NCBI GenBank assembly: GCA_023053545.1
Contig: JAKZAN010000005.1
Location: 4,712,001 to 4,776,000, forward strand
Direction: 5' to 3'
Length of the DNA: 64,000 bases
Origin: Lepidurus packardi
Lineage: Eukaryota > Arthropoda > Branchiopoda > Notostraca > Triopsidae
The notes under the pieces are model-generated. The model was not told the origin of the DNA and searched no databases. It saw only the letters and a program-made list of their open reading frames with translations. The position numbers and the translations under genes were made by a program. Positions 1-64,000 of the stretch are shown here, piece after piece (positions within the stretch are counted from its first letter, which is position 1; each line of letters begins with the position of its first letter).

Positions 1-793
1 GGATTGAGATACGATTTTTTAGCATAAAAAAAAGGAGAAAGGAAGGAGAGGAGGTATAAGCTATGCAAGTCAGATATCTTTGGAGTTGACATTGACAAGT
101 GTTCCCTGCCGCCATATTACTACACTTTTGTTTGTTTTTTCGTCTGTGGGCCATATAGCATGAGTGAAGCCCTTCGCCCTAATACAGTTATGGCTGGCGT
201 AAAAAATCGTGTCACCTAACCAGGCTTTACTATAGAAAGACTTCATATCAGGAAAATACTTTGGAAATTTCCCTTTATGTAAATAATAAAAAAAAAGAAC
301 AGAACCGCTGCATGGGTCTTTCGCGCTCCAAGAAAAAGGAATATCAGGGTAGCTTAAAAAGTTCGCTCCTCGCTTTACTGAACAACAAAAATGGCGTTCG
401 GAAATGTCACGTGATCCGAGTCCAAGCTTCTGCTTCCGAAATGTTTTTTTCTCAAGTTTACCGCACCTAACCAGCTTTCTAATAGTACTAAACATTTCGA
501 ATTTATTCACCAACATGTCATTGGTAACCTTCTTATCCATTCATGGTCTATGTTAGTGAAATTGGAAAATGCAAACCTGTGTCCCTAAATTCATGGGCGC
601 AACACCAGTAAGCTCAACATAAAATTCAAACACAAACTACGGCAAGACTGTATGAATGTGTATACTGGGGGTTTTACTGTAAGAACTTGATGCAGCTTTC
701 CTTAAATACGGAAATGGACAAAAATAGTGTTACGTTCAGCTGGCTCAACAACAGTAAATTCAACTTAAAATTTCAAATGCAAGGTTCTATACA
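1..793. other. No supportable gene
   Basis: AT-rich sequence with poor coding character. A 156-codon open frame exists on the minus strand (70-540), but I recognise no domain in it, it has no clear promoter or splice context, and another frame is open across the same stretch. I do not call a gene. Confidence 0.5.
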
Positions 794-1534
794 CAGTAGG
801 TGCCGCTTATTGTGATCACTGGTTATAAGAATCGACCGCTTTATGGAATCAAATTTTAAAGGATACATTTCGTAGCATTTTAAGTGGTTATTAGAATCGC
901 ACTTTCGGATATTCGAATCAATTTCGAAAGAATCTGCACATGTGCAGTAATGAAACTACAGTAGTGATTGCTTCATGGACTTTACATATTGACATTGCTT
1001 TTACGTCGTTTTGACCCATCCTGTCATTTCCATCCTACTACTACACTTCGGGCAAATCCCTTCTAAATTCCCCGTTCAATTAAATAAACAGGTTATTCAA
1101 TTGAATGACCAGTTCCTTTAATTGACTGGGAAATTAGAAGGGATATCGTGTTGAGAACCCTACCTAAGCGTAGGAGTTTAGGGTTCAAAGGCACAGTGTT
1201 AGTTGTGTTTTAGACATCCGGTTATATGTAAATGGCGACGGAAGAAGAAAAGACTTGATTTAAATGTAAGAAAGAAATAGCGGCTCTTTGAAACTTATGA
1301 CAATTTAAATTTAAAAGATTTGCCGCAAAGGGAAGCGGCCGTTAAATTAGGAATTACTCAATCATCTTTATCATAATTGTTGAAAAATCGTTACGAAATA
1401 AAGAATAGTGGGTGGAGTGAATATAGAAAAAAGGAAAGATCTGTAAAAGTGTCAAATTTTCGGTTATTGGAATCTCCACTTAATAGGATCAGTATTATCT
1501 TGGCCATCGTGATCACAATAAGCGGCATCTACTG
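794..1534. mobile_element. Decayed pogo/Tigger-like DNA transposon
   Basis: Both ends carry near-identical terminal inverted repeats of about 26 bp. The left copy starts CAGTAGGTGCCGCTTATTG at 794; the right copy (1509-1534), read in reverse, starts CAGTAGATGCCGCTTATTG. A TA follows the right end and a TA lies two bases outside the left end, fitting the TA target of Tc1/mariner-type elements. Inside, the plus-strand frame through about 1236-1450 reads like the N-terminal CENP-B-type helix-turn-helix of pogo/Tigger transposases (basic start, then LPQREAAVKLGITQSSLS), but stops at 1278-1280 and 1374-1376 break it. No catalytic domain is present. The family call is inferred from the end sequence plus the helix-turn-helix resemblance. 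Confidence 0.75.
1236..1450 (+). pseudogene. Transposase N-terminal DNA-binding fragment (broken)
   Basis: This is the remnant coding part of the surrounding pogo-like element. The frame containing codon 1248-1250 gives a lysine/arginine-rich start, then a predicted helix-turn-helix with REAAVKLGITQSSLS. This matches the pattern of CENP-B/psq-like DNA-binding domains, with a conserved LGI-S-S turn. TAG at 1278-1280 and TAA at 1374-1376 interrupt it. It is not expected to make protein. Confidence 0.6.
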
Positions 1535-4500
1535 TATAACGTTTTAAATATAACAAGTTCATACAAACTCTCTTTGAAAGTGGTACAGTTTAACGCAAAT
1601 ATGAAAATTCACCAACAAAGGCCATACAACTTACAGAAAAAGTTTCGTACATGAAACGTATTGACGAAATAGTTCAAGTTTTATCCATTAACTACTAGTC
1701 TTTGTCTTAACTATTTTGTAAAAGAAACAAATTTCTTAAAATTAAAAAGATATATTTTTTTAGTGGCTAGAAAGCATACCCTGTAAGTTCGTGCATCGCG
1801 TGCTGGAAAAGTTGGTGTTTGATCGCAATCGAAAGTTGTCGCACCCCAACAAGTTATTTAGGAAGAAATTTGGGGCAGAACTTGAAACTGGTTCCCCGAA
1901 CTACCTACTGAATACCCCATACAGTGTATGAGCTTCGAAATGATGAGTCACGCTATAGTCGAGGAATCTTTTTTTCTTTATTTAGATATGAAATCTGAAC
2001 TGGGCTGATGGAACACAACAGCAGCACCAGCGTCTGTTTGTTGTCCCTAGAGAGGGAAACAGAGAGACAGCGAGACAGAGAGAGAGAGACTCTCAAAGAA
2101 ACCTTTAGCTTGCTGGTCAAACTCTCCAAGCAAAAGTAGTCTACTAACAAAGCCTGTCCCAGAAAGCAAGCAACAATATACAAGACGTGCCTCGCCTTTC
2201 ACGGCTCCTTTCTTGTGAAATGAAACGACACACACACGGCGGGCTGGGCAACGTGACGTGCCCTTAATTAACGCTATCACACTCAGGACACCATCCCGCC
2301 AAACGAGGCACACATCAGAGACCCAATCTTAACGCAGCGCCAGTTGCTTTGAACTCTTTTATATTTAACTCCGTTTCAATCGTTCTTTTTAGCACGTGTA
2401 TGTGCTCTGGATCTAAACAGGGTGAAACACCTCAGCAACGACAATACTTAACTGAAAACGACGGGGCGCAAATTAGGCACAAGCCAATACAATCAAGCCT
2501 ATTAGTTTTACTAATCAAAGGCCCCAATTACGCATTAAGATTAAGGACCAACGTCTATACTCCTCCGTCAGGTCCAAGCTGACACTGTACTGAACCAAGA
2601 ACGCCAACTTGGTCCCCAAATTTGGTCCCTAATAGGAAGAGACGCGGAACAGTTTCGAGATAGCTAAAGAGAAACGTAATGGATGGGCCTCAATGAACAT
2701 ACTCTTCTAACATAACTTGCTCCACTTTAGAACCTCAAAGCTTAACCCTATTAACGCCCTCTGCTTTCAAAGGCCCTATACTCTAAAGAGCCAAATACAT
2801 GTAAACCTCGTATCAGGCTGGACACGTACAGCGCTATTTCGGCTTGGCGTGCGGTTTTTTTAACAGTGAAAAATAAGGACGCAATAGTTAAACATACGGT
2901 GTTTCTTGGAAAACTCTGAAGTTAAAATATTCTGCTGGTGAGGGGATGGAAATTGCGTTGTAGTTTGGTAGAAAATATTGATTGCCTCTGATGCACTGTG
3001 TGAGGGTCAAGAGCAATCAAAGCTTGCTTTCAAGTCTTGGAAGTTTTTTTTTTTTTAATCGTAACTCGTTAGTGTGTAACTGAGGAGCAAAGGGTAGCTT
3101 TGGCGCTTCTTGATAATCAAAGCTGGGAATTGCATGGTTGATCAATTGTCCATGAGAAGTGTTTCTTTATGGTTTATTAGTTTCTTGCTTAGCTCGCAGC
3201 CAGGCTCACAAGGTTCATTATTCAGGAGACTGGAGCGGTGCAACTTTCTTGCTCCTAAGGCAGCCATCTGTATTACACCACATCGCCGTTTAGGAACAAA
3301 AAGAAGGTTGGCTGCGGAGACACACGTACACAAAAAAATATAGAAAAAGGGGATTCCTTTTTTATGTGGGAGCCAACTATTCTGTTCGTTGGGTACAACA
3401 CAACGGTTTCTTTGCTGATACTTTTACTGGCAAGAGTAAGAAATAAAGATTTCTTCAAAACGGGCGTGAAATCGGATAATGTTTTCCGGTGCGTGACTCC
3501 AGCAGCCTTTTGTTACACACTTCACAATACTCTAACTACCCTACACGCCCTCCTCTTTATTTCTTCCTTATTTGTGCCTCCCCAAAGTCTCATTCTTTTC
3601 TCTTTAAGGGCTTTGTGTATACCAAGCTGGTATTAAAGCTAAGCCCTAGGAATTGCTGATAAGTGATTCGGAAGAAATTTTGAGTGTAAAGGAATTCTAA
3701 GGGAAGACATTCCAATGTCTACGGACTAGAAAGCGAAGTATAGGAACTTCCGAAATACTACTGACAGCAATTTTCCAACTCCTCAACGTAATAAAAAGCT
3801 TTTTTATAGATATGCTTTTTGTTTTGTTTTCAAGTAAAAGGTTAAGTGCAATTCTCTTATCTTCTAGCTCTTTGCTCCTACGTACTTTTATAGTTAAACA
3901 AGTTTATAGGAACAAAAAAAATGCTGCAGTCATACCCCCAGAATTTCCTGCCGCGAGCGTGTGGACAGAAATTTCAACTTAAAGTGAAGGTCAAGGGAAG
4001 CTGCAAAATAGTGCTGGCAGGATATTCTTCGTTTTAGAGCAGCGGAAAAAATACGAATAAAGGAAGAAAAGAGTGGACTTTCGGGCCCGGAGCCAAAGAG
4101 AAATACAATCCTCTAGCAATCCATAGAGCGTTTTCCCTCCCGCTTCTTGCAGCTCTTGTTGTGTTTACAGTTTGCACTCGAGCGCAGCGATATAAAAGCT
4201 CTGAATTGCTCCTATAGATGCAGCAATAGCAGCATTATTGGCTCGGCAATTTCTCCAAATGTATGTGAGGCAGAGGACTAATTACTTACTTGCTAAGCGC
4301 TAAAAGTGCAATAGTGCGTAATAACGGAACCCAACTATTACTTCGGCCGTACTCCACGTGTTTATAGTTCTACGTTTTTACTCAAATTTCAAAACTTTCA
4401 AACTCTTAATAATCAGAAATAAGTCCAGAAATTTGATCTGACCAACAATAGAAAAGATGCTCCACAACCTTGGAATGTTTAGGGAATTTAGCTACAACAA

Positions 4501-4701
4501 AAAGTGAAATGTATACTTTTTAATTTTAGTAGAGCAATTTGCCATTGTCTGTTCATGTTTCACAAAAATAATACCGGGAAAGCGGACCGATTTTAGCTCT
4601 TATTTCTCCACGCAAACCCACATAATATTAAAGGTTACGTTCGCTCAAATGGCCCTTAAAACTTTAAGTTTCGATATTTGGAGGGCTAGTAAGTAGAGCT
4701 G

Positions 4702-4734
<33 letters not shown>

Positions 4735-7700
4735 CTTAAACGACCAAGTAGAACTTGCCTTTCAGTAACTTTTTTTTACAAGGTCCAAAAATGTGGAAAT
4801 TGTTTAAATAAATCAACTATTTCTGAGTGAGAAAACGAAAAAGGCAACTTATTTGTCTTCCAGCAAGCGGAACCGAAGATACTGGTATTTACGCCAACTT
4901 TTCTGTCTGACTTTGGTCATCATCGATTTGTCTTGATGCTGCCAGAGACGCGAAATGGGGAGAAGGGATGGGAGAGAAAAAAACACAGAAATGACAAAGA
5001 ATTTAATTCCGCGAACCCCACGCAGCGCTCTATATAAGCAATAGAGAAAAGAAGGCACTCTTGGAAGGACAAAAGGTTTTCTTTACGGTACCCTCCCTCC
5101 TTTTTCTCCTTTTTTCAGCTGAATACAAATTTCGGAGATAATAAAATTTCCTTGCGTTTTCTTCGGGTTTGAACGTTAACGCGGTAGGGAGTTAAAAAAA
5201 AGGAAGAAAGTAGAAAAACTGTGTCAAAACTTTTCCATAAAATAAACTAGCACTTTCCATCCGTGTTTGCTTCACACGCGACACAATTGTATGGTCCCGA
5301 AAGCTCCACGCAAGACTACATCTTTTTCCTCATAATGCTGTATGGAAGTAAAATCAAAAGAGATGACTCTTAGATACTTTCTTAAGAAAAATGCAACAGG
5401 ACCTCTCAGATATCTAAGATACACGAGACCACGCTATGGAAAGCAAGCACACGTGCACCTTTGATGCTTATCGATCTTCCAACGCAATTAAAGAGATTGA
5501 CTTGATATGACATGTATCACGCAAATGGTCCACAACACGCATTCCAATTCTTGAATAATAACTCGATTAGCTCCACCTAAAAGACAACTTTGACAACCCA
5601 GAAGCTTCCAAAGTGAGACACTCAACTTACGTTCGCCTTTGAGCTCTTTCCGTATAACTTATTTAGCCCCTCCAAAGTATAATGGGCCAAGATTACGAGG
5701 AAAAATATAAAATAAAGTTCAAAACGAGAAAAAAAAGTAAGGTGACGGAAGTCTCCTAGCTGGGTTGGAAATATAAGGTGTCTATTAGTAGATTGGCAAA
5801 AAATAGAATTTGGTGAGTTGGTATGACGTAAGCTTTCAAAGCTAATCCGGGCGTGTTCGAAAGAACCAGTGACGTAAGCATTTACTTGCTTCCATGGTTA
5901 TACTGTAGGAACTGACAGCACTCGACAAAGATATTCTAAAGTACCCGTGGATTCGGAAGTCTGAACCATTTGAGTGAAATTAATACCATCACTCAAGACA
6001 TGTTCGATCTTTTTAATGGTCGGCTTCTTGTGTTACATTTTATGTCCCCTTCTAGTTCCAAGCCTATATTAAAGGGGCAAAGCAAAGGAGAAACCCTATG
6101 GCGTAAGGGAAAACTAGACTATTTTGTTAGTTGTATTAGGCGTTCTCCGTAGAGCGCCGAAATGAGCAGACAAACAAGGCAAGTGAATCGAAAAAGCAAC
6201 AGCCTTTTTGCGTCGACAAATCACAGGACCAATTAATTAGCAAAAGGTCTTGCAGCAATGCGTACAGATAATAGCGAAGGGAGTGGGAGAATGCTCACGA
6301 ACTTACGTCGCAGCAATAGACGTAAAACGTACATATTCAAAGCAAAAGGTTCTGTACACGTGATACATTTGTTACTGGAGCTTTGTTCCATTTTTCATAA
6401 TATGTCTTGGGTTCTGCCGTTCTACTCTTGATATGTGTACTGGAAGTGATGTGTGAAAGGTCATAACTTGAACAAAGCTTGCCCACTCCAAAATTATGGA
6501 AGAAAACAAACAAAGAGGGAAGAAGATAAGGTTGGTCGGGATGTTTTTTTTTAAAATTCATCACAAATCCCGAGCTTGAAGTTTGGTCCACGTGCCGAAA
6601 ACTTTGCTCTACTGGTGAACTACTCAAACGGGCCAAATCGCATAACTCGATTTCAGATTTAACAACACGTCAACGACCGTGGCTTTCGACTTGAGCAAAA
6701 CGCCGAATCTGTGGTCAATTCTGATAAGGTCAAGCTCGTTCTTCAGCGTGAATAGAATTTCCTTCACACAAGGGACCAACTAGGACTCCTTCATTCAGCC
6801 CGAAGAGTCGGCAACTTCTAGCCCGGAGCTACACCCAAACTAGATCGAGCCTGCAGGTCCCAAACATTACTTGGTAACGCAAATGACTCTTTTGTGCTCG
6901 CCAACAAACTTACCATTCGAGCTTTACGGAATAAAATCAAAAATCTGCTTAGACTGTAACTTGTCCCTTCCTAATATATTGCGTCATTCAACTGAACAGC
7001 CCACATTTAGCTTGTGTTCCTTGTAGTATTTTTTTATTTTTAATTAAAAAAAAACAGCGTGGGCATAGCACTTGGCTGACAGATTTATAAACAGACATTG
7101 AAGGAAGCACTTCCATAAATTTAAATGGCAAAAACTTCCTTGTAGATTAACTTGTCTTAAAGATATACTATTTTTGCAAATTCTATGAAAATTTACTGAA
7201 ACCTCCCAAGCAGGAAGTTTGATGTTGTAAAACGCAGCATAAGTTTTTAAAATAGAAACCTAAAAATTGAGACTAATTACTAATTACATCCGTGACGCTG
7301 CTTAAACTAAGCTACTCTTGTTATCTTGCTTAAGTGAGCGAGAGAGAGAGAGAGATAGTGAAAGCTGAAGGGTAATGTTGCGTAAATTGCTTTACATTTT
7401 GTCTTTATTTTGACCTCCATTGCGATTGAATTCCTCAACCTTTCGTGCTAGGTAACAACGAAGTAATACACTGCATGCAGCTCATACCGGAAAATTGAAA
7501 GGCGTGTTAGTCGAGGAATTTCTTTTAATCTAACGTGCTCCCAAGGAAGAGTGCTTCCAGTCGATAGACGGATTGAATTATGCCAAACCAATTTTATGTC
7601 GTCGTGACTGCAGTCAACCATATCTTACATTCTGCTAAAACCTACTTACAGAACATCGCCCAAGCAACCATGACATGCCATAAGTCCTCCTGTACTTACT

Positions 7701-10700
7701 GAAATCAAAATAAAACATAAATTCAAAGTAAAATAATCCTAGCCAATATGTCGTCTTAGGGAATCTAAAGTTCTTCCCAACTGCACCCGTGGGCCGATTC
7801 TTAGAGAAAACAAAATGAACTATACCCGATTCGCATAATATAGAGCGATGCATACTTCCACAAAGACATCCTACATCGGGATTTAAAAAAAAAAAAAATG
7901 TTGCATGACATACAGATATTACTGGGAGGCACCGGTACGGGGAACAAGTGTCGGAACCAGAATGATGGAAGTTTTGCGATCCGAATGGCGGTGGTTTACG
8001 TAATTCGAGGATGGAAAAGAACCGGAGAGACGAAGCGTCTCCATAAATTACTGCCACAACAAAAGTAGGTTGCAGGATTGCCCGAAGACATGTTGCTGTA
8101 ATTGAAATAAACTGAACGATTTTCCGTAGCTGTTTACTTTTGACGTAATCTCCTGCGTGGAAAACGGCAAGATTTCCTTTCCTTCACTTTGCGTGTGAAA
8201 GGTTTGTTGCTTTGTACTTTTTCCGTACCCAAAGTCCAATTTGACGATGGGGAACTAAAGCACGAACCTAAATTAGGCCTTGTCACGCAGAAATCTTTGT
8301 CCCCTTTTTGTCTTTTTTAAAACTCCTACTCACACCCCACATTTTTCTAACCTTTCTTGTAAAAGCTTTCGATTAATGTCTCTCTCCCGGATGTCGTAAC
8401 AATAAACTCATCTTGCGCCTTTTTCAAACTCATCTTTGGCACTCAACTTCAAAAACTGAATACTTAAAAGTATAAAAAAAAGAAAGTAAAAAAATAAAAT
8501 AGATAAGAAAAACGCTTAACTCTCCCGCGACACTTACGGCGCCCTTGTCGACACCACGACCGCATAAATAGCTTTAGTGCCACGTCCTCAAGATTCTTTT
8601 CTCGAACATGATCAATGGGTTAAAGGGGAGGTTAACATAATATAGAAAAGCTCCTGTTGGGGAGGGATGGCCATAAACTATAAACCTCTTCTCGTCTTTA
8701 GTTATGCAGCGTGTTTCTTATTTAGATATATATACAAAATAGCTTCTCTGAGATGAAAATAAAGATCCAAGAGTGAAGCTTCACCCCGAGTCCAGAAACG
8801 GAAGTTCTGTTGGGGCTACATCTCGGGCCATTCAGTCTAGAAAGCCCAGCAGAAATACAATCTTAGCCTAGTTGCTATGGGCAAGGATCTAATCATCCAT
8901 CACGATTCCAACACTGACAAGGGGAGCATTCCAGCTCCTACTTATCACTTCCTTCCCATAAGTCATCTCTGTGGACTAATTTACACTCCACGTTTGTCTT
9001 GCCAGTTGGTTTGTGTTTGAGATGTATCTTTTTTCTGATTTCTTTCTTACGTTACTTCCGTCCCAACCAAAACAAACTCAGTGGTTATACATAATTTGGG
9101 CAGAAACCTTACTACTAGACGAAGTTATAGTATCTGGTATCAGCCAACTGCAGAACTTGCTCTTTTAGTCATATATACTTCAAAGGAATATTTGCCAATT
9201 CAGCAAATAGTCATCATATTCTGCTCCTTGGACGGGTCATAGTCGTATTCTCAGATTGCATGCATATTTCAGTTACAAAAGACCAAATTTCTGCCGGGCT
9301 CCATGCCGCGAGCGTGAGGTTCAGCTTTTCAAAGGATCTGGTTTAATATGGCAAAAAAAAAAAAAAAAAGATTTAGAGAAGCTTAGGGGCGTGACCGATG
9401 ATGTCCTGCCTGACATGTTTACCTAGTACTTAAAATAAAAAAGAAAGAAAATTCCAAACTTTCGAGGACTGTGGTGTTTCCTAGAGATAAAACTTGACTT
9501 TCGGGATGCAGAAGTAAGTCCCACATGAAGAAATAGAAAACACGAAATGTTTAAATAAGCCAAAATTTAGTTGCCATACTTTAAAACAATTTTTTAAGTG
9601 AAAAATATATATGTTGGCATGGTCAGTAATTAGTATAGAAAGAAATCAAGAAACACTACAAGGAGCTAGATTCTTTTAGTACCTATCGACTAAAAGCTAT
9701 TTCTTTGGAAGACATTCGCCAAGGCTAACTGTATAAATCTTTGAATCATTATAAGTGAAACGAAAGTCGTGAATCTCCCAAGGTTTTAACGGCCATTCTA
9801 TCAATTGTACTTTTTTTATGTCTGTAAGTTTTTCCTTCTTCCCAAACGAGCATATATCGTTGTCAGCTATTCTCCGGGCACACATTTCTTTTGGCATTGT
9901 CAGTTTTATCTCTTATTGCGAAACAGCGGAAAGAGAAACATTGGATAAAAAAGTACTTTAATGTTGTGGTTAGTTAACGTTCGGTAATTGCTTTTATTAT
10001 TGTTAATTATCTATTATCATCCAATTTCTCGTATCCCTTATGACAGATTAAGGCAGTCAAGGAGAAATTATAGGGGTAAATGAGAGAGAGAATAAATAGG
10101 CGAGAGTCATTTATAAACCATCTGTCAGACACTGACATCGTAACGGTATTAAAAACGGGGAGATTGTTCTTGATTTAGTCCCCCGCCATCGCGCCAAGAA
10201 AAGTGTTCGCATACAGGGAAATAAAGAAAAAGAGTCCTTTCTTCTGGGGGTATAGAAAGCATATGTGTCACGCTTTTAGCACCTCTCAATCCTGGGTCCT
10301 TAATTGGAAGTAATAGTGCAGCCCAAGAACGAAGCAATGCAATCGTTCGGTATAGCGCGAGTTTAACTGTGTAGGCATTTACTAGCGAAATGTCTGGGTG
10401 CTGCACTTTTCCTTAAGCTAGCTAGTAACAAGAGCCAGAAATCGCAATCAATACAACCACAACAACCCGTATTAAAGGCTAAAGCTCCTTTTCCATGTTA
10501 ACGACGACGGTGTTAATGGAATGAACTCACGCTCAGGATCTGACCGGTACACAGACTCGGGTTTCGAGCGTTACTAAAGTAGGACCGCCGACAAAGGGTC
10601 ACTTTAAATAATAGATCATTGTATACGACCGCTTTTGGTAAAGAACGAAGCTTAGCAAAAGGAGTTGGTGCCCGAATGTATTCTGTATATTTAGTCGTTC

Positions 10701-11377
10701 TATCGTATATATCATGTTTAAAGTCTCTTGTTAACACCTTCTGAAAGCATGCTACGTGTTGAAATGTTCTATATCAAACATTAACAAAAGCCTATATGGA
10801 CAGGGTAGTGTTTACATACTACCACGCATGTGTCATTTGGTTACTTGCGTAGCTTTACAGATTATCTGATAGCTAAGTTTGAACACACTTTTACCGTTAA
10901 TTTCAATTCATTCACCGTAAATTTGAAATAAACTTAACCCACAAAATACATTTATTAAACAATAGAATTTAAAATCTGGTTTCTCGTTGCGTTTTTTCCA
11001 ACCATGTCTGAAGTACTAGTCACAGTTTAAAGGGTTTACCGTTATATTGTGGTACTATAGTCAGAAAGCTGTTAAAGAAAGAAGTTCCAGGAAAAGGAGT
11101 CGAGTTTTTTTTCTAGTTACATCAGTATTCGTGGTACCCGAGAATTTGGAATACTGCTTTGTGGAAATAAATAGTAACCATGGTAGCAAGCGTTAAGAAA
11201 TGCCCTGATACATCTGTGACGCCACAACTAAGTTTTTATTAACAGGTTCTCGAGTTTCAAAACCTGGAGGTCCAAATGACACTAAACGTGTCATCTTCTT
11301 GCAAAACGTTATATCGGAAAAAGCGTGACAAACTGGTGTCATTCGAGTAGAAAATTCGTAGTTGGATTGGAAATGAA

Positions 11378-11510
11378 TAAGGTTAGGCTAGGGTAGGTTA
11401 GGTTAACTTAGTTTATTATATGTTAGGTTAGATAAAAAAAAAGGTTATATTTATGTTAGGTTAGATAAAAAAAAAAGGTTATATTTATGTTAGGTTAGAT
11501 TAAAACATAA
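11378..11510. repeat. Interstitial TTAGG-like and 37-38 bp tandem repeat
   Basis: Several TTAGG or near-TTAGG units (for example AGGTTAGGTTAA) are followed by about three tandem copies of a 37-38 bp unit containing ATGTTAGGTTAGAT, an A run and GGTTATATTT. TTAGG is the common arthropod telomere repeat. This short degenerate block lies inside the window, so it is interstitial, not a chromosome end. Confidence 0.6.
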
Positions 11511-14262
11511 TTTCTTTCACTCCATTAGCTAAAGAAAAATTATTGTTCGATAACTGACACAATGGTGTCACTTTTGAAGCCGGATACATTGCACATGTTT
11601 GTCAGTAAATCCTGAGAATGTGTTGGTTTTTACGCCAACTCTTTTTCAAACAATTCTGGAACAAAGTTCGTCGTTATTAGAATACTGTGGACTACCATTA
11701 ATCCATCTACTTTACCCTTTTATACAATCTCATCAACACCGTATTTTCTTTATTGACATTATTTTTTTAATACATGCCAGGTAGTGATAATTTAATACTT
11801 TTCGTTCTATTATTTTGGAGTAAGGAAATAGTGAAAAGTTACTTAATGGGATATTATGCTACAGGTAGAGTGGTAAACTATGTCAATAGATCTACGCAGA
11901 GAAATTTTAGCGAGTGCCCATCGTAAAGTCGAGTACGTATAATTATTTCGGACACAGGACCACTCACTCTTGGTTAATTTTAAACTTTTGTTCTTTTTTT
12001 GGTACTCCTCTTACCTTGTTACCGATTTTTTTATTGGGGGGGGGGGGGGTTCTATCAGCGAACGCGTGGGTAAGTGCCAGGTGACACGAGTCATGTTCTT
12101 TTTGTGCGTTCTACTTGATACTTCGCTCACTAACACGAAGCCTGCTTCTGTCTGGGGTTACTATATACTATACCTTAGCTGTTATTTTATACATGACAAG
12201 GTGTCATGCCATGCTGGGGTTTAGGCGAGGGAATACACATCTTGTGGTCGTTGTTTGACTGTGTCGGTTAGACGTTGAAAATGGAGACACATTTTCTCTA
12301 ACTTTTTTATAGGGTAAGGGAAAAAAAGCTACCTGAACATATACAAAAGCGTATTTACTTATAAGCAAGAGAGTTTCACACATAAAACACTACTGTGTTG
12401 CATGGACCCTAATTAGGGCCTTCACAAGCTATTCAGAAAGTCTCTATGGGTCCCGTATACCTAAGCTATGGAAGGACATCTAAGCACGGGGGCAGCTCGG
12501 CATAGGCGGGCTATAGCATAAGTTAAATGTAAATAATAGTAAGTTTTCCAGAAACCTTGTTGCCAAGTTTGACTATATGCTGAGTCTATGTCGAATTAAG
12601 GTACGACAAACATTTAAGTGTAGATTTGAAACTTTCGTACAGTAACGCGTACCATTGAAATTCAATGTTCAATACAAGAACAATCAACAAGTCTTCGAAA
12701 AAGCCGAATCGGGGGAAAGTGTCTATATTAAAAGCATAAAAAAGTAAAATGTGAACAATAAAATGTGAACAGATCTTACTAAACTTTTGGTAAAGCAACA
12801 AAAAATAACTTATAACATTAGCTTTTTCATAACAATGACTGGTTTGTTCATTTTAGCCGAGAATCCGTCCCGATGCACGACATGGCATATATTTATTTCC
12901 CCTGCTACAAAGTCTCCGGAAACCACAAGACGGAGGAGCAAAAAAACTACTACGACTTATTTCAAAAAGGGAAAAAATAGAAATACAGTATAGGAAATAG
13001 CACGGACAAAGTACGTAGGCTACACGCTAGGGGACAATGCATGCTAGTGGGTACTTTTGCTGAACAAGCATCGCAAATCTCTCTCCAATTACTCCCCACA
13101 TCTAAACCACAGCGGGGTGTATCTTACTTTATGCAAACATATCCGTGCCAACCTAGTCAGACTCGCTCATTTTTTTTTTTGCTTTTTACTGCAAGTTCCA
13201 CTTATGCTTCCAAAATTTCGAAAAAAAAAGTTGTCCGTCTCCATCAAAAGCTCTTCACGCTCTTCAAGGTTTTGGCGCCGTCCATAGATATCACCCAGGG
13301 GTAGATAAAAAGCACGAAATAATATAACAAAAAAGAGTTAGGACCCGGTTTCTTGAAGGGCGAGTGTGTTCGGCTCTCCGTTTGTCATGGGGTGAAGCAG
13401 AGGGATACTACGTTCCTCTACCCTGGGTTCTTACGGCGAAAGAGCGTCCCTAAAGTGGACGCTTGCTGATGTCCTGGCATCGATTCTTGTCGCGCGAGAA
13501 GAAAAAAAAAAGAAAGAAAAAAATATGGCAAAAATAGGAGCGCCTTCTTCCGTGTTCTCTAGCTAAACTACACAATAGAAAGGCTTTTCGTGAAAAAAAA
13601 CTATGTTTCCTACCCCGGTGCTTGGTAAATGTACCGGCCAAAGGGAGGAAAGGCGTGGAGTACAGCCTCGTTCTTGCGTTGAAGTATGCGAGGTCGTTTC
13701 GTTGCCGAGGATCGGCTTGTAAAAGGGGAAAGATTCCCATTTTTTTTGTTTGGCCTCCACTGAAAGTCCCAACGAGGTTTTCGATCTGTAGGATGGGGCT
13801 TTGGAAAGCAGTATATTTCCATGTGCTGGGTATAGCCTTTCGCTCCACTCTTTGGATCCATCCAAAGGACGAGAGGATGTAACTCTCTGGAGATCCATAA
13901 AGCAACGCCTCGTTGCCGATATGGAAGAGGAAAGATGATACATTTTTAGGTGGCCCACTCAAAGACCCATTTGTCCGGCAACGGACGTCGGACTTGTTCG
14001 CTGATGTCTCTTGTAATAACACGAAATCGTCTCAGAGTGGTGCCAGCCAAGAAAGTTATTCCGGTTTTTCAATAACATACAGCTTGAGATGAGTTTTTGG
14101 ACAGAAGCTTATATAGGCAGAAGAAGACAAACCTAAATGAGTAGAAGACTGTTTCCTTGGCTTAGCCCATAGCTCAAGCATTTACCAAATTACAAAAAAA
14201 ACTCTTGCTTTTAGCATGGCAGCAATCGATATACAACTTACTCTTCTTTAATTTGTTTTGCG

Positions 14263-14297
14263 GAGGGAGGGAAGGGGATGGGTGGGGGGAGGGCAAG
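14263..14297 (+). repeat. G-rich tract with quadruplex potential
   Basis: Runs of two to six guanines separated by one to three other bases (GGAGGGAGGGAAGGGG, then GGGTGGGGGGAGGG). This meets the simple sequence pattern for a G-quadruplex on the plus strand. No gene context is visible. Confidence 0.4.
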
Positions 14298-15464
14298 TGT
14301 CATTTGGTTTGTGTTGCTAGGAGAGTTTATGACCCAAGAGCAAACGTAATTCCCTGCGCTTGAAATCATGCACTGACTTACGACTCTATAAACGTCACGG
14401 CGCTCTGCAGAAATAGCAAAACCAGGATAGAAACCATGCGGTTTGCCCTACGGAGGAGCGCATAACATGGCTGGGCCTGTTTAAATAAAAGTTAGCTAGG
14501 TATATATACTCCCAAAATCACTTCACAATTACCCCTACATCACTACTGTACGAGGCAGCCAGCATTACTGACACTTAAATCTGTTTTCGGATAACTGCCT
14601 CTAGCACGCAGGTTCTCCAACTAGTTTTCTCACGAAAGGTCTGATATTTTAAATCGTGACTTCTTTAGACATATTTTTTGGTAGTGTATGGACTCATAAT
14701 TTCAAACCCCCAAGTTAAACTACGTTGTCTTTGAATTAAAGAATTAGGCTGTGCCAAGCTGCCGTATGTCTCTATTTAGAATGTAAATGTTTTATTACTT
14801 ATTGCTTGGGTATATAAAATTGTCTGAAAGTTCCTATAAAAGAGATAGTTATATTCATGATTCTATGAATTCTAAGATTCCTAATGAAAAGAAACTACCT
14901 GTTCAGGCCAAGTTCAAGTTATAAAAACTGAAAAATTGGGGTTAGAGTATAAAGAGCTTCGTTGAATGTACCTTTTGCTTATAGTTATTGAAAGAGGGTG
15001 GGGTAATAGCCATCATGGCTTGTTCCATTCCAGCTCCTCCGTAATTGCGCAAAGAGAGGGTCCACGTAGGATCGACGAATGCTAAAGGAGAAACGGGGCA
15101 GTAAAAAGCGAATTTAGGGCTATGCGTTAGTTCATATAACCATGTGTCAGTTACCCAGAATCTCTATAACTTACGGTAACGTATGACACCAAACGACCTT
15201 AGAAGCATTTCGTCTTGACACAGTAATGGACTATCCCACCTCTTCGTTATGCTTGTCCAACCTATAGGTATTATTTACCGTCGAGCTACAAACCTTCCAC
15301 GACTTGCATGGAAACGGCTGTGTAAAGTCCCAAGACCACCGTTACATTTATTCTCATATAGATTTTACGGTATATGTACACATATATGAACTGCAAATAT
15401 TAAACAAAAATCCTGTTCTTATAATTCATTTTTTCTCTCTCTCTTTGTTTCAATGGCAATTCAG

Positions 15465-18410
15465 GAGCAATTGGGGGAATGGTGCTCGAGTCCGCGTTGG
15501 TGCCACACACGCGCTCTGGCGTGAATATCAAAGAAGATTCCCATTATAGAGCACCTGACAGCCCCAGCACCACACCTAGTAATGCTGTACCTACGTTTGA
15601 TCCTGCATCACCCGTCAATTATACCGTCCAGCTGGGCAGTCATGCCTACTTGCCTTGCCGTATCAGACACGTGGGGAATAAGTCTGTACGTATTTCATAC
15701 ATATATGATTTTCTAGTGCAGTAATTAAAGTACAAGCATGAAAGAACCCATCTGATTCAAAATTGCTGGTACCTCAAGCTCCGGGCCAACGCATAAACGC
15801 ACGAAATCGTGTAATCAAACAGGAAATGACGGTCCCTGTGTGAGCTACGCTTCCCCTCCTACGATCCAAAGTTTAGGATCGTTAGACAGTTTACACGTGT
15901 ACTGTCGTTCTCATGTTATAACTTGGAACTTTACTTAAAAGTTTGAAATACGAAAAATTTTTTCTTCCTCATCCTCGCGTTAACTGTTTTACAACTTTGT
16001 TATTTAACCCAAGATGTACAACTTCATGGCGTATTAATTAGGTGTCTTGGGTACGAAAAGCAGACGGTCACTTACTGGCCGTAGACCGGGATACTTTCAT
16101 TGCCGATGGCCGTTTTCAAGCACTACACTTACCAGCTTCAGACACGTGGACCCTCAACATCAAGAACGTGAAAGCACTGGATGGAGGACACTACGAATGT
16201 CAAGTCTCCAGCGAACCCAAAACAAGTCTCGTACTTATTCTCAATGTCATAGGTAACGCAGTAAATAATTCCCCTCTAAGAGTTATCATCTAACTCATTT
16301 TTCCCGAAAAGATGTTTTACCTGTAGCAGTTTTATTTTTTTATATTTATTTATTTATAGTTTTGTTTTAAAGAATATCTGGTAGGTGGCGTTGGTAGACG
16401 GTGCACGAAAAGGTCTCGTGAGAACATATTCCATCAATCAACCATACTGAGGTCAAGTGCAGCCTGAAAAGGCAGTAGGAACCACAAGCTAGCTCCCAAA
16501 TGGTGATAATAAAGTTGATTGGAGGCCCATTGTACGGCCCCAGCAAAGAACTTAGAAAGAAGGTCAAAGTCGCGGCGTTCGGTATCACGTCATAACTTTT
16601 TTCACACCCCACCTAGTAAAAGAACCCTGCTTTTCTCCTAAAAATACACTTGGACTAGACCAAAAGAACGCCCATAATCGAAACTGCTCCAGGTCATTAC
16701 GGACCGATATTCGGACAGGCTCAAAACCCCGAACCGATGCCGCCAACTGATGAAAACCATAAAGTTGCGTCGATGCCACCGCCACTAGCTTTCCTTTTTA
16801 TTGGAAACAACTGAGCAGAACAAAAAGAATACGAATTTTTTTCCTTTTTTTAGATTCTGGCTTTACCTGAAAATATCACGCAATAACCTAACAATTCTCT
16901 TTTGTACAAGCTACACCAGTACAAAGTTATATCATAAACCCTAACCCATAAAAGATTTATCGGAAAAAAAGTTTTCTTAAAATAGTAGCGTAAATAAACT
17001 TGAAGAAAAGAAGAATCAAAAGGAAAGGGATTCTAAGAAATTGCAGAAGTTTGGTCAATTGTTTACTTTTCTTTCGCCAAGCTCAACGAAAGATAATGTT
17101 ACTAATTTTCGCGTTTAAACCTTGCAGTACCTCTGGTGGAAATACGCGGATCTCCAGATATTTACGTCATGTCGGGGAGTCCAGTCACTCTCCAATGCGT
17201 CATTATGGGGATCATTGAAGAACCCCCATTTGTCTTCTGGTACCAGAACGGGGCCCGAGTGGCGGGCTTGGAAGTAGTCCATACGACGGACGTTCAGCTC
17301 AAACCCAGCGTCTTAATAGCGTCATCTTCAACCTCATCAGCGCATAAAACTTCTCGAGTTACTCGACGCGGCAAAGATTCTTTACTGGCTGTCCTGGACC
17401 TGTCTAGCGCAGCGGGGGACATGTCAGGCAATTACACTTGCCAGCCTTCCAACCTGGGTTCGGCCAGTGCTACCTTGCACGTCCTGAATGGTAAGATTGG
17501 TAAAGTTTTAAACCTAACTAGCACCATTACAAAAAAAGGAAAAAAGTAACTGAGATTTCCCGTGCAACGAAAAACTGCTCTAGCACAGATCACATCCGAC
17601 CTTCACTACTTTTGAGCCAGTTGACGGAGCAAAAGACACGAAGAGACACAAGAGCAAAAGGGCAGAGGAGAGAGAGAACGGGCAAGCTCGTAAACATTCA
17701 TATGATAGAGACAATCTTCCTTGCCGTCAAGATTGGACGTGCTCATTGCCTAGCCTCGTTTGAACAAACGAACGAAGGATTTGACAACCAACCCGGCCAG
17801 TCTAATCTTTTCGTTTATGTCGAAGAAAGTAAACGATAAGTAAAGTAACCGAATAGCGCGTTTCCGTGGAAGAATGCCTGACTCGGGACTATAGTTAACA
17901 TGTTGGAACTGTTTCTGTGACATTGTTTTTGCTGTCATTTTCTAGCACGCCCAGATCGAAAGAGATGGAGAGAAAAAAAGTGATGATAAGCAAGGTTTCC
18001 TGGGAAAAGAGAATTTTTTTTTCTCAGGAATCATCTTGTGAATCAACGATTTTATAGCCTTTTTTTACTCAGGGGTGGGTAGAGGCAGAGTTCGTAGGCA
18101 GCATTGTTGGAGTTATTAGTAGGAATTTTATCATTTAAAAGACTGCAAAAATAGATTAAAAGAAAAAAGGGAATGTCTTATGAAAAATGTTAAAAATAGT
18201 ATTTATTGATCGTTAGGTGAGCAGCCAGCTGCTATGCAACACGGCAAGAACGGAAGTGCTCGCAAAACTATGTCCGGCTCTTTGCTACTTCTGCTTTCAC
18301 TGATATTGGCCAACAGTTCGTGGAATTTGGACTGGATTCGATTTCTGTCAACAGGAACTTGTCTGTCGCGGAGATTACGGAGTGCTCCGCAAGTTCTAGA
18401 CACGTCCTAA
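15465..18410 (+). CDS. Dpr-family immunoglobulin cell-surface protein, 3' exons (5' exon not found)
   Basis: Exons 15465-15685, 16042-16252, 17128-17490 and 18217-18410 join in phase at GT...AG introns and end in TAA. Dpr proteins are two-Ig neuronal surface receptors that bind DIP partners during synapse matching in arthropods. The first Ig domain spans exons 1-2: Cys in YLPC, then the Dpr-typical VSWVRK and YECQV with the second Cys. The second Ig domain is in exon 3, with TLQC, FWYQNG and YTCQPS. The last exon opens with EQPAAMQHG, like the Dpr tail signature, followed by a hydrophobic run rich in Leu that could be a GPI signal or membrane segment. The first exon shown starts in phase 1 after a strong pyrimidine tract, so the signal-peptide exon lies upstream, in or beyond the window. 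A 62-bp low-conservation linker separates the start of this exon from Ig1. The specific Dpr paralogue cannot be named. Confidence 0.9.
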
Positions 18411-18963
18411 CCGCTTCTGGACAAGCGCGAAAATCATCTCTACTATTTTAGTAATTCAAGAGGAACGTGGGAGGCTGGCCAATTACGAAGGAATGTAAAT
18501 TCGCAAGAAAAAAATTGTGATACGACTCGCTGAGAAAACACAACATTAATTTACAAGAAAAGGAAAAAGTTTGGGGATGTGCGTGACATTTGAATTCTTA
18601 CAAAGGACCAACTGCCTGCATAAACATGAAGCTCACTTGCATCCATGAAGAACTTGAACAACAATTGAAAAAAAAAATAAAGAAAAAGATGAAAAGTCGA
18701 TTTATGGAAGAAAGTTTTGAATTCTATCAGTTCGGTTTGAAATACCTTGCACTATAGAAAGAATTTTCATAAAAGTGCTCTCCACCATGTCACACCAATT
18801 TTTGTGTGTTGAAATCATTCATTGCGGTTGTACATATGCAGTGTATTGAATCCATCGAGTCAAAAACACGACGATATTGGTTAAACCTTACATCTTCATA
18901 GTCTTCGTTTTTTTTATTTACCATCAAAGGATCCTAACACCTTTCTAGGCATGATAAGCAATG
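18411..18963. other. Convergent 3' region between Dpr and WBP11 genes
   Basis: The two genes face each other, with stop codons at 18410 (+) and 19000 (-). The stretch is AT-rich, has AATAAA-type sequence near 18677 and shows no coding signal. It probably holds both 3' UTRs. Confidence 0.6.
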
Positions 18964-18990
18964 AAAGCTCGAAATTCCTTTTCGAGCTTT
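18964..18990 (-). terminator. Perfect 11-bp hairpin just past the WBP11 stop
   Basis: AAAGCTCGAAA (18964-18974) pairs with TTTCGAGCTTT (18980-18990) around a 5-base loop, about 10 bases beyond the WBP11 stop codon. A T run follows on the plus strand. In the WBP11 mRNA this would be an early 3' UTR stem-loop. A role in termination or mRNA stability is only possible, not shown. Confidence 0.35.
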
Positions 18991-18999
18991 TTTTAGTTT

Positions 19000-20910
19000 T
19001 CACACCAATCCTTGCATCTCCTTCATAAACTGATCGTAGGCGTCGTCTTTGGTCGGTTGAACTGCGGGCTGACTAGGCCTTGATGGTACCACCTTGGGTT
19101 CATCTATAAAAGAAACATTTGCCATGAACTTTTTAAGACATTTTCTTTCTTTACTGGCATGGAATCGGATCCTTTTCTCTTCTCGTTTGACACGTAAAGA
19201 GGTGGGCATAAAACGTGTCACGTCTCCTCCAACATTGCGGATTTGAGGCTTGGCTTCGATGGTAGCCTGTCCAGGAGTCGTTATATTGGAAGAAAGCAAA
19301 TTGTGCACTTGAGGAGGTGCAACCAAAACTTTCGGCTGGGGCGGCAAAGGCGCCATGCCAGCTGGTCGATGTGAAGGCGGCGGAGGAAGTCCTAAGCCTG
19401 GTGGTCGCATTAAGCGAGGTGGACCAAGAGGCGACCGTATGTTTGGTGCTCGTAAGGAGAGAGGAGGGGGAGGTGGGAGCATATGAGGTGGTCGGAAATT
19501 AAGCGGTAAACCAGGAGGAGGTCCTAAGATAATAACCTTTATGTTAAAAAATATCGACTTTTACCTACAATCCAAATTCTTGAACATTGCACTACATTAA
19601 TAAGTTCTACGGTTGTTACCTGGTGGTCTTAACATTGGCGCCGGAGGCTTAGAAGGCGCAACAGAGCTGTTTTCTTTCTGTTTCTGAACTCCTTCAAGCT
19701 ACGGAAACAAGAAAAGGAGGATTTAATTGAAGAATTTTCTCAAAGGAAATTGCAAGTTGTTACTTCTTTCATAAACTGGTCGAGATCTTGGCCAGCGAAG
19801 GATGACGAATGCATTTCCTCAATTTTGTCGTTTTTCTTCTCGTTGGCTGGTTCGACATCTTCTGGTAAAACTACGTCTTCTTCGCCTGGCGGGGCAGGAT
19901 TAGCTTCTGCTTCTGACGCTGTGACAGAGGCAGGAAGGGCCATTGCGTTGGGAGCATAATACGAAGGAAATTGAGAGTAGTCTACATAAAAGTCTTCTAA
20001 CCGGGGAGGCGGAGAGGCAGGAACTCCAGGCGGCTTTTTTGATAAAGGTAACTCCCTGTTAGTTATTTCCCATCAAACAAATCAATTAGGTCTATAAAGC
20101 AGTGTTGCTTCGGAATTACTTGGATGTCCTTTTCAGGATTCCTTGCGTGGGAGCGCGTGGGATAGCTCCAGGGAAACTGTAAGCGTTGTAAGGATACGGA
20201 AACTGGCCAAATGCGTACGGTGGCTGGACAACAGCTGGAGTTGACGCAGGAGTAGTGGAAGATGACGCGGTTGAGGGTAACGAGGGTAGAGGGATATCAT
20301 CCACGGCGACTTGCTGGGCAAATTGTACTGATTCAAAGTACCGCATCATTGCTGTTCTGCGTTTGTCATATTCTTGCTCCATACGTTTGATTCGCGAGAA
20401 ATTATCAGGGGTTTCTTTTTCCTATATTAACCGTATCTAATTTAAGTGATATCATTCTAATAACAAATTCTAATTACGTGAAGTTTCTTAATTCTCTCCA
20501 AGGTCTCAAAGAGTTTTTTCCTCTTCTCCTTCAAAACTTTCTCGTTTAGAGGTGCTGCTTGGTCGGGGTTAAATTCTGTCACGTTTAAAAATTGAGCTGA
20601 GTAAGTCTCTTCTATATGAAAATAAGCTTACCCATAGCATCTAGCTTTTCCAGCTCTATGAATATTGTACTGGGGTTCTTGTTCTTTAGGACAGTTTGTC
20701 GAACAACTAGTCTCTGCTTCTTATTCTTTTTCAGTTCTTTCTTGCGGGCTTCCTTGCCTACGAAATTTTTATTATTTAAGGCAAAAAAGTGGGAATTATG
20801 TGTATGTCTTTGTATTTATGGTAAGGAAAAAACATAGTTTACTTACGTGCTTGATCTGTGGGATTCATAAATTTCCCACTTTTCGTTGTGCTAATCGCGC
20901 GTCGTCCCAT
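19000..20910 (-). CDS. WBP11: WBP11, WW-domain-binding splicing factor
   Basis: Seven exons in transcript order: 20847-20910, 20632-20757, 20478-20575, 20120-20421, 19764-20055, 19620-19698, 19000-19523. They keep phase and give 494 residues. WBP11 (NPWBP/SIPP1) is a nuclear, spliceosome-associated protein that binds WW-domain proteins and protein phosphatase 1. The N-terminus MGRRAISTTKSGKFMNPTDQ is near-identical to the family start. A basic/coiled stretch follows (residues about 20-110, with LNEKVLKEKRKKL), then proline-rich segments with PPPPP and PPGL motifs, and the family C-terminus with VTRFMPTSLRVKRE and the final DAYDQFMKEMQGLV. The start ATG has the family N-terminus directly behind it. 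DTWD2 starts about 240 bp away on the other strand, so the two share a promoter region. Confidence 0.95.
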
Positions 20911-21151
20911 TTTTTTATTATTTCTTTAATCCCGGGTAAGAAGAATTTTTGCTAAGAAGTAAACACACAAACGCTTAATAGATGATCTACTAAACAAAAA
21001 CGGGTAGAGGACACTGTAGAAAATGTTGTATTTCTAGGCATACTATTGCAGCGCCAATGAATTGTGAATGTCCCCATCCTCGTACTTATTCGCCGTTCGC
21101 ATTTTATCCGCGATCGTCTTGCCACTCTTTGCTGTTACTCCTGTAGCTGTA
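20911..21151. promoter_or_regulatory. Divergent promoter region between WBP11 and DTWD2
   Basis: This 241-bp stretch separates the WBP11 start (minus strand) from the preferred DTWD2 start (plus strand). No TATA box is obvious. A shared bidirectional promoter is inferred from the layout. Confidence 0.5.
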
Positions 21152-22173
21152 ATGAGTTTGGATTTTCCAAGCATGGATTTTCCTTTTCAAGATTATCAGG
21201 AAGAAAGCAGTGATGAGTTCCGCACAACCCTTCGCGATACTTGCTTAACATGCCGGTAAACTTTATTTGTGATATATTGTATGGTTTGGTTGAAATATAA
21301 ATTAATTCAGATTTATTTTTGTCAGGCGACCCGCGCGTGTTTGCTGGTGTCCATTCCTACCTACACCGAAAATCAAAGTCTCCACTCAGGTTGTCATACT
21401 GCAGCACCCCCATGAAGAAAAACGAAATCTGAAAACTGCACCTATGCTTCTACATGGTTTGGAGGCAGGAGATTGCTTAATTTTCAGAGGTACAAAATTC
21501 CCGACAGCCAATCCCAGGTACGAACATTCACTGCCACTTTTTCCGGTATTCTCTACTTACATTTTATTTTATTTCGTAGACATAATGGCTTAGCAGAAAT
21601 TTTGAGTAGACCCAATATACTATTACTCTACCCTGGCACAAGAGCAAATTGCCTTACCAAAATAACAGAACAGATCCAGAGAGCACTGCCGGACAAAACA
21701 CCAATTTATACCCTGGTGTTAATTGATGGTACCTGGCCACAAGCTAAAGCTATGTATTTTCATAGTCCAATGCTCCATACAATACCACAGGTAAGAAACA
21801 CAAACCAACAAACCGTTCTGTTACAAGGTTCTTCTTAATTTTACAGGTCGCTCTGCCGCCAGCTGGACCAAGTCAGTTCGTAGTACGGACTCAGCCAGCG
21901 GAAAATTGTCTTTCTACGGTGGAATCAGCTTCATTAGCTCTGTCCATACTTGAAAATCGGCCTGAATTGGCAGACGTACTTTGTGAGCCGCTTCGAGCTC
22001 TGTGTACCTTCCAGTTGCGATACGGTGCAGTAGAGCATTGTAGCAAGATGTCCCAGCTAGAATTAGGCATGTACAAGAAACCTGTCGGTAAACGAACGTA
22101 CCCTCAACTTCGAAAAACAGCACCTTCCGTAATTGCTCATTTGGAGCAACTAAAAGTGTCAAACACCAGTTGA
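21152..22173 (+). CDS. DTWD2: DTWD2, tRNA-uridine aminocarboxypropyltransferase
   Basis: Exons 21152-21255, 21326-21517, 21580-21790 and 21847-22173 keep phase and give 277 residues, close to vertebrate DTWD2. DTWD2 transfers the 3-amino-3-carboxypropyl group of S-adenosylmethionine to a D-loop uridine of tRNA, making acp3U. Visible features are an N-terminal cysteine cluster (CLTCRRPARVCWCPFLP), the family motif ILQHPHEE, LLYPG, and the naming motif DGTW at about residues 148-151 in LIDGTWPQAK. LSTVESASLALSILE and LRALCTFQL follow as in the family. An in-frame ATG at 21068 would add 28 mostly hydrophobic residues. I prefer 21152 because the extension does not resemble the family, but it could act as a targeting signal in one isoform. 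Confidence 0.92.
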
Positions 22174-22334
22174 TTCTTGATTGCAAGCGAACCAAATCGG
22201 CTCGGTTTATAAGAGGAGGGTTTCAAGTTACAGTTTGGAATGTTTCTATCCAGACTACTAATAAAATTGCACTGCCTGCCAGGAGGCTTTACCTGTACAA
22301 AACAACGTGGGTGCTAACTATTTTCTTTTTTAAA

Positions 22335-22689
22335 TCAAGCATTGGGTCGTTTCATTTGACTTGGAGGGTCCAATGAAAAGGCCACTTTCATTTGTTGGAT
22401 ATCTTTACCAACTTCACGTAAGGCACCTTCTAAACCACCGGCATCTCCCCTCAGCTCATCCAACTGAGAAAAGAGAAACGTATTGATTCATAGTGAATGC
22501 AGATGTAAGATTATTTACCGTTGTCTGATAAGTTTCGTAACGTTTAAGCGTATGTAAGTCCTCATACTGCTGCTTCACAGCAATTAAAACGTAGGTAAGT
22601 GCCATAACGACACAGGCGATTAAAAAAACGGAGGCAAGTCTGGTTGAAAGATTAATAAAGTTCCTCAATAATCGCACGTCCGGAGGCAT
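22335..22689 (-). CDS. Small single-pass membrane protein, unrecognised
   Basis: Exons 22519-22689 and 22335-22463 (minus strand) join in phase 0 across a 55-bp intron and give 99 residues. One clear membrane segment lies at about residues 18-40 (ASVFLIACVVMALTYVLIAV). A charged, probably helical tail (YEDLHTLKRYETYQ, then LDELRGDAGGLEGALREV) follows. The shape suggests a small membrane-anchored adaptor or organelle protein, but I do not recognise the family. Clean splice sites and its tight fit between DTWD2 (convergent, about 160 bp) and PEX6 (divergent, about 440 bp) argue that it is real. The start is the first ATG of the open frame; upstream non-coding exons are possible. Confidence 0.7.
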
Positions 22690-23131
22690 ACTGCCGATTA
22701 TGAGGTATTTCCAGTGCAGTGATTCCAGCCACTAATGCACTCCATCATACGTGCATTAACTTACGGCCAATCATTTCTAAAACAACAAATTAAAAATACA
22801 TGTAAAAAATCAACAGGGAAATAGTTAAAGAAGTTTAATGCAGTCAAAGATGAAGGAAGAAACTATTTTTTTCTTACAGCTGGCAAAAAATACACAGCAG
22901 AAATGCACTGCCGCTTCATCCAAATTGACACCAGAGTCTCAAGAGCGGTCTGGATTTTCAGCTGAGGTTTTCTCCTTCCTTGCCGGCAGTGTACCTGGCG
23001 GAGTGGCCTGTCTTGTTCAATCTTTCTCACAGCGAAAACTCTCCGCCTGAAATCAACAATAGCAGCTTCTTTTATATGAAAGTAAATAAGACCACGTGCA
23101 ATCACAGTTTCAACTCCCAATTCCCTCAAAA
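22690..23131. promoter_or_regulatory. Divergent promoter region, small membrane gene and PEX6
   Basis: A 442-bp stretch between two divergent starts. Several GT/AG pairs on the minus strand (for example GTAAGT near 22762) could bound 5' UTR exons of the small membrane gene. No convincing coding exon is visible. Confidence 0.45.
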
Positions 23132-25935
<2,804 letters not shown>

Positions 25936-26184
25936 GGAAATGATCGGAACCTTCGAATGTTAACAAAGTGTCGTGGATTGTGTGAAATAGAAAATTACGT
26001 AAACGATTTTAAATCTGGTTTGACTTTATCGGAACGGTCGTTGCATAGAAAGTTTGCTTTTTGCGTGTAATATTTTACATTTTCTATAAAAGATTCATAG
26101 CAAATTAGTCGACGAGTGATAAAATCCTTCATAAAATTGTAAGAAAAGATTATGTACAGTATCAAAACTTATTATACTTATAAC

Positions 26185-26600
26185 CAGGGGCGTCGCGAGG
26201 GGGTCTCCATTGGGGGGGTGGAGACCTTAGTTTTACCGACTGTAGTTGACGATTTTACCGACTGTATTATAGTATTTTGTATCGACTCGGTAAAATTTGG
26301 GTCGCCGTCGGTAAAATTCGGAAAATGAAAATAAAATTTTAAAATTTTATTTTCGTTTTCCGAATTTTACCAACGGTGACCCAAATTTAAAATTCGGAAA
26401 ATTTGGAAAATTCGGCATTCGGAAAATTCGGTAAAATTCGGAAAATGAAAATAAAATTTTGAAATGAAAATAAAATTTGAAAATTTTATTTTCATTTTCC
26501 GAATTTTACCGAGGACGACCCAAATTTTACCGAATCGATTTTTGGCCAATTATTGGGGGGGGGGGGGTGCACCCCCCCCCCCCCCCTCTCGACGCCCCTG
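26185..26600. mobile_element. hAT-type MITE with perfect 8-bp target duplication
   Basis: The element starts CAGGGGCGTCGCGAGGGGG, and its other end read in reverse starts CAGGGGCGTCGAGAGGGGG. It is flanked on both sides by CTTATAAC (26177-26184 and 26601-26608), a perfect 8-bp target duplication as made by hAT transposases. The 416-bp interior has no open frame of note. It is built from two large imperfect palindromes of AT-rich sequence around CGGTAAAATTCGG (about 26287-26388 and 26427-26530). A non-autonomous miniature element. The intact duplication suggests a fairly recent insertion. Confidence 0.9.
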
Positions 26601-26608
26601 CTTATAAC

Positions 26609-26848
26609 TCAAATCAACCAATCTTCGCAAAACGAAATATTACTTTGCCTTTTACTAGTTTTAACACGCAGTTCGCAACGTAATATCCGAATCGCAAAAG
26701 TTAGCGGTTCGCGTCATATTCTCGACGACACAAACGCATGTAAACAAAACAAACTACGCCCCTCCAATACAAAATGTATTACTCAATTGTACCGCTTATC
26801 TAACATAAATTTGTTTAAGACTCACATCTTGCACGTTATACTCCTACT
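26609..26848 (+). promoter_or_regulatory. Upstream region of the 309-residue membrane protein gene
   Basis: 240 bp between the MITE duplication and the start codon. No TATA box is obvious. The MITE therefore lies close to this gene's 5' end and could affect its expression; this is inference. Confidence 0.3.
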
Positions 26849-27778
26849 ATGCCCCTTCGGCTTCCATTTTATTTTGAAGGTGTTACACACAAAATTAAGA
26901 ACTTTCATATTGCAGCTGAACAAAGGCAATGGGCGGCTTTATATTTCCTTCCCGTTTTTGTCGGCTTGTTATTCCCCGTTATGGTGCCTTTTTTGCATAT
27001 CGGGGTTGTGTCGCATCTATGGGACGAGTATAAGCGCGAAGTGGATAGGAAACACTGCACCTGTTCATGCTTTGACACAGTTTTCAAAGGTGAAATTAAA
27101 TCTATTCGCCATAAAGAAGGGGGAACACTAAAATATCTTTCATTTAAAATAGGTGCGTATGAAAGAGGTGTAAGTGGTTACAAGCATATTTTCTTTAATG
27201 CCACATCGAATACGTTTAAAATTTGGGGAAGTACGGTACTTTACTTCATTGCGCTATACGAGTCTGTCAAGTATCTCACTGGCCTTTTCGTTCGGCGCAA
27301 AGTGCGGCTAACTATGGTCGCCTTATTCTTGAGCATCTTATACGCCCATTACTATTCGTGGTGGTCGTACTTCAATTACTGGAATGACGACTTTTACTCG
27401 CAATGGAATCATCAGCTCTTTTTCAGTCTTACAGAACTTTGTTCCACATTATGTGTCCTCAGTATGGCCAACAAAGACAATGCTGTTACGGGTGCCAAAA
27501 CAGTTTTCATTATTGCCATAGCCGTTGTACACGTTTTCGCAAGCGGTTGGGATCAATTCGTGACGAACGTCGTTAAAGGCGAAGGCAGCATGCACCAAGT
27601 CTTACGAGACGTATTTTTCATGGGACCTGATTTACTACACATCGCATTACCTATTTATGAACTCCAAAAAACTGCAGCTACAAAAAGGTTGTCGGCTGCG
27701 CATCTTATATCCAACCAAGAATTCTTCGGTGCCTTTGGCCTTGTCATCGCGCTAGGAATTGTTTGCCTCTGGCTATAA
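26849..27778 (+). CDS. Multi-pass membrane protein, 309 residues, unrecognised
   Basis: A single-exon open frame from ATG 26849 to TAA. Hydrophobic segments near residues 28-55, 127-148, 155-175, 190-207, 217-237 and 289-309 suggest about six membrane passes. Conspicuous motifs are HCTCSCFDT (residues about 69-77), the aromatic run YYSWWSYFNYWNDDFYSQW (about 169-187) and a short LSMANKDN loop. These look like conserved functional motifs but I cannot assign a family; I considered and dropped an EXS/XPR1 relation. Codon use and length argue for a real gene, and lack of introns sets it apart from its neighbours. PEX6 lies upstream and FOXRED1 downstream on the same strand. Confidence 0.75.
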   Translation: MPLRLPFYFEGVTHKIKNFHIAAEQRQWAALYFLPVFVGLLFPVMVPFLHIGVVSHLWDEYKREVDRKHCTCSCFDTVFKGEIKSIRHKEGGTLKYLSFKIGAYERGVSGYKHIFFNATSNTFKIWGSTVLYFIALYESVKYLTGLFVRRKVRLTMVALFLSILYAHYYSWWSYFNYWNDDFYSQWNHQLFFSLTELCSTLCVLSMANKDNAVTGAKTVFIIAIAVVHVFASGWDQFVTNVVKGEGSMHQVLRDVFFMGPDLLHIALPIYELQKTAATKRLSAAHLISNQEFFGAFGLVIALGIVCLWL

Positions 27779-28059
27779 GCACTGTTACTTTTTTAAGCCA
27801 GCCAAACCGCAATCAGTGTTTGTTGAAATTGTTAGTGATAAATAATGTATGTATTTAAAATGTTGCATTCCAAGTTGTAACGTTTCGTCCTCATGAATCC
27901 TAATATTCCGCGCACAAAAGGAGGAGCTTTTGGCCTTATGGGCGGTACTACACATACGTGTTACAACAAACGAAAACTAATTTTGCCATGTGCTCTTATT
28001 AAATATAGACATATTTAACTTACATTGACGCAGCCTTATCCCTTTTACATAAAAATACG

Positions 28060-30105
28060 ATGTTTCGCAGCTTCGGCAGTGTCTTCTGCCATAACTTGCA
28101 GAAAAATAACGCTATTCACTTCCAGGTTAAACCTAAAAAATCCGATGTAGTCTGTTTTAGCTTAATGAGGTAAGTGTTTATATACTAATATGCTTAAGAA
28201 GTAAACCGAATTAGTAATAATTTAATTAATAACCTGTATAATGGTAAAATTATTCTGTTCAGGTTTTATGGAAATTCTCCCATTCGATTAAAAGATGACA
28301 AAGAATCCTCGAACAGTGAGGTAGGAGATATTATTACCTCCCACAAGAACCCAAAGCGCTTCAACGTTCGGGAACGTACTCCCGTTGAGAAAATCAAGGC
28401 TGGTTTTGGTGTTGGCGTTACAGAGCGAGACAAAACGTTCCCAGGTCACGTGGATGTGGTGGTTATTGGTGGCGGAGTTATTGGAGCGTCCATCGCCTAT
28501 CACTTGAAAGCCAGGACTCCCCCTGGCACAGGCTTAAATGTAGCGTTGGTCGAAAGAGATCCTGCAGTAAGATTTTATTTGACCAACTCAATAAAATTCT
28601 TAGGAAATTTGGGTTATAGTATACTCGTGCTTCGACGGTTTTGTCCGTTGGAGGCCTTAGACAACAGTTTTCTATGCCTGAAAATATAGCTATGTCCTTA
28701 TACGGCGCTGAATTTCTGAGAAATTCTAAAAAGCATTTGGCTATGGTGGACTCAGATCCACCAGATGTGCAATTTCAACCCCATGGATATCTCTTTTTGG
28801 CGACCGAAGCTGGTGCAGAGCAAATGCTAGTCAACCGTCAGCTTCAAACGTAACGAGAGCATTTATTTGCGGAGACAATTGTATTTAAGAAAGAAATTAT
28901 AGGGAACTAGGGGCCAGAATTGAGTTGCTCTCTGCCAAGAAATTGAAAGACAAGTTTCCGTGGATCAACACCGATAACGTGGAGCTTGCAAGTTACGGAC
29001 TTGAAAATGAAGGCTGGTACGTTGTTATGCTTCATATTATAAGCCAAAAGTCTGTTGACTGCTTTGTATAGGTTTGATCCTTGGGCGCTACTTGAAGGGT
29101 TTCGTCGTAAGGCAATCTCATTAGGCGTTGAATACGTCAAGGGAGAAGCCATCGGCTTCGAAACGGAATATTCCGAGTCTTCCGGCATACCCGCAGAAGG
29201 ATATCCCGGACACGAAAGATTAAAGAAACTTGTCGTCAAAATGGAAGATGGAGAATTGCGAACAATTACCTTTGCCATAGCTATCATTGCATGTGGGCCT
29301 CAGTCTGGGGAAGTGGCTCGATTAGCTGGTATAGGTACAGGGACAGGTTTACTCCAAGTTCCCTTACCAGTAGAACCTCGGTATTTCCCCTTAATTAACT
29401 AACTTAAAAAATCTCAAATGTGTATCTGTTTTTAGAAAACGCTACGTGTACGTATACCATTGTCCTGATGGACCTGGACTCGACTGCCCTTTGACGGTGG
29501 ATACCAACGGAACGTATTTTAGGTATCTTTCCTTGCTAGTCTGTGGAATAAAGGAGCTATTTATGTATGTTACCATAGACGGGAAGGCCTAGGTGGACAT
29601 TACGTAGCAGGGAAATCTCCTTTACCCCATGAAGAACCAGGAGATTTGACTAACTTGGATGTTGACTACGCCTATTTTGATCAACAGGTGTGGCCAACGC
29701 TAGCTAGCAGAGTCCCTGCCTTCGAAAACTTGAAGGTATATCGATGCAATATGGAAACACTGCGTACTGTCGAAATAATGAATCTTTGTCTTATAGCTTA
29801 AGAGCGCTTGGGCTGGATTCTATGATTACAATACATTGGACCAAAATCCGGTTATTGGCTACCATCCATATCACTCCAATCTTATTTTTGCTACTGGGTT
29901 CAGCGGACATGGTAAGAGTTTTGACGTTGAATATGACTAGTAGTTCACGGATTTTTTTCGTCTAGGTATCCAACACGCACCGGCAGCTGGAAGAGCTGTT
30001 ATGGAGCTTGTTATCGATAGTGGGTTCAAGACTATTAACTTATCCAGGTTTGGATTTGATCGCGTAATTGAACACAGACCCATACCCGAGTTGAATGTTT
30101 GGTAA
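28060..30105 (+). CDS. FOXRED1: FOXRED1, mitochondrial FAD-dependent oxidoreductase
   Basis: Nine exons: 28060-28169, 28263-28566, 28620-28849, 28903-29016, 29072-29380, 29436-29522, 29579-29735, 29797-29911, 29966-30105. They keep phase and give 521 residues, close to human FOXRED1 (486). It is a mitochondrial flavoprotein needed for complex I assembly. The N-terminus has arginine and hydrophobic residues but few acids, consistent with a mitochondrial presequence. The FAD-binding dinucleotide fold [18 protein letters not shown] sits at about residues 102-119. [61 protein letters not shown] and [18 protein letters not shown] match the DAO-type oxidoreductase fold and FOXRED1 in order. It converges on TMCO1 with about 147 bp between stops. 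Confidence 0.95.
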
Positions 30106-30252
30106 AGCCAAAGTATAAACGTTATAAGAAACAATTACTACCATATAGCCCCTGTGAATTTTGTATGACATGCAGAAAGATACACAGCAATGCTCAGCCA
30201 CTTCTATAATTTACTGACGTTAAAGCACTGTATACAACCCTTCAACCAATGA

Positions 30253-31028
30253 TTACTTGAGAACTTGAGGTTGAGGACCGAATAATGAATTGCCTTGCTT
30301 GTTAGCTGCTCTGGATGGAGCAAATCCGAGCATCTTTTGAATATTCTAGAATTAAATTTGAAACATAAATAATCAATTTTTGCCTTTAAAAAATAAAATT
30401 TACCTGGCGAATAGACATGGTACATAAAATGTACAGGAATATAAATGAACAGTCGGTATAGTCCTCGCCTGGTAAACTTCGGTGAGACAAGCCCTGGATC
30501 CAGGAAATGGGTGTAAACGGTAGTTTAGCTACTACTCGTCCATCGAAGCTAATAAATTAGTTTTAAAGACAATTCAAGAGAGCATTATAATATTTTTGTT
30601 TTTTACATTGAATTAAACATCCCAAGCAAGGCAGTAAAGGCAAAACCGATGGCCAGCATTGATTTCATTTTGCCCAGCGATAAGTCCCGGCTGTTGGCCT
30701 TCAGCTTTTCTTCTTCGCGCTCGATTTTCTTCTTGTATTGTTTATCTAAAGTGTCCCCATGTGTTTCTTTTATTTTGTCCACTAAAACAAAAGACAGCTA
30801 ATTCCTATTAGTGTGGTATTGTTAAATTTTTTAGTATCAAATTACGTTTTTTGCTTTGGCGATCAACCTCTGATTTCAGCCTCTGATATTTTTCAGTACG
30901 ATAAACAAGCAGCCATGTTACTCCTACAAAAAACTATAGAATAAGATACATTCCAGTTCGAAAATACCTTCTCCTAAAAATGCAGTACACACAGAAATAA
31001 AGATGATAAGCAAAGTATCAGCCCACAT
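30253..31028 (-). CDS. TMCO1: TMCO1, ER calcium-load-activated channel / translocon factor
   Basis: Five exons in transcript order: 30968-31028, 30846-30923, 30607-30781, 30404-30548, 30253-30345. They keep phase and give 183 residues; human TMCO1 is 188. TMCO1 is an ER membrane protein of the Oxa1 superfamily, reported as a calcium-load-activated channel and as part of the multipass translocon. The order is MWADTLLIIFISVCTAFLGE (first membrane helix), a coiled coil with KYQRLKSEVDRQSKKLDK, MKSMLAIGFAFTALLGMFNS (second helix), FDGRVVAKLPFTPISWIQG, CSFIFLYILCTMSIRQNIQ (third helix), and the tail LGFAPSRAANKQ. Conservation to the vertebrate protein is high over its whole length. Confidence 0.96.
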
Positions 31029-31993
31029 TTTCACGTCCTCGCTTGAGTCAAACTCAGTTATCGGATCAGAGTAAAATGTGAGCACCGAACTCACAAGCCG
31101 GTTAAATGCGAAAGGGTGTAACTAGAATTCGTTGATCGAAAGTTTTGATTGTTTTAAATAGATTAATCAATTTGTTAATGTTAGCGCTATTTTATGACAT
31201 TTAGAAATTTTCTAAGCAAGTCGCAATCAATTTGGATATAAAAAGAAACAAAATCATAGAAATTAATTTAGGTAAGTAAAGCGACCATCCATTTTTTCCG
31301 ATTCTATTGTGGCATATTTGGCAATTTTACGTACAACGCAATAATTAATTTTTTTCTCAGTATAATTATGAGACACCAGCAGAAAAGTTTGTAGTCTCCA
31401 CCGCAAACCGCATGCGTTGAAATAGGGTAAATTCTAAGAAATTTAGTAAATATCTGCACTTCGCAGTTCGGTAAACTTCTTAAATTTTTTACAATTTTGG
31501 TATAGCCTTGTATTTTAGTTTGTCGATTGTAAGAAACTATGCTTTCAAGTACTTGCAACCAAATATTCGTAATTGCTTATGAATACTAAATACGCGGGGT
31601 ATGTAACAGGGGGAGCGGCTACTAATTGTCTTAGCACGCATCTGTATTGCGAAAAAGCTGCTTGTACTATTATTGAGTTATATAAAGGCCCCTAGCCCTG
31701 AACTACTCGTATATGGAGTGATTACTAAAATTGGACCCTGGCCAAGCACCACTGCAAGTCAAAATGTACACCTGGTGGGAAAATGATTGTGATCTAGCCG
31801 TTGGAGAGGAGCGCGAATTTTTGGTACCACCAAGTGACGACGTCATTACTTTTTTTACTCATAGGGAAAAACCCCTGGTCGTGTTTTCCCCAAGAAGTTT
31901 CACGGCCACCGATGGACTATATAAACCGCGGAGGCTCTGCTTGAAGCATCACTTACTCAAAGCAGCTTGCAAAGGCTAATTGAGCAATTCAAC
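31029..31993. other. Intergenic region, TMCO1 5' side and promoter of GY gene A
   Basis: 965 bp with no supportable coding exon. The right end holds the gene A promoter, with GGCCA at 31904-31908 and TATATAAA at 31918-31925. The open frame at 31731-31979 covers this promoter and is rejected as a gene. Confidence 0.6.
31904..31925 (+). promoter_or_regulatory. Core promoter of GY gene A
   Basis: GGCCA (31904) starts 14 bp upstream of TATATAAA (31918-31925), and the ATG lies 76 bp beyond the TATA start. The same arrangement is found before every intact gene of the array. Confidence 0.8.
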
Positions 31994-32666
31994 ATGAAGT
32001 TCTTGGTAAGTTATAAAATTAACTCTTGAATATGTATCCTAACATTCCGAATATTTTCAGATTTTACTCGCACTTCTGGTGGTAGCCGCAGGTCGCGTTT
32101 CTTCTGAAGACTCTGCTGATTTGACTGCTGAAGAACACAATCGCCGCGCATGGGCTGGGAGCAGTTATAGACATGGCGGTGGATATGGCAGTGGATATGG
32201 TGGTAGTCACGGCGGCCGTCACGTAGGTTACCAAAGTCACCGTGGACGTCGTGATGTCGGTGTGGTCGCTGAAGCTTCTGAAATCTCTGCTGATCTAACT
32301 GGTGCCGAACATCATCGTCAAAGATGGAGTGGATATGGTGGAGGTTACGGCAGTTACGGTGGAGGTTACGGCGGATATCGTGGTGGATATGGCGGTGGAT
32401 ATGGCGGTGGATATGGCGGTAGTCACGGAGGTTACGGACATTACCGCGGGCGTCGCGATGTCGATTTAGTCGCTGAAGCTTCTGAAACCTCTGCTGATTT
32501 AACTGGTGCGGAACACCATCGTCAAAGATGGAATGGATATGGTGGAGTGTACGGTGGAGGTTACGGTGGAGGTTATGGCGGATATGGCGGTGGATATGGC
32601 AGTGGATATGGTGGTGGATATGGCGGTGGATATGGCGGTGGATACGGTGGATATCGTCGCTGGTAA
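31994..32666 (+). CDS. GY gene A: secreted Gly/Tyr-rich modular precursor
   Basis: Exons 31994-32005 (four codons, MKFL) and 32061-32666 give 205 residues. The signal peptide MKFLILLALLVVAAGRVSS spans the splice junction. Three modules follow. Each pairs an acidic spacer (SEDSADLTAEEHNRR; then VVAEASEISADLTGAEHHRQR; then LVAEASETSADLTGAEHHRQR) with a Gly/Tyr-rich, partly His/Ser-rich segment made of GYGG units. RGRR/DV sites separate the modules and look like furin-type processing sites. The layout resembles multi-peptide precursors such as apidaecin-type antimicrobial precursors, but I cannot name a family. A structural secreted protein is the main alternative. A 12-base GGATATGGCGGT-type repeat makes the GYGG tract and may slip in replication. 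Confidence 0.85.
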
Positions 32667-33394
32667 ATTAACAAGTCTTCGACATTCTGAACTTCGAAAA
32701 CCATTCTACATACAAACTCTCCCTTTTACTATACGCCCCATCATAAGAAAGATGTTTCGACCTTCATCTGTTATTGTTTTTGAAAATACAGCTTCTGTTA
32801 CTCAACATGATATCTCGTTGGTACTATTCGCTCATTTTAGATACAAAATGCCTTAACAATATCCGTTGGTAAATTACGAAGTACTGTACTCCCTGATCCT
32901 GTGTAAAGAACCCACTTAGTTACTGTCCGCATCATCATCTACAAAAAAATTCTCGTCCCTCTGTTATTGGTCTTGAAAATACAGTTTTGTTACTGAACTG
33001 AATCATTTAATTAGATTTTGATTGACCTGCGAACATTTGCGTAGACTTTTTTGTCTGATCTGCTATTGCTACAGGTGCCCTCTAAAACAAGACATAACAC
33101 AGTATCAGATGCATATCCAGCTTGCAAAATTTTTTAAGTATAATAAGTAAGTACAGGTTCTGGGCAACGCTCCTGGCCATGCATATATATGGCCAATACA
33201 ATAGTACAGGTAAGAGTGGGGCAACATGTTACTGACAAGCAAATCTACTTTTTCTCGATGAAAATAACACCCACAGAAGTGTTTCTCTCCTAATAGTTTC
33301 ACGGCCACAGAACTACTATATAAGCAGTGGGCATTTTAATCTAGAGCACCATTCCCTCAGAGCAACTTGGAAAGGCTTATTTGAGAAATTCAAC
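32667..33394. other. Spacer with a deletion junction between genes A and B1
   Basis: The stretch 32742-32848 closely matches 35260-35365 and 41601-41706. At about 32849 the sequence switches to one matching the stop-codon region of GY gene C (TATCCGTTGGTAAATTACG). Copy 1 has thus lost a spacer plus gene C present in later copies. The right end holds the B1 promoter (GGCCA 33303, TATATAAG 33317-33324). Confidence 0.7.
33303..33324 (+). promoter_or_regulatory. Core promoter of GW gene B1
   Basis: GGCCA at 33303 is 14 bp upstream of TATATAAG (33317-33324). The ATG is 78 bp from the TATA start. Confidence 0.8.
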
Positions 33395-33969
33395 ATGAAG
33401 TTCTTTGTAAGTTTCATAATCAATCCAAATATCCTCTATTTAATTGCCAATTTAACTTTCAGATTTTACTGGCACTTGTCGTGGTAGCTTTAGCTGACGA
33501 TGTGAGCCCTGAAGCAAGTCATAGTCATCGTCATGGTGGCGGAAGTTTAGGCCACAGCGGATCATGGGGAGGATATCAAAGGTCGTGGGGTGGAAACCAA
33601 GGATCTTGGGGTGGCAATCATGGAGCTTGGGGAGGTCAACGCTGGCGCCGCGACACCGACTTGGTTGCTTTTGTTGTAGGTGATGACCAAGCTCTCGAAG
33701 CGAGCCAATGGGGAGGCAATCAATGGGGAGGTAGACAATCTGGAGGTAATCGTTGGGGTGGCAATGGCTGGGCAGGTCACCAAAGCATCGCCAATTCCGG
33801 TCACCGTGGAGGTCAGCGGTGGCGTCGTGATGTTGACTTGACTGCCGAAGAGGGCCAACACAATGGCTGGGGTGGAAGGAACTGGGGTACCCCTAACCAG
33901 GGCCGAGTAAATGGGTGGAACCATGGAAACGTGTGGAACAGCGGAAACACGTGGAACCGTCGTTGGTAA
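33395..33969 (+). CDS. GW gene B1: secreted Gly/Trp-rich modular precursor
   Basis: Exons 33395-33406 (MKFF) and 33463-33969 give 172 residues. The signal peptide MKFFILLALVVVALA ends before DDVSPEAS. The body has three Gly/Trp/Asn-rich segments (SWGGNQGSWGGNHGAWGG; QWGGNQWGGRQSGGNRWGG; GWGGRNWGTPN) separated by QRWRRDTDLVAF and QRWRRDVDLTAEE. Each RWRR is followed by an acidic spacer. The sites suggest proprotein cleavage, releasing basic Trp-rich peptides. This is the Trp counterpart of the GY genes, with the same promoter, intron position and signal peptide. No family name can be given. An open minus-strand frame across it is a composition shadow. Confidence 0.85.
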
Positions 33970-36900
33970 ACGAAGCAGTCCGAACATCAATCCTCAGAAA
34001 CGAAACCCCATTCAACAACTCTTTGTACTATTTCCATAATTCAAAATGAAAACTCGCTTACCTGCTATTGGTTTTGAAAATAAATCTGTTGGTTCATTAA
34101 TTCGAGAGTTTTATTATATTTCTTCTCCTGTAATTTTACCCTTATTTAACTTCGAATCGAAGTTTAATTCCAATCAAAGGCTATATATTTGTGCAAAACG
34201 TAAGATTAGAAGCAGAAGTTAGTCAGGTCTAATTTCGTTATAAGAATCAAACAAACAATTCATCAGTATATGTAAGACCATTTGTCGTAGGTCAAAACAA
34301 AACTGACTGCACCTGATGAATATTGCGAGGCTGCCGGCACTCTGACGTTCAAACATGACAAAGTTACGTAAGACGGATGAATGAGCATACTATTAGCAAC
34401 ATTTTGTTTATTTCTATAACTGTAAAATAACCAGTTCGTAGAAGTGGACCATTCACTGTTCTACATTATTTTTTTAATTCATTGTTAGCAGAGCACCCAC
34501 TAAAAGTCATTTAAACCGAAAGGACTCATGACCACCAAAGCAAGACCAACTGTAAATTATAATCCATTCCTAGCGGCTTTTAAAAACAATCTAACTAAAT
34601 AAGCAGTTAGTTCTTAGTAAGTTGCTAATAAACTCAGCCCTAACTTCTTTTCAACTTATCATATTTTATTAACACCAACCGACATAGCATTATTAGGGAC
34701 TGTTATATTATCTAAGTCCCGATTAACAACGTGGGTATATAGACGCATCGTTGGCTCCGTGATTCGGAAGCCCTAAGCAATAAGCTACCCTTATTGCTGA
34801 AGATGTACTACTGGGGACGCGGTAATAGTGACGGATTAGGTGGTCTTGGGTACGGTTTTTTGTGGCCGCGCCGTTGCTTCTTGAGAAGCAATGTTGCCAC
34901 GTAAATTTCCGTCTTTCATCTCTTCAAACACTGAACATTGATAATTAATCTAAGCGCGTATAAGCTTAACCTGACCAAATAATTTTGATTTGCAATTTGA
35001 AAACAGAAATATAATATCTGCCTTATTCTCATTGAACACCGCTTAAAAAACGGGTGGAGAAAAGACAGCCTGGAAACTCAGCTCAAATGGACACGTTTCC
35101 TGTTTGATTTTCATGAAGGACCTTGATCGAACTAGTGGATTCGTATTCCCAAGCCCTCACTCTACCTGGCAACCACTAAACCAGTAAAGAGATCCGAGTC
35201 TGCTGATGCTAAAACTTCCATCCATTGCATAAAGATGTTTCTGGGAAATACTCCAACATAAGAAAGATGTTTCGACCTTCATCTGTTATTGTTTTTGAAA
35301 ATATAGCTTCTGTTACTCAACATGGTATCTAGTTGGTACTATTCGCTCATTTTAGATACAAAATGCCTTTACTTATTCATTTCTTTTGTGCCATTAGTTC
35401 AGCGAAAGTCATCAAAGACGTCAGAATTGCATGCAAATCTGATGAAATACAGAGCAGTAAGCTGTGGTATGAAAGCCCAATATGGTGCAATATAACTCCA
35501 GTTGGAGTCTTGTTTAGTAAAAAAAAAAAAAAAGTACTAAAATGCCAAACCTTACTTTCCATTACGATAGCGAAAATTGTATCTTCTTTCAAAGTTTGCA
35601 AATTCTATAATGTAAACGTTATAATACAGTACGAGCTTTCCAGTTCGTTAAGGGTTTTTTTCAGAAATCCTCTTGGAATTGGGATAAATACAAGCTCGGA
35701 TTACAAAAATCAGACTCAATCATCATCATATTCTAGAATCTAACTGACCCATGCTGTTCTTGAATACAGATGAAAGCAACAGATTAAATACGAAGATCTG
35801 GAACTCACGAAGTAAGTGACTTTGAACCTTTGCTATGTCCTGGCGTTTTCTTATTAAATCCTCGACATTATCAAGGACATCGCTTCAATTCTCGCTGCAT
35901 AGTGAAATGTGCTCCAAAATTGTCTTCCTGTTCGGATTCCGCCTACTTCAAGACTTTCAAGTATCTCAGGATCTCTTTTTAGTACAATGTGTCATCCAGT
36001 AACATTTGCAAAATATTACTCGAGCATAATGACTATTATTCTTCAACTTTTCTATTGTATTGACTTAACGTTCTGTATTCCGCAAAAATAAGTATTTATC
36101 TACGAGTCGCTGAAGCCTAACTAACCTAACCTGTTTATAGCACTCTCATTTACTTTGCAAGAGACTCATCAGCCGAAACCTTTTTGCCAAAACACGAATC
36201 AAGATTGCGGTTTTACAATTCCTTGGGGATAACTATAACCTTGGATAATGAAAGATAAGACTAAAAGCCCACCGAAGTTTAGAGTTGTTATTTTTCTTAA
36301 AAAAAAACAGCCATTACGCATCTTTGTCTTTTGCCTTCGTTGTCTCGACGCGATTCATTTTGTCTCTGGCAATTAAAGGAAGAGTATCCTCGAAGGACAA
36401 CTTCAAATTGCATCAATCGAAAGGCTAATTTTAGTGTCACGGTCCACTAGTTACATCCATGGGTACCATTTCTGAAGAGTGAAGACGAGACCGAGGGGGT
36501 CACCTTGAATATCCCGAATTGAATACCGCGGATTGCAACAAAACGCAAACAACTTTTTTTCTAAGCGAAAAATGTACTGTCTTTTTTTCTTTAGGACAAG
36601 CGAGCTTGATATAGGTCTATAATGCACCTACACAAAAACAGGAGGGATGTATTAATATCTTGCAGCAATTAGGAACGCACTACAAGGTTATTTGGTATTA
36701 CGTAAATGTAGTCCTATCAATATCTACTGTGATCATTAGTGACAGCAGGTAAGGACGAACGCTCCAAAACAACATCCGGTTTGGCGTTGGGTTTTGCCTT
36801 TGGCTTTATAATTTTTTTCAAGGAATCTAAATTTCAGGCATGTAAGGAACTGAAAAATTGTTGATTTCGTCGGTCCATTTCCTTTCCTAAGAATGTTCCA

Positions 36901-38686
36901 TGGAACTTTCCAAGGTTGAAAGTGCGCTTTCGCTTACTTTAGTTGTCCTTGCTGACAACTAGGTGTTCCTTTCCAGTTTAGATGTTATCATAAACAACGG
37001 ACAAGGAACGCGTTAATTAAGTAGATCAACCAAAATGGTGCGTTTTTAATTTTTTTTGTTACAAAAAAATAGACACTTGCTTAGAAAAAAAATATTACGT
37101 TGAACGCTCCACGTTGAGGGTATATGCAGGGACGCCTTTTACTCCACACCCTTGCCACAGTTTAAAGGTGGGTATAATAACATATAATTCATGGATATAA
37201 GAGGAAAACCGGTGGCCATGAGAAAAGCCAGTTTTATCCCTTGGACAGGAAAATAGCTGCGTAACTACGCACGCCTTTGACTTGTATCCAATAAGAATGT
37301 CCTTAGATTCTGACCACCTTAGTATATTGTGTCAAATTTTTGTATACATGTATTTTTATAAGAAAATTTCTAAGAGCTTCCAAGTTCCCATAAAAGGCTT
37401 CGTCTCAGCAGGCTACGCTAAAGCGTACAGTTATGAACACACACACAAAGTAGATGGAAACCCTTCGTATATATAGACGAACCCTCCGTTTCGTGACGGC
37501 CTTTTTTCGAAATATTACTCATCAAGGTATTACCCATCTTTTCTTGTCTTTGGTAAAAATGATGTTTATAATTTTTCAAAAGTTTCCATCCACGTTTCCA
37601 AACCTTTTATGGACAAAGCCATTAAATACAGTTTTTTTACGACGGAACTAAGAAACCTACTTAATTCAGCAAAATGAAGGAAAAAACTGGTGGCCCTGAG
37701 GGAAACCAGTTTCACCTAAGAACTACATTACTTTTTTTTACCTCAAAACTACAAAAGTAGCCTTCGAATCGTACCCAATAACCAGCGCGCTTTGGTCTCC
37801 ATCCTATATACTACATAAAAGAGTATCTTTAGAAATTGTACGTCTCGGTGGTTTAAGGTAATAGGAACCAAAAATCCAGTTCAAACTCACCATCCACCTT
37901 ACCATATGCCAAATACCAGAACTAACCAGATACCCAGGCGTAAAGGTAGGTACTCAGTCGAATTGACTCGCACTTCGAAACAGACCAAAAAAGTGCCCCC
38001 CCCCCCACCTGCAATCCAGTCACCCTGAAAACATGAGCATGATCCACTTTTTGTGCGTACGCAACTTGCAGGCGTGCTTCGACAGAAAAGAAAAAAGAAC
38101 GCATAGAAAAACCACTGCTGTTACGTAGTACCGAGAGATGCAATAAAGATACAATAACAACAACACAGTTGACAATGAAACTCCTACAAACATTTTGGCA
38201 AAAAAAAAACATGGCAGAAATTGTCTACCGGTACCAAGCTCATGTTTAACCAGCTGGAACGCCTGGAAATCCCTCTGATTTGAATTCATATTTATATGTA
38301 AAACTGGCCGAAACTGGTTTCAGATAGACCTCCAAACCAACACACCCCCAACCCCACCGCGCCAAAACCAGGTAACTAATATTGAGATCAATAATCCTTT
38401 AACGTCCCAAACCGTGGAGAGGTTAATGAAAGTCGGTTTTACCTATGCCCGCTCTTTAAAAGTCCCTACGCAATAGATCCTCAAAAAATTGCACTGCAGC
38501 TGATGGGCACCGATGAAGCTTTTCCGTACCGCCACGCACGTTTTTCTTTCTTCGAGTGAAAATTCCCCAGCATGTATTTCCCCGAGAAAATTTACGGCCA
38601 CTGCTAGACTATAAAAACAAGGATGGCACTGTTTGGTAGCATCACTTACTTACAACAACTTGCAACGGCTAATTTCGCGATTTAAG
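33970..38686. other. Long spacer between genes B1 and C1
   Basis: About 4.7 kb without a supportable gene. It includes a remnant 3' UTR of an A-type gene (35260-35365), two similar imperfect palindromes around GGTGGCC (37204-37236 and 37684-37713), a short C run near 37997-38006, and the C1 promoter (38596-38617). Open frames of 60-136 codons here lack domains and start/stop context, and are identical in copy 2 only because the DNA is duplicated. Confidence 0.6.
38596..38617 (+). promoter_or_regulatory. Core promoter of GY gene C1
   Basis: GGCCA at 38596 is 14 bp upstream of TATAAAAA (38610-38617). The ATG follows 77 bp from the TATA start. Confidence 0.8.
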
Positions 38687-39218
38687 ATGAAGATCTTGGT
38701 AAGTTAAAAGGTTTGCTTAAAAAGTTAAATATTTTAACGCTTATTTATTTTAATTTCAGATTTTACTGGCACTAGTGGTAGTGGCCTTAGCTGATGACCT
38801 AGCTCCTGTAGAAGCCCCGTTATTTGGCGTTGCTGATGACCTGTCTTCTGAGGAACATCGCAATCGGGGCCATGACGTACAAGGAAATGGAGGAAACATC
38901 GGAGGGAATAGACGCTACGGCGGACACGGAATATATAACGCAGGGTATGGAGCCTACGGTGGGGGGCAAAGAGCTTATACAGGGTTTGGAGGCCACGCTG
39001 GGGGTTTTGGAAGTCACCGCGGGCGTCGTGATGTTAGTTTGGTCGCTGAAGCTTCTGAAACCTCTGATGATTTGACTACGGCCGAACATCACCGTCACAC
39101 ATGGGGTGGATATCGCGGTGGTTATGGTGGTTACGGTGGTTACGGTAGTTACGGTGGGTACGGGGGTTACGGTGGATATGGTGGATACGGAGGCTACAGG
39201 GGTTACATCCGTTGGTAA
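38687..39218 (+). CDS. GY gene C1: secreted Gly/Tyr-rich modular precursor
   Basis: Exons 38687-38698 (MKIL) and 38760-39218 give 156 residues. After the signal peptide (ILLALVVVALA) come DDLAPVEAPLFG and an acidic spacer VADDLSSEEHRNRG. A mixed Gly/Asn/Tyr segment runs to SHRGRR, then a second spacer DVSLVAEASETSDDLTTAEH, then a GGYGGYG repeat ending in YIRW. It has two Gly-rich segments rather than the three of gene A. The SLVAEASET spacer is nearly that of gene A, so A and C are close paralogues. Role unproven, as for the whole array. Confidence 0.85.
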
Positions 39219-39735
39219 ATTACGAAGTACTGTATCCTGATCCTGTGTAAAGAACCCACTTAGTTACTGTCCGCATCATCATCTACAAAAAAATTCTCGT
39301 CCCTCTGTTATTGGTCTTGAAAATACAGTTTTGTTACTCAACTGAATCATTCCATTAGATTTTGATTGACCTGCGAACATTTGCGTAGACTTTTTTGTCT
39401 GATCTGTTATGGCTACAGGTGAATTCTAAAAGAAGACATAACACAACATCAGATGCATATCCAGCTTGCAATATTTTTTAAGTATAAAAAGTAAGTACAG
39501 GTTCTGGGCAACGCTCGTGGCCATGAATATCTATGGCCAATACAATAGTACAGGTAAGAGTGGGGCAACATGTTACTGACAAGCAAATCTGCTTTTTCTT
39601 GATGAAAACACCCACAGAAGTGTTTCTCTCCAAAACGTTTCACGGCCACAGAACTACTATATAAGCAGTGGGCATTTTAATCTAGAGCACCATTCCCTCA
39701 GAGCAACTTGGAAAGGCTTATTTGAGAAATTCAAC
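39219..39735. other. Short spacer between genes C1 and B2
   Basis: 517 bp holding the C1 3' UTR and the B2 promoter. It aligns, with scattered differences, to the region before B1, and matches the region before B3 closely. Confidence 0.6.
39644..39665 (+). promoter_or_regulatory. Core promoter of GW gene B2
   Basis: GGCCA is 14 bp upstream of TATATAAG (39658-39665), with the ATG 78 bp from the TATA start, as in B1. Confidence 0.8.
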
Positions 39736-40310
39736 ATGAAGTTCTTTGTAAGTTTTATAATCAATCCTAATATCCTCTATTTAACTGCCAATTTAACTTT
39801 CAGATTTTACTGGCACTTGTCGTGGTAGCTTTAGCTGACGATGTGAGCCCTGAAGCAAGTCTTAGTCATCGTCATGGCGGCGGAAGTTTAGGCCACAGCG
39901 GACCATGGGGAGGAAATCAAAGGTCGTGGGGTGGAAACCAAGGATCTTGGGGTGGCAATCATGGAGCTTGGGGAGGTCAACGCTGGCGCCGCGACACCGA
40001 CTTGGTTGCTTTTGTTGTAGGTGATGACCAAGCTCTCGAAGCGAGCCAATGGGGAGGCAATCAATGGGGAGGTAGACAATCTGGAGGTAATCGTTGGGGT
40101 GGCAATGGCTGGGCAGGTCACCAAAGCATCGCCAATTCCGGTCACCGTGGAGGTCAGCGGTGGCGTCGTGATGTTGACTTGACTGCCGAAGAGGGCCAAC
40201 ACAATGGCTGGGGTGGAAGGAACTGGGGTACCCCTAACCAGGGCCGAGTAAATGGGTGGAACCATGGAAACGTGTGGAACAGCGGAAACACGTGGAACCG
40301 TCGTTGGTAA
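39736..40310 (+). CDS. GW gene B2: secreted Gly/Trp-rich modular precursor
   Basis: Exons 39736-39747 and 39804-40310 give 172 residues. It differs from B1 only near the start of the mature region (for example SLSHRH against SHSHRH, and GPWGGNQRS against GSWGGYQRS); the rest is identical. Both RWRR sites, the acidic spacers and the terminal NTWNRRW are kept. It spans the copy 1/copy 2 boundary of the 6,341-bp duplication, so the crossover probably fell inside this gene. Confidence 0.85.
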
Positions 40311-43300
40311 ACGAAGCAGTCCGAACATCAATCCTCAGAAACGAAACCCCATTCAACAACTCTTTGTACTATTTCCATAATTCAAAATGAAAACTCGCTT
40401 ACCTGCTATTGGTTTTGAAAATAAATCTGTTGGTTCATTAATTCGAGAGTTTTATTATATTTCTTCTCCTGTAATTTTACCCTTATTTAACTTCGAATCG
40501 AAGTTTAATTCCAATCAAAGGCTATATATTTGTGCAAAACGTAAGATTAGAAGCAGAAGTTAGTCAGGTCTAATTTCGTTATAAGAATCAAACAAACAAT
40601 TCATCAGTATATGTAAGACCATTTGTCGTAGGTCAAAACAAAACTGACTGCACCTGATGAATATTGCGAGGCTGCCGGCACTCTGACGTTCAAACATGAC
40701 AAAGTTACGTAAGACGGATGAATGAGCATACTATTAGCAACATTTTGTTTATTTCTATAACTGTAAAATAACCAGTTCGTAGAAGTGGACCATTCACTGT
40801 TCTACATTATTTTTTTAATTCATTGTTAGCAGAGCACCCACTAAAAGTCATTTAAACCGAAAGGACTCATGACCACCAAAGCAAGACCAACTGTAAATTA
40901 TAATCCATTCCTAGCGGCTTTTAAAAACAATCTAACTAAATAAGCAGTTAGTTCTTAGTAAGTTGCTAATAAACTCAGCCCTAACTTCTTTTCAACTTAT
41001 CATATTTTATTAACACCAACCGACATAGCATTATTAGGGACTGTTATATTATCTAAGTCCCGATTAACAACGTGGGTATATAGACGCATCGTTGGCTCCG
41101 TGATTCGGAAGCCCTAAGCAATAAGCTACCCTTATTGCTGAAGATGTACTACTGGGGACGCGGTAATAGTGACGGATTAGGTGGTCTTGGGTACGGTTTT
41201 TTGTGGCCGCGCCGTTGCTTCTTGAGAAGCAATGTTGCCACGTAAATTTCCGTCTTTCATCTCTTCAAACACTGAACATTGATAATTAATCTAAGCGCGT
41301 ATAAGCTTAACCTGACCAAATAATTTTGATTTGCAATTTGAAAACAGAAATATAATATCTGCCTTATTCTCATTGAACACCGCTTAAAAAACGGGTGGAG
41401 AAAAGACAGCCTGGAAACTCAGCTCAAATGGACACGTTTCCTGTTTGATTTTCATGAAGGACCTTGATCGAACTAGTGGATTCGTATTCCCAAGCCCTCA
41501 CTCTACCTGGCAACCACTAAACCAGTAAAGAGATCCGAGTCTGCTGATGCTAAAACTTCCATCCATTGCATAAAGATGTTTCTGGGAAATACTCCAACAT
41601 AAGAAAGATGTTTCGACCTTCATCTGTTATTGTTTTTGAAAATATAGCTTCTGTTACTCAACATGGTATCTAGTTGGTACTATTCGCTCATTTTAGATAC
41701 AAAATGCCTTTACTTATTCATTTCTTTTGTGCCATTAGTTCAGCGAAAGTCATCAAAGACGTCAGAATTGCATGCAAATCTGATGAAATACAGAGCAGTA
41801 AGCTGTGGTATGAAAGCCCAATATGGTGCAATATAACTCCAGTTGGAGTCTTGTTTAGTAAAAAAAAAAAAAAAGTACTAAAATGCCAAACCTTACTTTC
41901 CATTACGATAGCGAAAATTGTATCTTCTTTCAAAGTTTGCAAATTCTATAATGTAAACGTTATAATACAGTACGAGCTTTCCAGTTCGTTAAGGGTTTTT
42001 TTCAGAAATCCTCTTGGAATTGGGATAAATACAAGCTCGGATTACAAAAATCAGACTCAATCATCATCATATTCTAGAATCTAACTGACCCATGCTGTTC
42101 TTGAATACAGATGAAAGCAACAGATTAAATACGAAGATCTGGAACTCACGAAGTAAGTGACTTTGAACCTTTGCTATGTCCTGGCGTTTTCTTATTAAAT
42201 CCTCGACATTATCAAGGACATCGCTTCAATTCTCGCTGCATAGTGAAATGTGCTCCAAAATTGTCTTCCTGTTCGGATTCCGCCTACTTCAAGACTTTCA
42301 AGTATCTCAGGATCTCTTTTTAGTACAATGTGTCATCCAGTAACATTTGCAAAATATTACTCGAGCATAATGACTATTATTCTTCAACTTTTCTATTGTA
42401 TTGACTTAACGTTCTGTATTCCGCAAAAATAAGTATTTATCTACGAGTCGCTGAAGCCTAACTAACCTAACCTGTTTATAGCACTCTCATTTACTTTGCA
42501 AGAGACTCATCAGCCGAAACCTTTTTGCCAAAACACGAATCAAGATTGCGGTTTTACAATTCCTTGGGGATAACTATAACCTTGGATAATGAAAGATAAG
42601 ACTAAAAGCCCACCGAAGTTTAGAGTTGTTATTTTTCTTAAAAAAAAACAGCCATTACGCATCTTTGTCTTTTGCCTTCGTTGTCTCGACGCGATTCATT
42701 TTGTCTCTGGCAATTAAAGGAAGAGTATCCTCGAAGGACAACTTCAAATTGCATCAATCGAAAGGCTAATTTTAGTGTCACGGTCCACTAGTTACATCCA
42801 TGGGTACCATTTCTGAAGAGTGAAGACGAGACCGAGGGGGTCACCTTGAATATCCCGAATTGAATACCGCGGATTGCAACAAAACGCAAACAACTTTTTT
42901 TCTAAGCGAAAAATGTACTGTCTTTTTTTCTTTAGGACAAGCGAGCTTGATATAGGTCTATAATGCACCTACACAAAAACAGGAGGGATGTATTAATATC
43001 TTGCAGCAATTAGGAACGCACTACAAGGTTATTTGGTATTACGTAAATGTAGTCCTATCAATATCTACTGTGATCATTAGTGACAGCAGGTAAGGACGAA
43101 CGCTCCAAAACAACATCCGGTTTGGCGTTGGGTTTTGCCTTTGGCTTTATAATTTTTTTCAAGGAATCTAAATTTCAGGCATGTAAGGAACTGAAAAATT
43201 GTTGATTTCGTCGGTCCATTTCCTTTCCTAAGAATGTTCCATGGAACTTTCCAAGGTTGAAAGTGCGCTTTCGCTTACTTTAGTTGTCCTTGCTGACAAC

Positions 43301-45027
43301 TAGGTGTTCCTTTCCAGTTTAGATGTTATCATAAACAACGGACAAGGAACGCGTTAATTAAGTAGATCAACCAAAATGGTGCGTTTTTAATTTTTTTTGT
43401 TACAAAAAAATAGACACTTGCTTAGAAAAAAAATATTACGTTGAACGCTCCACGTTGAGGGTATATGCAGGGACGCCTTTTACTCCACACCCTTGCCACA
43501 GTTTAAAGGTGGGTATAATAACATATAATTCATGGATATAAGAGGAAAACCGGTGGCCATGAGAAAAGCCAGTTTTATCCCTTGGACAGGAAAATAGCTG
43601 CGTAACTACGCACGCCTTTGACTTGTATCCAATAAGAATGTCCTTAGATTCTGACCACCTTAGTATATTGTGTCAAATTTTTGTATACATGTATTTTTAT
43701 AAGAAAATTTCTAAGAGCTTCCAAGTTCCCATAAAAGGCTTCGTCTCAGCAGGCTACGCTAAAGCGTACAGTTATGAACACACACACAAAGTAGATGGAA
43801 ACCCTTCGTATATATAGACGAACCCTCCGTTTCGTGACGGCCTTTTTTCGAAATATTACTCATCAAGGTATTACCCATCTTTTCTTGTCTTTGGTAAAAA
43901 TGATGTTTATAATTTTTCAAAAGTTTCCATCCACGTTTCCAAACCTTTTATGGACAAAGCCATTAAATACAGTTTTTTTACGACGGAACTAAGAAACCTA
44001 CTTAATTCAGCAAAATGAAGGAAAAAACTGGTGGCCCTGAGGGAAACCAGTTTCACCTAAGAACTACATTACTTTTTTTTACCTCAAAACTACAAAAGTA
44101 GCCTTCGAATCGTACCCAATAACCAGCGCGCTTTGGTCTCCATCCTATATACTACATAAAAGAGTATCTTTAGAAATTGTACGTCTCGGTGGTTTAAGGT
44201 AATAGGAACCAAAAATCCAGTTCAAACTCACCATCCACCTTACCATATGCCAAATACCAGAACTAACCAGATACCCAGGCGTAAAGGTAGGTACTCAGTC
44301 GAATTGACTCGCACTTCGAAACAGACCAAAAAAGTGCCCCCCCCCCCACCTGCAATCCAGTCACCCTGAAAACATGAGCATGATCCACTTTTTGTGCGTA
44401 CGCAACTTGCAGGCGTGCTTCGACAGAAAAGAAAAAAGAACGCATAGAAAAACCACTGCTGTTACGTAGTACCGAGAGATGCAATAAAGATACAATAACA
44501 ACAACACAGTTGACAATGAAACTCCTACAAACATTTTGGCAAAAAAAAAACATGGCAGAAATTGTCTACCGGTACCAAGCTCATGTTTAACCAGCTGGAA
44601 CGCCTGGAAATCCCTCTGATTTGAATTCATATTTATATGTAAAACTGGCCGAAACTGGTTTCAGATAGACCTCCAAACCAACACACCCCCAACCCCACCG
44701 CGCCAAAACCAGGTAACTAATATTGAGATCAATAATCCTTTAACGTCCCAAACCGTGGAGAGGTTAATGAAAGTCGGTTTTACCTATGCCCGCTCTTTAA
44801 AAGTCCCTACGCAATAGATCCTCAAAAAATTGCACTGCAGCTGATGGGCACCGATGAAGCTTTTCCGTACCGCCACGCACGTTTTTCTTTCTTCGAGTGA
44901 AAATTCCCCAGCATGTATTTCCCCGAGAAAATTTACGGCCACTGCTAGACTATAAAAACAAGGATGGCACTGTTTGGTAGCATCACTTACTTACAACAAC
45001 TTGCAACGGCTAATTTCGCGATTTAAG
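40311..45027. other. Long spacer between genes B2 and C2
   Basis: Duplicate of the spacer at 33970-38686 with the same contents at +6,341: A-type 3' UTR remnant at 41601-41706, paired palindromes at 43545-43577 and 44025-44054, and the C2 promoter at 44937-44958. No supportable gene. Confidence 0.6.
44937..44958 (+). promoter_or_regulatory. Core promoter of GY gene C2
   Basis: GGCCA is 14 bp upstream of TATAAAAA (44951-44958). Identical to the C1 promoter. Confidence 0.8.
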
Positions 45028-45559
45028 ATGAAGATCTTGGTAAGTTAAAAGGTTTGCTTAAAAAGTTAAATATTTTAACGCTTATTTATTTTAATTTCAG
45101 ATTTTACTGGCACTAGTGGTAGTGGCCTTAGCTGATGACCTAGCTCCTGTAGAAGCCCCGTTATTTGGCGTTGCTGATGACCTGTCTTCTGAGGAACATC
45201 GCAATCGGGGCCATGACGTACAAGGAAATGGAGGAAACATCGGAGGGAATAGACGCTACGGCGGACACGGAATATATAACGCAGGGTATGGAGCCTACGG
45301 TGGGGGGCAAAGAGCTTATACAGGGTTTGGAGGCCACGCTGGGGGTTTTGGAAGTCACCGCGGGCGTCGTGATGTTAGTTTGGTCGCTGAAGCTTCTGAA
45401 ACCTCTGATGATTTGACTACGGCCGAACATCACCGTCACACATGGGGTGGATATCGCGGTGGTTATGGTGGTTACGGTGGTTACGGTAGTTACGGTGGGT
45501 ACGGGGGTTACGGTGGATATGGTGGATACGGAGGCTACAGGGGTTACATCCGTTGGTAA
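45028..45559 (+). CDS. GY gene C2: secreted Gly/Tyr-rich modular precursor
   Basis: Exons 45028-45039 and 45101-45559 give 156 residues identical to C1. It has the same promoter, intron, signal peptide, one RGRR site and terminal YIRW. It adds gene dosage, unless the duplication is an assembly artefact. Confidence 0.85.
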
Positions 45560-46076
45560 ATTACGAAGTACTGTATCCTGATCCTGTGTAAAGAACCCAC
45601 TTAGTTACTGTCCGCATCATCATCTACAAAAAAATTCTCGTCCCTCTGTTATTGGTCTTGAAAATACAGTTTTGTTACTCAACTGAATCATTCCATTAGA
45701 TTTTGATTGACCTGCGAACATTTGCGTAGACTTTTTTGTCTGATCTGTTATGGCTACAGGTGAATTCTAAAAGAAGACATAACACAACATCAGATGCATA
45801 TCCAGCTTGCAATATTTTTTAAGTATAAAAAGTAAGTACAGGTTCTGGGCAACGCTCGTGGCCATGAATATCTATGGCCAATACAATAGTACAGGTAAGA
45901 GTGGGGCAACATGTTACTGACAAGCAAATCTGCTTTTTCTTGATGAAAACACCCACAGAAGTGTTTCTCTCCAAAACGTTTCACGGCCACAGAACTACTA
46001 TATAAGCAGTGGGCATTTTAATCTAGAGCACCATTCCCTCAGAGCAACTTGGAAAGGCTTATTTGAGAAATTCAAC
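45560..46076. other. Short spacer between genes C2 and B3
   Basis: 517 bp, the duplicate of 39219-39735, with the B3 promoter at its right end (TATATAAG at 45999-46006). No other feature seen. Confidence 0.6.
45985..46006 (+). promoter_or_regulatory. Core promoter of GW gene B3
   Basis: GGCCA is 14 bp upstream of TATATAAG (45999-46006), with the ATG 78 bp from the TATA start. Confidence 0.8.
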
Positions 46077-46651
46077 ATGAAGTTCTTTGTAAGTTTTATA
46101 ATCAATCCTAATATCCTCTATTTAACTGCCAATTTAACTTTCAGATTTTACTGGCACTTGTCGTGGTAGCTTTAGCTGACGATGTGAGCCCTGAAGCAAG
46201 TCTTAGTCATCGTCATGGCGGCGGAAGTTTAGGCCACAGCGGACCATGGGGAGGAAATCAAAGGTCGTGGGGTGGAAACCAAGGATCTTGGGGTGGCAAT
46301 CATGGAGCTTGGGGAGGTCAACGCTGGCGCCGCGACACCGACTTGGTTGCTTTTGTTGTAGGTGATGACCAAGCTCTCGAAGCGAGCCAATGGGGAGGCA
46401 ATCAATGGGGAGGTAGACAATCTGGAGGTAATCCTTGGGGTGGCAATGGCTGGGCAGGTCACCGAAGCATCGCCAATTCCGGTCACCGTGGAGGTCAGCG
46501 GTGGCGTCGTGATGTTGACTTGACTGCCGAAGAGGGCCAACACAATGGCTGGGGTGGAAGGAACTGGGGTACCCCTAACCAGGGCCGAGTAAATGGGTGG
46601 AACCATGGAAACGTGTGGAACAGCGGAAACACGTGGAACCGTCGTTGGTAA
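46077..46651 (+). CDS. GW gene B3: secreted Gly/Trp-rich modular precursor
   Basis: Exons 46077-46088 and 46145-46651 give 172 residues. It differs from B2 by two substitutions in the middle segment: NPWGGNGWAGHRS against NRWGGNGWAGHQS. Both RWRR sites and the acidic spacers are kept. Downstream DNA marks the decaying third copy of the duplication. Confidence 0.85.
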
Positions 46652-48189
46652 ACGAAGCAGTCCGAACATCAATCCTCAGAAACGAAACCCCATTCAACAA
46701 CTCTTTGTACTATTTCCATAATTCAAAATGAAAACTCGCTTACCTGCTATTGGTTTTGAAAATAAATCTGTTGGTTCATTAATTCGAGAGTTTTATTATA
46801 TTTCTTCTCCTGTAATTTTACCCTTATTTAACTTCGAATCGAAGTTTAATTCCAATCAAAGGCTATATATTTGTGCAAAACGTAAGATTAGAAGCAGAAG
46901 TTAGTCAGGTCTAATTTCGTAATAAGAATCAAACAAACAATTCATCGGTATATGTAAGACCATTTGTCGTAGGTCAAAACAAAACTGACTACACCTGATG
47001 AATATTGCGAGGCTGCCGGCACTCTGACGTTCAAACATGACAAAGTTGCGTAAGACGGATGAATGAGCATACTATTAGCAACATTTTGTTTATTTGTATA
47101 ACTGTAAAATAACCAGTTCGTAGAAGTGGACCATTCACTGTTCTACATTATTTTTTTAATTCATTGTTAGCAGAGCACCCACTAAAAGTCATTTAAACCG
47201 AAAGGACTCATGACCACCAAAGCAAGACCAACTGTAAATTATAATCCATTCCTAGCGGCTTTTAAAAACAATCTAACTAAATAAGCATTTAGTTCTTAGT
47301 AAGTTGACAATAAACTCAGGCCTAACTTTTTTTCAACTTATCAGATTTTATTAACACCAACCGACATAGCATTATTAGGGACTGTTATATTATCTCCCGA
47401 TTATAAGTCCCGATTAACAACGTGGGTATATAGACGCATCGTTGGCTCCGTGATTCGGAAGCTACCCTTATTGCTGAAGGTGACTACTGGTGAAGCGGTA
47501 ATAGTGACGCTTTTAGATTAGGTGGTCTTGGGTACGGTTTTTTGTGGCCGGGCCGTTGCTTCTTGAGAAGCAATGTTGTCTTCTCCATGACATAGTTGCC
47601 ACGTAAATTTCCATTTTTCATCTCTTCAAACACTGAACATTGATAAGTAATCTAAGCGTATATAAACTTATTCTGAACAAATAATTTTGATTAGCTATTT
47701 AAACACAGAAATGTAATATCTGCCTTCTCATTGAACACCGCTTAAAAATACGGGTGGAGAAAGGACAGCCTGGAAACTGAGCTCAAATGGACACGTTTCC
47801 CGTTTGTTTTCATGAAGGGCCTTGATCGAACTAGTGGATTTGTACTCCCAAGCCCTCACTGTACCTGGCAACCACTAAACCAGTAAAGAGATCCGAGTCT
47901 GCTGATGCGAAAACTTAGATCCATTGCATAATGCAGTTTCTGGGAAAGACTCCTTAGCAAAAACCACCAAAAGGAAAAGCTATGTACATGGCTGCCACAT
48001 GCAAGACACGTTTGTCAACAACCATGGAGCTTTTGTCACTTTCCTTCAAAGAAACTGCCGAAACACTTGATTTGTAAGTGCTTTGCAGCCGAAATACTAC
48101 GTTCTCATGGCCAATGCTCAACTACTTAAGCGCAGGTTTCAGAAATCTAAAGCAACATTTACTCAGAGCAGCTTGCAAAGGCTTAATTT
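46652..48189. other. Spacer with the shortened third duplication copy
   Basis: 46652-47953 aligns to the other spacers with increasing substitutions and indels, then stops matching. The rest leads into a decayed promoter: GGCCA at 48109 sits 14 bp before TACTTAAG (48123-48130), where intact genes have a TATA box. Confidence 0.6.
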
Positions 48190-48813
48190 GAGCAGTTCTT
48201 TGTAGGTTTAAAGTAACATTGAACTTTTACTAATCTTAATTTTCGTTTGCCTTGTAGATTTTACTGATAGTTGCCGCATTAGCGCTAGCTGACGATTGAA
48301 GTTCAGCGGAAAATCATTCGCGTGGACATGGCGGCTCCCACCACGGTGGAATCCGACACAGTAGCTGGGGTCGCGGACGTCGCGATGTCGCAGATGATGT
48401 TTTTGTAATGGTAGAAAACCCGAACTTTTTAGCTGACCAATATGCGAAAGAAGTTCGTAACAGAGGGCATAGCGGCAAACACATCGGAGGATCCTGGTGT
48501 GTAACTCGCGGATCTTGGGGTGGTTAACGCTGGTTCCGCGATACCGACTTAGCCGCTCCTATTCTGGATGACGACCAAGCCCTCGATGCGAGCCAATGGG
48601 GAGCTACCCGTCGGGGGGCAATCCCTGGGGAGGTCAAGGAAGCGTTGTTATTTCTGGCCGTCGATGGCGTCGTGATGTTGACTTGACTGCCGAAGACGGC
48701 CGCATCATCGGCTGGGGTGGAAGAAATTGGTAACCTCTAGCCAGGGCCGCGGAAATGCGTGGAACCATGGAAACGTATGGAACAGCAGAATCCCCTTGAA
48801 CCGCCGCTGGTAG
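48190..48813 (+). pseudogene. GW pseudogene (fourth Gly/Trp-rich member)
   Basis: The first-exon ATG-AAG is lost; the sequence goes straight from GAGCAG to TTCTTT and an altered donor (GTAGGT). Exon 2 begins at 48258 with a recognisable signal-peptide code (ILLIVAALALADD), but a TGA at 48297-48299 follows at once, with more stops (TAA near 48525) and at least one frameshift. GRGRRDVADD, FRDTDLAAPILDDDQALDAS and a final RDVDLT-like spacer can still be read across frames, showing descent from a GW gene. It ends near a TGG-TAG at 48808-48813. Confidence 0.85.
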
Positions 48814-49601
48814 ACGAATCAGGCAGAATTCTGATTGGATCTTTGTTTACCCCCACATTGCACACCCACTCTTTGTACTATTTCCTCACCCCTAATCGCT
48901 TATCAATTCATTAAAAATAAACTAGTTACTAAATTTAGTTGAACTTTTTTCTTTTGCGAATTTCTGCCCTGCACGTTTGTCTTTTATTCCCGCACTACTT
49001 TTTTTAGCAGATTTTGGCTCACTGAATGAGTATATAGACACAGAAGTGGGTCATTAGTTAAATATAAGACAGTTTAAAATTGGTAATAATAATCTTAACA
49101 ACAAAACAATTCACTTGGAGTAAGAAAACTAATAGTATTTAGTTAATTATATACGTATAGATGAAAAAAAGGAAACTTATAACAGATTTCAAACAGTACA
49201 ATAACCAAGCATGACTCACACGACTCTGTTGTAATCTTATATAAATCTGTAAACCTCAGGCCTTGAACTTATTCCCTCAAAAACCCTCACTCAGAACCTG
49301 TTTTACCAATGCAATGCTTCTGAAGCATGACGGTGCACAAAGAATGGAATAGTTCTACGCACAGCATGGTCAACGCTCTCAGCAATAAACACCTTAGGAA
49401 AAGTGTAGCAACCGGGTATATGGAGAGTGGAACCATTTGGTACCGCCTTTCTTGTTTCGTTTCAGGAAAAAAAACCCATCAAAATAGGGGCTCTTCCTGG
49501 GTATTTTCACGGCCATCGAGGACTATAAAAAGAACAGTCACATTGCACCGAAGCATCATTCCCTCAAAGCAACTCCTAGAGTCAAATTTCAGCAATTCAA
49601 C
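48814..49601. other. Spacer before gene E
   Basis: 788 bp, AT-rich, with AATAAA-type sequence after the pseudogene (near 48914) and the gene E promoter at 49511-49531. No supportable gene. Confidence 0.6.
49511..49531 (+). promoter_or_regulatory. Core promoter of GY gene E
   Basis: GGCCA at 49511 is 13 bp upstream of TATAAAAA (49524-49531), one base closer than in its relatives. The ATG is 78 bp from the TATA start. Confidence 0.8.
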
Positions 49602-50201
49602 ATGAAGACCTTCGTAAGTTACAAGATCCACTTCAATATATCTTAATCTTAAAGGTTATTTCATTGTATTTTATTTCAGATTCTTTTGGCACTCGTGGTG
49701 GTGGCTTTGGCTGATGACCTAACTTCCGAAGAGCATAAACACAGAAATTATGGACACAGAACTGGAGGATACGGACATGGTGGTTACTATCGTCGAGGAC
49801 GCCGTGATGTTCAAGACGACACTGCTGTAGCCGTAGATGCCCCAGTCTCCGTTAGCGATGAACTATCGTCGGAAGAGCACCGTCAACGAGGATATGGCAA
49901 CGTATATGGCGGCGGATATGGAGGCTACAACGGCGGATACAACTACTACCCTGCCAGCTACGGAAGTTATGGCGGATACTCTAGCGGACACTATGGTGGC
50001 AACCGCTGGCGTCGTGATGTCGCTTTAGTAGCTGAAGTTCCCCAAATCTCTGCTGATTTGACCACTGACGAGCACCATCGCCGCCGCTATGGTTATTCTA
50101 GCTACGGATACGGTTACCCTCGCAATGGCTATTCCAACTACGGTTATGGAAATGGTTACGGTTATGGTAACCGCGGCTACTACGGTTACAATCGTTGGTA
50201 A
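49602..50201 (+). CDS. GY gene E: secreted Gly/Tyr-rich three-segment precursor
   Basis: Exons 49602-49613 (MKTF) and 49680-50201 give 177 residues. The order is: signal peptide ILLALVVVALA; acidic DDLTSEEHKHR; short GY segment to YRRGRR; acidic spacer DVQDDTAVAVDAPVSVSDEL and SSEEHRQR; GY segment to GGNRWRR; spacer DVALVAEVPQISADLTTDEH and HRRR; then a final YGYSSYGYGYP-type segment ending NRW. The regular acid/base alternation and RGRR/RWRR sites suggest three released peptides. E, F, G and H form one sub-group. Confidence 0.85.
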
Positions 50202-51358
50202 TCGCATCGATCCTAGAGAAAATACTTCGAGATTCCCTATGTTGAAATTTGTTACCATCACCCAAACTGCTCACTCACTCATCTGTTACAACTTTTTAAA
50301 TACAACACTTTAAAGTTAAATCCGGATTGTTTTGTTTTAGGGACTGTCTTACGCGTTCACTAAAACCTAGTAGCCTAGTACCGGCTTATTTTTATAAAAA
50401 CTAGTAACCTAGTACCGGCTTATTTTCTTGTAGGAATATATATCAAGTTCTCCTTACGTGAGGTGCTCCTTAGGTAAGTCAATTTATAAAATTTACATAG
50501 GAAAAAATAATGACCAAGCAGTAGACAAACCCCAACCGGCGGGTTGTGACATTCGGGGTAATTTACACCTGGAGTCTTAGTTGATTCACATGTGCGCAAA
50601 ATACTGCTAACCTATCTTCTTTTTAATGCTACGTCTATCTTAAAGCTAACAATAGTCTGAAGCACTAGCACGGTTCTTCGATTTTAAAGACAATAATGAA
50701 AATATTGAGTTATTACGAAGATATACCCAATATACCCACACAGATTGATCTTTTCCCCACTTCTTTGGTATAAATGATGTTTCGACATATATTTATATTT
50801 TGACATATTGCGACGTCCTTTGAAAAATAAATTACGGTGGACAAATAATAAACAGGAAAGTCATCAACAAAATAAATCCTAAATTTAGCTGTAACCTGTC
50901 ACTACTTTAGCCTTACTGATGCGAAAGATCGCATGAAAAATTATAGGGAAAATTAAGCTTGAGAAAGTTGGTTAACCTGACTTCCTTCTCTAGCAACGTA
51001 AAGCGTCTAGCTTAATTACGTACATAGTATTCTAGAGCGTTTCTCACGAAATTTAGTTTAGGTCTTACACAATTACAATTACAATTATGTGCTAAATATA
51101 ATTTTTGTGCTAAACATCTTACAGGGTTCCGATTCTATAGTCAACGACTTAAAGGGGGGAAAATACAAAGCAACAGGCAGGCATAGCGCGGAGACATTTC
51201 GTTGTAGATTTCTTGTTTCTTTTCGGGAAAAGGAAGGCCACCAAAGGGGCTCGTCCTATTTTTCATGGCCATCGACGGACTATAAAAAGAGCACTCTCAT
51301 TCTCACCAAATATCATTCACTCAAAGGAACTCCTAGAGACTACATTAAGTACTTCAAT
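50202..51358. other. Spacer between genes E and F
   Basis: 1.16 kb. It has two direct copies of a segment with CCTAGTACCGGCTTATTTT (near 50366-50425). Most of it aligns to the F-G spacer, so gene plus spacer was duplicated as a unit of about 1.75 kb. The F promoter lies at 51267-51288. No other gene. Confidence 0.6.
51267..51288 (+). promoter_or_regulatory. Core promoter of GY gene F
   Basis: GGCCA at 51267 is 14 bp upstream of TATAAAAA (51281-51288), with the ATG 78 bp from the TATA start. Confidence 0.8.
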
Positions 51359-51957
51359 ATGAAGTTCTTCGTAAGTTACAGAACCACTTGCAATTGCATA
51401 AATACCTAAGTTGTTTATTTCGCTTTCAGATTCTTTTGGCACTCGTGGTGGTGGCTTTGGCAGATGACCTAACTTCGGAAGAGCACAAACACAGAGGTTA
51501 TGCTGGTGGTTACAGAACAGGCGGACATGGGCATGGCGGTTATTATCGTCGAGGTCGCCGTGATGTTCAAGACGACACTGCTGTAGATGTAGATGCCCCA
51601 GTCTCGATTCTCGATGAACTATCGTCGGAAGAACACCGTAACCGAGGATATGGCAACGTATATGGCAGCGGATATGGAGGCTACAACGGCGGATACAACT
51701 ACTACCCTGCCAGCTACGGAAGTTATGGCGGATACTCTAGCGGACACTATGGTGGGAACCGCTGGCGTCGTGATGTCGCTTTAGTCGCTGAAGTTCCCCA
51801 AATCTCTGCTGATTTGACCACTGACGAGCACCATCGCCGCCGCTATGGTTATTCTAGCTACGGATACGGTTACCCTCGCAATGGCTATTCCAACTACGGT
51901 TATGGAAATGGTTACGGTTATGGTAACCGCGGCTACTACGGTTACAATCGTTGGTAA
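51359..51957 (+). CDS. GY gene F: secreted Gly/Tyr-rich three-segment precursor
   Basis: Exons 51359-51370 (MKFF) and 51430-51957 give 179 residues. Layout as gene E. The first segment is longer and His-rich (GYAGGYRTGGHGHGGYY), and the middle spacer reads VDVDAPVSILDELSSEEH. The last part, from RWRRDVALVAEV to the end, is the same as in E. Confidence 0.85.
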
Positions 51958-53110
51958 TCGCATCGATCCTAGAGAAAATACTTCGACATTCCCTATGTTG
52001 AAATTTGTTACAATCACCCAAACTGCTCACTCACTCATCTGTTACAACTTTTTAAATACAACACTTTAAAGTTAAATCCGGACTGTTTTATTTTAGGGAC
52101 TGTCTTACGCGTTCACTAAAACCTAGTAGGCTTCGAAAACAGAAAAATCTTAGCTTGTCTAGACAAGAAAGAATCAGTTCCCTCAATCCACTACTGGCTT
52201 ATTTTCTTGTAGGAGTATATATGAAGTTCTCCTTAGGTAAGCCAATTTATAAAACTTACATAGGAAAAAATAATGACCAAGCAGTAGACAAACCCCAACC
52301 GGCTGTGTTTTGACATTCGGAGTAATTTACACCTGGAGTCTTAGATGACTCACATGTGCGCAAAATACTGCTAACCTATCTTCTTTTTAATGCTACGCCT
52401 ATTTTAAAGCGAACAATAGTCTGAAGCACTAGCACGGTTCTTCGATTTTAAAGCCAATAATGAAAATATTGAGTTATTACGAAGATATACCCAAGCACAC
52501 AGATTGATCGTTTCCCCCCTTCTTTGGTATAAATGATGCTTCGACATATATTTATATTTTGACATATTGCGACGTCCTTTGAAAAATAAATTACGCTGAA
52601 CAAATAATAAACAGGAAAGTTGTCAATAAAATAAATCCTAAATTGAGCTGTAACCTGTCACTACTTTAGCCCTACTGATGCGAAAGATCGCATGAAAAAT
52701 GATAGGGAAAATCTAGCGTGAGAAAGTTGGTTAACCTGACTTCCTTCTCCAGCAACGTAAAGCGTCTAGCTTAATTACGTCATAGTATTCTAGAACGTTT
52801 CTCATGAAATTTTATTTAGGTCTTACACAATTACAATTCTGTGCTACACACAATTTTATGTGCTAAACATCTTACAGGGTTCCAATTCTATAGTCAACGC
52901 CTTTAAGGGGGGGAAATATAGAGCAACAGGCAGGCATAGCGCGGAGACATTTCGTTGTAGATTTCTTGTTTCTTTTCGGGAAAAGGAACGCCACCAAATG
53001 GGCTCGTCCTATTTTTCATGGCCATCGACGGACTATAAAAAGAGCACTCTCATTCTGACCAAATATCATTCACTCAAGGAACTCCTAGAGACTAAATTAA
53101 GCACTTCAAC
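51958..53110. other. Spacer between genes F and G
   Basis: 1.15 kb, largely the duplicate of the E-F spacer with small indels. A short palindrome GCTTGTCTAGACAAG lies near 52154. The G promoter is at 53020-53041. No other gene. Confidence 0.6.
53020..53041 (+). promoter_or_regulatory. Core promoter of GY gene G
   Basis: GGCCA at 53020 is 14 bp upstream of TATAAAAA (53034-53041), with the ATG 77 bp from the TATA start. Confidence 0.8.
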
Positions 53111-54179
53111 ATGAAGTTCTTCGTAAGTTACGGAACCATTTTTAATTGTGTAAATCCGTAAGTTCTTTATTTCACTTTCAGATTCTTTTGGCACTCGTGA
53201 TGGTGGCTTTGGCTGATGACCAAACGTCCGAAGAGCACAAGCACAGAAGTTATGCTGGTGCTTATAGAACAGGCGGACATGGACATAGCGGTTATTATCG
53301 TCGTGGTCGCCGTGATGTTCAAGACGACACTGCTGTAGCCATAGATGGCTCAGTCTCGGTTCTCGATGAACTATCGTCGGAAGAACACCGTCACCGAGGA
53401 TATGGCAACGTGCATGTAGGCTACAACGGCGGATACAACCACTACCCTGCCAGATACGGAGGTCATGGCGGATACTCTAGCGGACTCTATGGTGGCAACC
53501 GTTGGCGTCGTGATGTCGCTTTAGTCGCTGAACTTCCCCAAGTTGCTGCTGATTTGACCACTGACGAGCACCACCGCCGCCGCTATGGGCACCTTCACCG
53601 GCCTTGGGCTGGTTAGGAGACTTTAGCATAGCCTATTAGGAGTTAGCTCCGGCTTGTTAATTAGTGGTTGCCCTTCTCTCTCGCTCTTTGGGCTTGCCCG
53701 CCTCGGAGGTCCGCGTCACAGCTTAGAGAAAAGCCCCTTCTAGAGACTGGACCTCTCTCCCTTCCCTCCTCGAGAGGTTTTTCGCCGTGGCCGCGTACCT
53801 TTCACCTTGGTATATAAGGAAGACGGTCAGCTAGGGTCACCAGTGCGTTCCAGTGCGCTGTGCCATCCGAGCCTTAACAGGCCCTTACCTCCTGCTCTCC
53901 GGGTCTTCTTCGCTTTACCTCCCTCCCACCCTTCATTCTTCCAAACCCTTTCGTCCCTTTTTTGGACTCTCGGTGGAAGTGGCTCTGGGCCCGGGACCTT
54001 CGTTCCCCTGGGACCAGAGTGGAATTTCCATCGAAGAGGCCCCTGGTTTCCTCCACAAGCGCGACGAACAACGAAGGATAAGCTAAGGTTATTCTAGCTA
54101 CGGATACGGCTATCCTCGCTACGGCTATTCTAACTACGGTTATGGCAACCGCGGCTACTACGGTTACAATCGTTGGTAA
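53111..54179 (+). pseudogene. GY gene G, split by a 0.5-kb insertion
   Basis: Exon 53111-53122 and exon 2 from 53182 encode the usual signal peptide, first GY segment, RGRR, middle segment and RWRR spacer. The frame enters inserted DNA at 53589 and stops at 53616, giving a 148-residue product that lacks the last GY segment. The missing 3' part is still readable after the insertion (54089-54179, ending NRW and TAA). Its promoter and splice sites look intact, so a truncated secreted protein with two Gly-rich segments may still be made. Several substitutions (ALVMVALA, DIDGSV-type changes, AELPQVAADL) also set it apart from E, F and H. Confidence 0.85.
53589..54082. mobile_element. Insertion in gene G, LTR-like
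   Basis: Flanks are CTATGG (53583-53588) and CTAAGG (54083-54088), a possible 6-bp target duplication with one mismatch. The inserted 494 bp is C/T-rich and unlike the array. It holds a TATATAAGG box near 53810 followed by AGTGCGTTCCAGTGCG, an arrangement seen at the promoter of LTR retrotransposons. It lacks the usual TG...CA ends, so a solo LTR is only the best guess. Confidence 0.55.
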
Positions 54180-54758
54180 TTGAATCGATACTCGAAAAAA
54201 TACTTCAACATTCCCTGTGTTGAGATTTGTTCCCATCATCCAAAATGCTCATTCGCTCACCTGTTACGACTCTTTAAATAAAACATTTCAAGTTAAATCT
54301 AGACTGTTTTGTTTTATTTACTTTCTTACACGTTCATTAAAAACATATTAGACTTATAAGAAAGAAAAAATCCAGTTTGCCCGGAAATTATCAGACAAGA
54401 GAGAAACTGTTCCATCAATCCGCTATTGCCATATTTTCTTGTAGCAGTATATCAAGTTCTCCTTATATGAGGTGGTGTTCAGCTGCTTGCCTTGGCGTCG
54501 AGCAACATTTTTAAGCCGCGACAATATATCTGCTCATCAATAATGTTCTAAGAAACTGTGTGGGAGAACGCAGTTTCTTAGAACATTAGAACACTGCAAC
54601 TAGATAAAGCTTTCCTAAAACCTTTATCTGCCTCTTACACAAATCATATGACGTTCACTGAGCTCAGATTGAACGACCTCGTCGACTCTACAAGTCGCCA
54701 CCATACTAAATGTATACATTCGCATAATAAATGCATATAGGAAAATATAATGGACCAG
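54180..54758. other. Gene G 3' region with a second, unmatched insertion
   Basis: 54180-54475 aligns to the 3' regions of E and F. From about 54476 to 54735 the sequence has no match there, then the shared spacer resumes. The unmatched part includes a perfect inverted repeat (54541-54588). Confidence 0.5.
54541..54588. repeat. Perfect 18-bp inverted repeat
   Basis: TAATGTTCTAAGAAACTG (54541-54558) and its exact reverse complement (54571-54588) surround a 12-base loop. It lies within DNA that interrupts the shared spacer, so it may mark a small non-autonomous element. Confidence 0.6.
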
Positions 54759-54760
54759 TA

Positions 54761-55264
54761 TTAGAAAGAGCGAGAGCCCTTCTGGTCGCTTGGAAAAATC
54801 CACCCACATGCCTAGTAGAAGCCCGGAAATGGATTGAAGAATCGATGATGGAGGCGTGGAAGAACCGGTGGATAGCAAATAAAAGCCCCCTAAAAGATCT
54901 ACATATCACCCCCTCCCAACGAGGGATAGTCGATACCAACCTCCAAAGAAGTATCATCTCCAAGATTATTCAAATTCGGACAACACACTACCCAACAAAA
55001 TCCTACCTAAAACGCATCGGCAAAGTGGAATCGGAGTCATGTTCCTGTCGCGAACAATCAAACCAAGATCTCAGACACCTTATTTTCCACTGCCGAAACC
55101 TGAACAAGGAGAGAGCAATCCTGTTGAGGAAACTGGGCACACTTCGTTTGCACTTCAACTCACAAGAACTCCTCACCAACCAACGAATCTATACAACACT
55201 AGTCACATTTATGGAGAAAGCAGTTGTAAAAGTTGTAAAAGCAGTTGCAAAAAAGAAGTTGTAA
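54761..55264 (+). pseudogene. Retrotransposon ORF2 C-terminal fragment
   Basis: The open frame covers the region after the RNase H domain of jockey/R1-type elements. It has EAWKNRW, a YLKRIG motif, then CSCREQ and LRHLIFHCRN, the usual C-x-C...H...C tail. No reverse transcriptase domain remains, so it is inactive. Its last codons are made of the GTTGTAAAAGCAG-type tandem repeat. Confidence 0.8.
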
Positions 55265-55312
55265 AAGCAGAAAGCAGTTGTAAAAGCAGAAAGCAGTTGT
55301 AAAAGCAGATGT
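55215..55312 (+). repeat. GTTGTAAAAGCAG tandem repeat
   Basis: About five imperfect copies of a unit of up to 20 bp (GTTGTAAAAGCAGAAAGCA) near the 3' end of the retroelement. Short 3' repeats of this kind are common in non-LTR elements. Confidence 0.7.
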
Positions 55313-55485
55313 AAACTAACTCCCTTACCACCTTATCCATATACATGTGTCCCAAACACTTTTTTTTCTCTTTTACTGGTACTGTAGTTAACTTTCTGCT
55401 TTTTAGTAAAAACTGTAAGTAGAGTAGAAGCCAGCAACAGGCGTAAGCCTACACGGCCACCTTAATAAAAAATAAAATGGACCAG

Positions 55486-56184
55486 CAAGCAGTAGACAAA
55501 CCCCAACCTGCGGGTTGTGATTAGTAGTAATAGACACGCGGAGTCTTACGCGCAAGATACTGCTAACGTATTTCTTTTTTACGCGACTTATGTCTTAAAA
55601 CGCATTACTCTGGAAACACTAGCAGGATTCTTCAGTTCTAAAGTCAAGAACGAAAACACTGAGTTGTTCCGAAGATACCCAAATATTGCCCATTTTTCCA
55701 CATCCTTGGTATACAAAATGTTTCGACACATATATACATAATGCGAAATCCTTGGAAGAATAGATTATAATAAACAAATAATAAATAGGAATGTTATGAA
55801 CAAAAAAATTCCTAAATTACTGTAGCTGTCATCTGTCGTTATATTTTGGGCTTACTGTTGCAAAAGATCGCATGATAAATTAGATGGAAAATCAAACTTG
55901 AGAATGTTAGTTAACCTGAGTTCCTTCTATGCAAAGATGTAGTTTGGGTCTAATATAGGGTTTCGGTTCTAGTCAACGCTTTAGGGAAAAAACACAGGGC
56001 AACAGGCAGGCATAGTGCGGAAACAGTTGGTTGTACCTTTCTTGCTTATTTTCCAAAGGAACTCTACCAAAGGGGCTCATCCTATTTTTCATGGCCATTG
56101 ACAGACTACAAAAGGAGCGCTCACAATCTCACCAAATATCATTCCCTCAAAGGAACTCCTACAGACTACATTAAGTACTTCAAT
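55486..56184. other. Spacer before gene H
   Basis: About 700 bp aligning, with more divergence, to the E-F and F-G spacers. It holds the gene H promoter at 56093-56114. No other feature seen. Confidence 0.6.
56093..56114 (+). promoter_or_regulatory. Core promoter of GY gene H, TATA box altered
   Basis: GGCCA at 56093 is 14 bp upstream of TACAAAAG (56107-56114). In E, F and G this site reads TATAAAAA. The changed third base probably weakens TBP binding. Confidence 0.7.
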
Positions 56185-56783
56185 ATGAAGTTCTTCGTAA
56201 GTTACATAACCACTTTCAATTGCATAAATACCTAAGTTGTTTATTTCGCTTTCAGATTCTTTTGGCACTCGTGGTAGTGGCTTTGGCTGATGACCTAACT
56301 TCCGAAGAGCACAAACACAGAGGTTATGCTGGTGGTTACAGAACAGGCGGACATGGGCATGGCGGTTATTATCGTCGAGGACGCCGTGATGTTCAAGACG
56401 ACACTGCTGTAGCCGTAGATGCTCCAGTCGCGATCCTCGATGAACTATCGTCGGAAGAACACCGTCATCGAGGATATGGCAACGTATATGGCGGCGGATA
56501 TGGAGGCTACAACGGTGGATACAACCACTACCCTGCCAGCTACGGAGGCCATGGCGGATACTCTAGCGGGCACCGCTATGGTGGCAACCGCTGGCGTCGT
56601 GATGTCGCTTTAGTCGCTGAAGTTCCCCAAATCTCTGCTGATTTGACCACTGACGAGCACCATCGCCGCCGCTATGGTTATTCTAGCTACGGATACGGTT
56701 ACCCTCGCAATGGCTATTCCAACTACGGTTATGGAAATGGTTACGGTTATGGTAACCGCGGCTACTACGGTTACAATCGTTGA
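56185..56783 (+). CDS. GY gene H: secreted Gly/Tyr-rich three-segment precursor, altered end
   Basis: Exons 56185-56196 (MKFF) and 56256-56783 give 179 residues. It is nearly gene F in its first part (GYAGGYRTGGHGHGGYY, then AVAVDAPVAILDEL) and the same as E and F in its last 60 or so residues. The final Trp codon TGG is now TGA (56781-56783), so the product ends NR instead of NRW; a TAA follows directly. With the weakened TATA box this may be an early stage of decay, or a neutral change. Confidence 0.8.
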
Positions 56784-57256
56784 TAATTTAATCAATCGTG
56801 AAAGAAACCTTTCAAGATTTCCTAAGTTAAATTTCGTCTTCATTCAACCAAGGTCACTTTCTTCATCTGTTACAAGTTGTAAAAATACACCGTTTCGCAA
56901 GTTAAGTCAAAACTCTTTTAGTTATACTTCCATCCAAATGGAGATATTTTTTATTAACTGCAACGGGGATCCGTGTAACTAAATTCGTGATTAAACAAAC
57001 AGGATGCAAACGTGAGCCGGGAATGAATGTTAACGGAAAATTCACTTAGCTGAACACAAACTAATATCATATGGTATAATCAGATGACGATAGTGGGAAT
57101 TTTCAAGGTAATCAATCAAGGAGAACCATGAAACTGTGGTTTTAAACCACGTCATATGGGAAAAAACGAGTCTGGTTTTAATAAGGAAGAAGTAATATAA
57201 AAAATTTTCCTCAGCTGATAGCATATTAACAGTGATGGATCAATATAAAATTACCA
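56784..57256. other. Convergent 3' region, gene H and LRR gene
   Basis: 473 bp of AT-rich sequence between stop codons that face each other. No coding signal. Confidence 0.6.
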
Positions 57257-59063
57257 TTATTCTAAATCTTCTTGACAATACAGCTGGTTTTCATTTTCCA
57301 AGGCGAAGCGAAGCTGTACGTTTCTGTGTCGGGCGACTTCGTTGAGTCGTTTAAACGAATCTGCTTCCAAATAAAGGTGTACGAAGTTGTGCGGTAGGAC
57401 TAGGATCTTAAGCTTGGGACAAGCATGCAAGAGTAAACTCACATCTTCGAAACCCCATGTACAATCACAAGACGTTTGGATAAACAGGATCTTTAGCTGT
57501 TTCCAACAGTGGGTAGCAAATCTAACAAGCTGTTTCCCAGAACTACAGAAATGAAGGCATTCTAAGTACAGTTCTTCAATATTGGGACACTGAGAGAGCA
57601 AATCCCGTTCTTTTGATGGGGATAACACCAAACACCCCTGAATAGCTAATACCACTAGCTTTTCAAAAATAGGAGTGTTTTCCGGTGAATTCCTTTCCGC
57701 ATACTTCACCAGCATGGAATATTCTTGAAGTCGCAAGTTTCGAACCTCCGTAAGGGCTGCCAAATCTTCAATGAATATGATAGTGAATCCACGTAACGTG
57801 ATCGACAAAGATGACACCTGCAATATTGCACAGACCGATATTTTATAAAAAATTGCGGAATGTAATTTAAGTTACTTTATCGCCAACTGCATCCATCAAT
57901 CTTCGCAATAGCTGATTTGACAAAGTAAAATCGACGACTTCATCTACGTTAGGCGCTCTTTGAACAATCAGACTTTTGCCACTCGGGGTCGATTGGATTA
58001 CAGCTTCAAAGTCCTCTCCGAAATCCAAAATTACATACGTTTGTCTTAAGCCAAAACTTAAACATGAGGTTTCCAAGAATTGTCTTTTTAAAAGAGAAAG
58101 GGCTTGGCCGTACGGAAATTGGCCAGTGACATGCAAGGTTTCCAATTTTGGACATGCTAATAACAAAAAAGCAATATCGGTAGGAGACCAAGAGTAGAAA
58201 TTTGAGGAATTAGGCAAATGCACCGAAAAACTCGTCAAAGTTTGACAGAACGGCTGCAAACAGTCCGGATTTTGTGCGTGAACAATTAATTTATCCCATA
58301 AAGAGCATGGACTCTTATTGCTTGGACCGTTACCAGAAAAACTCCCATAACACAAATTGTTCATCTCTTTCCTTACATTACAACGTGTTTTAAGAAAATA
58401 GGCAACTAAAACAAGAGGCGCGTTGCACTCTCGAAAGCTTAGGGTTTTTAATCTAAGTCCGATGTCCAAGTTGAGTGGAATTTCCCCTCCAATCAACGTC
58501 AGCGAGTCTAAGTGCACCCAGTTTTCCAGAGGATTCCAATACTCCGTGTTAATTGCTGATGGGTCGAAATTCATGGTCAATTCTTTCAATTTACTGCACT
58601 TTAATGCAATAGTGCTGAATAGACTTTCCTCTCGCTGAATGCGGGGCATACTGGACTTAATTGATAACGTCGCCACATCCCGGTGACCAAATATAGTAAT
58701 GAGTACGGAGGGCTTGATTGTCACGGTACGGTTACCCACCGTAAGATTCTTTTGCAGTGCAGCGAGCATTTTAGCACGGACGCTTTCCCCTATATGGCCC
58801 GGTACAGACTCCATCACGCTACATGCGAATTGCAGGAATTCTTCGCTTTCGTTTGATTCAGTCTCCACTTCCTCACATACCCATGTTTCGTGGAACTCGG
58901 GAAAGGAAAGTAATCCTACTGTGAAGCTTTTCAACAACTGCTGTAGGGCTATGCTGGTTAGGCGAGGTACAAATAGTGCGTAGTTTTGTAGGCTCCATTC
59001 AAAATCGGTGGGCGTTAAGTAAGAAAATGGAAAACCAGAATTTTCACCGGAAAATACAGCCAT
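57257..59063 (-). CDS. Leucine-rich-repeat (RNI-like) protein, F-box-family-like
   Basis: Exons 57876-59063 and 57257-57817 (minus strand) join in phase 0 across a 58-bp intron and give 582 residues. Irregular LRRs recur: LKTLSFREC, LLLACPKLETLHVTG, LTEVRNLRLQEY, CPNIEELYLECLHF, LLHACPKLKILVLP. The CPKLE/CPNIEEL pattern is typical of F-box/LRR proteins, which select substrates for SCF ubiquitin ligases. I do not see a clear F-box in the N-terminal 60 residues, so a ligase role is only possible. Start is the first ATG of the long frame; a GTAAGT-type donor just upstream hints at a 5' UTR intron. Confidence 0.8.
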
Positions 59064-60876
59064 AATTACACTGACTTACTCCTGCAAAAGAAACGAAACA
59101 AAGGATTAATCATGCATTAATTTCCTGCACTGCTCGGTCGTATCATAAATGGTAAAGACGACTAGGAAAGTTACTCGAATTTGCAATTAAATGGTTTACT
59201 TTTCAGTATTCAAATTTCTTAACGTATAACATGTACGCAAAAGATACGGCTTGGAAAGTATGTTAGACAACATATTTGGTTAAATACTACTTTATACTAT
59301 TTATTCACTGGATTTCGTAAAACGAAGCTTATTTACTTGACGTTCATACCTAGCTTGAAATAGGCAAATTGTGAATTTGGCAAAATTCAGAACAAAGTTG
59401 CTCGAGAACAAATTTTCTATTAAAATGCCACGTCTGCATAAAATACTTTTTTTAATTGCGAAGTGCACTACAAAATGAATCGTTTTTAGTCATCTATAAT
59501 TCCATGTAGCTGCAATCTATCGGTTACAATTTCAGTTACATAATGCTAATTTATTATGAATGAGAGAACCAAACATAGGCTCAATTCAGTATAGCTACTG
59601 TTTCGTTCAACTTTCATATTGGAAGCTTTTTCATTATAAGTATCGGGTTTAGCGAACCGTTATTCCGAACATCTCATTGCTTTGAGCTTAGGTATGCGGT
59701 AGCGCAAACATGGCTATTGCAACATGGGAAGCAACCAATGCAATACCGCGTTTTTACGACGATCCACCTTAGTTGAGGTTTTTTTTGCTATATCTATCTC
59801 ATCCAAAGGGTACAATAATTGCACACTAGCAAGGTAATATCAGTACATGTGCTTCGTGCAATTAAGTCAGCTTCGATTACTAATACCTTTTGGCTTACCT
59901 TGCAAGTAAAGTAGAACTGTGTCGGATCAAAACACTGGTGTGTCACAACCACGTTCCTGGTAGGAGAAACACGTGGAAACTGGACAACAAGTTAGTTTAG
60001 GTTAATTTTGAGGGAAGGGGGGGATTCCTAACTTAACTCAGCTGAGACGTGGAAACGTCTAAAAAACCCAGCTGTGTCTTGTGCCAAGTCTTTCCATCAT
60101 ACAACAAGAGATAGTCGTGCTAGACTTCGGAGACCATGTTGGAACTGGAAGCCAGCCTTCGAGCGCCCTTTTGACAGAAACGAGAATGACTCAAAACAAA
60201 TTGGCACAAAAGCGCGGCAATTCAGACAATGCTTCTAGCAGCACCCTTTCCGATTAAATAAATACCGTTTCCCGGGACTAAATTTTAGAGCTACTTTCTC
60301 AAGTTCTCTCTTCACTTTGCTGAACTGAAAAGCAAACAAATGTTTAGGACCTCTTACTTTAATCAACAAACCAACAAGCCACTCCAACAACAATGTATAT
60401 ATTCAATGGGATGAGTACAGGTATTGGCTTAGAACACATACAGCAATTCGTCCTTTTTTTTACAACTCAAGTATTCCCATAGCGAACAAGTGTATGAGCT
60501 AACCTAATAAAATCGCCAATCAGTAGTCGTTTCGACAAACTGCAACAATCTGTATACTATACGCCAACAATCGTGTCTTGGTTCATGCGCTTCCAATTTC
60601 CAATGAACCCTAACAATTAGACACATCGCGTGCTTTTGCAGGAAGGGTTCTATCTACCACAGCCAACTTGCGTGTTTAACTCAAAGGATAATTTAGGGAC
60701 ACTCAATAGCATGAAATCGAGGATTTGTTTTTGCTTGAGCAGTCCGGCTTGGAAAAAGAAAACAAATTGTGTTGTTCATGTAATTACTATTTGGCGAGGT
60801 TGGGATTTTTTTCCAGTCTCTACGACGGGGTTGGAAAATCTTGTCAAAAATACTTCATATATTTCCAGGAAAAAAA
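59064..60876. other. Intergenic region between LRR gene and OXR1-like gene
   Basis: 1.8 kb without a supportable gene. It contains the LRR gene's upstream region and the 3' UTR of the OXR1-like gene. Open frames here and just right of it (60630-61016, plus strand) lie antisense to the OXR1-like exons and are rejected. Confidence 0.55.
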
Positions 60877-63800
60877 TCAGACGAAAGCCCAGCATTCCAG
60901 CGCTCGAACTAAAAAGTCTTCGTCTGGCGTTAAAGGATCGTTCCCGAAAGTCTTGCAGGGTTGTGTGCGGCCTTGGTAAAGGTCACCATCCAACCATAAC
61001 CCAAATTTCCCACTAACGCAGATAATTTTTTTACAATTAACCACAAGAACCGACATTTTAAGAAGATAGTTACTCTCCAGCTCCAATAGCAATGCTTTCA
61101 TTATTGCCTTTGACGAAATAAGTATTCTCCCCGGTCCAACCAAAAATACGCAATTCCGGACTGAGAGCAAATAAATACGACTCGCCCGTGCCGTAAAATA
61201 ACTCGCTAACTCGTAACTCGCACGAAGTTAACGCACCAAAAATCTAGTTTTTTTTTTTAGTATTTCAAGAAAAATAAAATAGAAAGGGGAAAAAGTTTAC
61301 ATGTCCTTGTGTATCTTCAATGACTAATAAGATGGGGCTATTTACTTTAGCCATCTTCCGGTACATGGAATTTAGGCTAAAGCCGTGCTGGGCGGTACTA
61401 AAGACCAAAGTCCATGGGTAACCTACAACCACACACAGAGACAAAAGAAAATTAGAGCACAGAATATAGACCAAATCGTTTATATACCTTCGGCTCTGGC
61501 TGGCAAATGTTTGGCTATCTGTCTACGGCAATCATCAGTCAAAATGTCCGAATGTCCGATTAAATCGGGCAAATAATTATCCAATTCCAAACTGCTCAAG
61601 CTGGAGCCATAAACGTTCATTGACACAATCTACGAAGTCCATACGAAATGCCAATTAACGATTAGAATTGCACCCTCTTTTGTGAGAGTTAAAAAGTGTG
61701 ATAACTAAGTCTAAACACGGAAAGCGGACATGCAAGGAGGAAAATTCATCTCGTTTTTTTCAACGACTCAACCAAACTGCAAGGAGCGCACAACACTGGA
61801 ACGACTCGTACCAGGTTACACGCTCCGGTTTCATTGTCTGACGTACAAAAATACAGTGTGCGTGACGTTCATGCGTCTAACTAGCCACGCAATTTTCTCA
61901 AACAAAAGATTATCTTATTAAAAGGTTAGCCGCAATTTTCCTTCAGAACTTAAACATTCTACCACTACACTTTCTGTAGGTCCATTCGTTGCTGGCCTGC
62001 TACCAATCCATAGCTGAATTAATGCCAGCGTTGGCCTATATTTGGTCCAGTAAACTGGGATACTCAAGATCAATAACAGCCACCGACACAACAAGGCAAG
62101 CAAGACCTACATATCGTGGCCTGTATTGTAGAAACAAACCCCCAACTTTCCCTCACTGTTATGCTGTACCGTAAGCTAAAAACTCTAGGAATACACGCCC
62201 TATGTGAAGTGCTAGTTCTGTTTATATTGTAGGAAAAAGGAAAAAAATAAAAAGTGTTGTAAAAATAAACGAAGACTACTTTCTTAAGGCGCCCAGGAAG
62301 ACAAGCCAGCATTTTCGAGGTCTTTTTGGAGCACGGGGTCGTCGACACAGCCGAAGCTGTTTTGTTCTTCGTCTTCAGCTTGGACATGCTTCAATTTTAC
62401 TAACACGCCTCCAACGGTAAAACCAGAAGTATTGTAAACTTTTAAACTTCTTGTCTTGTAAAGACAACTAGGACAAAACTGGCATCACAGATAGATCACA
62501 TTTCACCCAAAGTCGATGTCCGTAAACAAGCTATTTAGGGGTTCAATACACACGATGCTGCGCAGCTTTGCTCCATTTTTGTATATCGAGACACCTATCC
62601 TTTTGTTTTAACGAATCGAATTTGGTTCTAAAAAGGGCAAAACACACGGTTAAAAAAACAGAACAGAAATTCGACTGCAATGGACAGTGCTTGTCCTTCC
62701 CTATCTGCCAACTGTGTTGTTTACGGAGCCAAGGGGAAGTGGAGTCCCACACCACAAGTAGCGTTATCCCTTTCTCTCTCTAGCTCTTTAGCTATTGAGG
62801 GCTCTCTCACTCTACAAGCTGTTCGGACTCGGGCTTCCACGCTTGGGGGTGTGCAATTTTCCTGGTTCTACGCAAAACCCCGCCTATTCTCGTTGCAACA
62901 CATGGGTGACAGCTCATTCGACAGGTATGCCTATGCCTTGTGCTATAACGAGTTTTGCAGAAAGGCTGGACTATGGATATACGGTTGTTTTCCTAGCTAG
63001 AGGTCACTTTAGGTCATTGCTTGAATGACTTTAGGTCATTGCTTGAATGACTTTAGGTCATTGCATTGAGAAGTGCCGACGAGGACAAATTATGAATGCC
63101 TAGTATGTACTAAAATTACTATTATTTGCTATTGCTAAAATTACTAGTATGTGCTAGAACAAAATTCGTGACGGCGCATGCTAGTTACTAACGACCGGGC
63201 GAGTCCATTCTACGTGATTTTACGTCGGAATAACTTAATAATCACACTCTAATACAACTAGGTGAATAAGAACGAAAAAAGCCCATACAATCGAACCATT
63301 AACGATGAAAAACTATTCGTGATTATGGTAGCAAATCTAAAAGTGCGCGATACTCTTTTCAAGGAACGTTTGGGTGAGATAACACCGAGTTTTTGGTCTA
63401 CAACGAGTACTACTGCCCACCTCTTCGGTATCTTCTGACACGGTGTGGTTTTTAATCAAGTGAATGAGGCGTACGTACGGCGCTTTTGCTGCCTATTATG
63501 GAAAGTTTAAATGTCCAGCAAACATAAAACGGTTTGGCGGCAAACATAAAATTTAGACAAGTATGGATGGTTAGGAAAGATAACGGTTTCGAAATGAGTC
63601 CTATGGGCGAATGTAGGAAGGAACAAAACAAAGCCCTCAATTCCCCAGTCGTGGAAATCAGTGGGTAAAAGATGAGAAATGGATTGACAAGAGGGAAAAA
63701 ATTAACAATGCTTCCCCATGCCAAGGCTGTAATTAAAAGGTACACTGGAAAAAGGCTTTACCTCCCAAGATTCCTTGGCGATGTCTCCAATATCGTTTCC

Positions 63801-64000
63801 TCGTTCTTCATCATCACCACCCTCCTCCTCCTCCGTGTCTTTGTCTTTGCCTGCATCCTTCTTGGACCGTCTTTTCCGTGTCGCTTTGCTTCGCACCTGG
63901 AAGTCCGTCGGTTCATCCCACAGTTCGGTATCCGACTCAATCAGCAAGAAACCACGCTGGCCTGCCTCAACAACATCAATTTCGCCGTACACATTTGGCG
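60877..64000 (-). CDS. OXR1: OXR1/NCOA7-like TLDc-domain protein (5' end outside window)
   Basis: Exons in transcript order: 63762 to beyond 64000, 61488-61629, 61301-61422, 61074-61243, 60877-61012; all junctions keep phase. TLDc proteins protect against oxidative stress and bind the V-ATPase. The first visible exon ends in a lysine-rich then acidic stretch and SWE, joining IVSMNVYGS (WEIVS fits the family linker). The TLDc domain follows: LPDLIGHSDILTDDCRRQI, KHLPARAEGYPWTLVFSTAQ, LLVIEDTQGH, IFGALTSCEL, LFYGTGESYLFAL, IFGWTGENTYFVKG, then GLWLDGDLYQGRTQPCKTFG and the end LECWAFV. Every conserved block of the domain is present. OXR1 and NCOA7 cannot be told apart here; insects usually have one gene (mustard). 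Confidence 0.9.
62280..62387 (-). CDS. Candidate alternative first exon of the OXR1-like gene
   Basis: ATG at 62385-62387 (minus strand) opens 36 codons, MSKLKTKNKTASAVSTT and a CSKKTSKMLACLPGRLKK-type basic stretch, ending at a GTAGTC donor in phase 0. The next exon (61488-61629) also starts in phase 0, so it can splice on directly. Human NCOA7 and fly mustard make short TLDc-only forms from internal promoters, and this exon would do the same. No transcript evidence is available. Confidence 0.5.
63001..63060 (+). repeat. AGGTCA direct-repeat array
   Basis: AGGTCA occurs at 63001, 63011, 63033 and 63055. The first two form a DR4 (AGGTCA-CTTT-AGGTCA). The last three are part of a 22-bp tandem repeat containing AGGTCATTGCTTGAATGACT. 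AGGTCA is the half-site of nuclear receptors such as the ecdysone receptor group. It lies upstream of the candidate internal exon, in the intron. Confidence 0.6.

Follow-up and report, generated by a model that had tools for sequence, protein, structure and literature searches.

A tandem array of two-exon genes

The window, a 64,000-nucleotide stretch of the Lepidurus packardi genome, contains ten two-exon genes of one family on the forward strand, together with one decayed copy (Table 1). An earlier note, made from the letters of this stretch, had described about eleven related loci on one strand, a count that the gene models bear out, as they do its claim of a shared 4-codon first exon: exon 1 is 12 bases long in 10 of 10 models, and the intron that follows it spans 55-66 bases in each, starting with GTAAGT and ending with TTTCAG. 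The start of the decayed GW-like copy was looked for and not found. A single tandem repeat, with copies that are 99.6% identical (33 mismatches), contains the three GW genes and both GY-B genes, which thus do not constitute five independent genes. The repeat inserted in w53111 has an inner portion of 421 bases that is present in two more near-identical copies elsewhere in the genome.

Table 1. Features of the array, in window positions; gene coordinates begin at the ATG of exon 1, and the final coding end of the array is 56783.
Feature	Position	Strand	Details
Core promoter element of first gene (GY-A)	31898..31924	+	TTTCAYGGCCAY...ACTATAWAA
Equivalent core promoter elements	starts ~33297, 38591, 39638, 44932, 45979, 49505, 51261, 53014, 56087		
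GY-A precursor gene	31994..32666	+	exon 1 31994-32005, exon 2 32061-32666; 205 aa; three spacer/segment units
Tandem repeat, period 6341 bp	33255..47400, end approximate	+	~2.2 copies; carries GW and GY-B copies
GW precursor gene copy 1	33395..33969	+	172 aa; two RWRR sites
GY-B precursor gene copy 1	38687..39218	+	156 aa; one RGRR site
GW precursor gene copy 2	39736..40310	+	two-exon model
GY-B precursor gene copy 2	45028..45559	+	protein identical to GY-B copy 1
GW precursor gene copy 3	46077..46651	+	two-exon model
Decayed GW-like copy (eleventh locus)	~48258-48813, borders approximate	+	in-frame stops
GY-C precursor gene w49602	49602..50201	+	177 aa; three units
GY-C precursor gene w51359	51359..51957	+	179 aa; three units
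GY-C gene w53111	53111..53616	+	reading frame broken by inserted repeat
Repeat inserted in w53111	53589..54088, borders approximate	+	~500 bases
3' fragment of w53111 (GY-C)	54089..54179	+	NRW and stop end retained
GY-C gene w56185	56185..56783	+	179 aa; stop one codon early, NR end versus NRW

A common core promoter element is located upstream of all 15 multi-unit genes found, and when at most one mismatch is allowed it occurs at 13 places in 108.6 Mb, each of them at a family gene. κB-like sites are present in 8 of 17 homologous 160-bp promoters, as compared to 12.3% of 5000 random pieces; the nine promoters that lack such a site belong to all three GW genes, three of the four GY-C genes in the window and all three single-unit genes. 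In a wider scan of 600-bp regions from 11 representative genes (200 resamplings), a loose κB form was found 11 times (4.6 expected; reached by 3 of 200 resamplings) and another form four times (1.1 expected; reached by 9 of 200), while two strict forms were found 0 times, with only 0.2 and 0.6 expected. The same scan revealed depletion of GATAA (3 versus 15.7 expected) and 17 occurrences of TATAAA, for which 8.4 were expected.

Precursor organization, relatives and sequence evolution

The encoded proteins begin with a hydrophobic segment (MKFF/ILLALVVVALA) that is signal-like on inspection, and RX[KR]R-[DN] motifs recur in the chains that follow: 23 are observed, versus a mean of 0.25 and a maximum of 3 in 2000 shuffles, although the family proteins are kin, so that neither these motif counts nor the charge-order counts given next are independent events. 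To measure charge order with no choice of border, 17 distinct proteins were cut at RXRR, the motif was removed and each of the 40 resulting parts was halved. Of the 40 parts, 39 have a negative first half and 38 a positive second half; 37 have both, as compared to a mean of 8.9 and a maximum of 18 in 2000 shuffles. The alternation of acidic and basic Gly-rich stretches that the earlier note had described is thus upheld. Segment charges of +2 to +9 obtained earlier were biased upward, as the border was placed at the last acidic residue and RXRR was counted in; moreover, the automatic borders behind them fell in the wrong place in w38687, C4:4799k, one C4:48xxk gene and C2:9964k. Without RXRR, the charge of the second half lies between 0 and +4 in all multi-unit parts but one, which comes from C2:9964k, and whole multi-unit parts, when summed, are neutral or acidic in 26 of 37 cases (down to -7). 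The basic segments are only modestly basic when the cleavage motif is excluded.

The ends of the segments show further regularities. A C-terminal tryptophan is present in 15 of 18 genes (16 of 19 if C1:10183k is included), and RW-RR is the sequence at internal sites of the GW genes and at most second sites of the GY-C genes. The GW spacers have no EEH motif, and EEHxxR mostly occurs without a standard convertase site. A single-sequence AlphaFold2 model of w51359 (mean pLDDT 45, too poor for a fold search) contains only an N-terminal helix (residues 2-14 of the exon 2 chain), and a folded domain was accordingly rejected. A PDB sequence search with one member returned nothing up to E = 1.

Elsewhere in the genome we found five further genes of the multi-unit type. 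Three Gly/Tyr relatives with a single unit and one His/Asp-rich paralogue were also found there, and the family is spread over four long contigs. The single-unit relatives consist of a signal, an acidic pro-region, a basic site (KWKR, KWKK or KYRR) and a Gly/Tyr segment. The paralogue, C1:10183k, is likewise single-unit and places a His/Asp-rich peptide behind a similar pro-region, in which 24 of 29 residues are identical to those of C3:911k (Gly/Tyr). The two chemistries, Tyr and Trp, that had been noted at this locus are both present, and the paralogue adds a third. A genome search for other Gly/Tyr proteins, intended to provide a control, returned one family gene only, probably as a result of low-complexity limits; separately, C5:8417k holds one weak Gly/Tyr open reading frame with few charges.

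Among GY-C copies, dN/dS is 0.17-0.24 when the interrupted w53111 is excluded and 0.33-0.50 when it is included; judged from these ratios, the GY-C copies are under purifying selection. In the comparison of w51359 with C2:2895k (dS ~0.8), the cleavage boundaries have accumulated five synonymous changes and one non-synonymous change, which falls at the variable X of RXRR; two boundaries are kept. No sign of positive selection was seen: two pairs with dN/dS of 1.5-1.7 have near-identical partners in common, and the one of them that was tested was not significant (Fisher p 0.45). The GW copies are so nearly identical that their few differences do not allow selection to be judged. Splice sites, dN/dS and the family-specific promoter rule out chance low-complexity reading frames.

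Proposed processing and competing functions

We propose that the family proteins are preproproteins that act as peptide 'strings'. The signal would route the chain into the secretory pathway, where a furin-type convertase would cleave after RGRR, RWRR or RRRR; judged from the motifs and their conservation, cleavage at RXRR is very probable. The basic residues would then be trimmed by a carboxypeptidase, so that segments cut at internal RW-RR sites would end in RW, just as the last segments do, and RG-RR ends could become amidated. A second cut near EEHxxR, which we consider somewhat more likely than not, would release the Gly-rich peptides from their acidic spacers. Each precursor may thereby yield two or three peptides of ~20-50 residues that are disordered, lack cysteine and are mildly cationic. 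The family may have grown as units and, in tandem, whole genes were duplicated and as the mature part (Tyr, Trp or His/Asp) was swapped on a related pro-region. The sequence evidence supports the earlier note in part, namely that several genes form one family and encode secreted precursors whose cleavage motifs are conserved, and the antimicrobial part of its proposal stays a prediction.

Our best guess is that the likeliest job of these peptides would be antimicrobial, or more broadly host defence at the surface or in the gut, egg or haemolymph, and we hold it tentatively, at a little under an even chance. The motif excess, charge order, boundary conservation, tryptophan ends, similar pro-region, simple plan of the single-unit relatives, purifying selection, κB-like sites and published precedents are all consistent with such a role; the weak charge, the κB-poor promoters, the lack of any sign of positive selection, the cuticle-like exon 1 and the GW spacers without EEH count against it. 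An antimicrobial role would require the cut at EEHxxR, since most uncut pieces are neutral or acidic, and the charges obtained without RXRR in the halving test led us to lower our estimate from an even chance. Cationic disordered peptides can be microbicides, yet the same source reports that short hornerin peptides with a charge of +3 or less were mostly inactive on the test bacterium, and it classes Tyr and Trp as order-promoting (PMC6399351); both points would weigh against an antimicrobial role.

The main alternative, doubtful overall but a real possibility, is that the genes encode precursors of a structural matrix. The secreted products, rich in Gly, Tyr and Trp, would belong to the cuticle, the egg shell or an egg glue; a convertase would cut them during secretion, and they would then be assembled or cross-linked via Tyr and Trp, with the acidic spacers holding the basic segments soluble until release. 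Besides the family, the exon-1 pattern matches three places in the genome, namely two RR cuticle protein genes (L054 and L064) and one site on contig C44, so a first exon of four codons is no hallmark of the family. An intron so placed is typical of cuticle genes in arthropods; a literature search on where introns fall in these genes returned no paper. Large tandem cuticle arrays are also present in this genome, and the Gly/Tyr repeats, the model without a fold, the modest charge outside the cleavage motif, the purifying selection and the common core promoter with its TATA box all fit a structural role. However, none of five family members scanned matched a Pfam family above the cut-off (one chance-level match, E 0.73), Chitin_bind_4 (PF00379, the RR domain) included. 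The absence of the RR domain from these five members rules out an ordinary cuticle protein despite the common exon-1 plan, and separates them from RR cuticle proteins, which they resemble in tandem arrangement and, in the case of two RR genes here, in exon 1. The nearest RR match on the same contig is ~0.7 Mb away (among 150 scored of 266 candidates), and the conserved cleavage boundaries and the occurrence of a His/Asp mature part behind a similar pro-region also argue against a structural role.

Two further explanations appear improbable, to a similar degree. Repeated units, basic cleavage sites and amidation-like RG-RR ends would suit neuropeptide-like or other signalling precursors from which a number of related peptides would be freed, with amidation at RGRR in some of them, but from general knowledge of such precursors the segments here are long (~20-50 aa), low-complexity and variable, the units of one gene are very unlike each other, and several of the tandem genes are near-identical. 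Alternatively, the RXRR motifs may go unused and the proteins work uncut, for instance as charged silk-like or metal-binding polymers: cleavage is here a prediction from sequence and the His/Asp paralogue could conceivably bind metal, but the excess and conservation of RXRR speak against disuse.

Relation to known systems

The antimicrobial explanation has a wider form, which we regard as unlikely in its entirety: an undescribed branchiopod-type arsenal in which one pre-pro cassette was successively loaded with Gly/Tyr, Gly/Trp and His/Asp peptides, with two or three peptides per multi-unit precursor and a private core promoter common to the multi-unit genes. If true, it would help close a gap left in Daphnia: a survey of the D. 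pulex genome could not recover antimicrobial peptides (PMC2685406), and a crustacean comparison found Daphnia to lack ALFs and crustins (PMC5437397). The family is a concrete, testable branchiopod candidate, with its genes defined, its peptide ends predicted and a promoter element in common.

Comparisons with known systems were made by description, from parts of the cited papers. The nlp-29 cluster and caenacins of C. elegans are Gly/Tyr-rich putative antimicrobial peptides encoded by a small cluster of tandem genes in which duplication generates diversity (PMC2453101); the family shares this composition, tandem arrangement and duplication, whereas multi-unit precursors and furin sites are absent from the parts of that description considered. 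In Nasonia, navitripenicin (with a dibasic site and a phase 0 intron) and hymenoptaecin (with repeats in nahymenoptaecin-2) are Gly-rich, positively charged putative antimicrobials with an acidic propeptide (PMC2853521), an arrangement that the family resembles; these are, however, insect families, and three chemistries on one precursor frame do not feature in the portions of their description considered. Drosophila Baramicin A is a secreted precursor in which cleavage at RXRR furin sites gives rise to several peptides (PMC8423362), and the family likewise comprises RXRR-bounded multi-peptide precursors, with cleavage predicted here. Gly/Tyr-rich peptides and long acidic spacers are absent from the same source as far as it was considered, and, unlike Baramicin A, the family extends over four long contigs and varies in its chemistry. 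It is a good case of swapped mature-peptide chemistry on a retained precursor frame.

Gene array and its relatives in the genome

Translation of the window identified ten genes of two exons each, along with a single decayed copy, all on the + strand between positions 31994 and 56783, which bears out the earlier note's claim of an array of related loci on one strand. As the note had also stated, exon 1 consists of four codons in every array gene, and it is followed by an intron of 55-66 bases that runs from GTAAGT to TTTCAG. Three Gly/Trp-rich (GW) and two Gly/Tyr-rich (GY-B) genes lie within a tandem repeat whose copies are 99.6% identical over the stretch compared (33 mismatches), and which reflects either a recent duplication or an assembly matter. 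Gene w53111 (genes in the window are named by exon-1 start) is broken by an inserted repeat, the inner 421 bases of which have two further near-identical copies, on contigs C5 and C3; short pieces of it also occur on C2, C7 and C1. Gene w56185 stops one codon early.

Members outside the window were collected by protein searches of the same genome and by translation; only the best candidates were scored, and the number of members given here is therefore a minimum. With an E value of only 0.0016, the kinship of C4:1441k rests on weak similarity and the shared plan. Of the two chemistries that had been placed in one locus, the Tyr and Trp types do share the array, and a third, His/Asp-rich type was found outside it at C1:10183k, whose mature part contains repeated DHH and a C-terminal HKW, and whose pro-region is alike at 24 of 29 residues to that of C3:911k.

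Family genes and neighboring features (window genes, listed by exon-1 start, were grouped by eye; C numbers denote contigs, with positions in kb)
Feature	Position	Strand	Remark
GY-A gene	31994	+	
GY-B genes	38687, 45028	+	
GY-C genes	49602, 51359, 53111, 56185	+	
GW genes	33395, 39736, 46077	+	
Tandem repeat	33255-47400		6341-bp period, about 2.2 copies
Inserted repeat	53589-54088		about 500 bases
177-aa ORF	54731-55264		by eye resembles end of LINE-type retrotransposon protein; no Pfam match
Two adjoining ORFs	57257-59075	-	leucine-rich-looking by eye; no Pfam match
Multi-unit GY-C gene	C2:2895k		
Multi-unit GW gene	C2:9964k		non-standard GTATGC donor, read by eye
Multi-unit GY-A gene	C4:4799k		
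Multi-unit GY-A genes	C4:4816k, C4:4822k		near-identical
GW fragment	C4:4798k		
Single-unit Gly/Tyr gene	C1:10179k		
Single-unit Gly/Tyr gene	C3:911k		E 8e-11
Single-unit Gly/Tyr gene	C4:1441k		
Single-unit paralogue	C1:10183k (L051 8275-8409)		E 0.014; adjoins C1:10179k

The assembly, in which the window occupies C4:4712001-4776000, comprises 108.56 Mb in 344 contigs (C1-C6, 10.7 to 14.0 Mb each), and its RR cuticle (Chitin_bind_4) matches, at least 150 with 150 of 266 candidates scored, identify the genome as that of an arthropod. Translated with the invertebrate mitochondrial code, a COX1-like stretch gives a protein that contains one stop and is, in our own taxonomic judgement, of pancrustacean type; several COX1-like stretches in the long contigs (C6:697216, C4:1531505, C2:1546412 and others) contain TGA codons and are probably nuclear copies of mitochondrial DNA. 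Kinase matches on many short contigs (e.g. C74, C80 and C240; loci L001-L008) contain several TAA/TAG codons in frame but few TGA codons, which suggests ciliate contamination.

Precursor plan, promoter and sequence evolution

We counted 25 instances of the furin-type motif RX[KR]R among 17 distinct proteins, as compared to 2.5 in shuffles; D or N follows the motif in 23 cases versus 0.25 (maximum 3 in 2000 shuffles). Cutting at these sites yielded 40 parts. When each was halved after removal of the motif, 39 had a negative first half, 38 had a positive second half and 37 showed both, whereas shuffles gave 8.9 (maximum 18), in agreement with the proposed alternation of acidic spacers and basic segments; as the proteins are related, these motif and charge counts are not independent events. 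Both the array and the precursor plan are genuine and conserved, and, judging from sequence, the chains are very probably cut at RXRR. A C-terminal W is present in 15 of 18 genes (16 of 19 with C1:10183k), the others being the interrupted w53111, w56185 and C1:10179k. RW-RR is the sequence at the internal sites of GW genes and at the second site in each of the four GY-C genes of the window, so that trimming of RR would leave the same end; the remaining internal sites are RG-RR or RR-RR, and RG-RR ends could be amidated.

Alignment of 14 upstream regions revealed a single block of conservation, TTTCAYGGCCAY...GGACTATAWAA, located at the TATA box. Allowing one mismatch, a genome search returned 13 matches, all at family genes and none at single-unit genes, and its backward control returned 0 genome-wide. 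This search missed related forms in w49602, where the element is shorter by one base, and in C2:9964k, where it has diverged; some form is present in 15/15 multi-unit genes. Of 17 promoters, 8 have kB-like sites, which lie at about -115 to -130, versus 12.3% of random 160-base pieces; they are found in GY-A, GY-B, w49602 and C2:2895k, with none in the promoters of GW genes, the remaining GY-C genes or single-unit genes, and are regarded as no more than suggestive.

Between w51359 and C2:2895k (dS 0.83, dN 0.16), the two cleavage boundaries differ by five synonymous changes and a single non-synonymous one, which exchanges W for G at the X position of RXRR. With dN values in this pair of 0.20 for segments and 0.15 for spacers, evolution is not markedly faster in the segments. 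Among GY-C genes dN/dS is 0.17-0.24 without w53111 and 0.33-0.50 with it; among GY-A genes it is 0.27-0.40 in three pairs with w31994, and 0.32 between the two near-identical genes. Two pairs with C4:4799k reach 1.48 and 1.66, and in the one of them that was tested the excess is not significant (Fisher's exact test, p 0.45).

Antimicrobial and structural readings

Segment charges of +2 to +9 are inflated, as the border was set at the last acidic residue and the RXRR motif was counted in. With the motif left out, second halves of multi-unit parts carry 0 to +4 (bar one C2:9964k part at +6), and whole parts are neutral or acidic in 26 of 37, down to -7; the predicted products would therefore be clearly basic only with a second cut near the EEHxxR border, which would part spacer from segment. 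Some units have paired basic residues at this border (HNRR, HHRRR), others read HRNR, HRQR, HKHR or HRHT there, and GW units are without it. In single-unit genes the border is paired-basic (KWKR, KWKK, KYRR) and the contrast between halves is stronger (-8/+9, -5/+2 and -7/+6).

Because basic products depend on this second cut, our estimate for antimicrobial products was lowered, and such a role is now put tentatively, at somewhat short of even. A study of hornerin reports weak activity for its short peptides of +3 or less, which counts against such a role (PMC6399351). That the products are instead structural is rated somewhat less likely again. Also against the antimicrobial reading, the exon-1 pattern ATGAARNTYTTNGTAAGT matches the genome at 13 places, of which ten are genes of the family, two are RR cuticle genes and one lies on contig C44, and cuticle genes also form tandem arrays in this genome. 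Disordered proteins rich in Gly and Tyr are a common component of shells and cuticle.

A literature search, with subscription papers mostly outside its reach, turned up no title describing the family. Its general kind is already known, from furin-separated peptide strings (PMC8423362) and Gly-rich antimicrobials (PMC2453101, PMC2853521). Within the scope of that search, the family itself, the three chemistries it carries and the promoter element private to it appear to be new.
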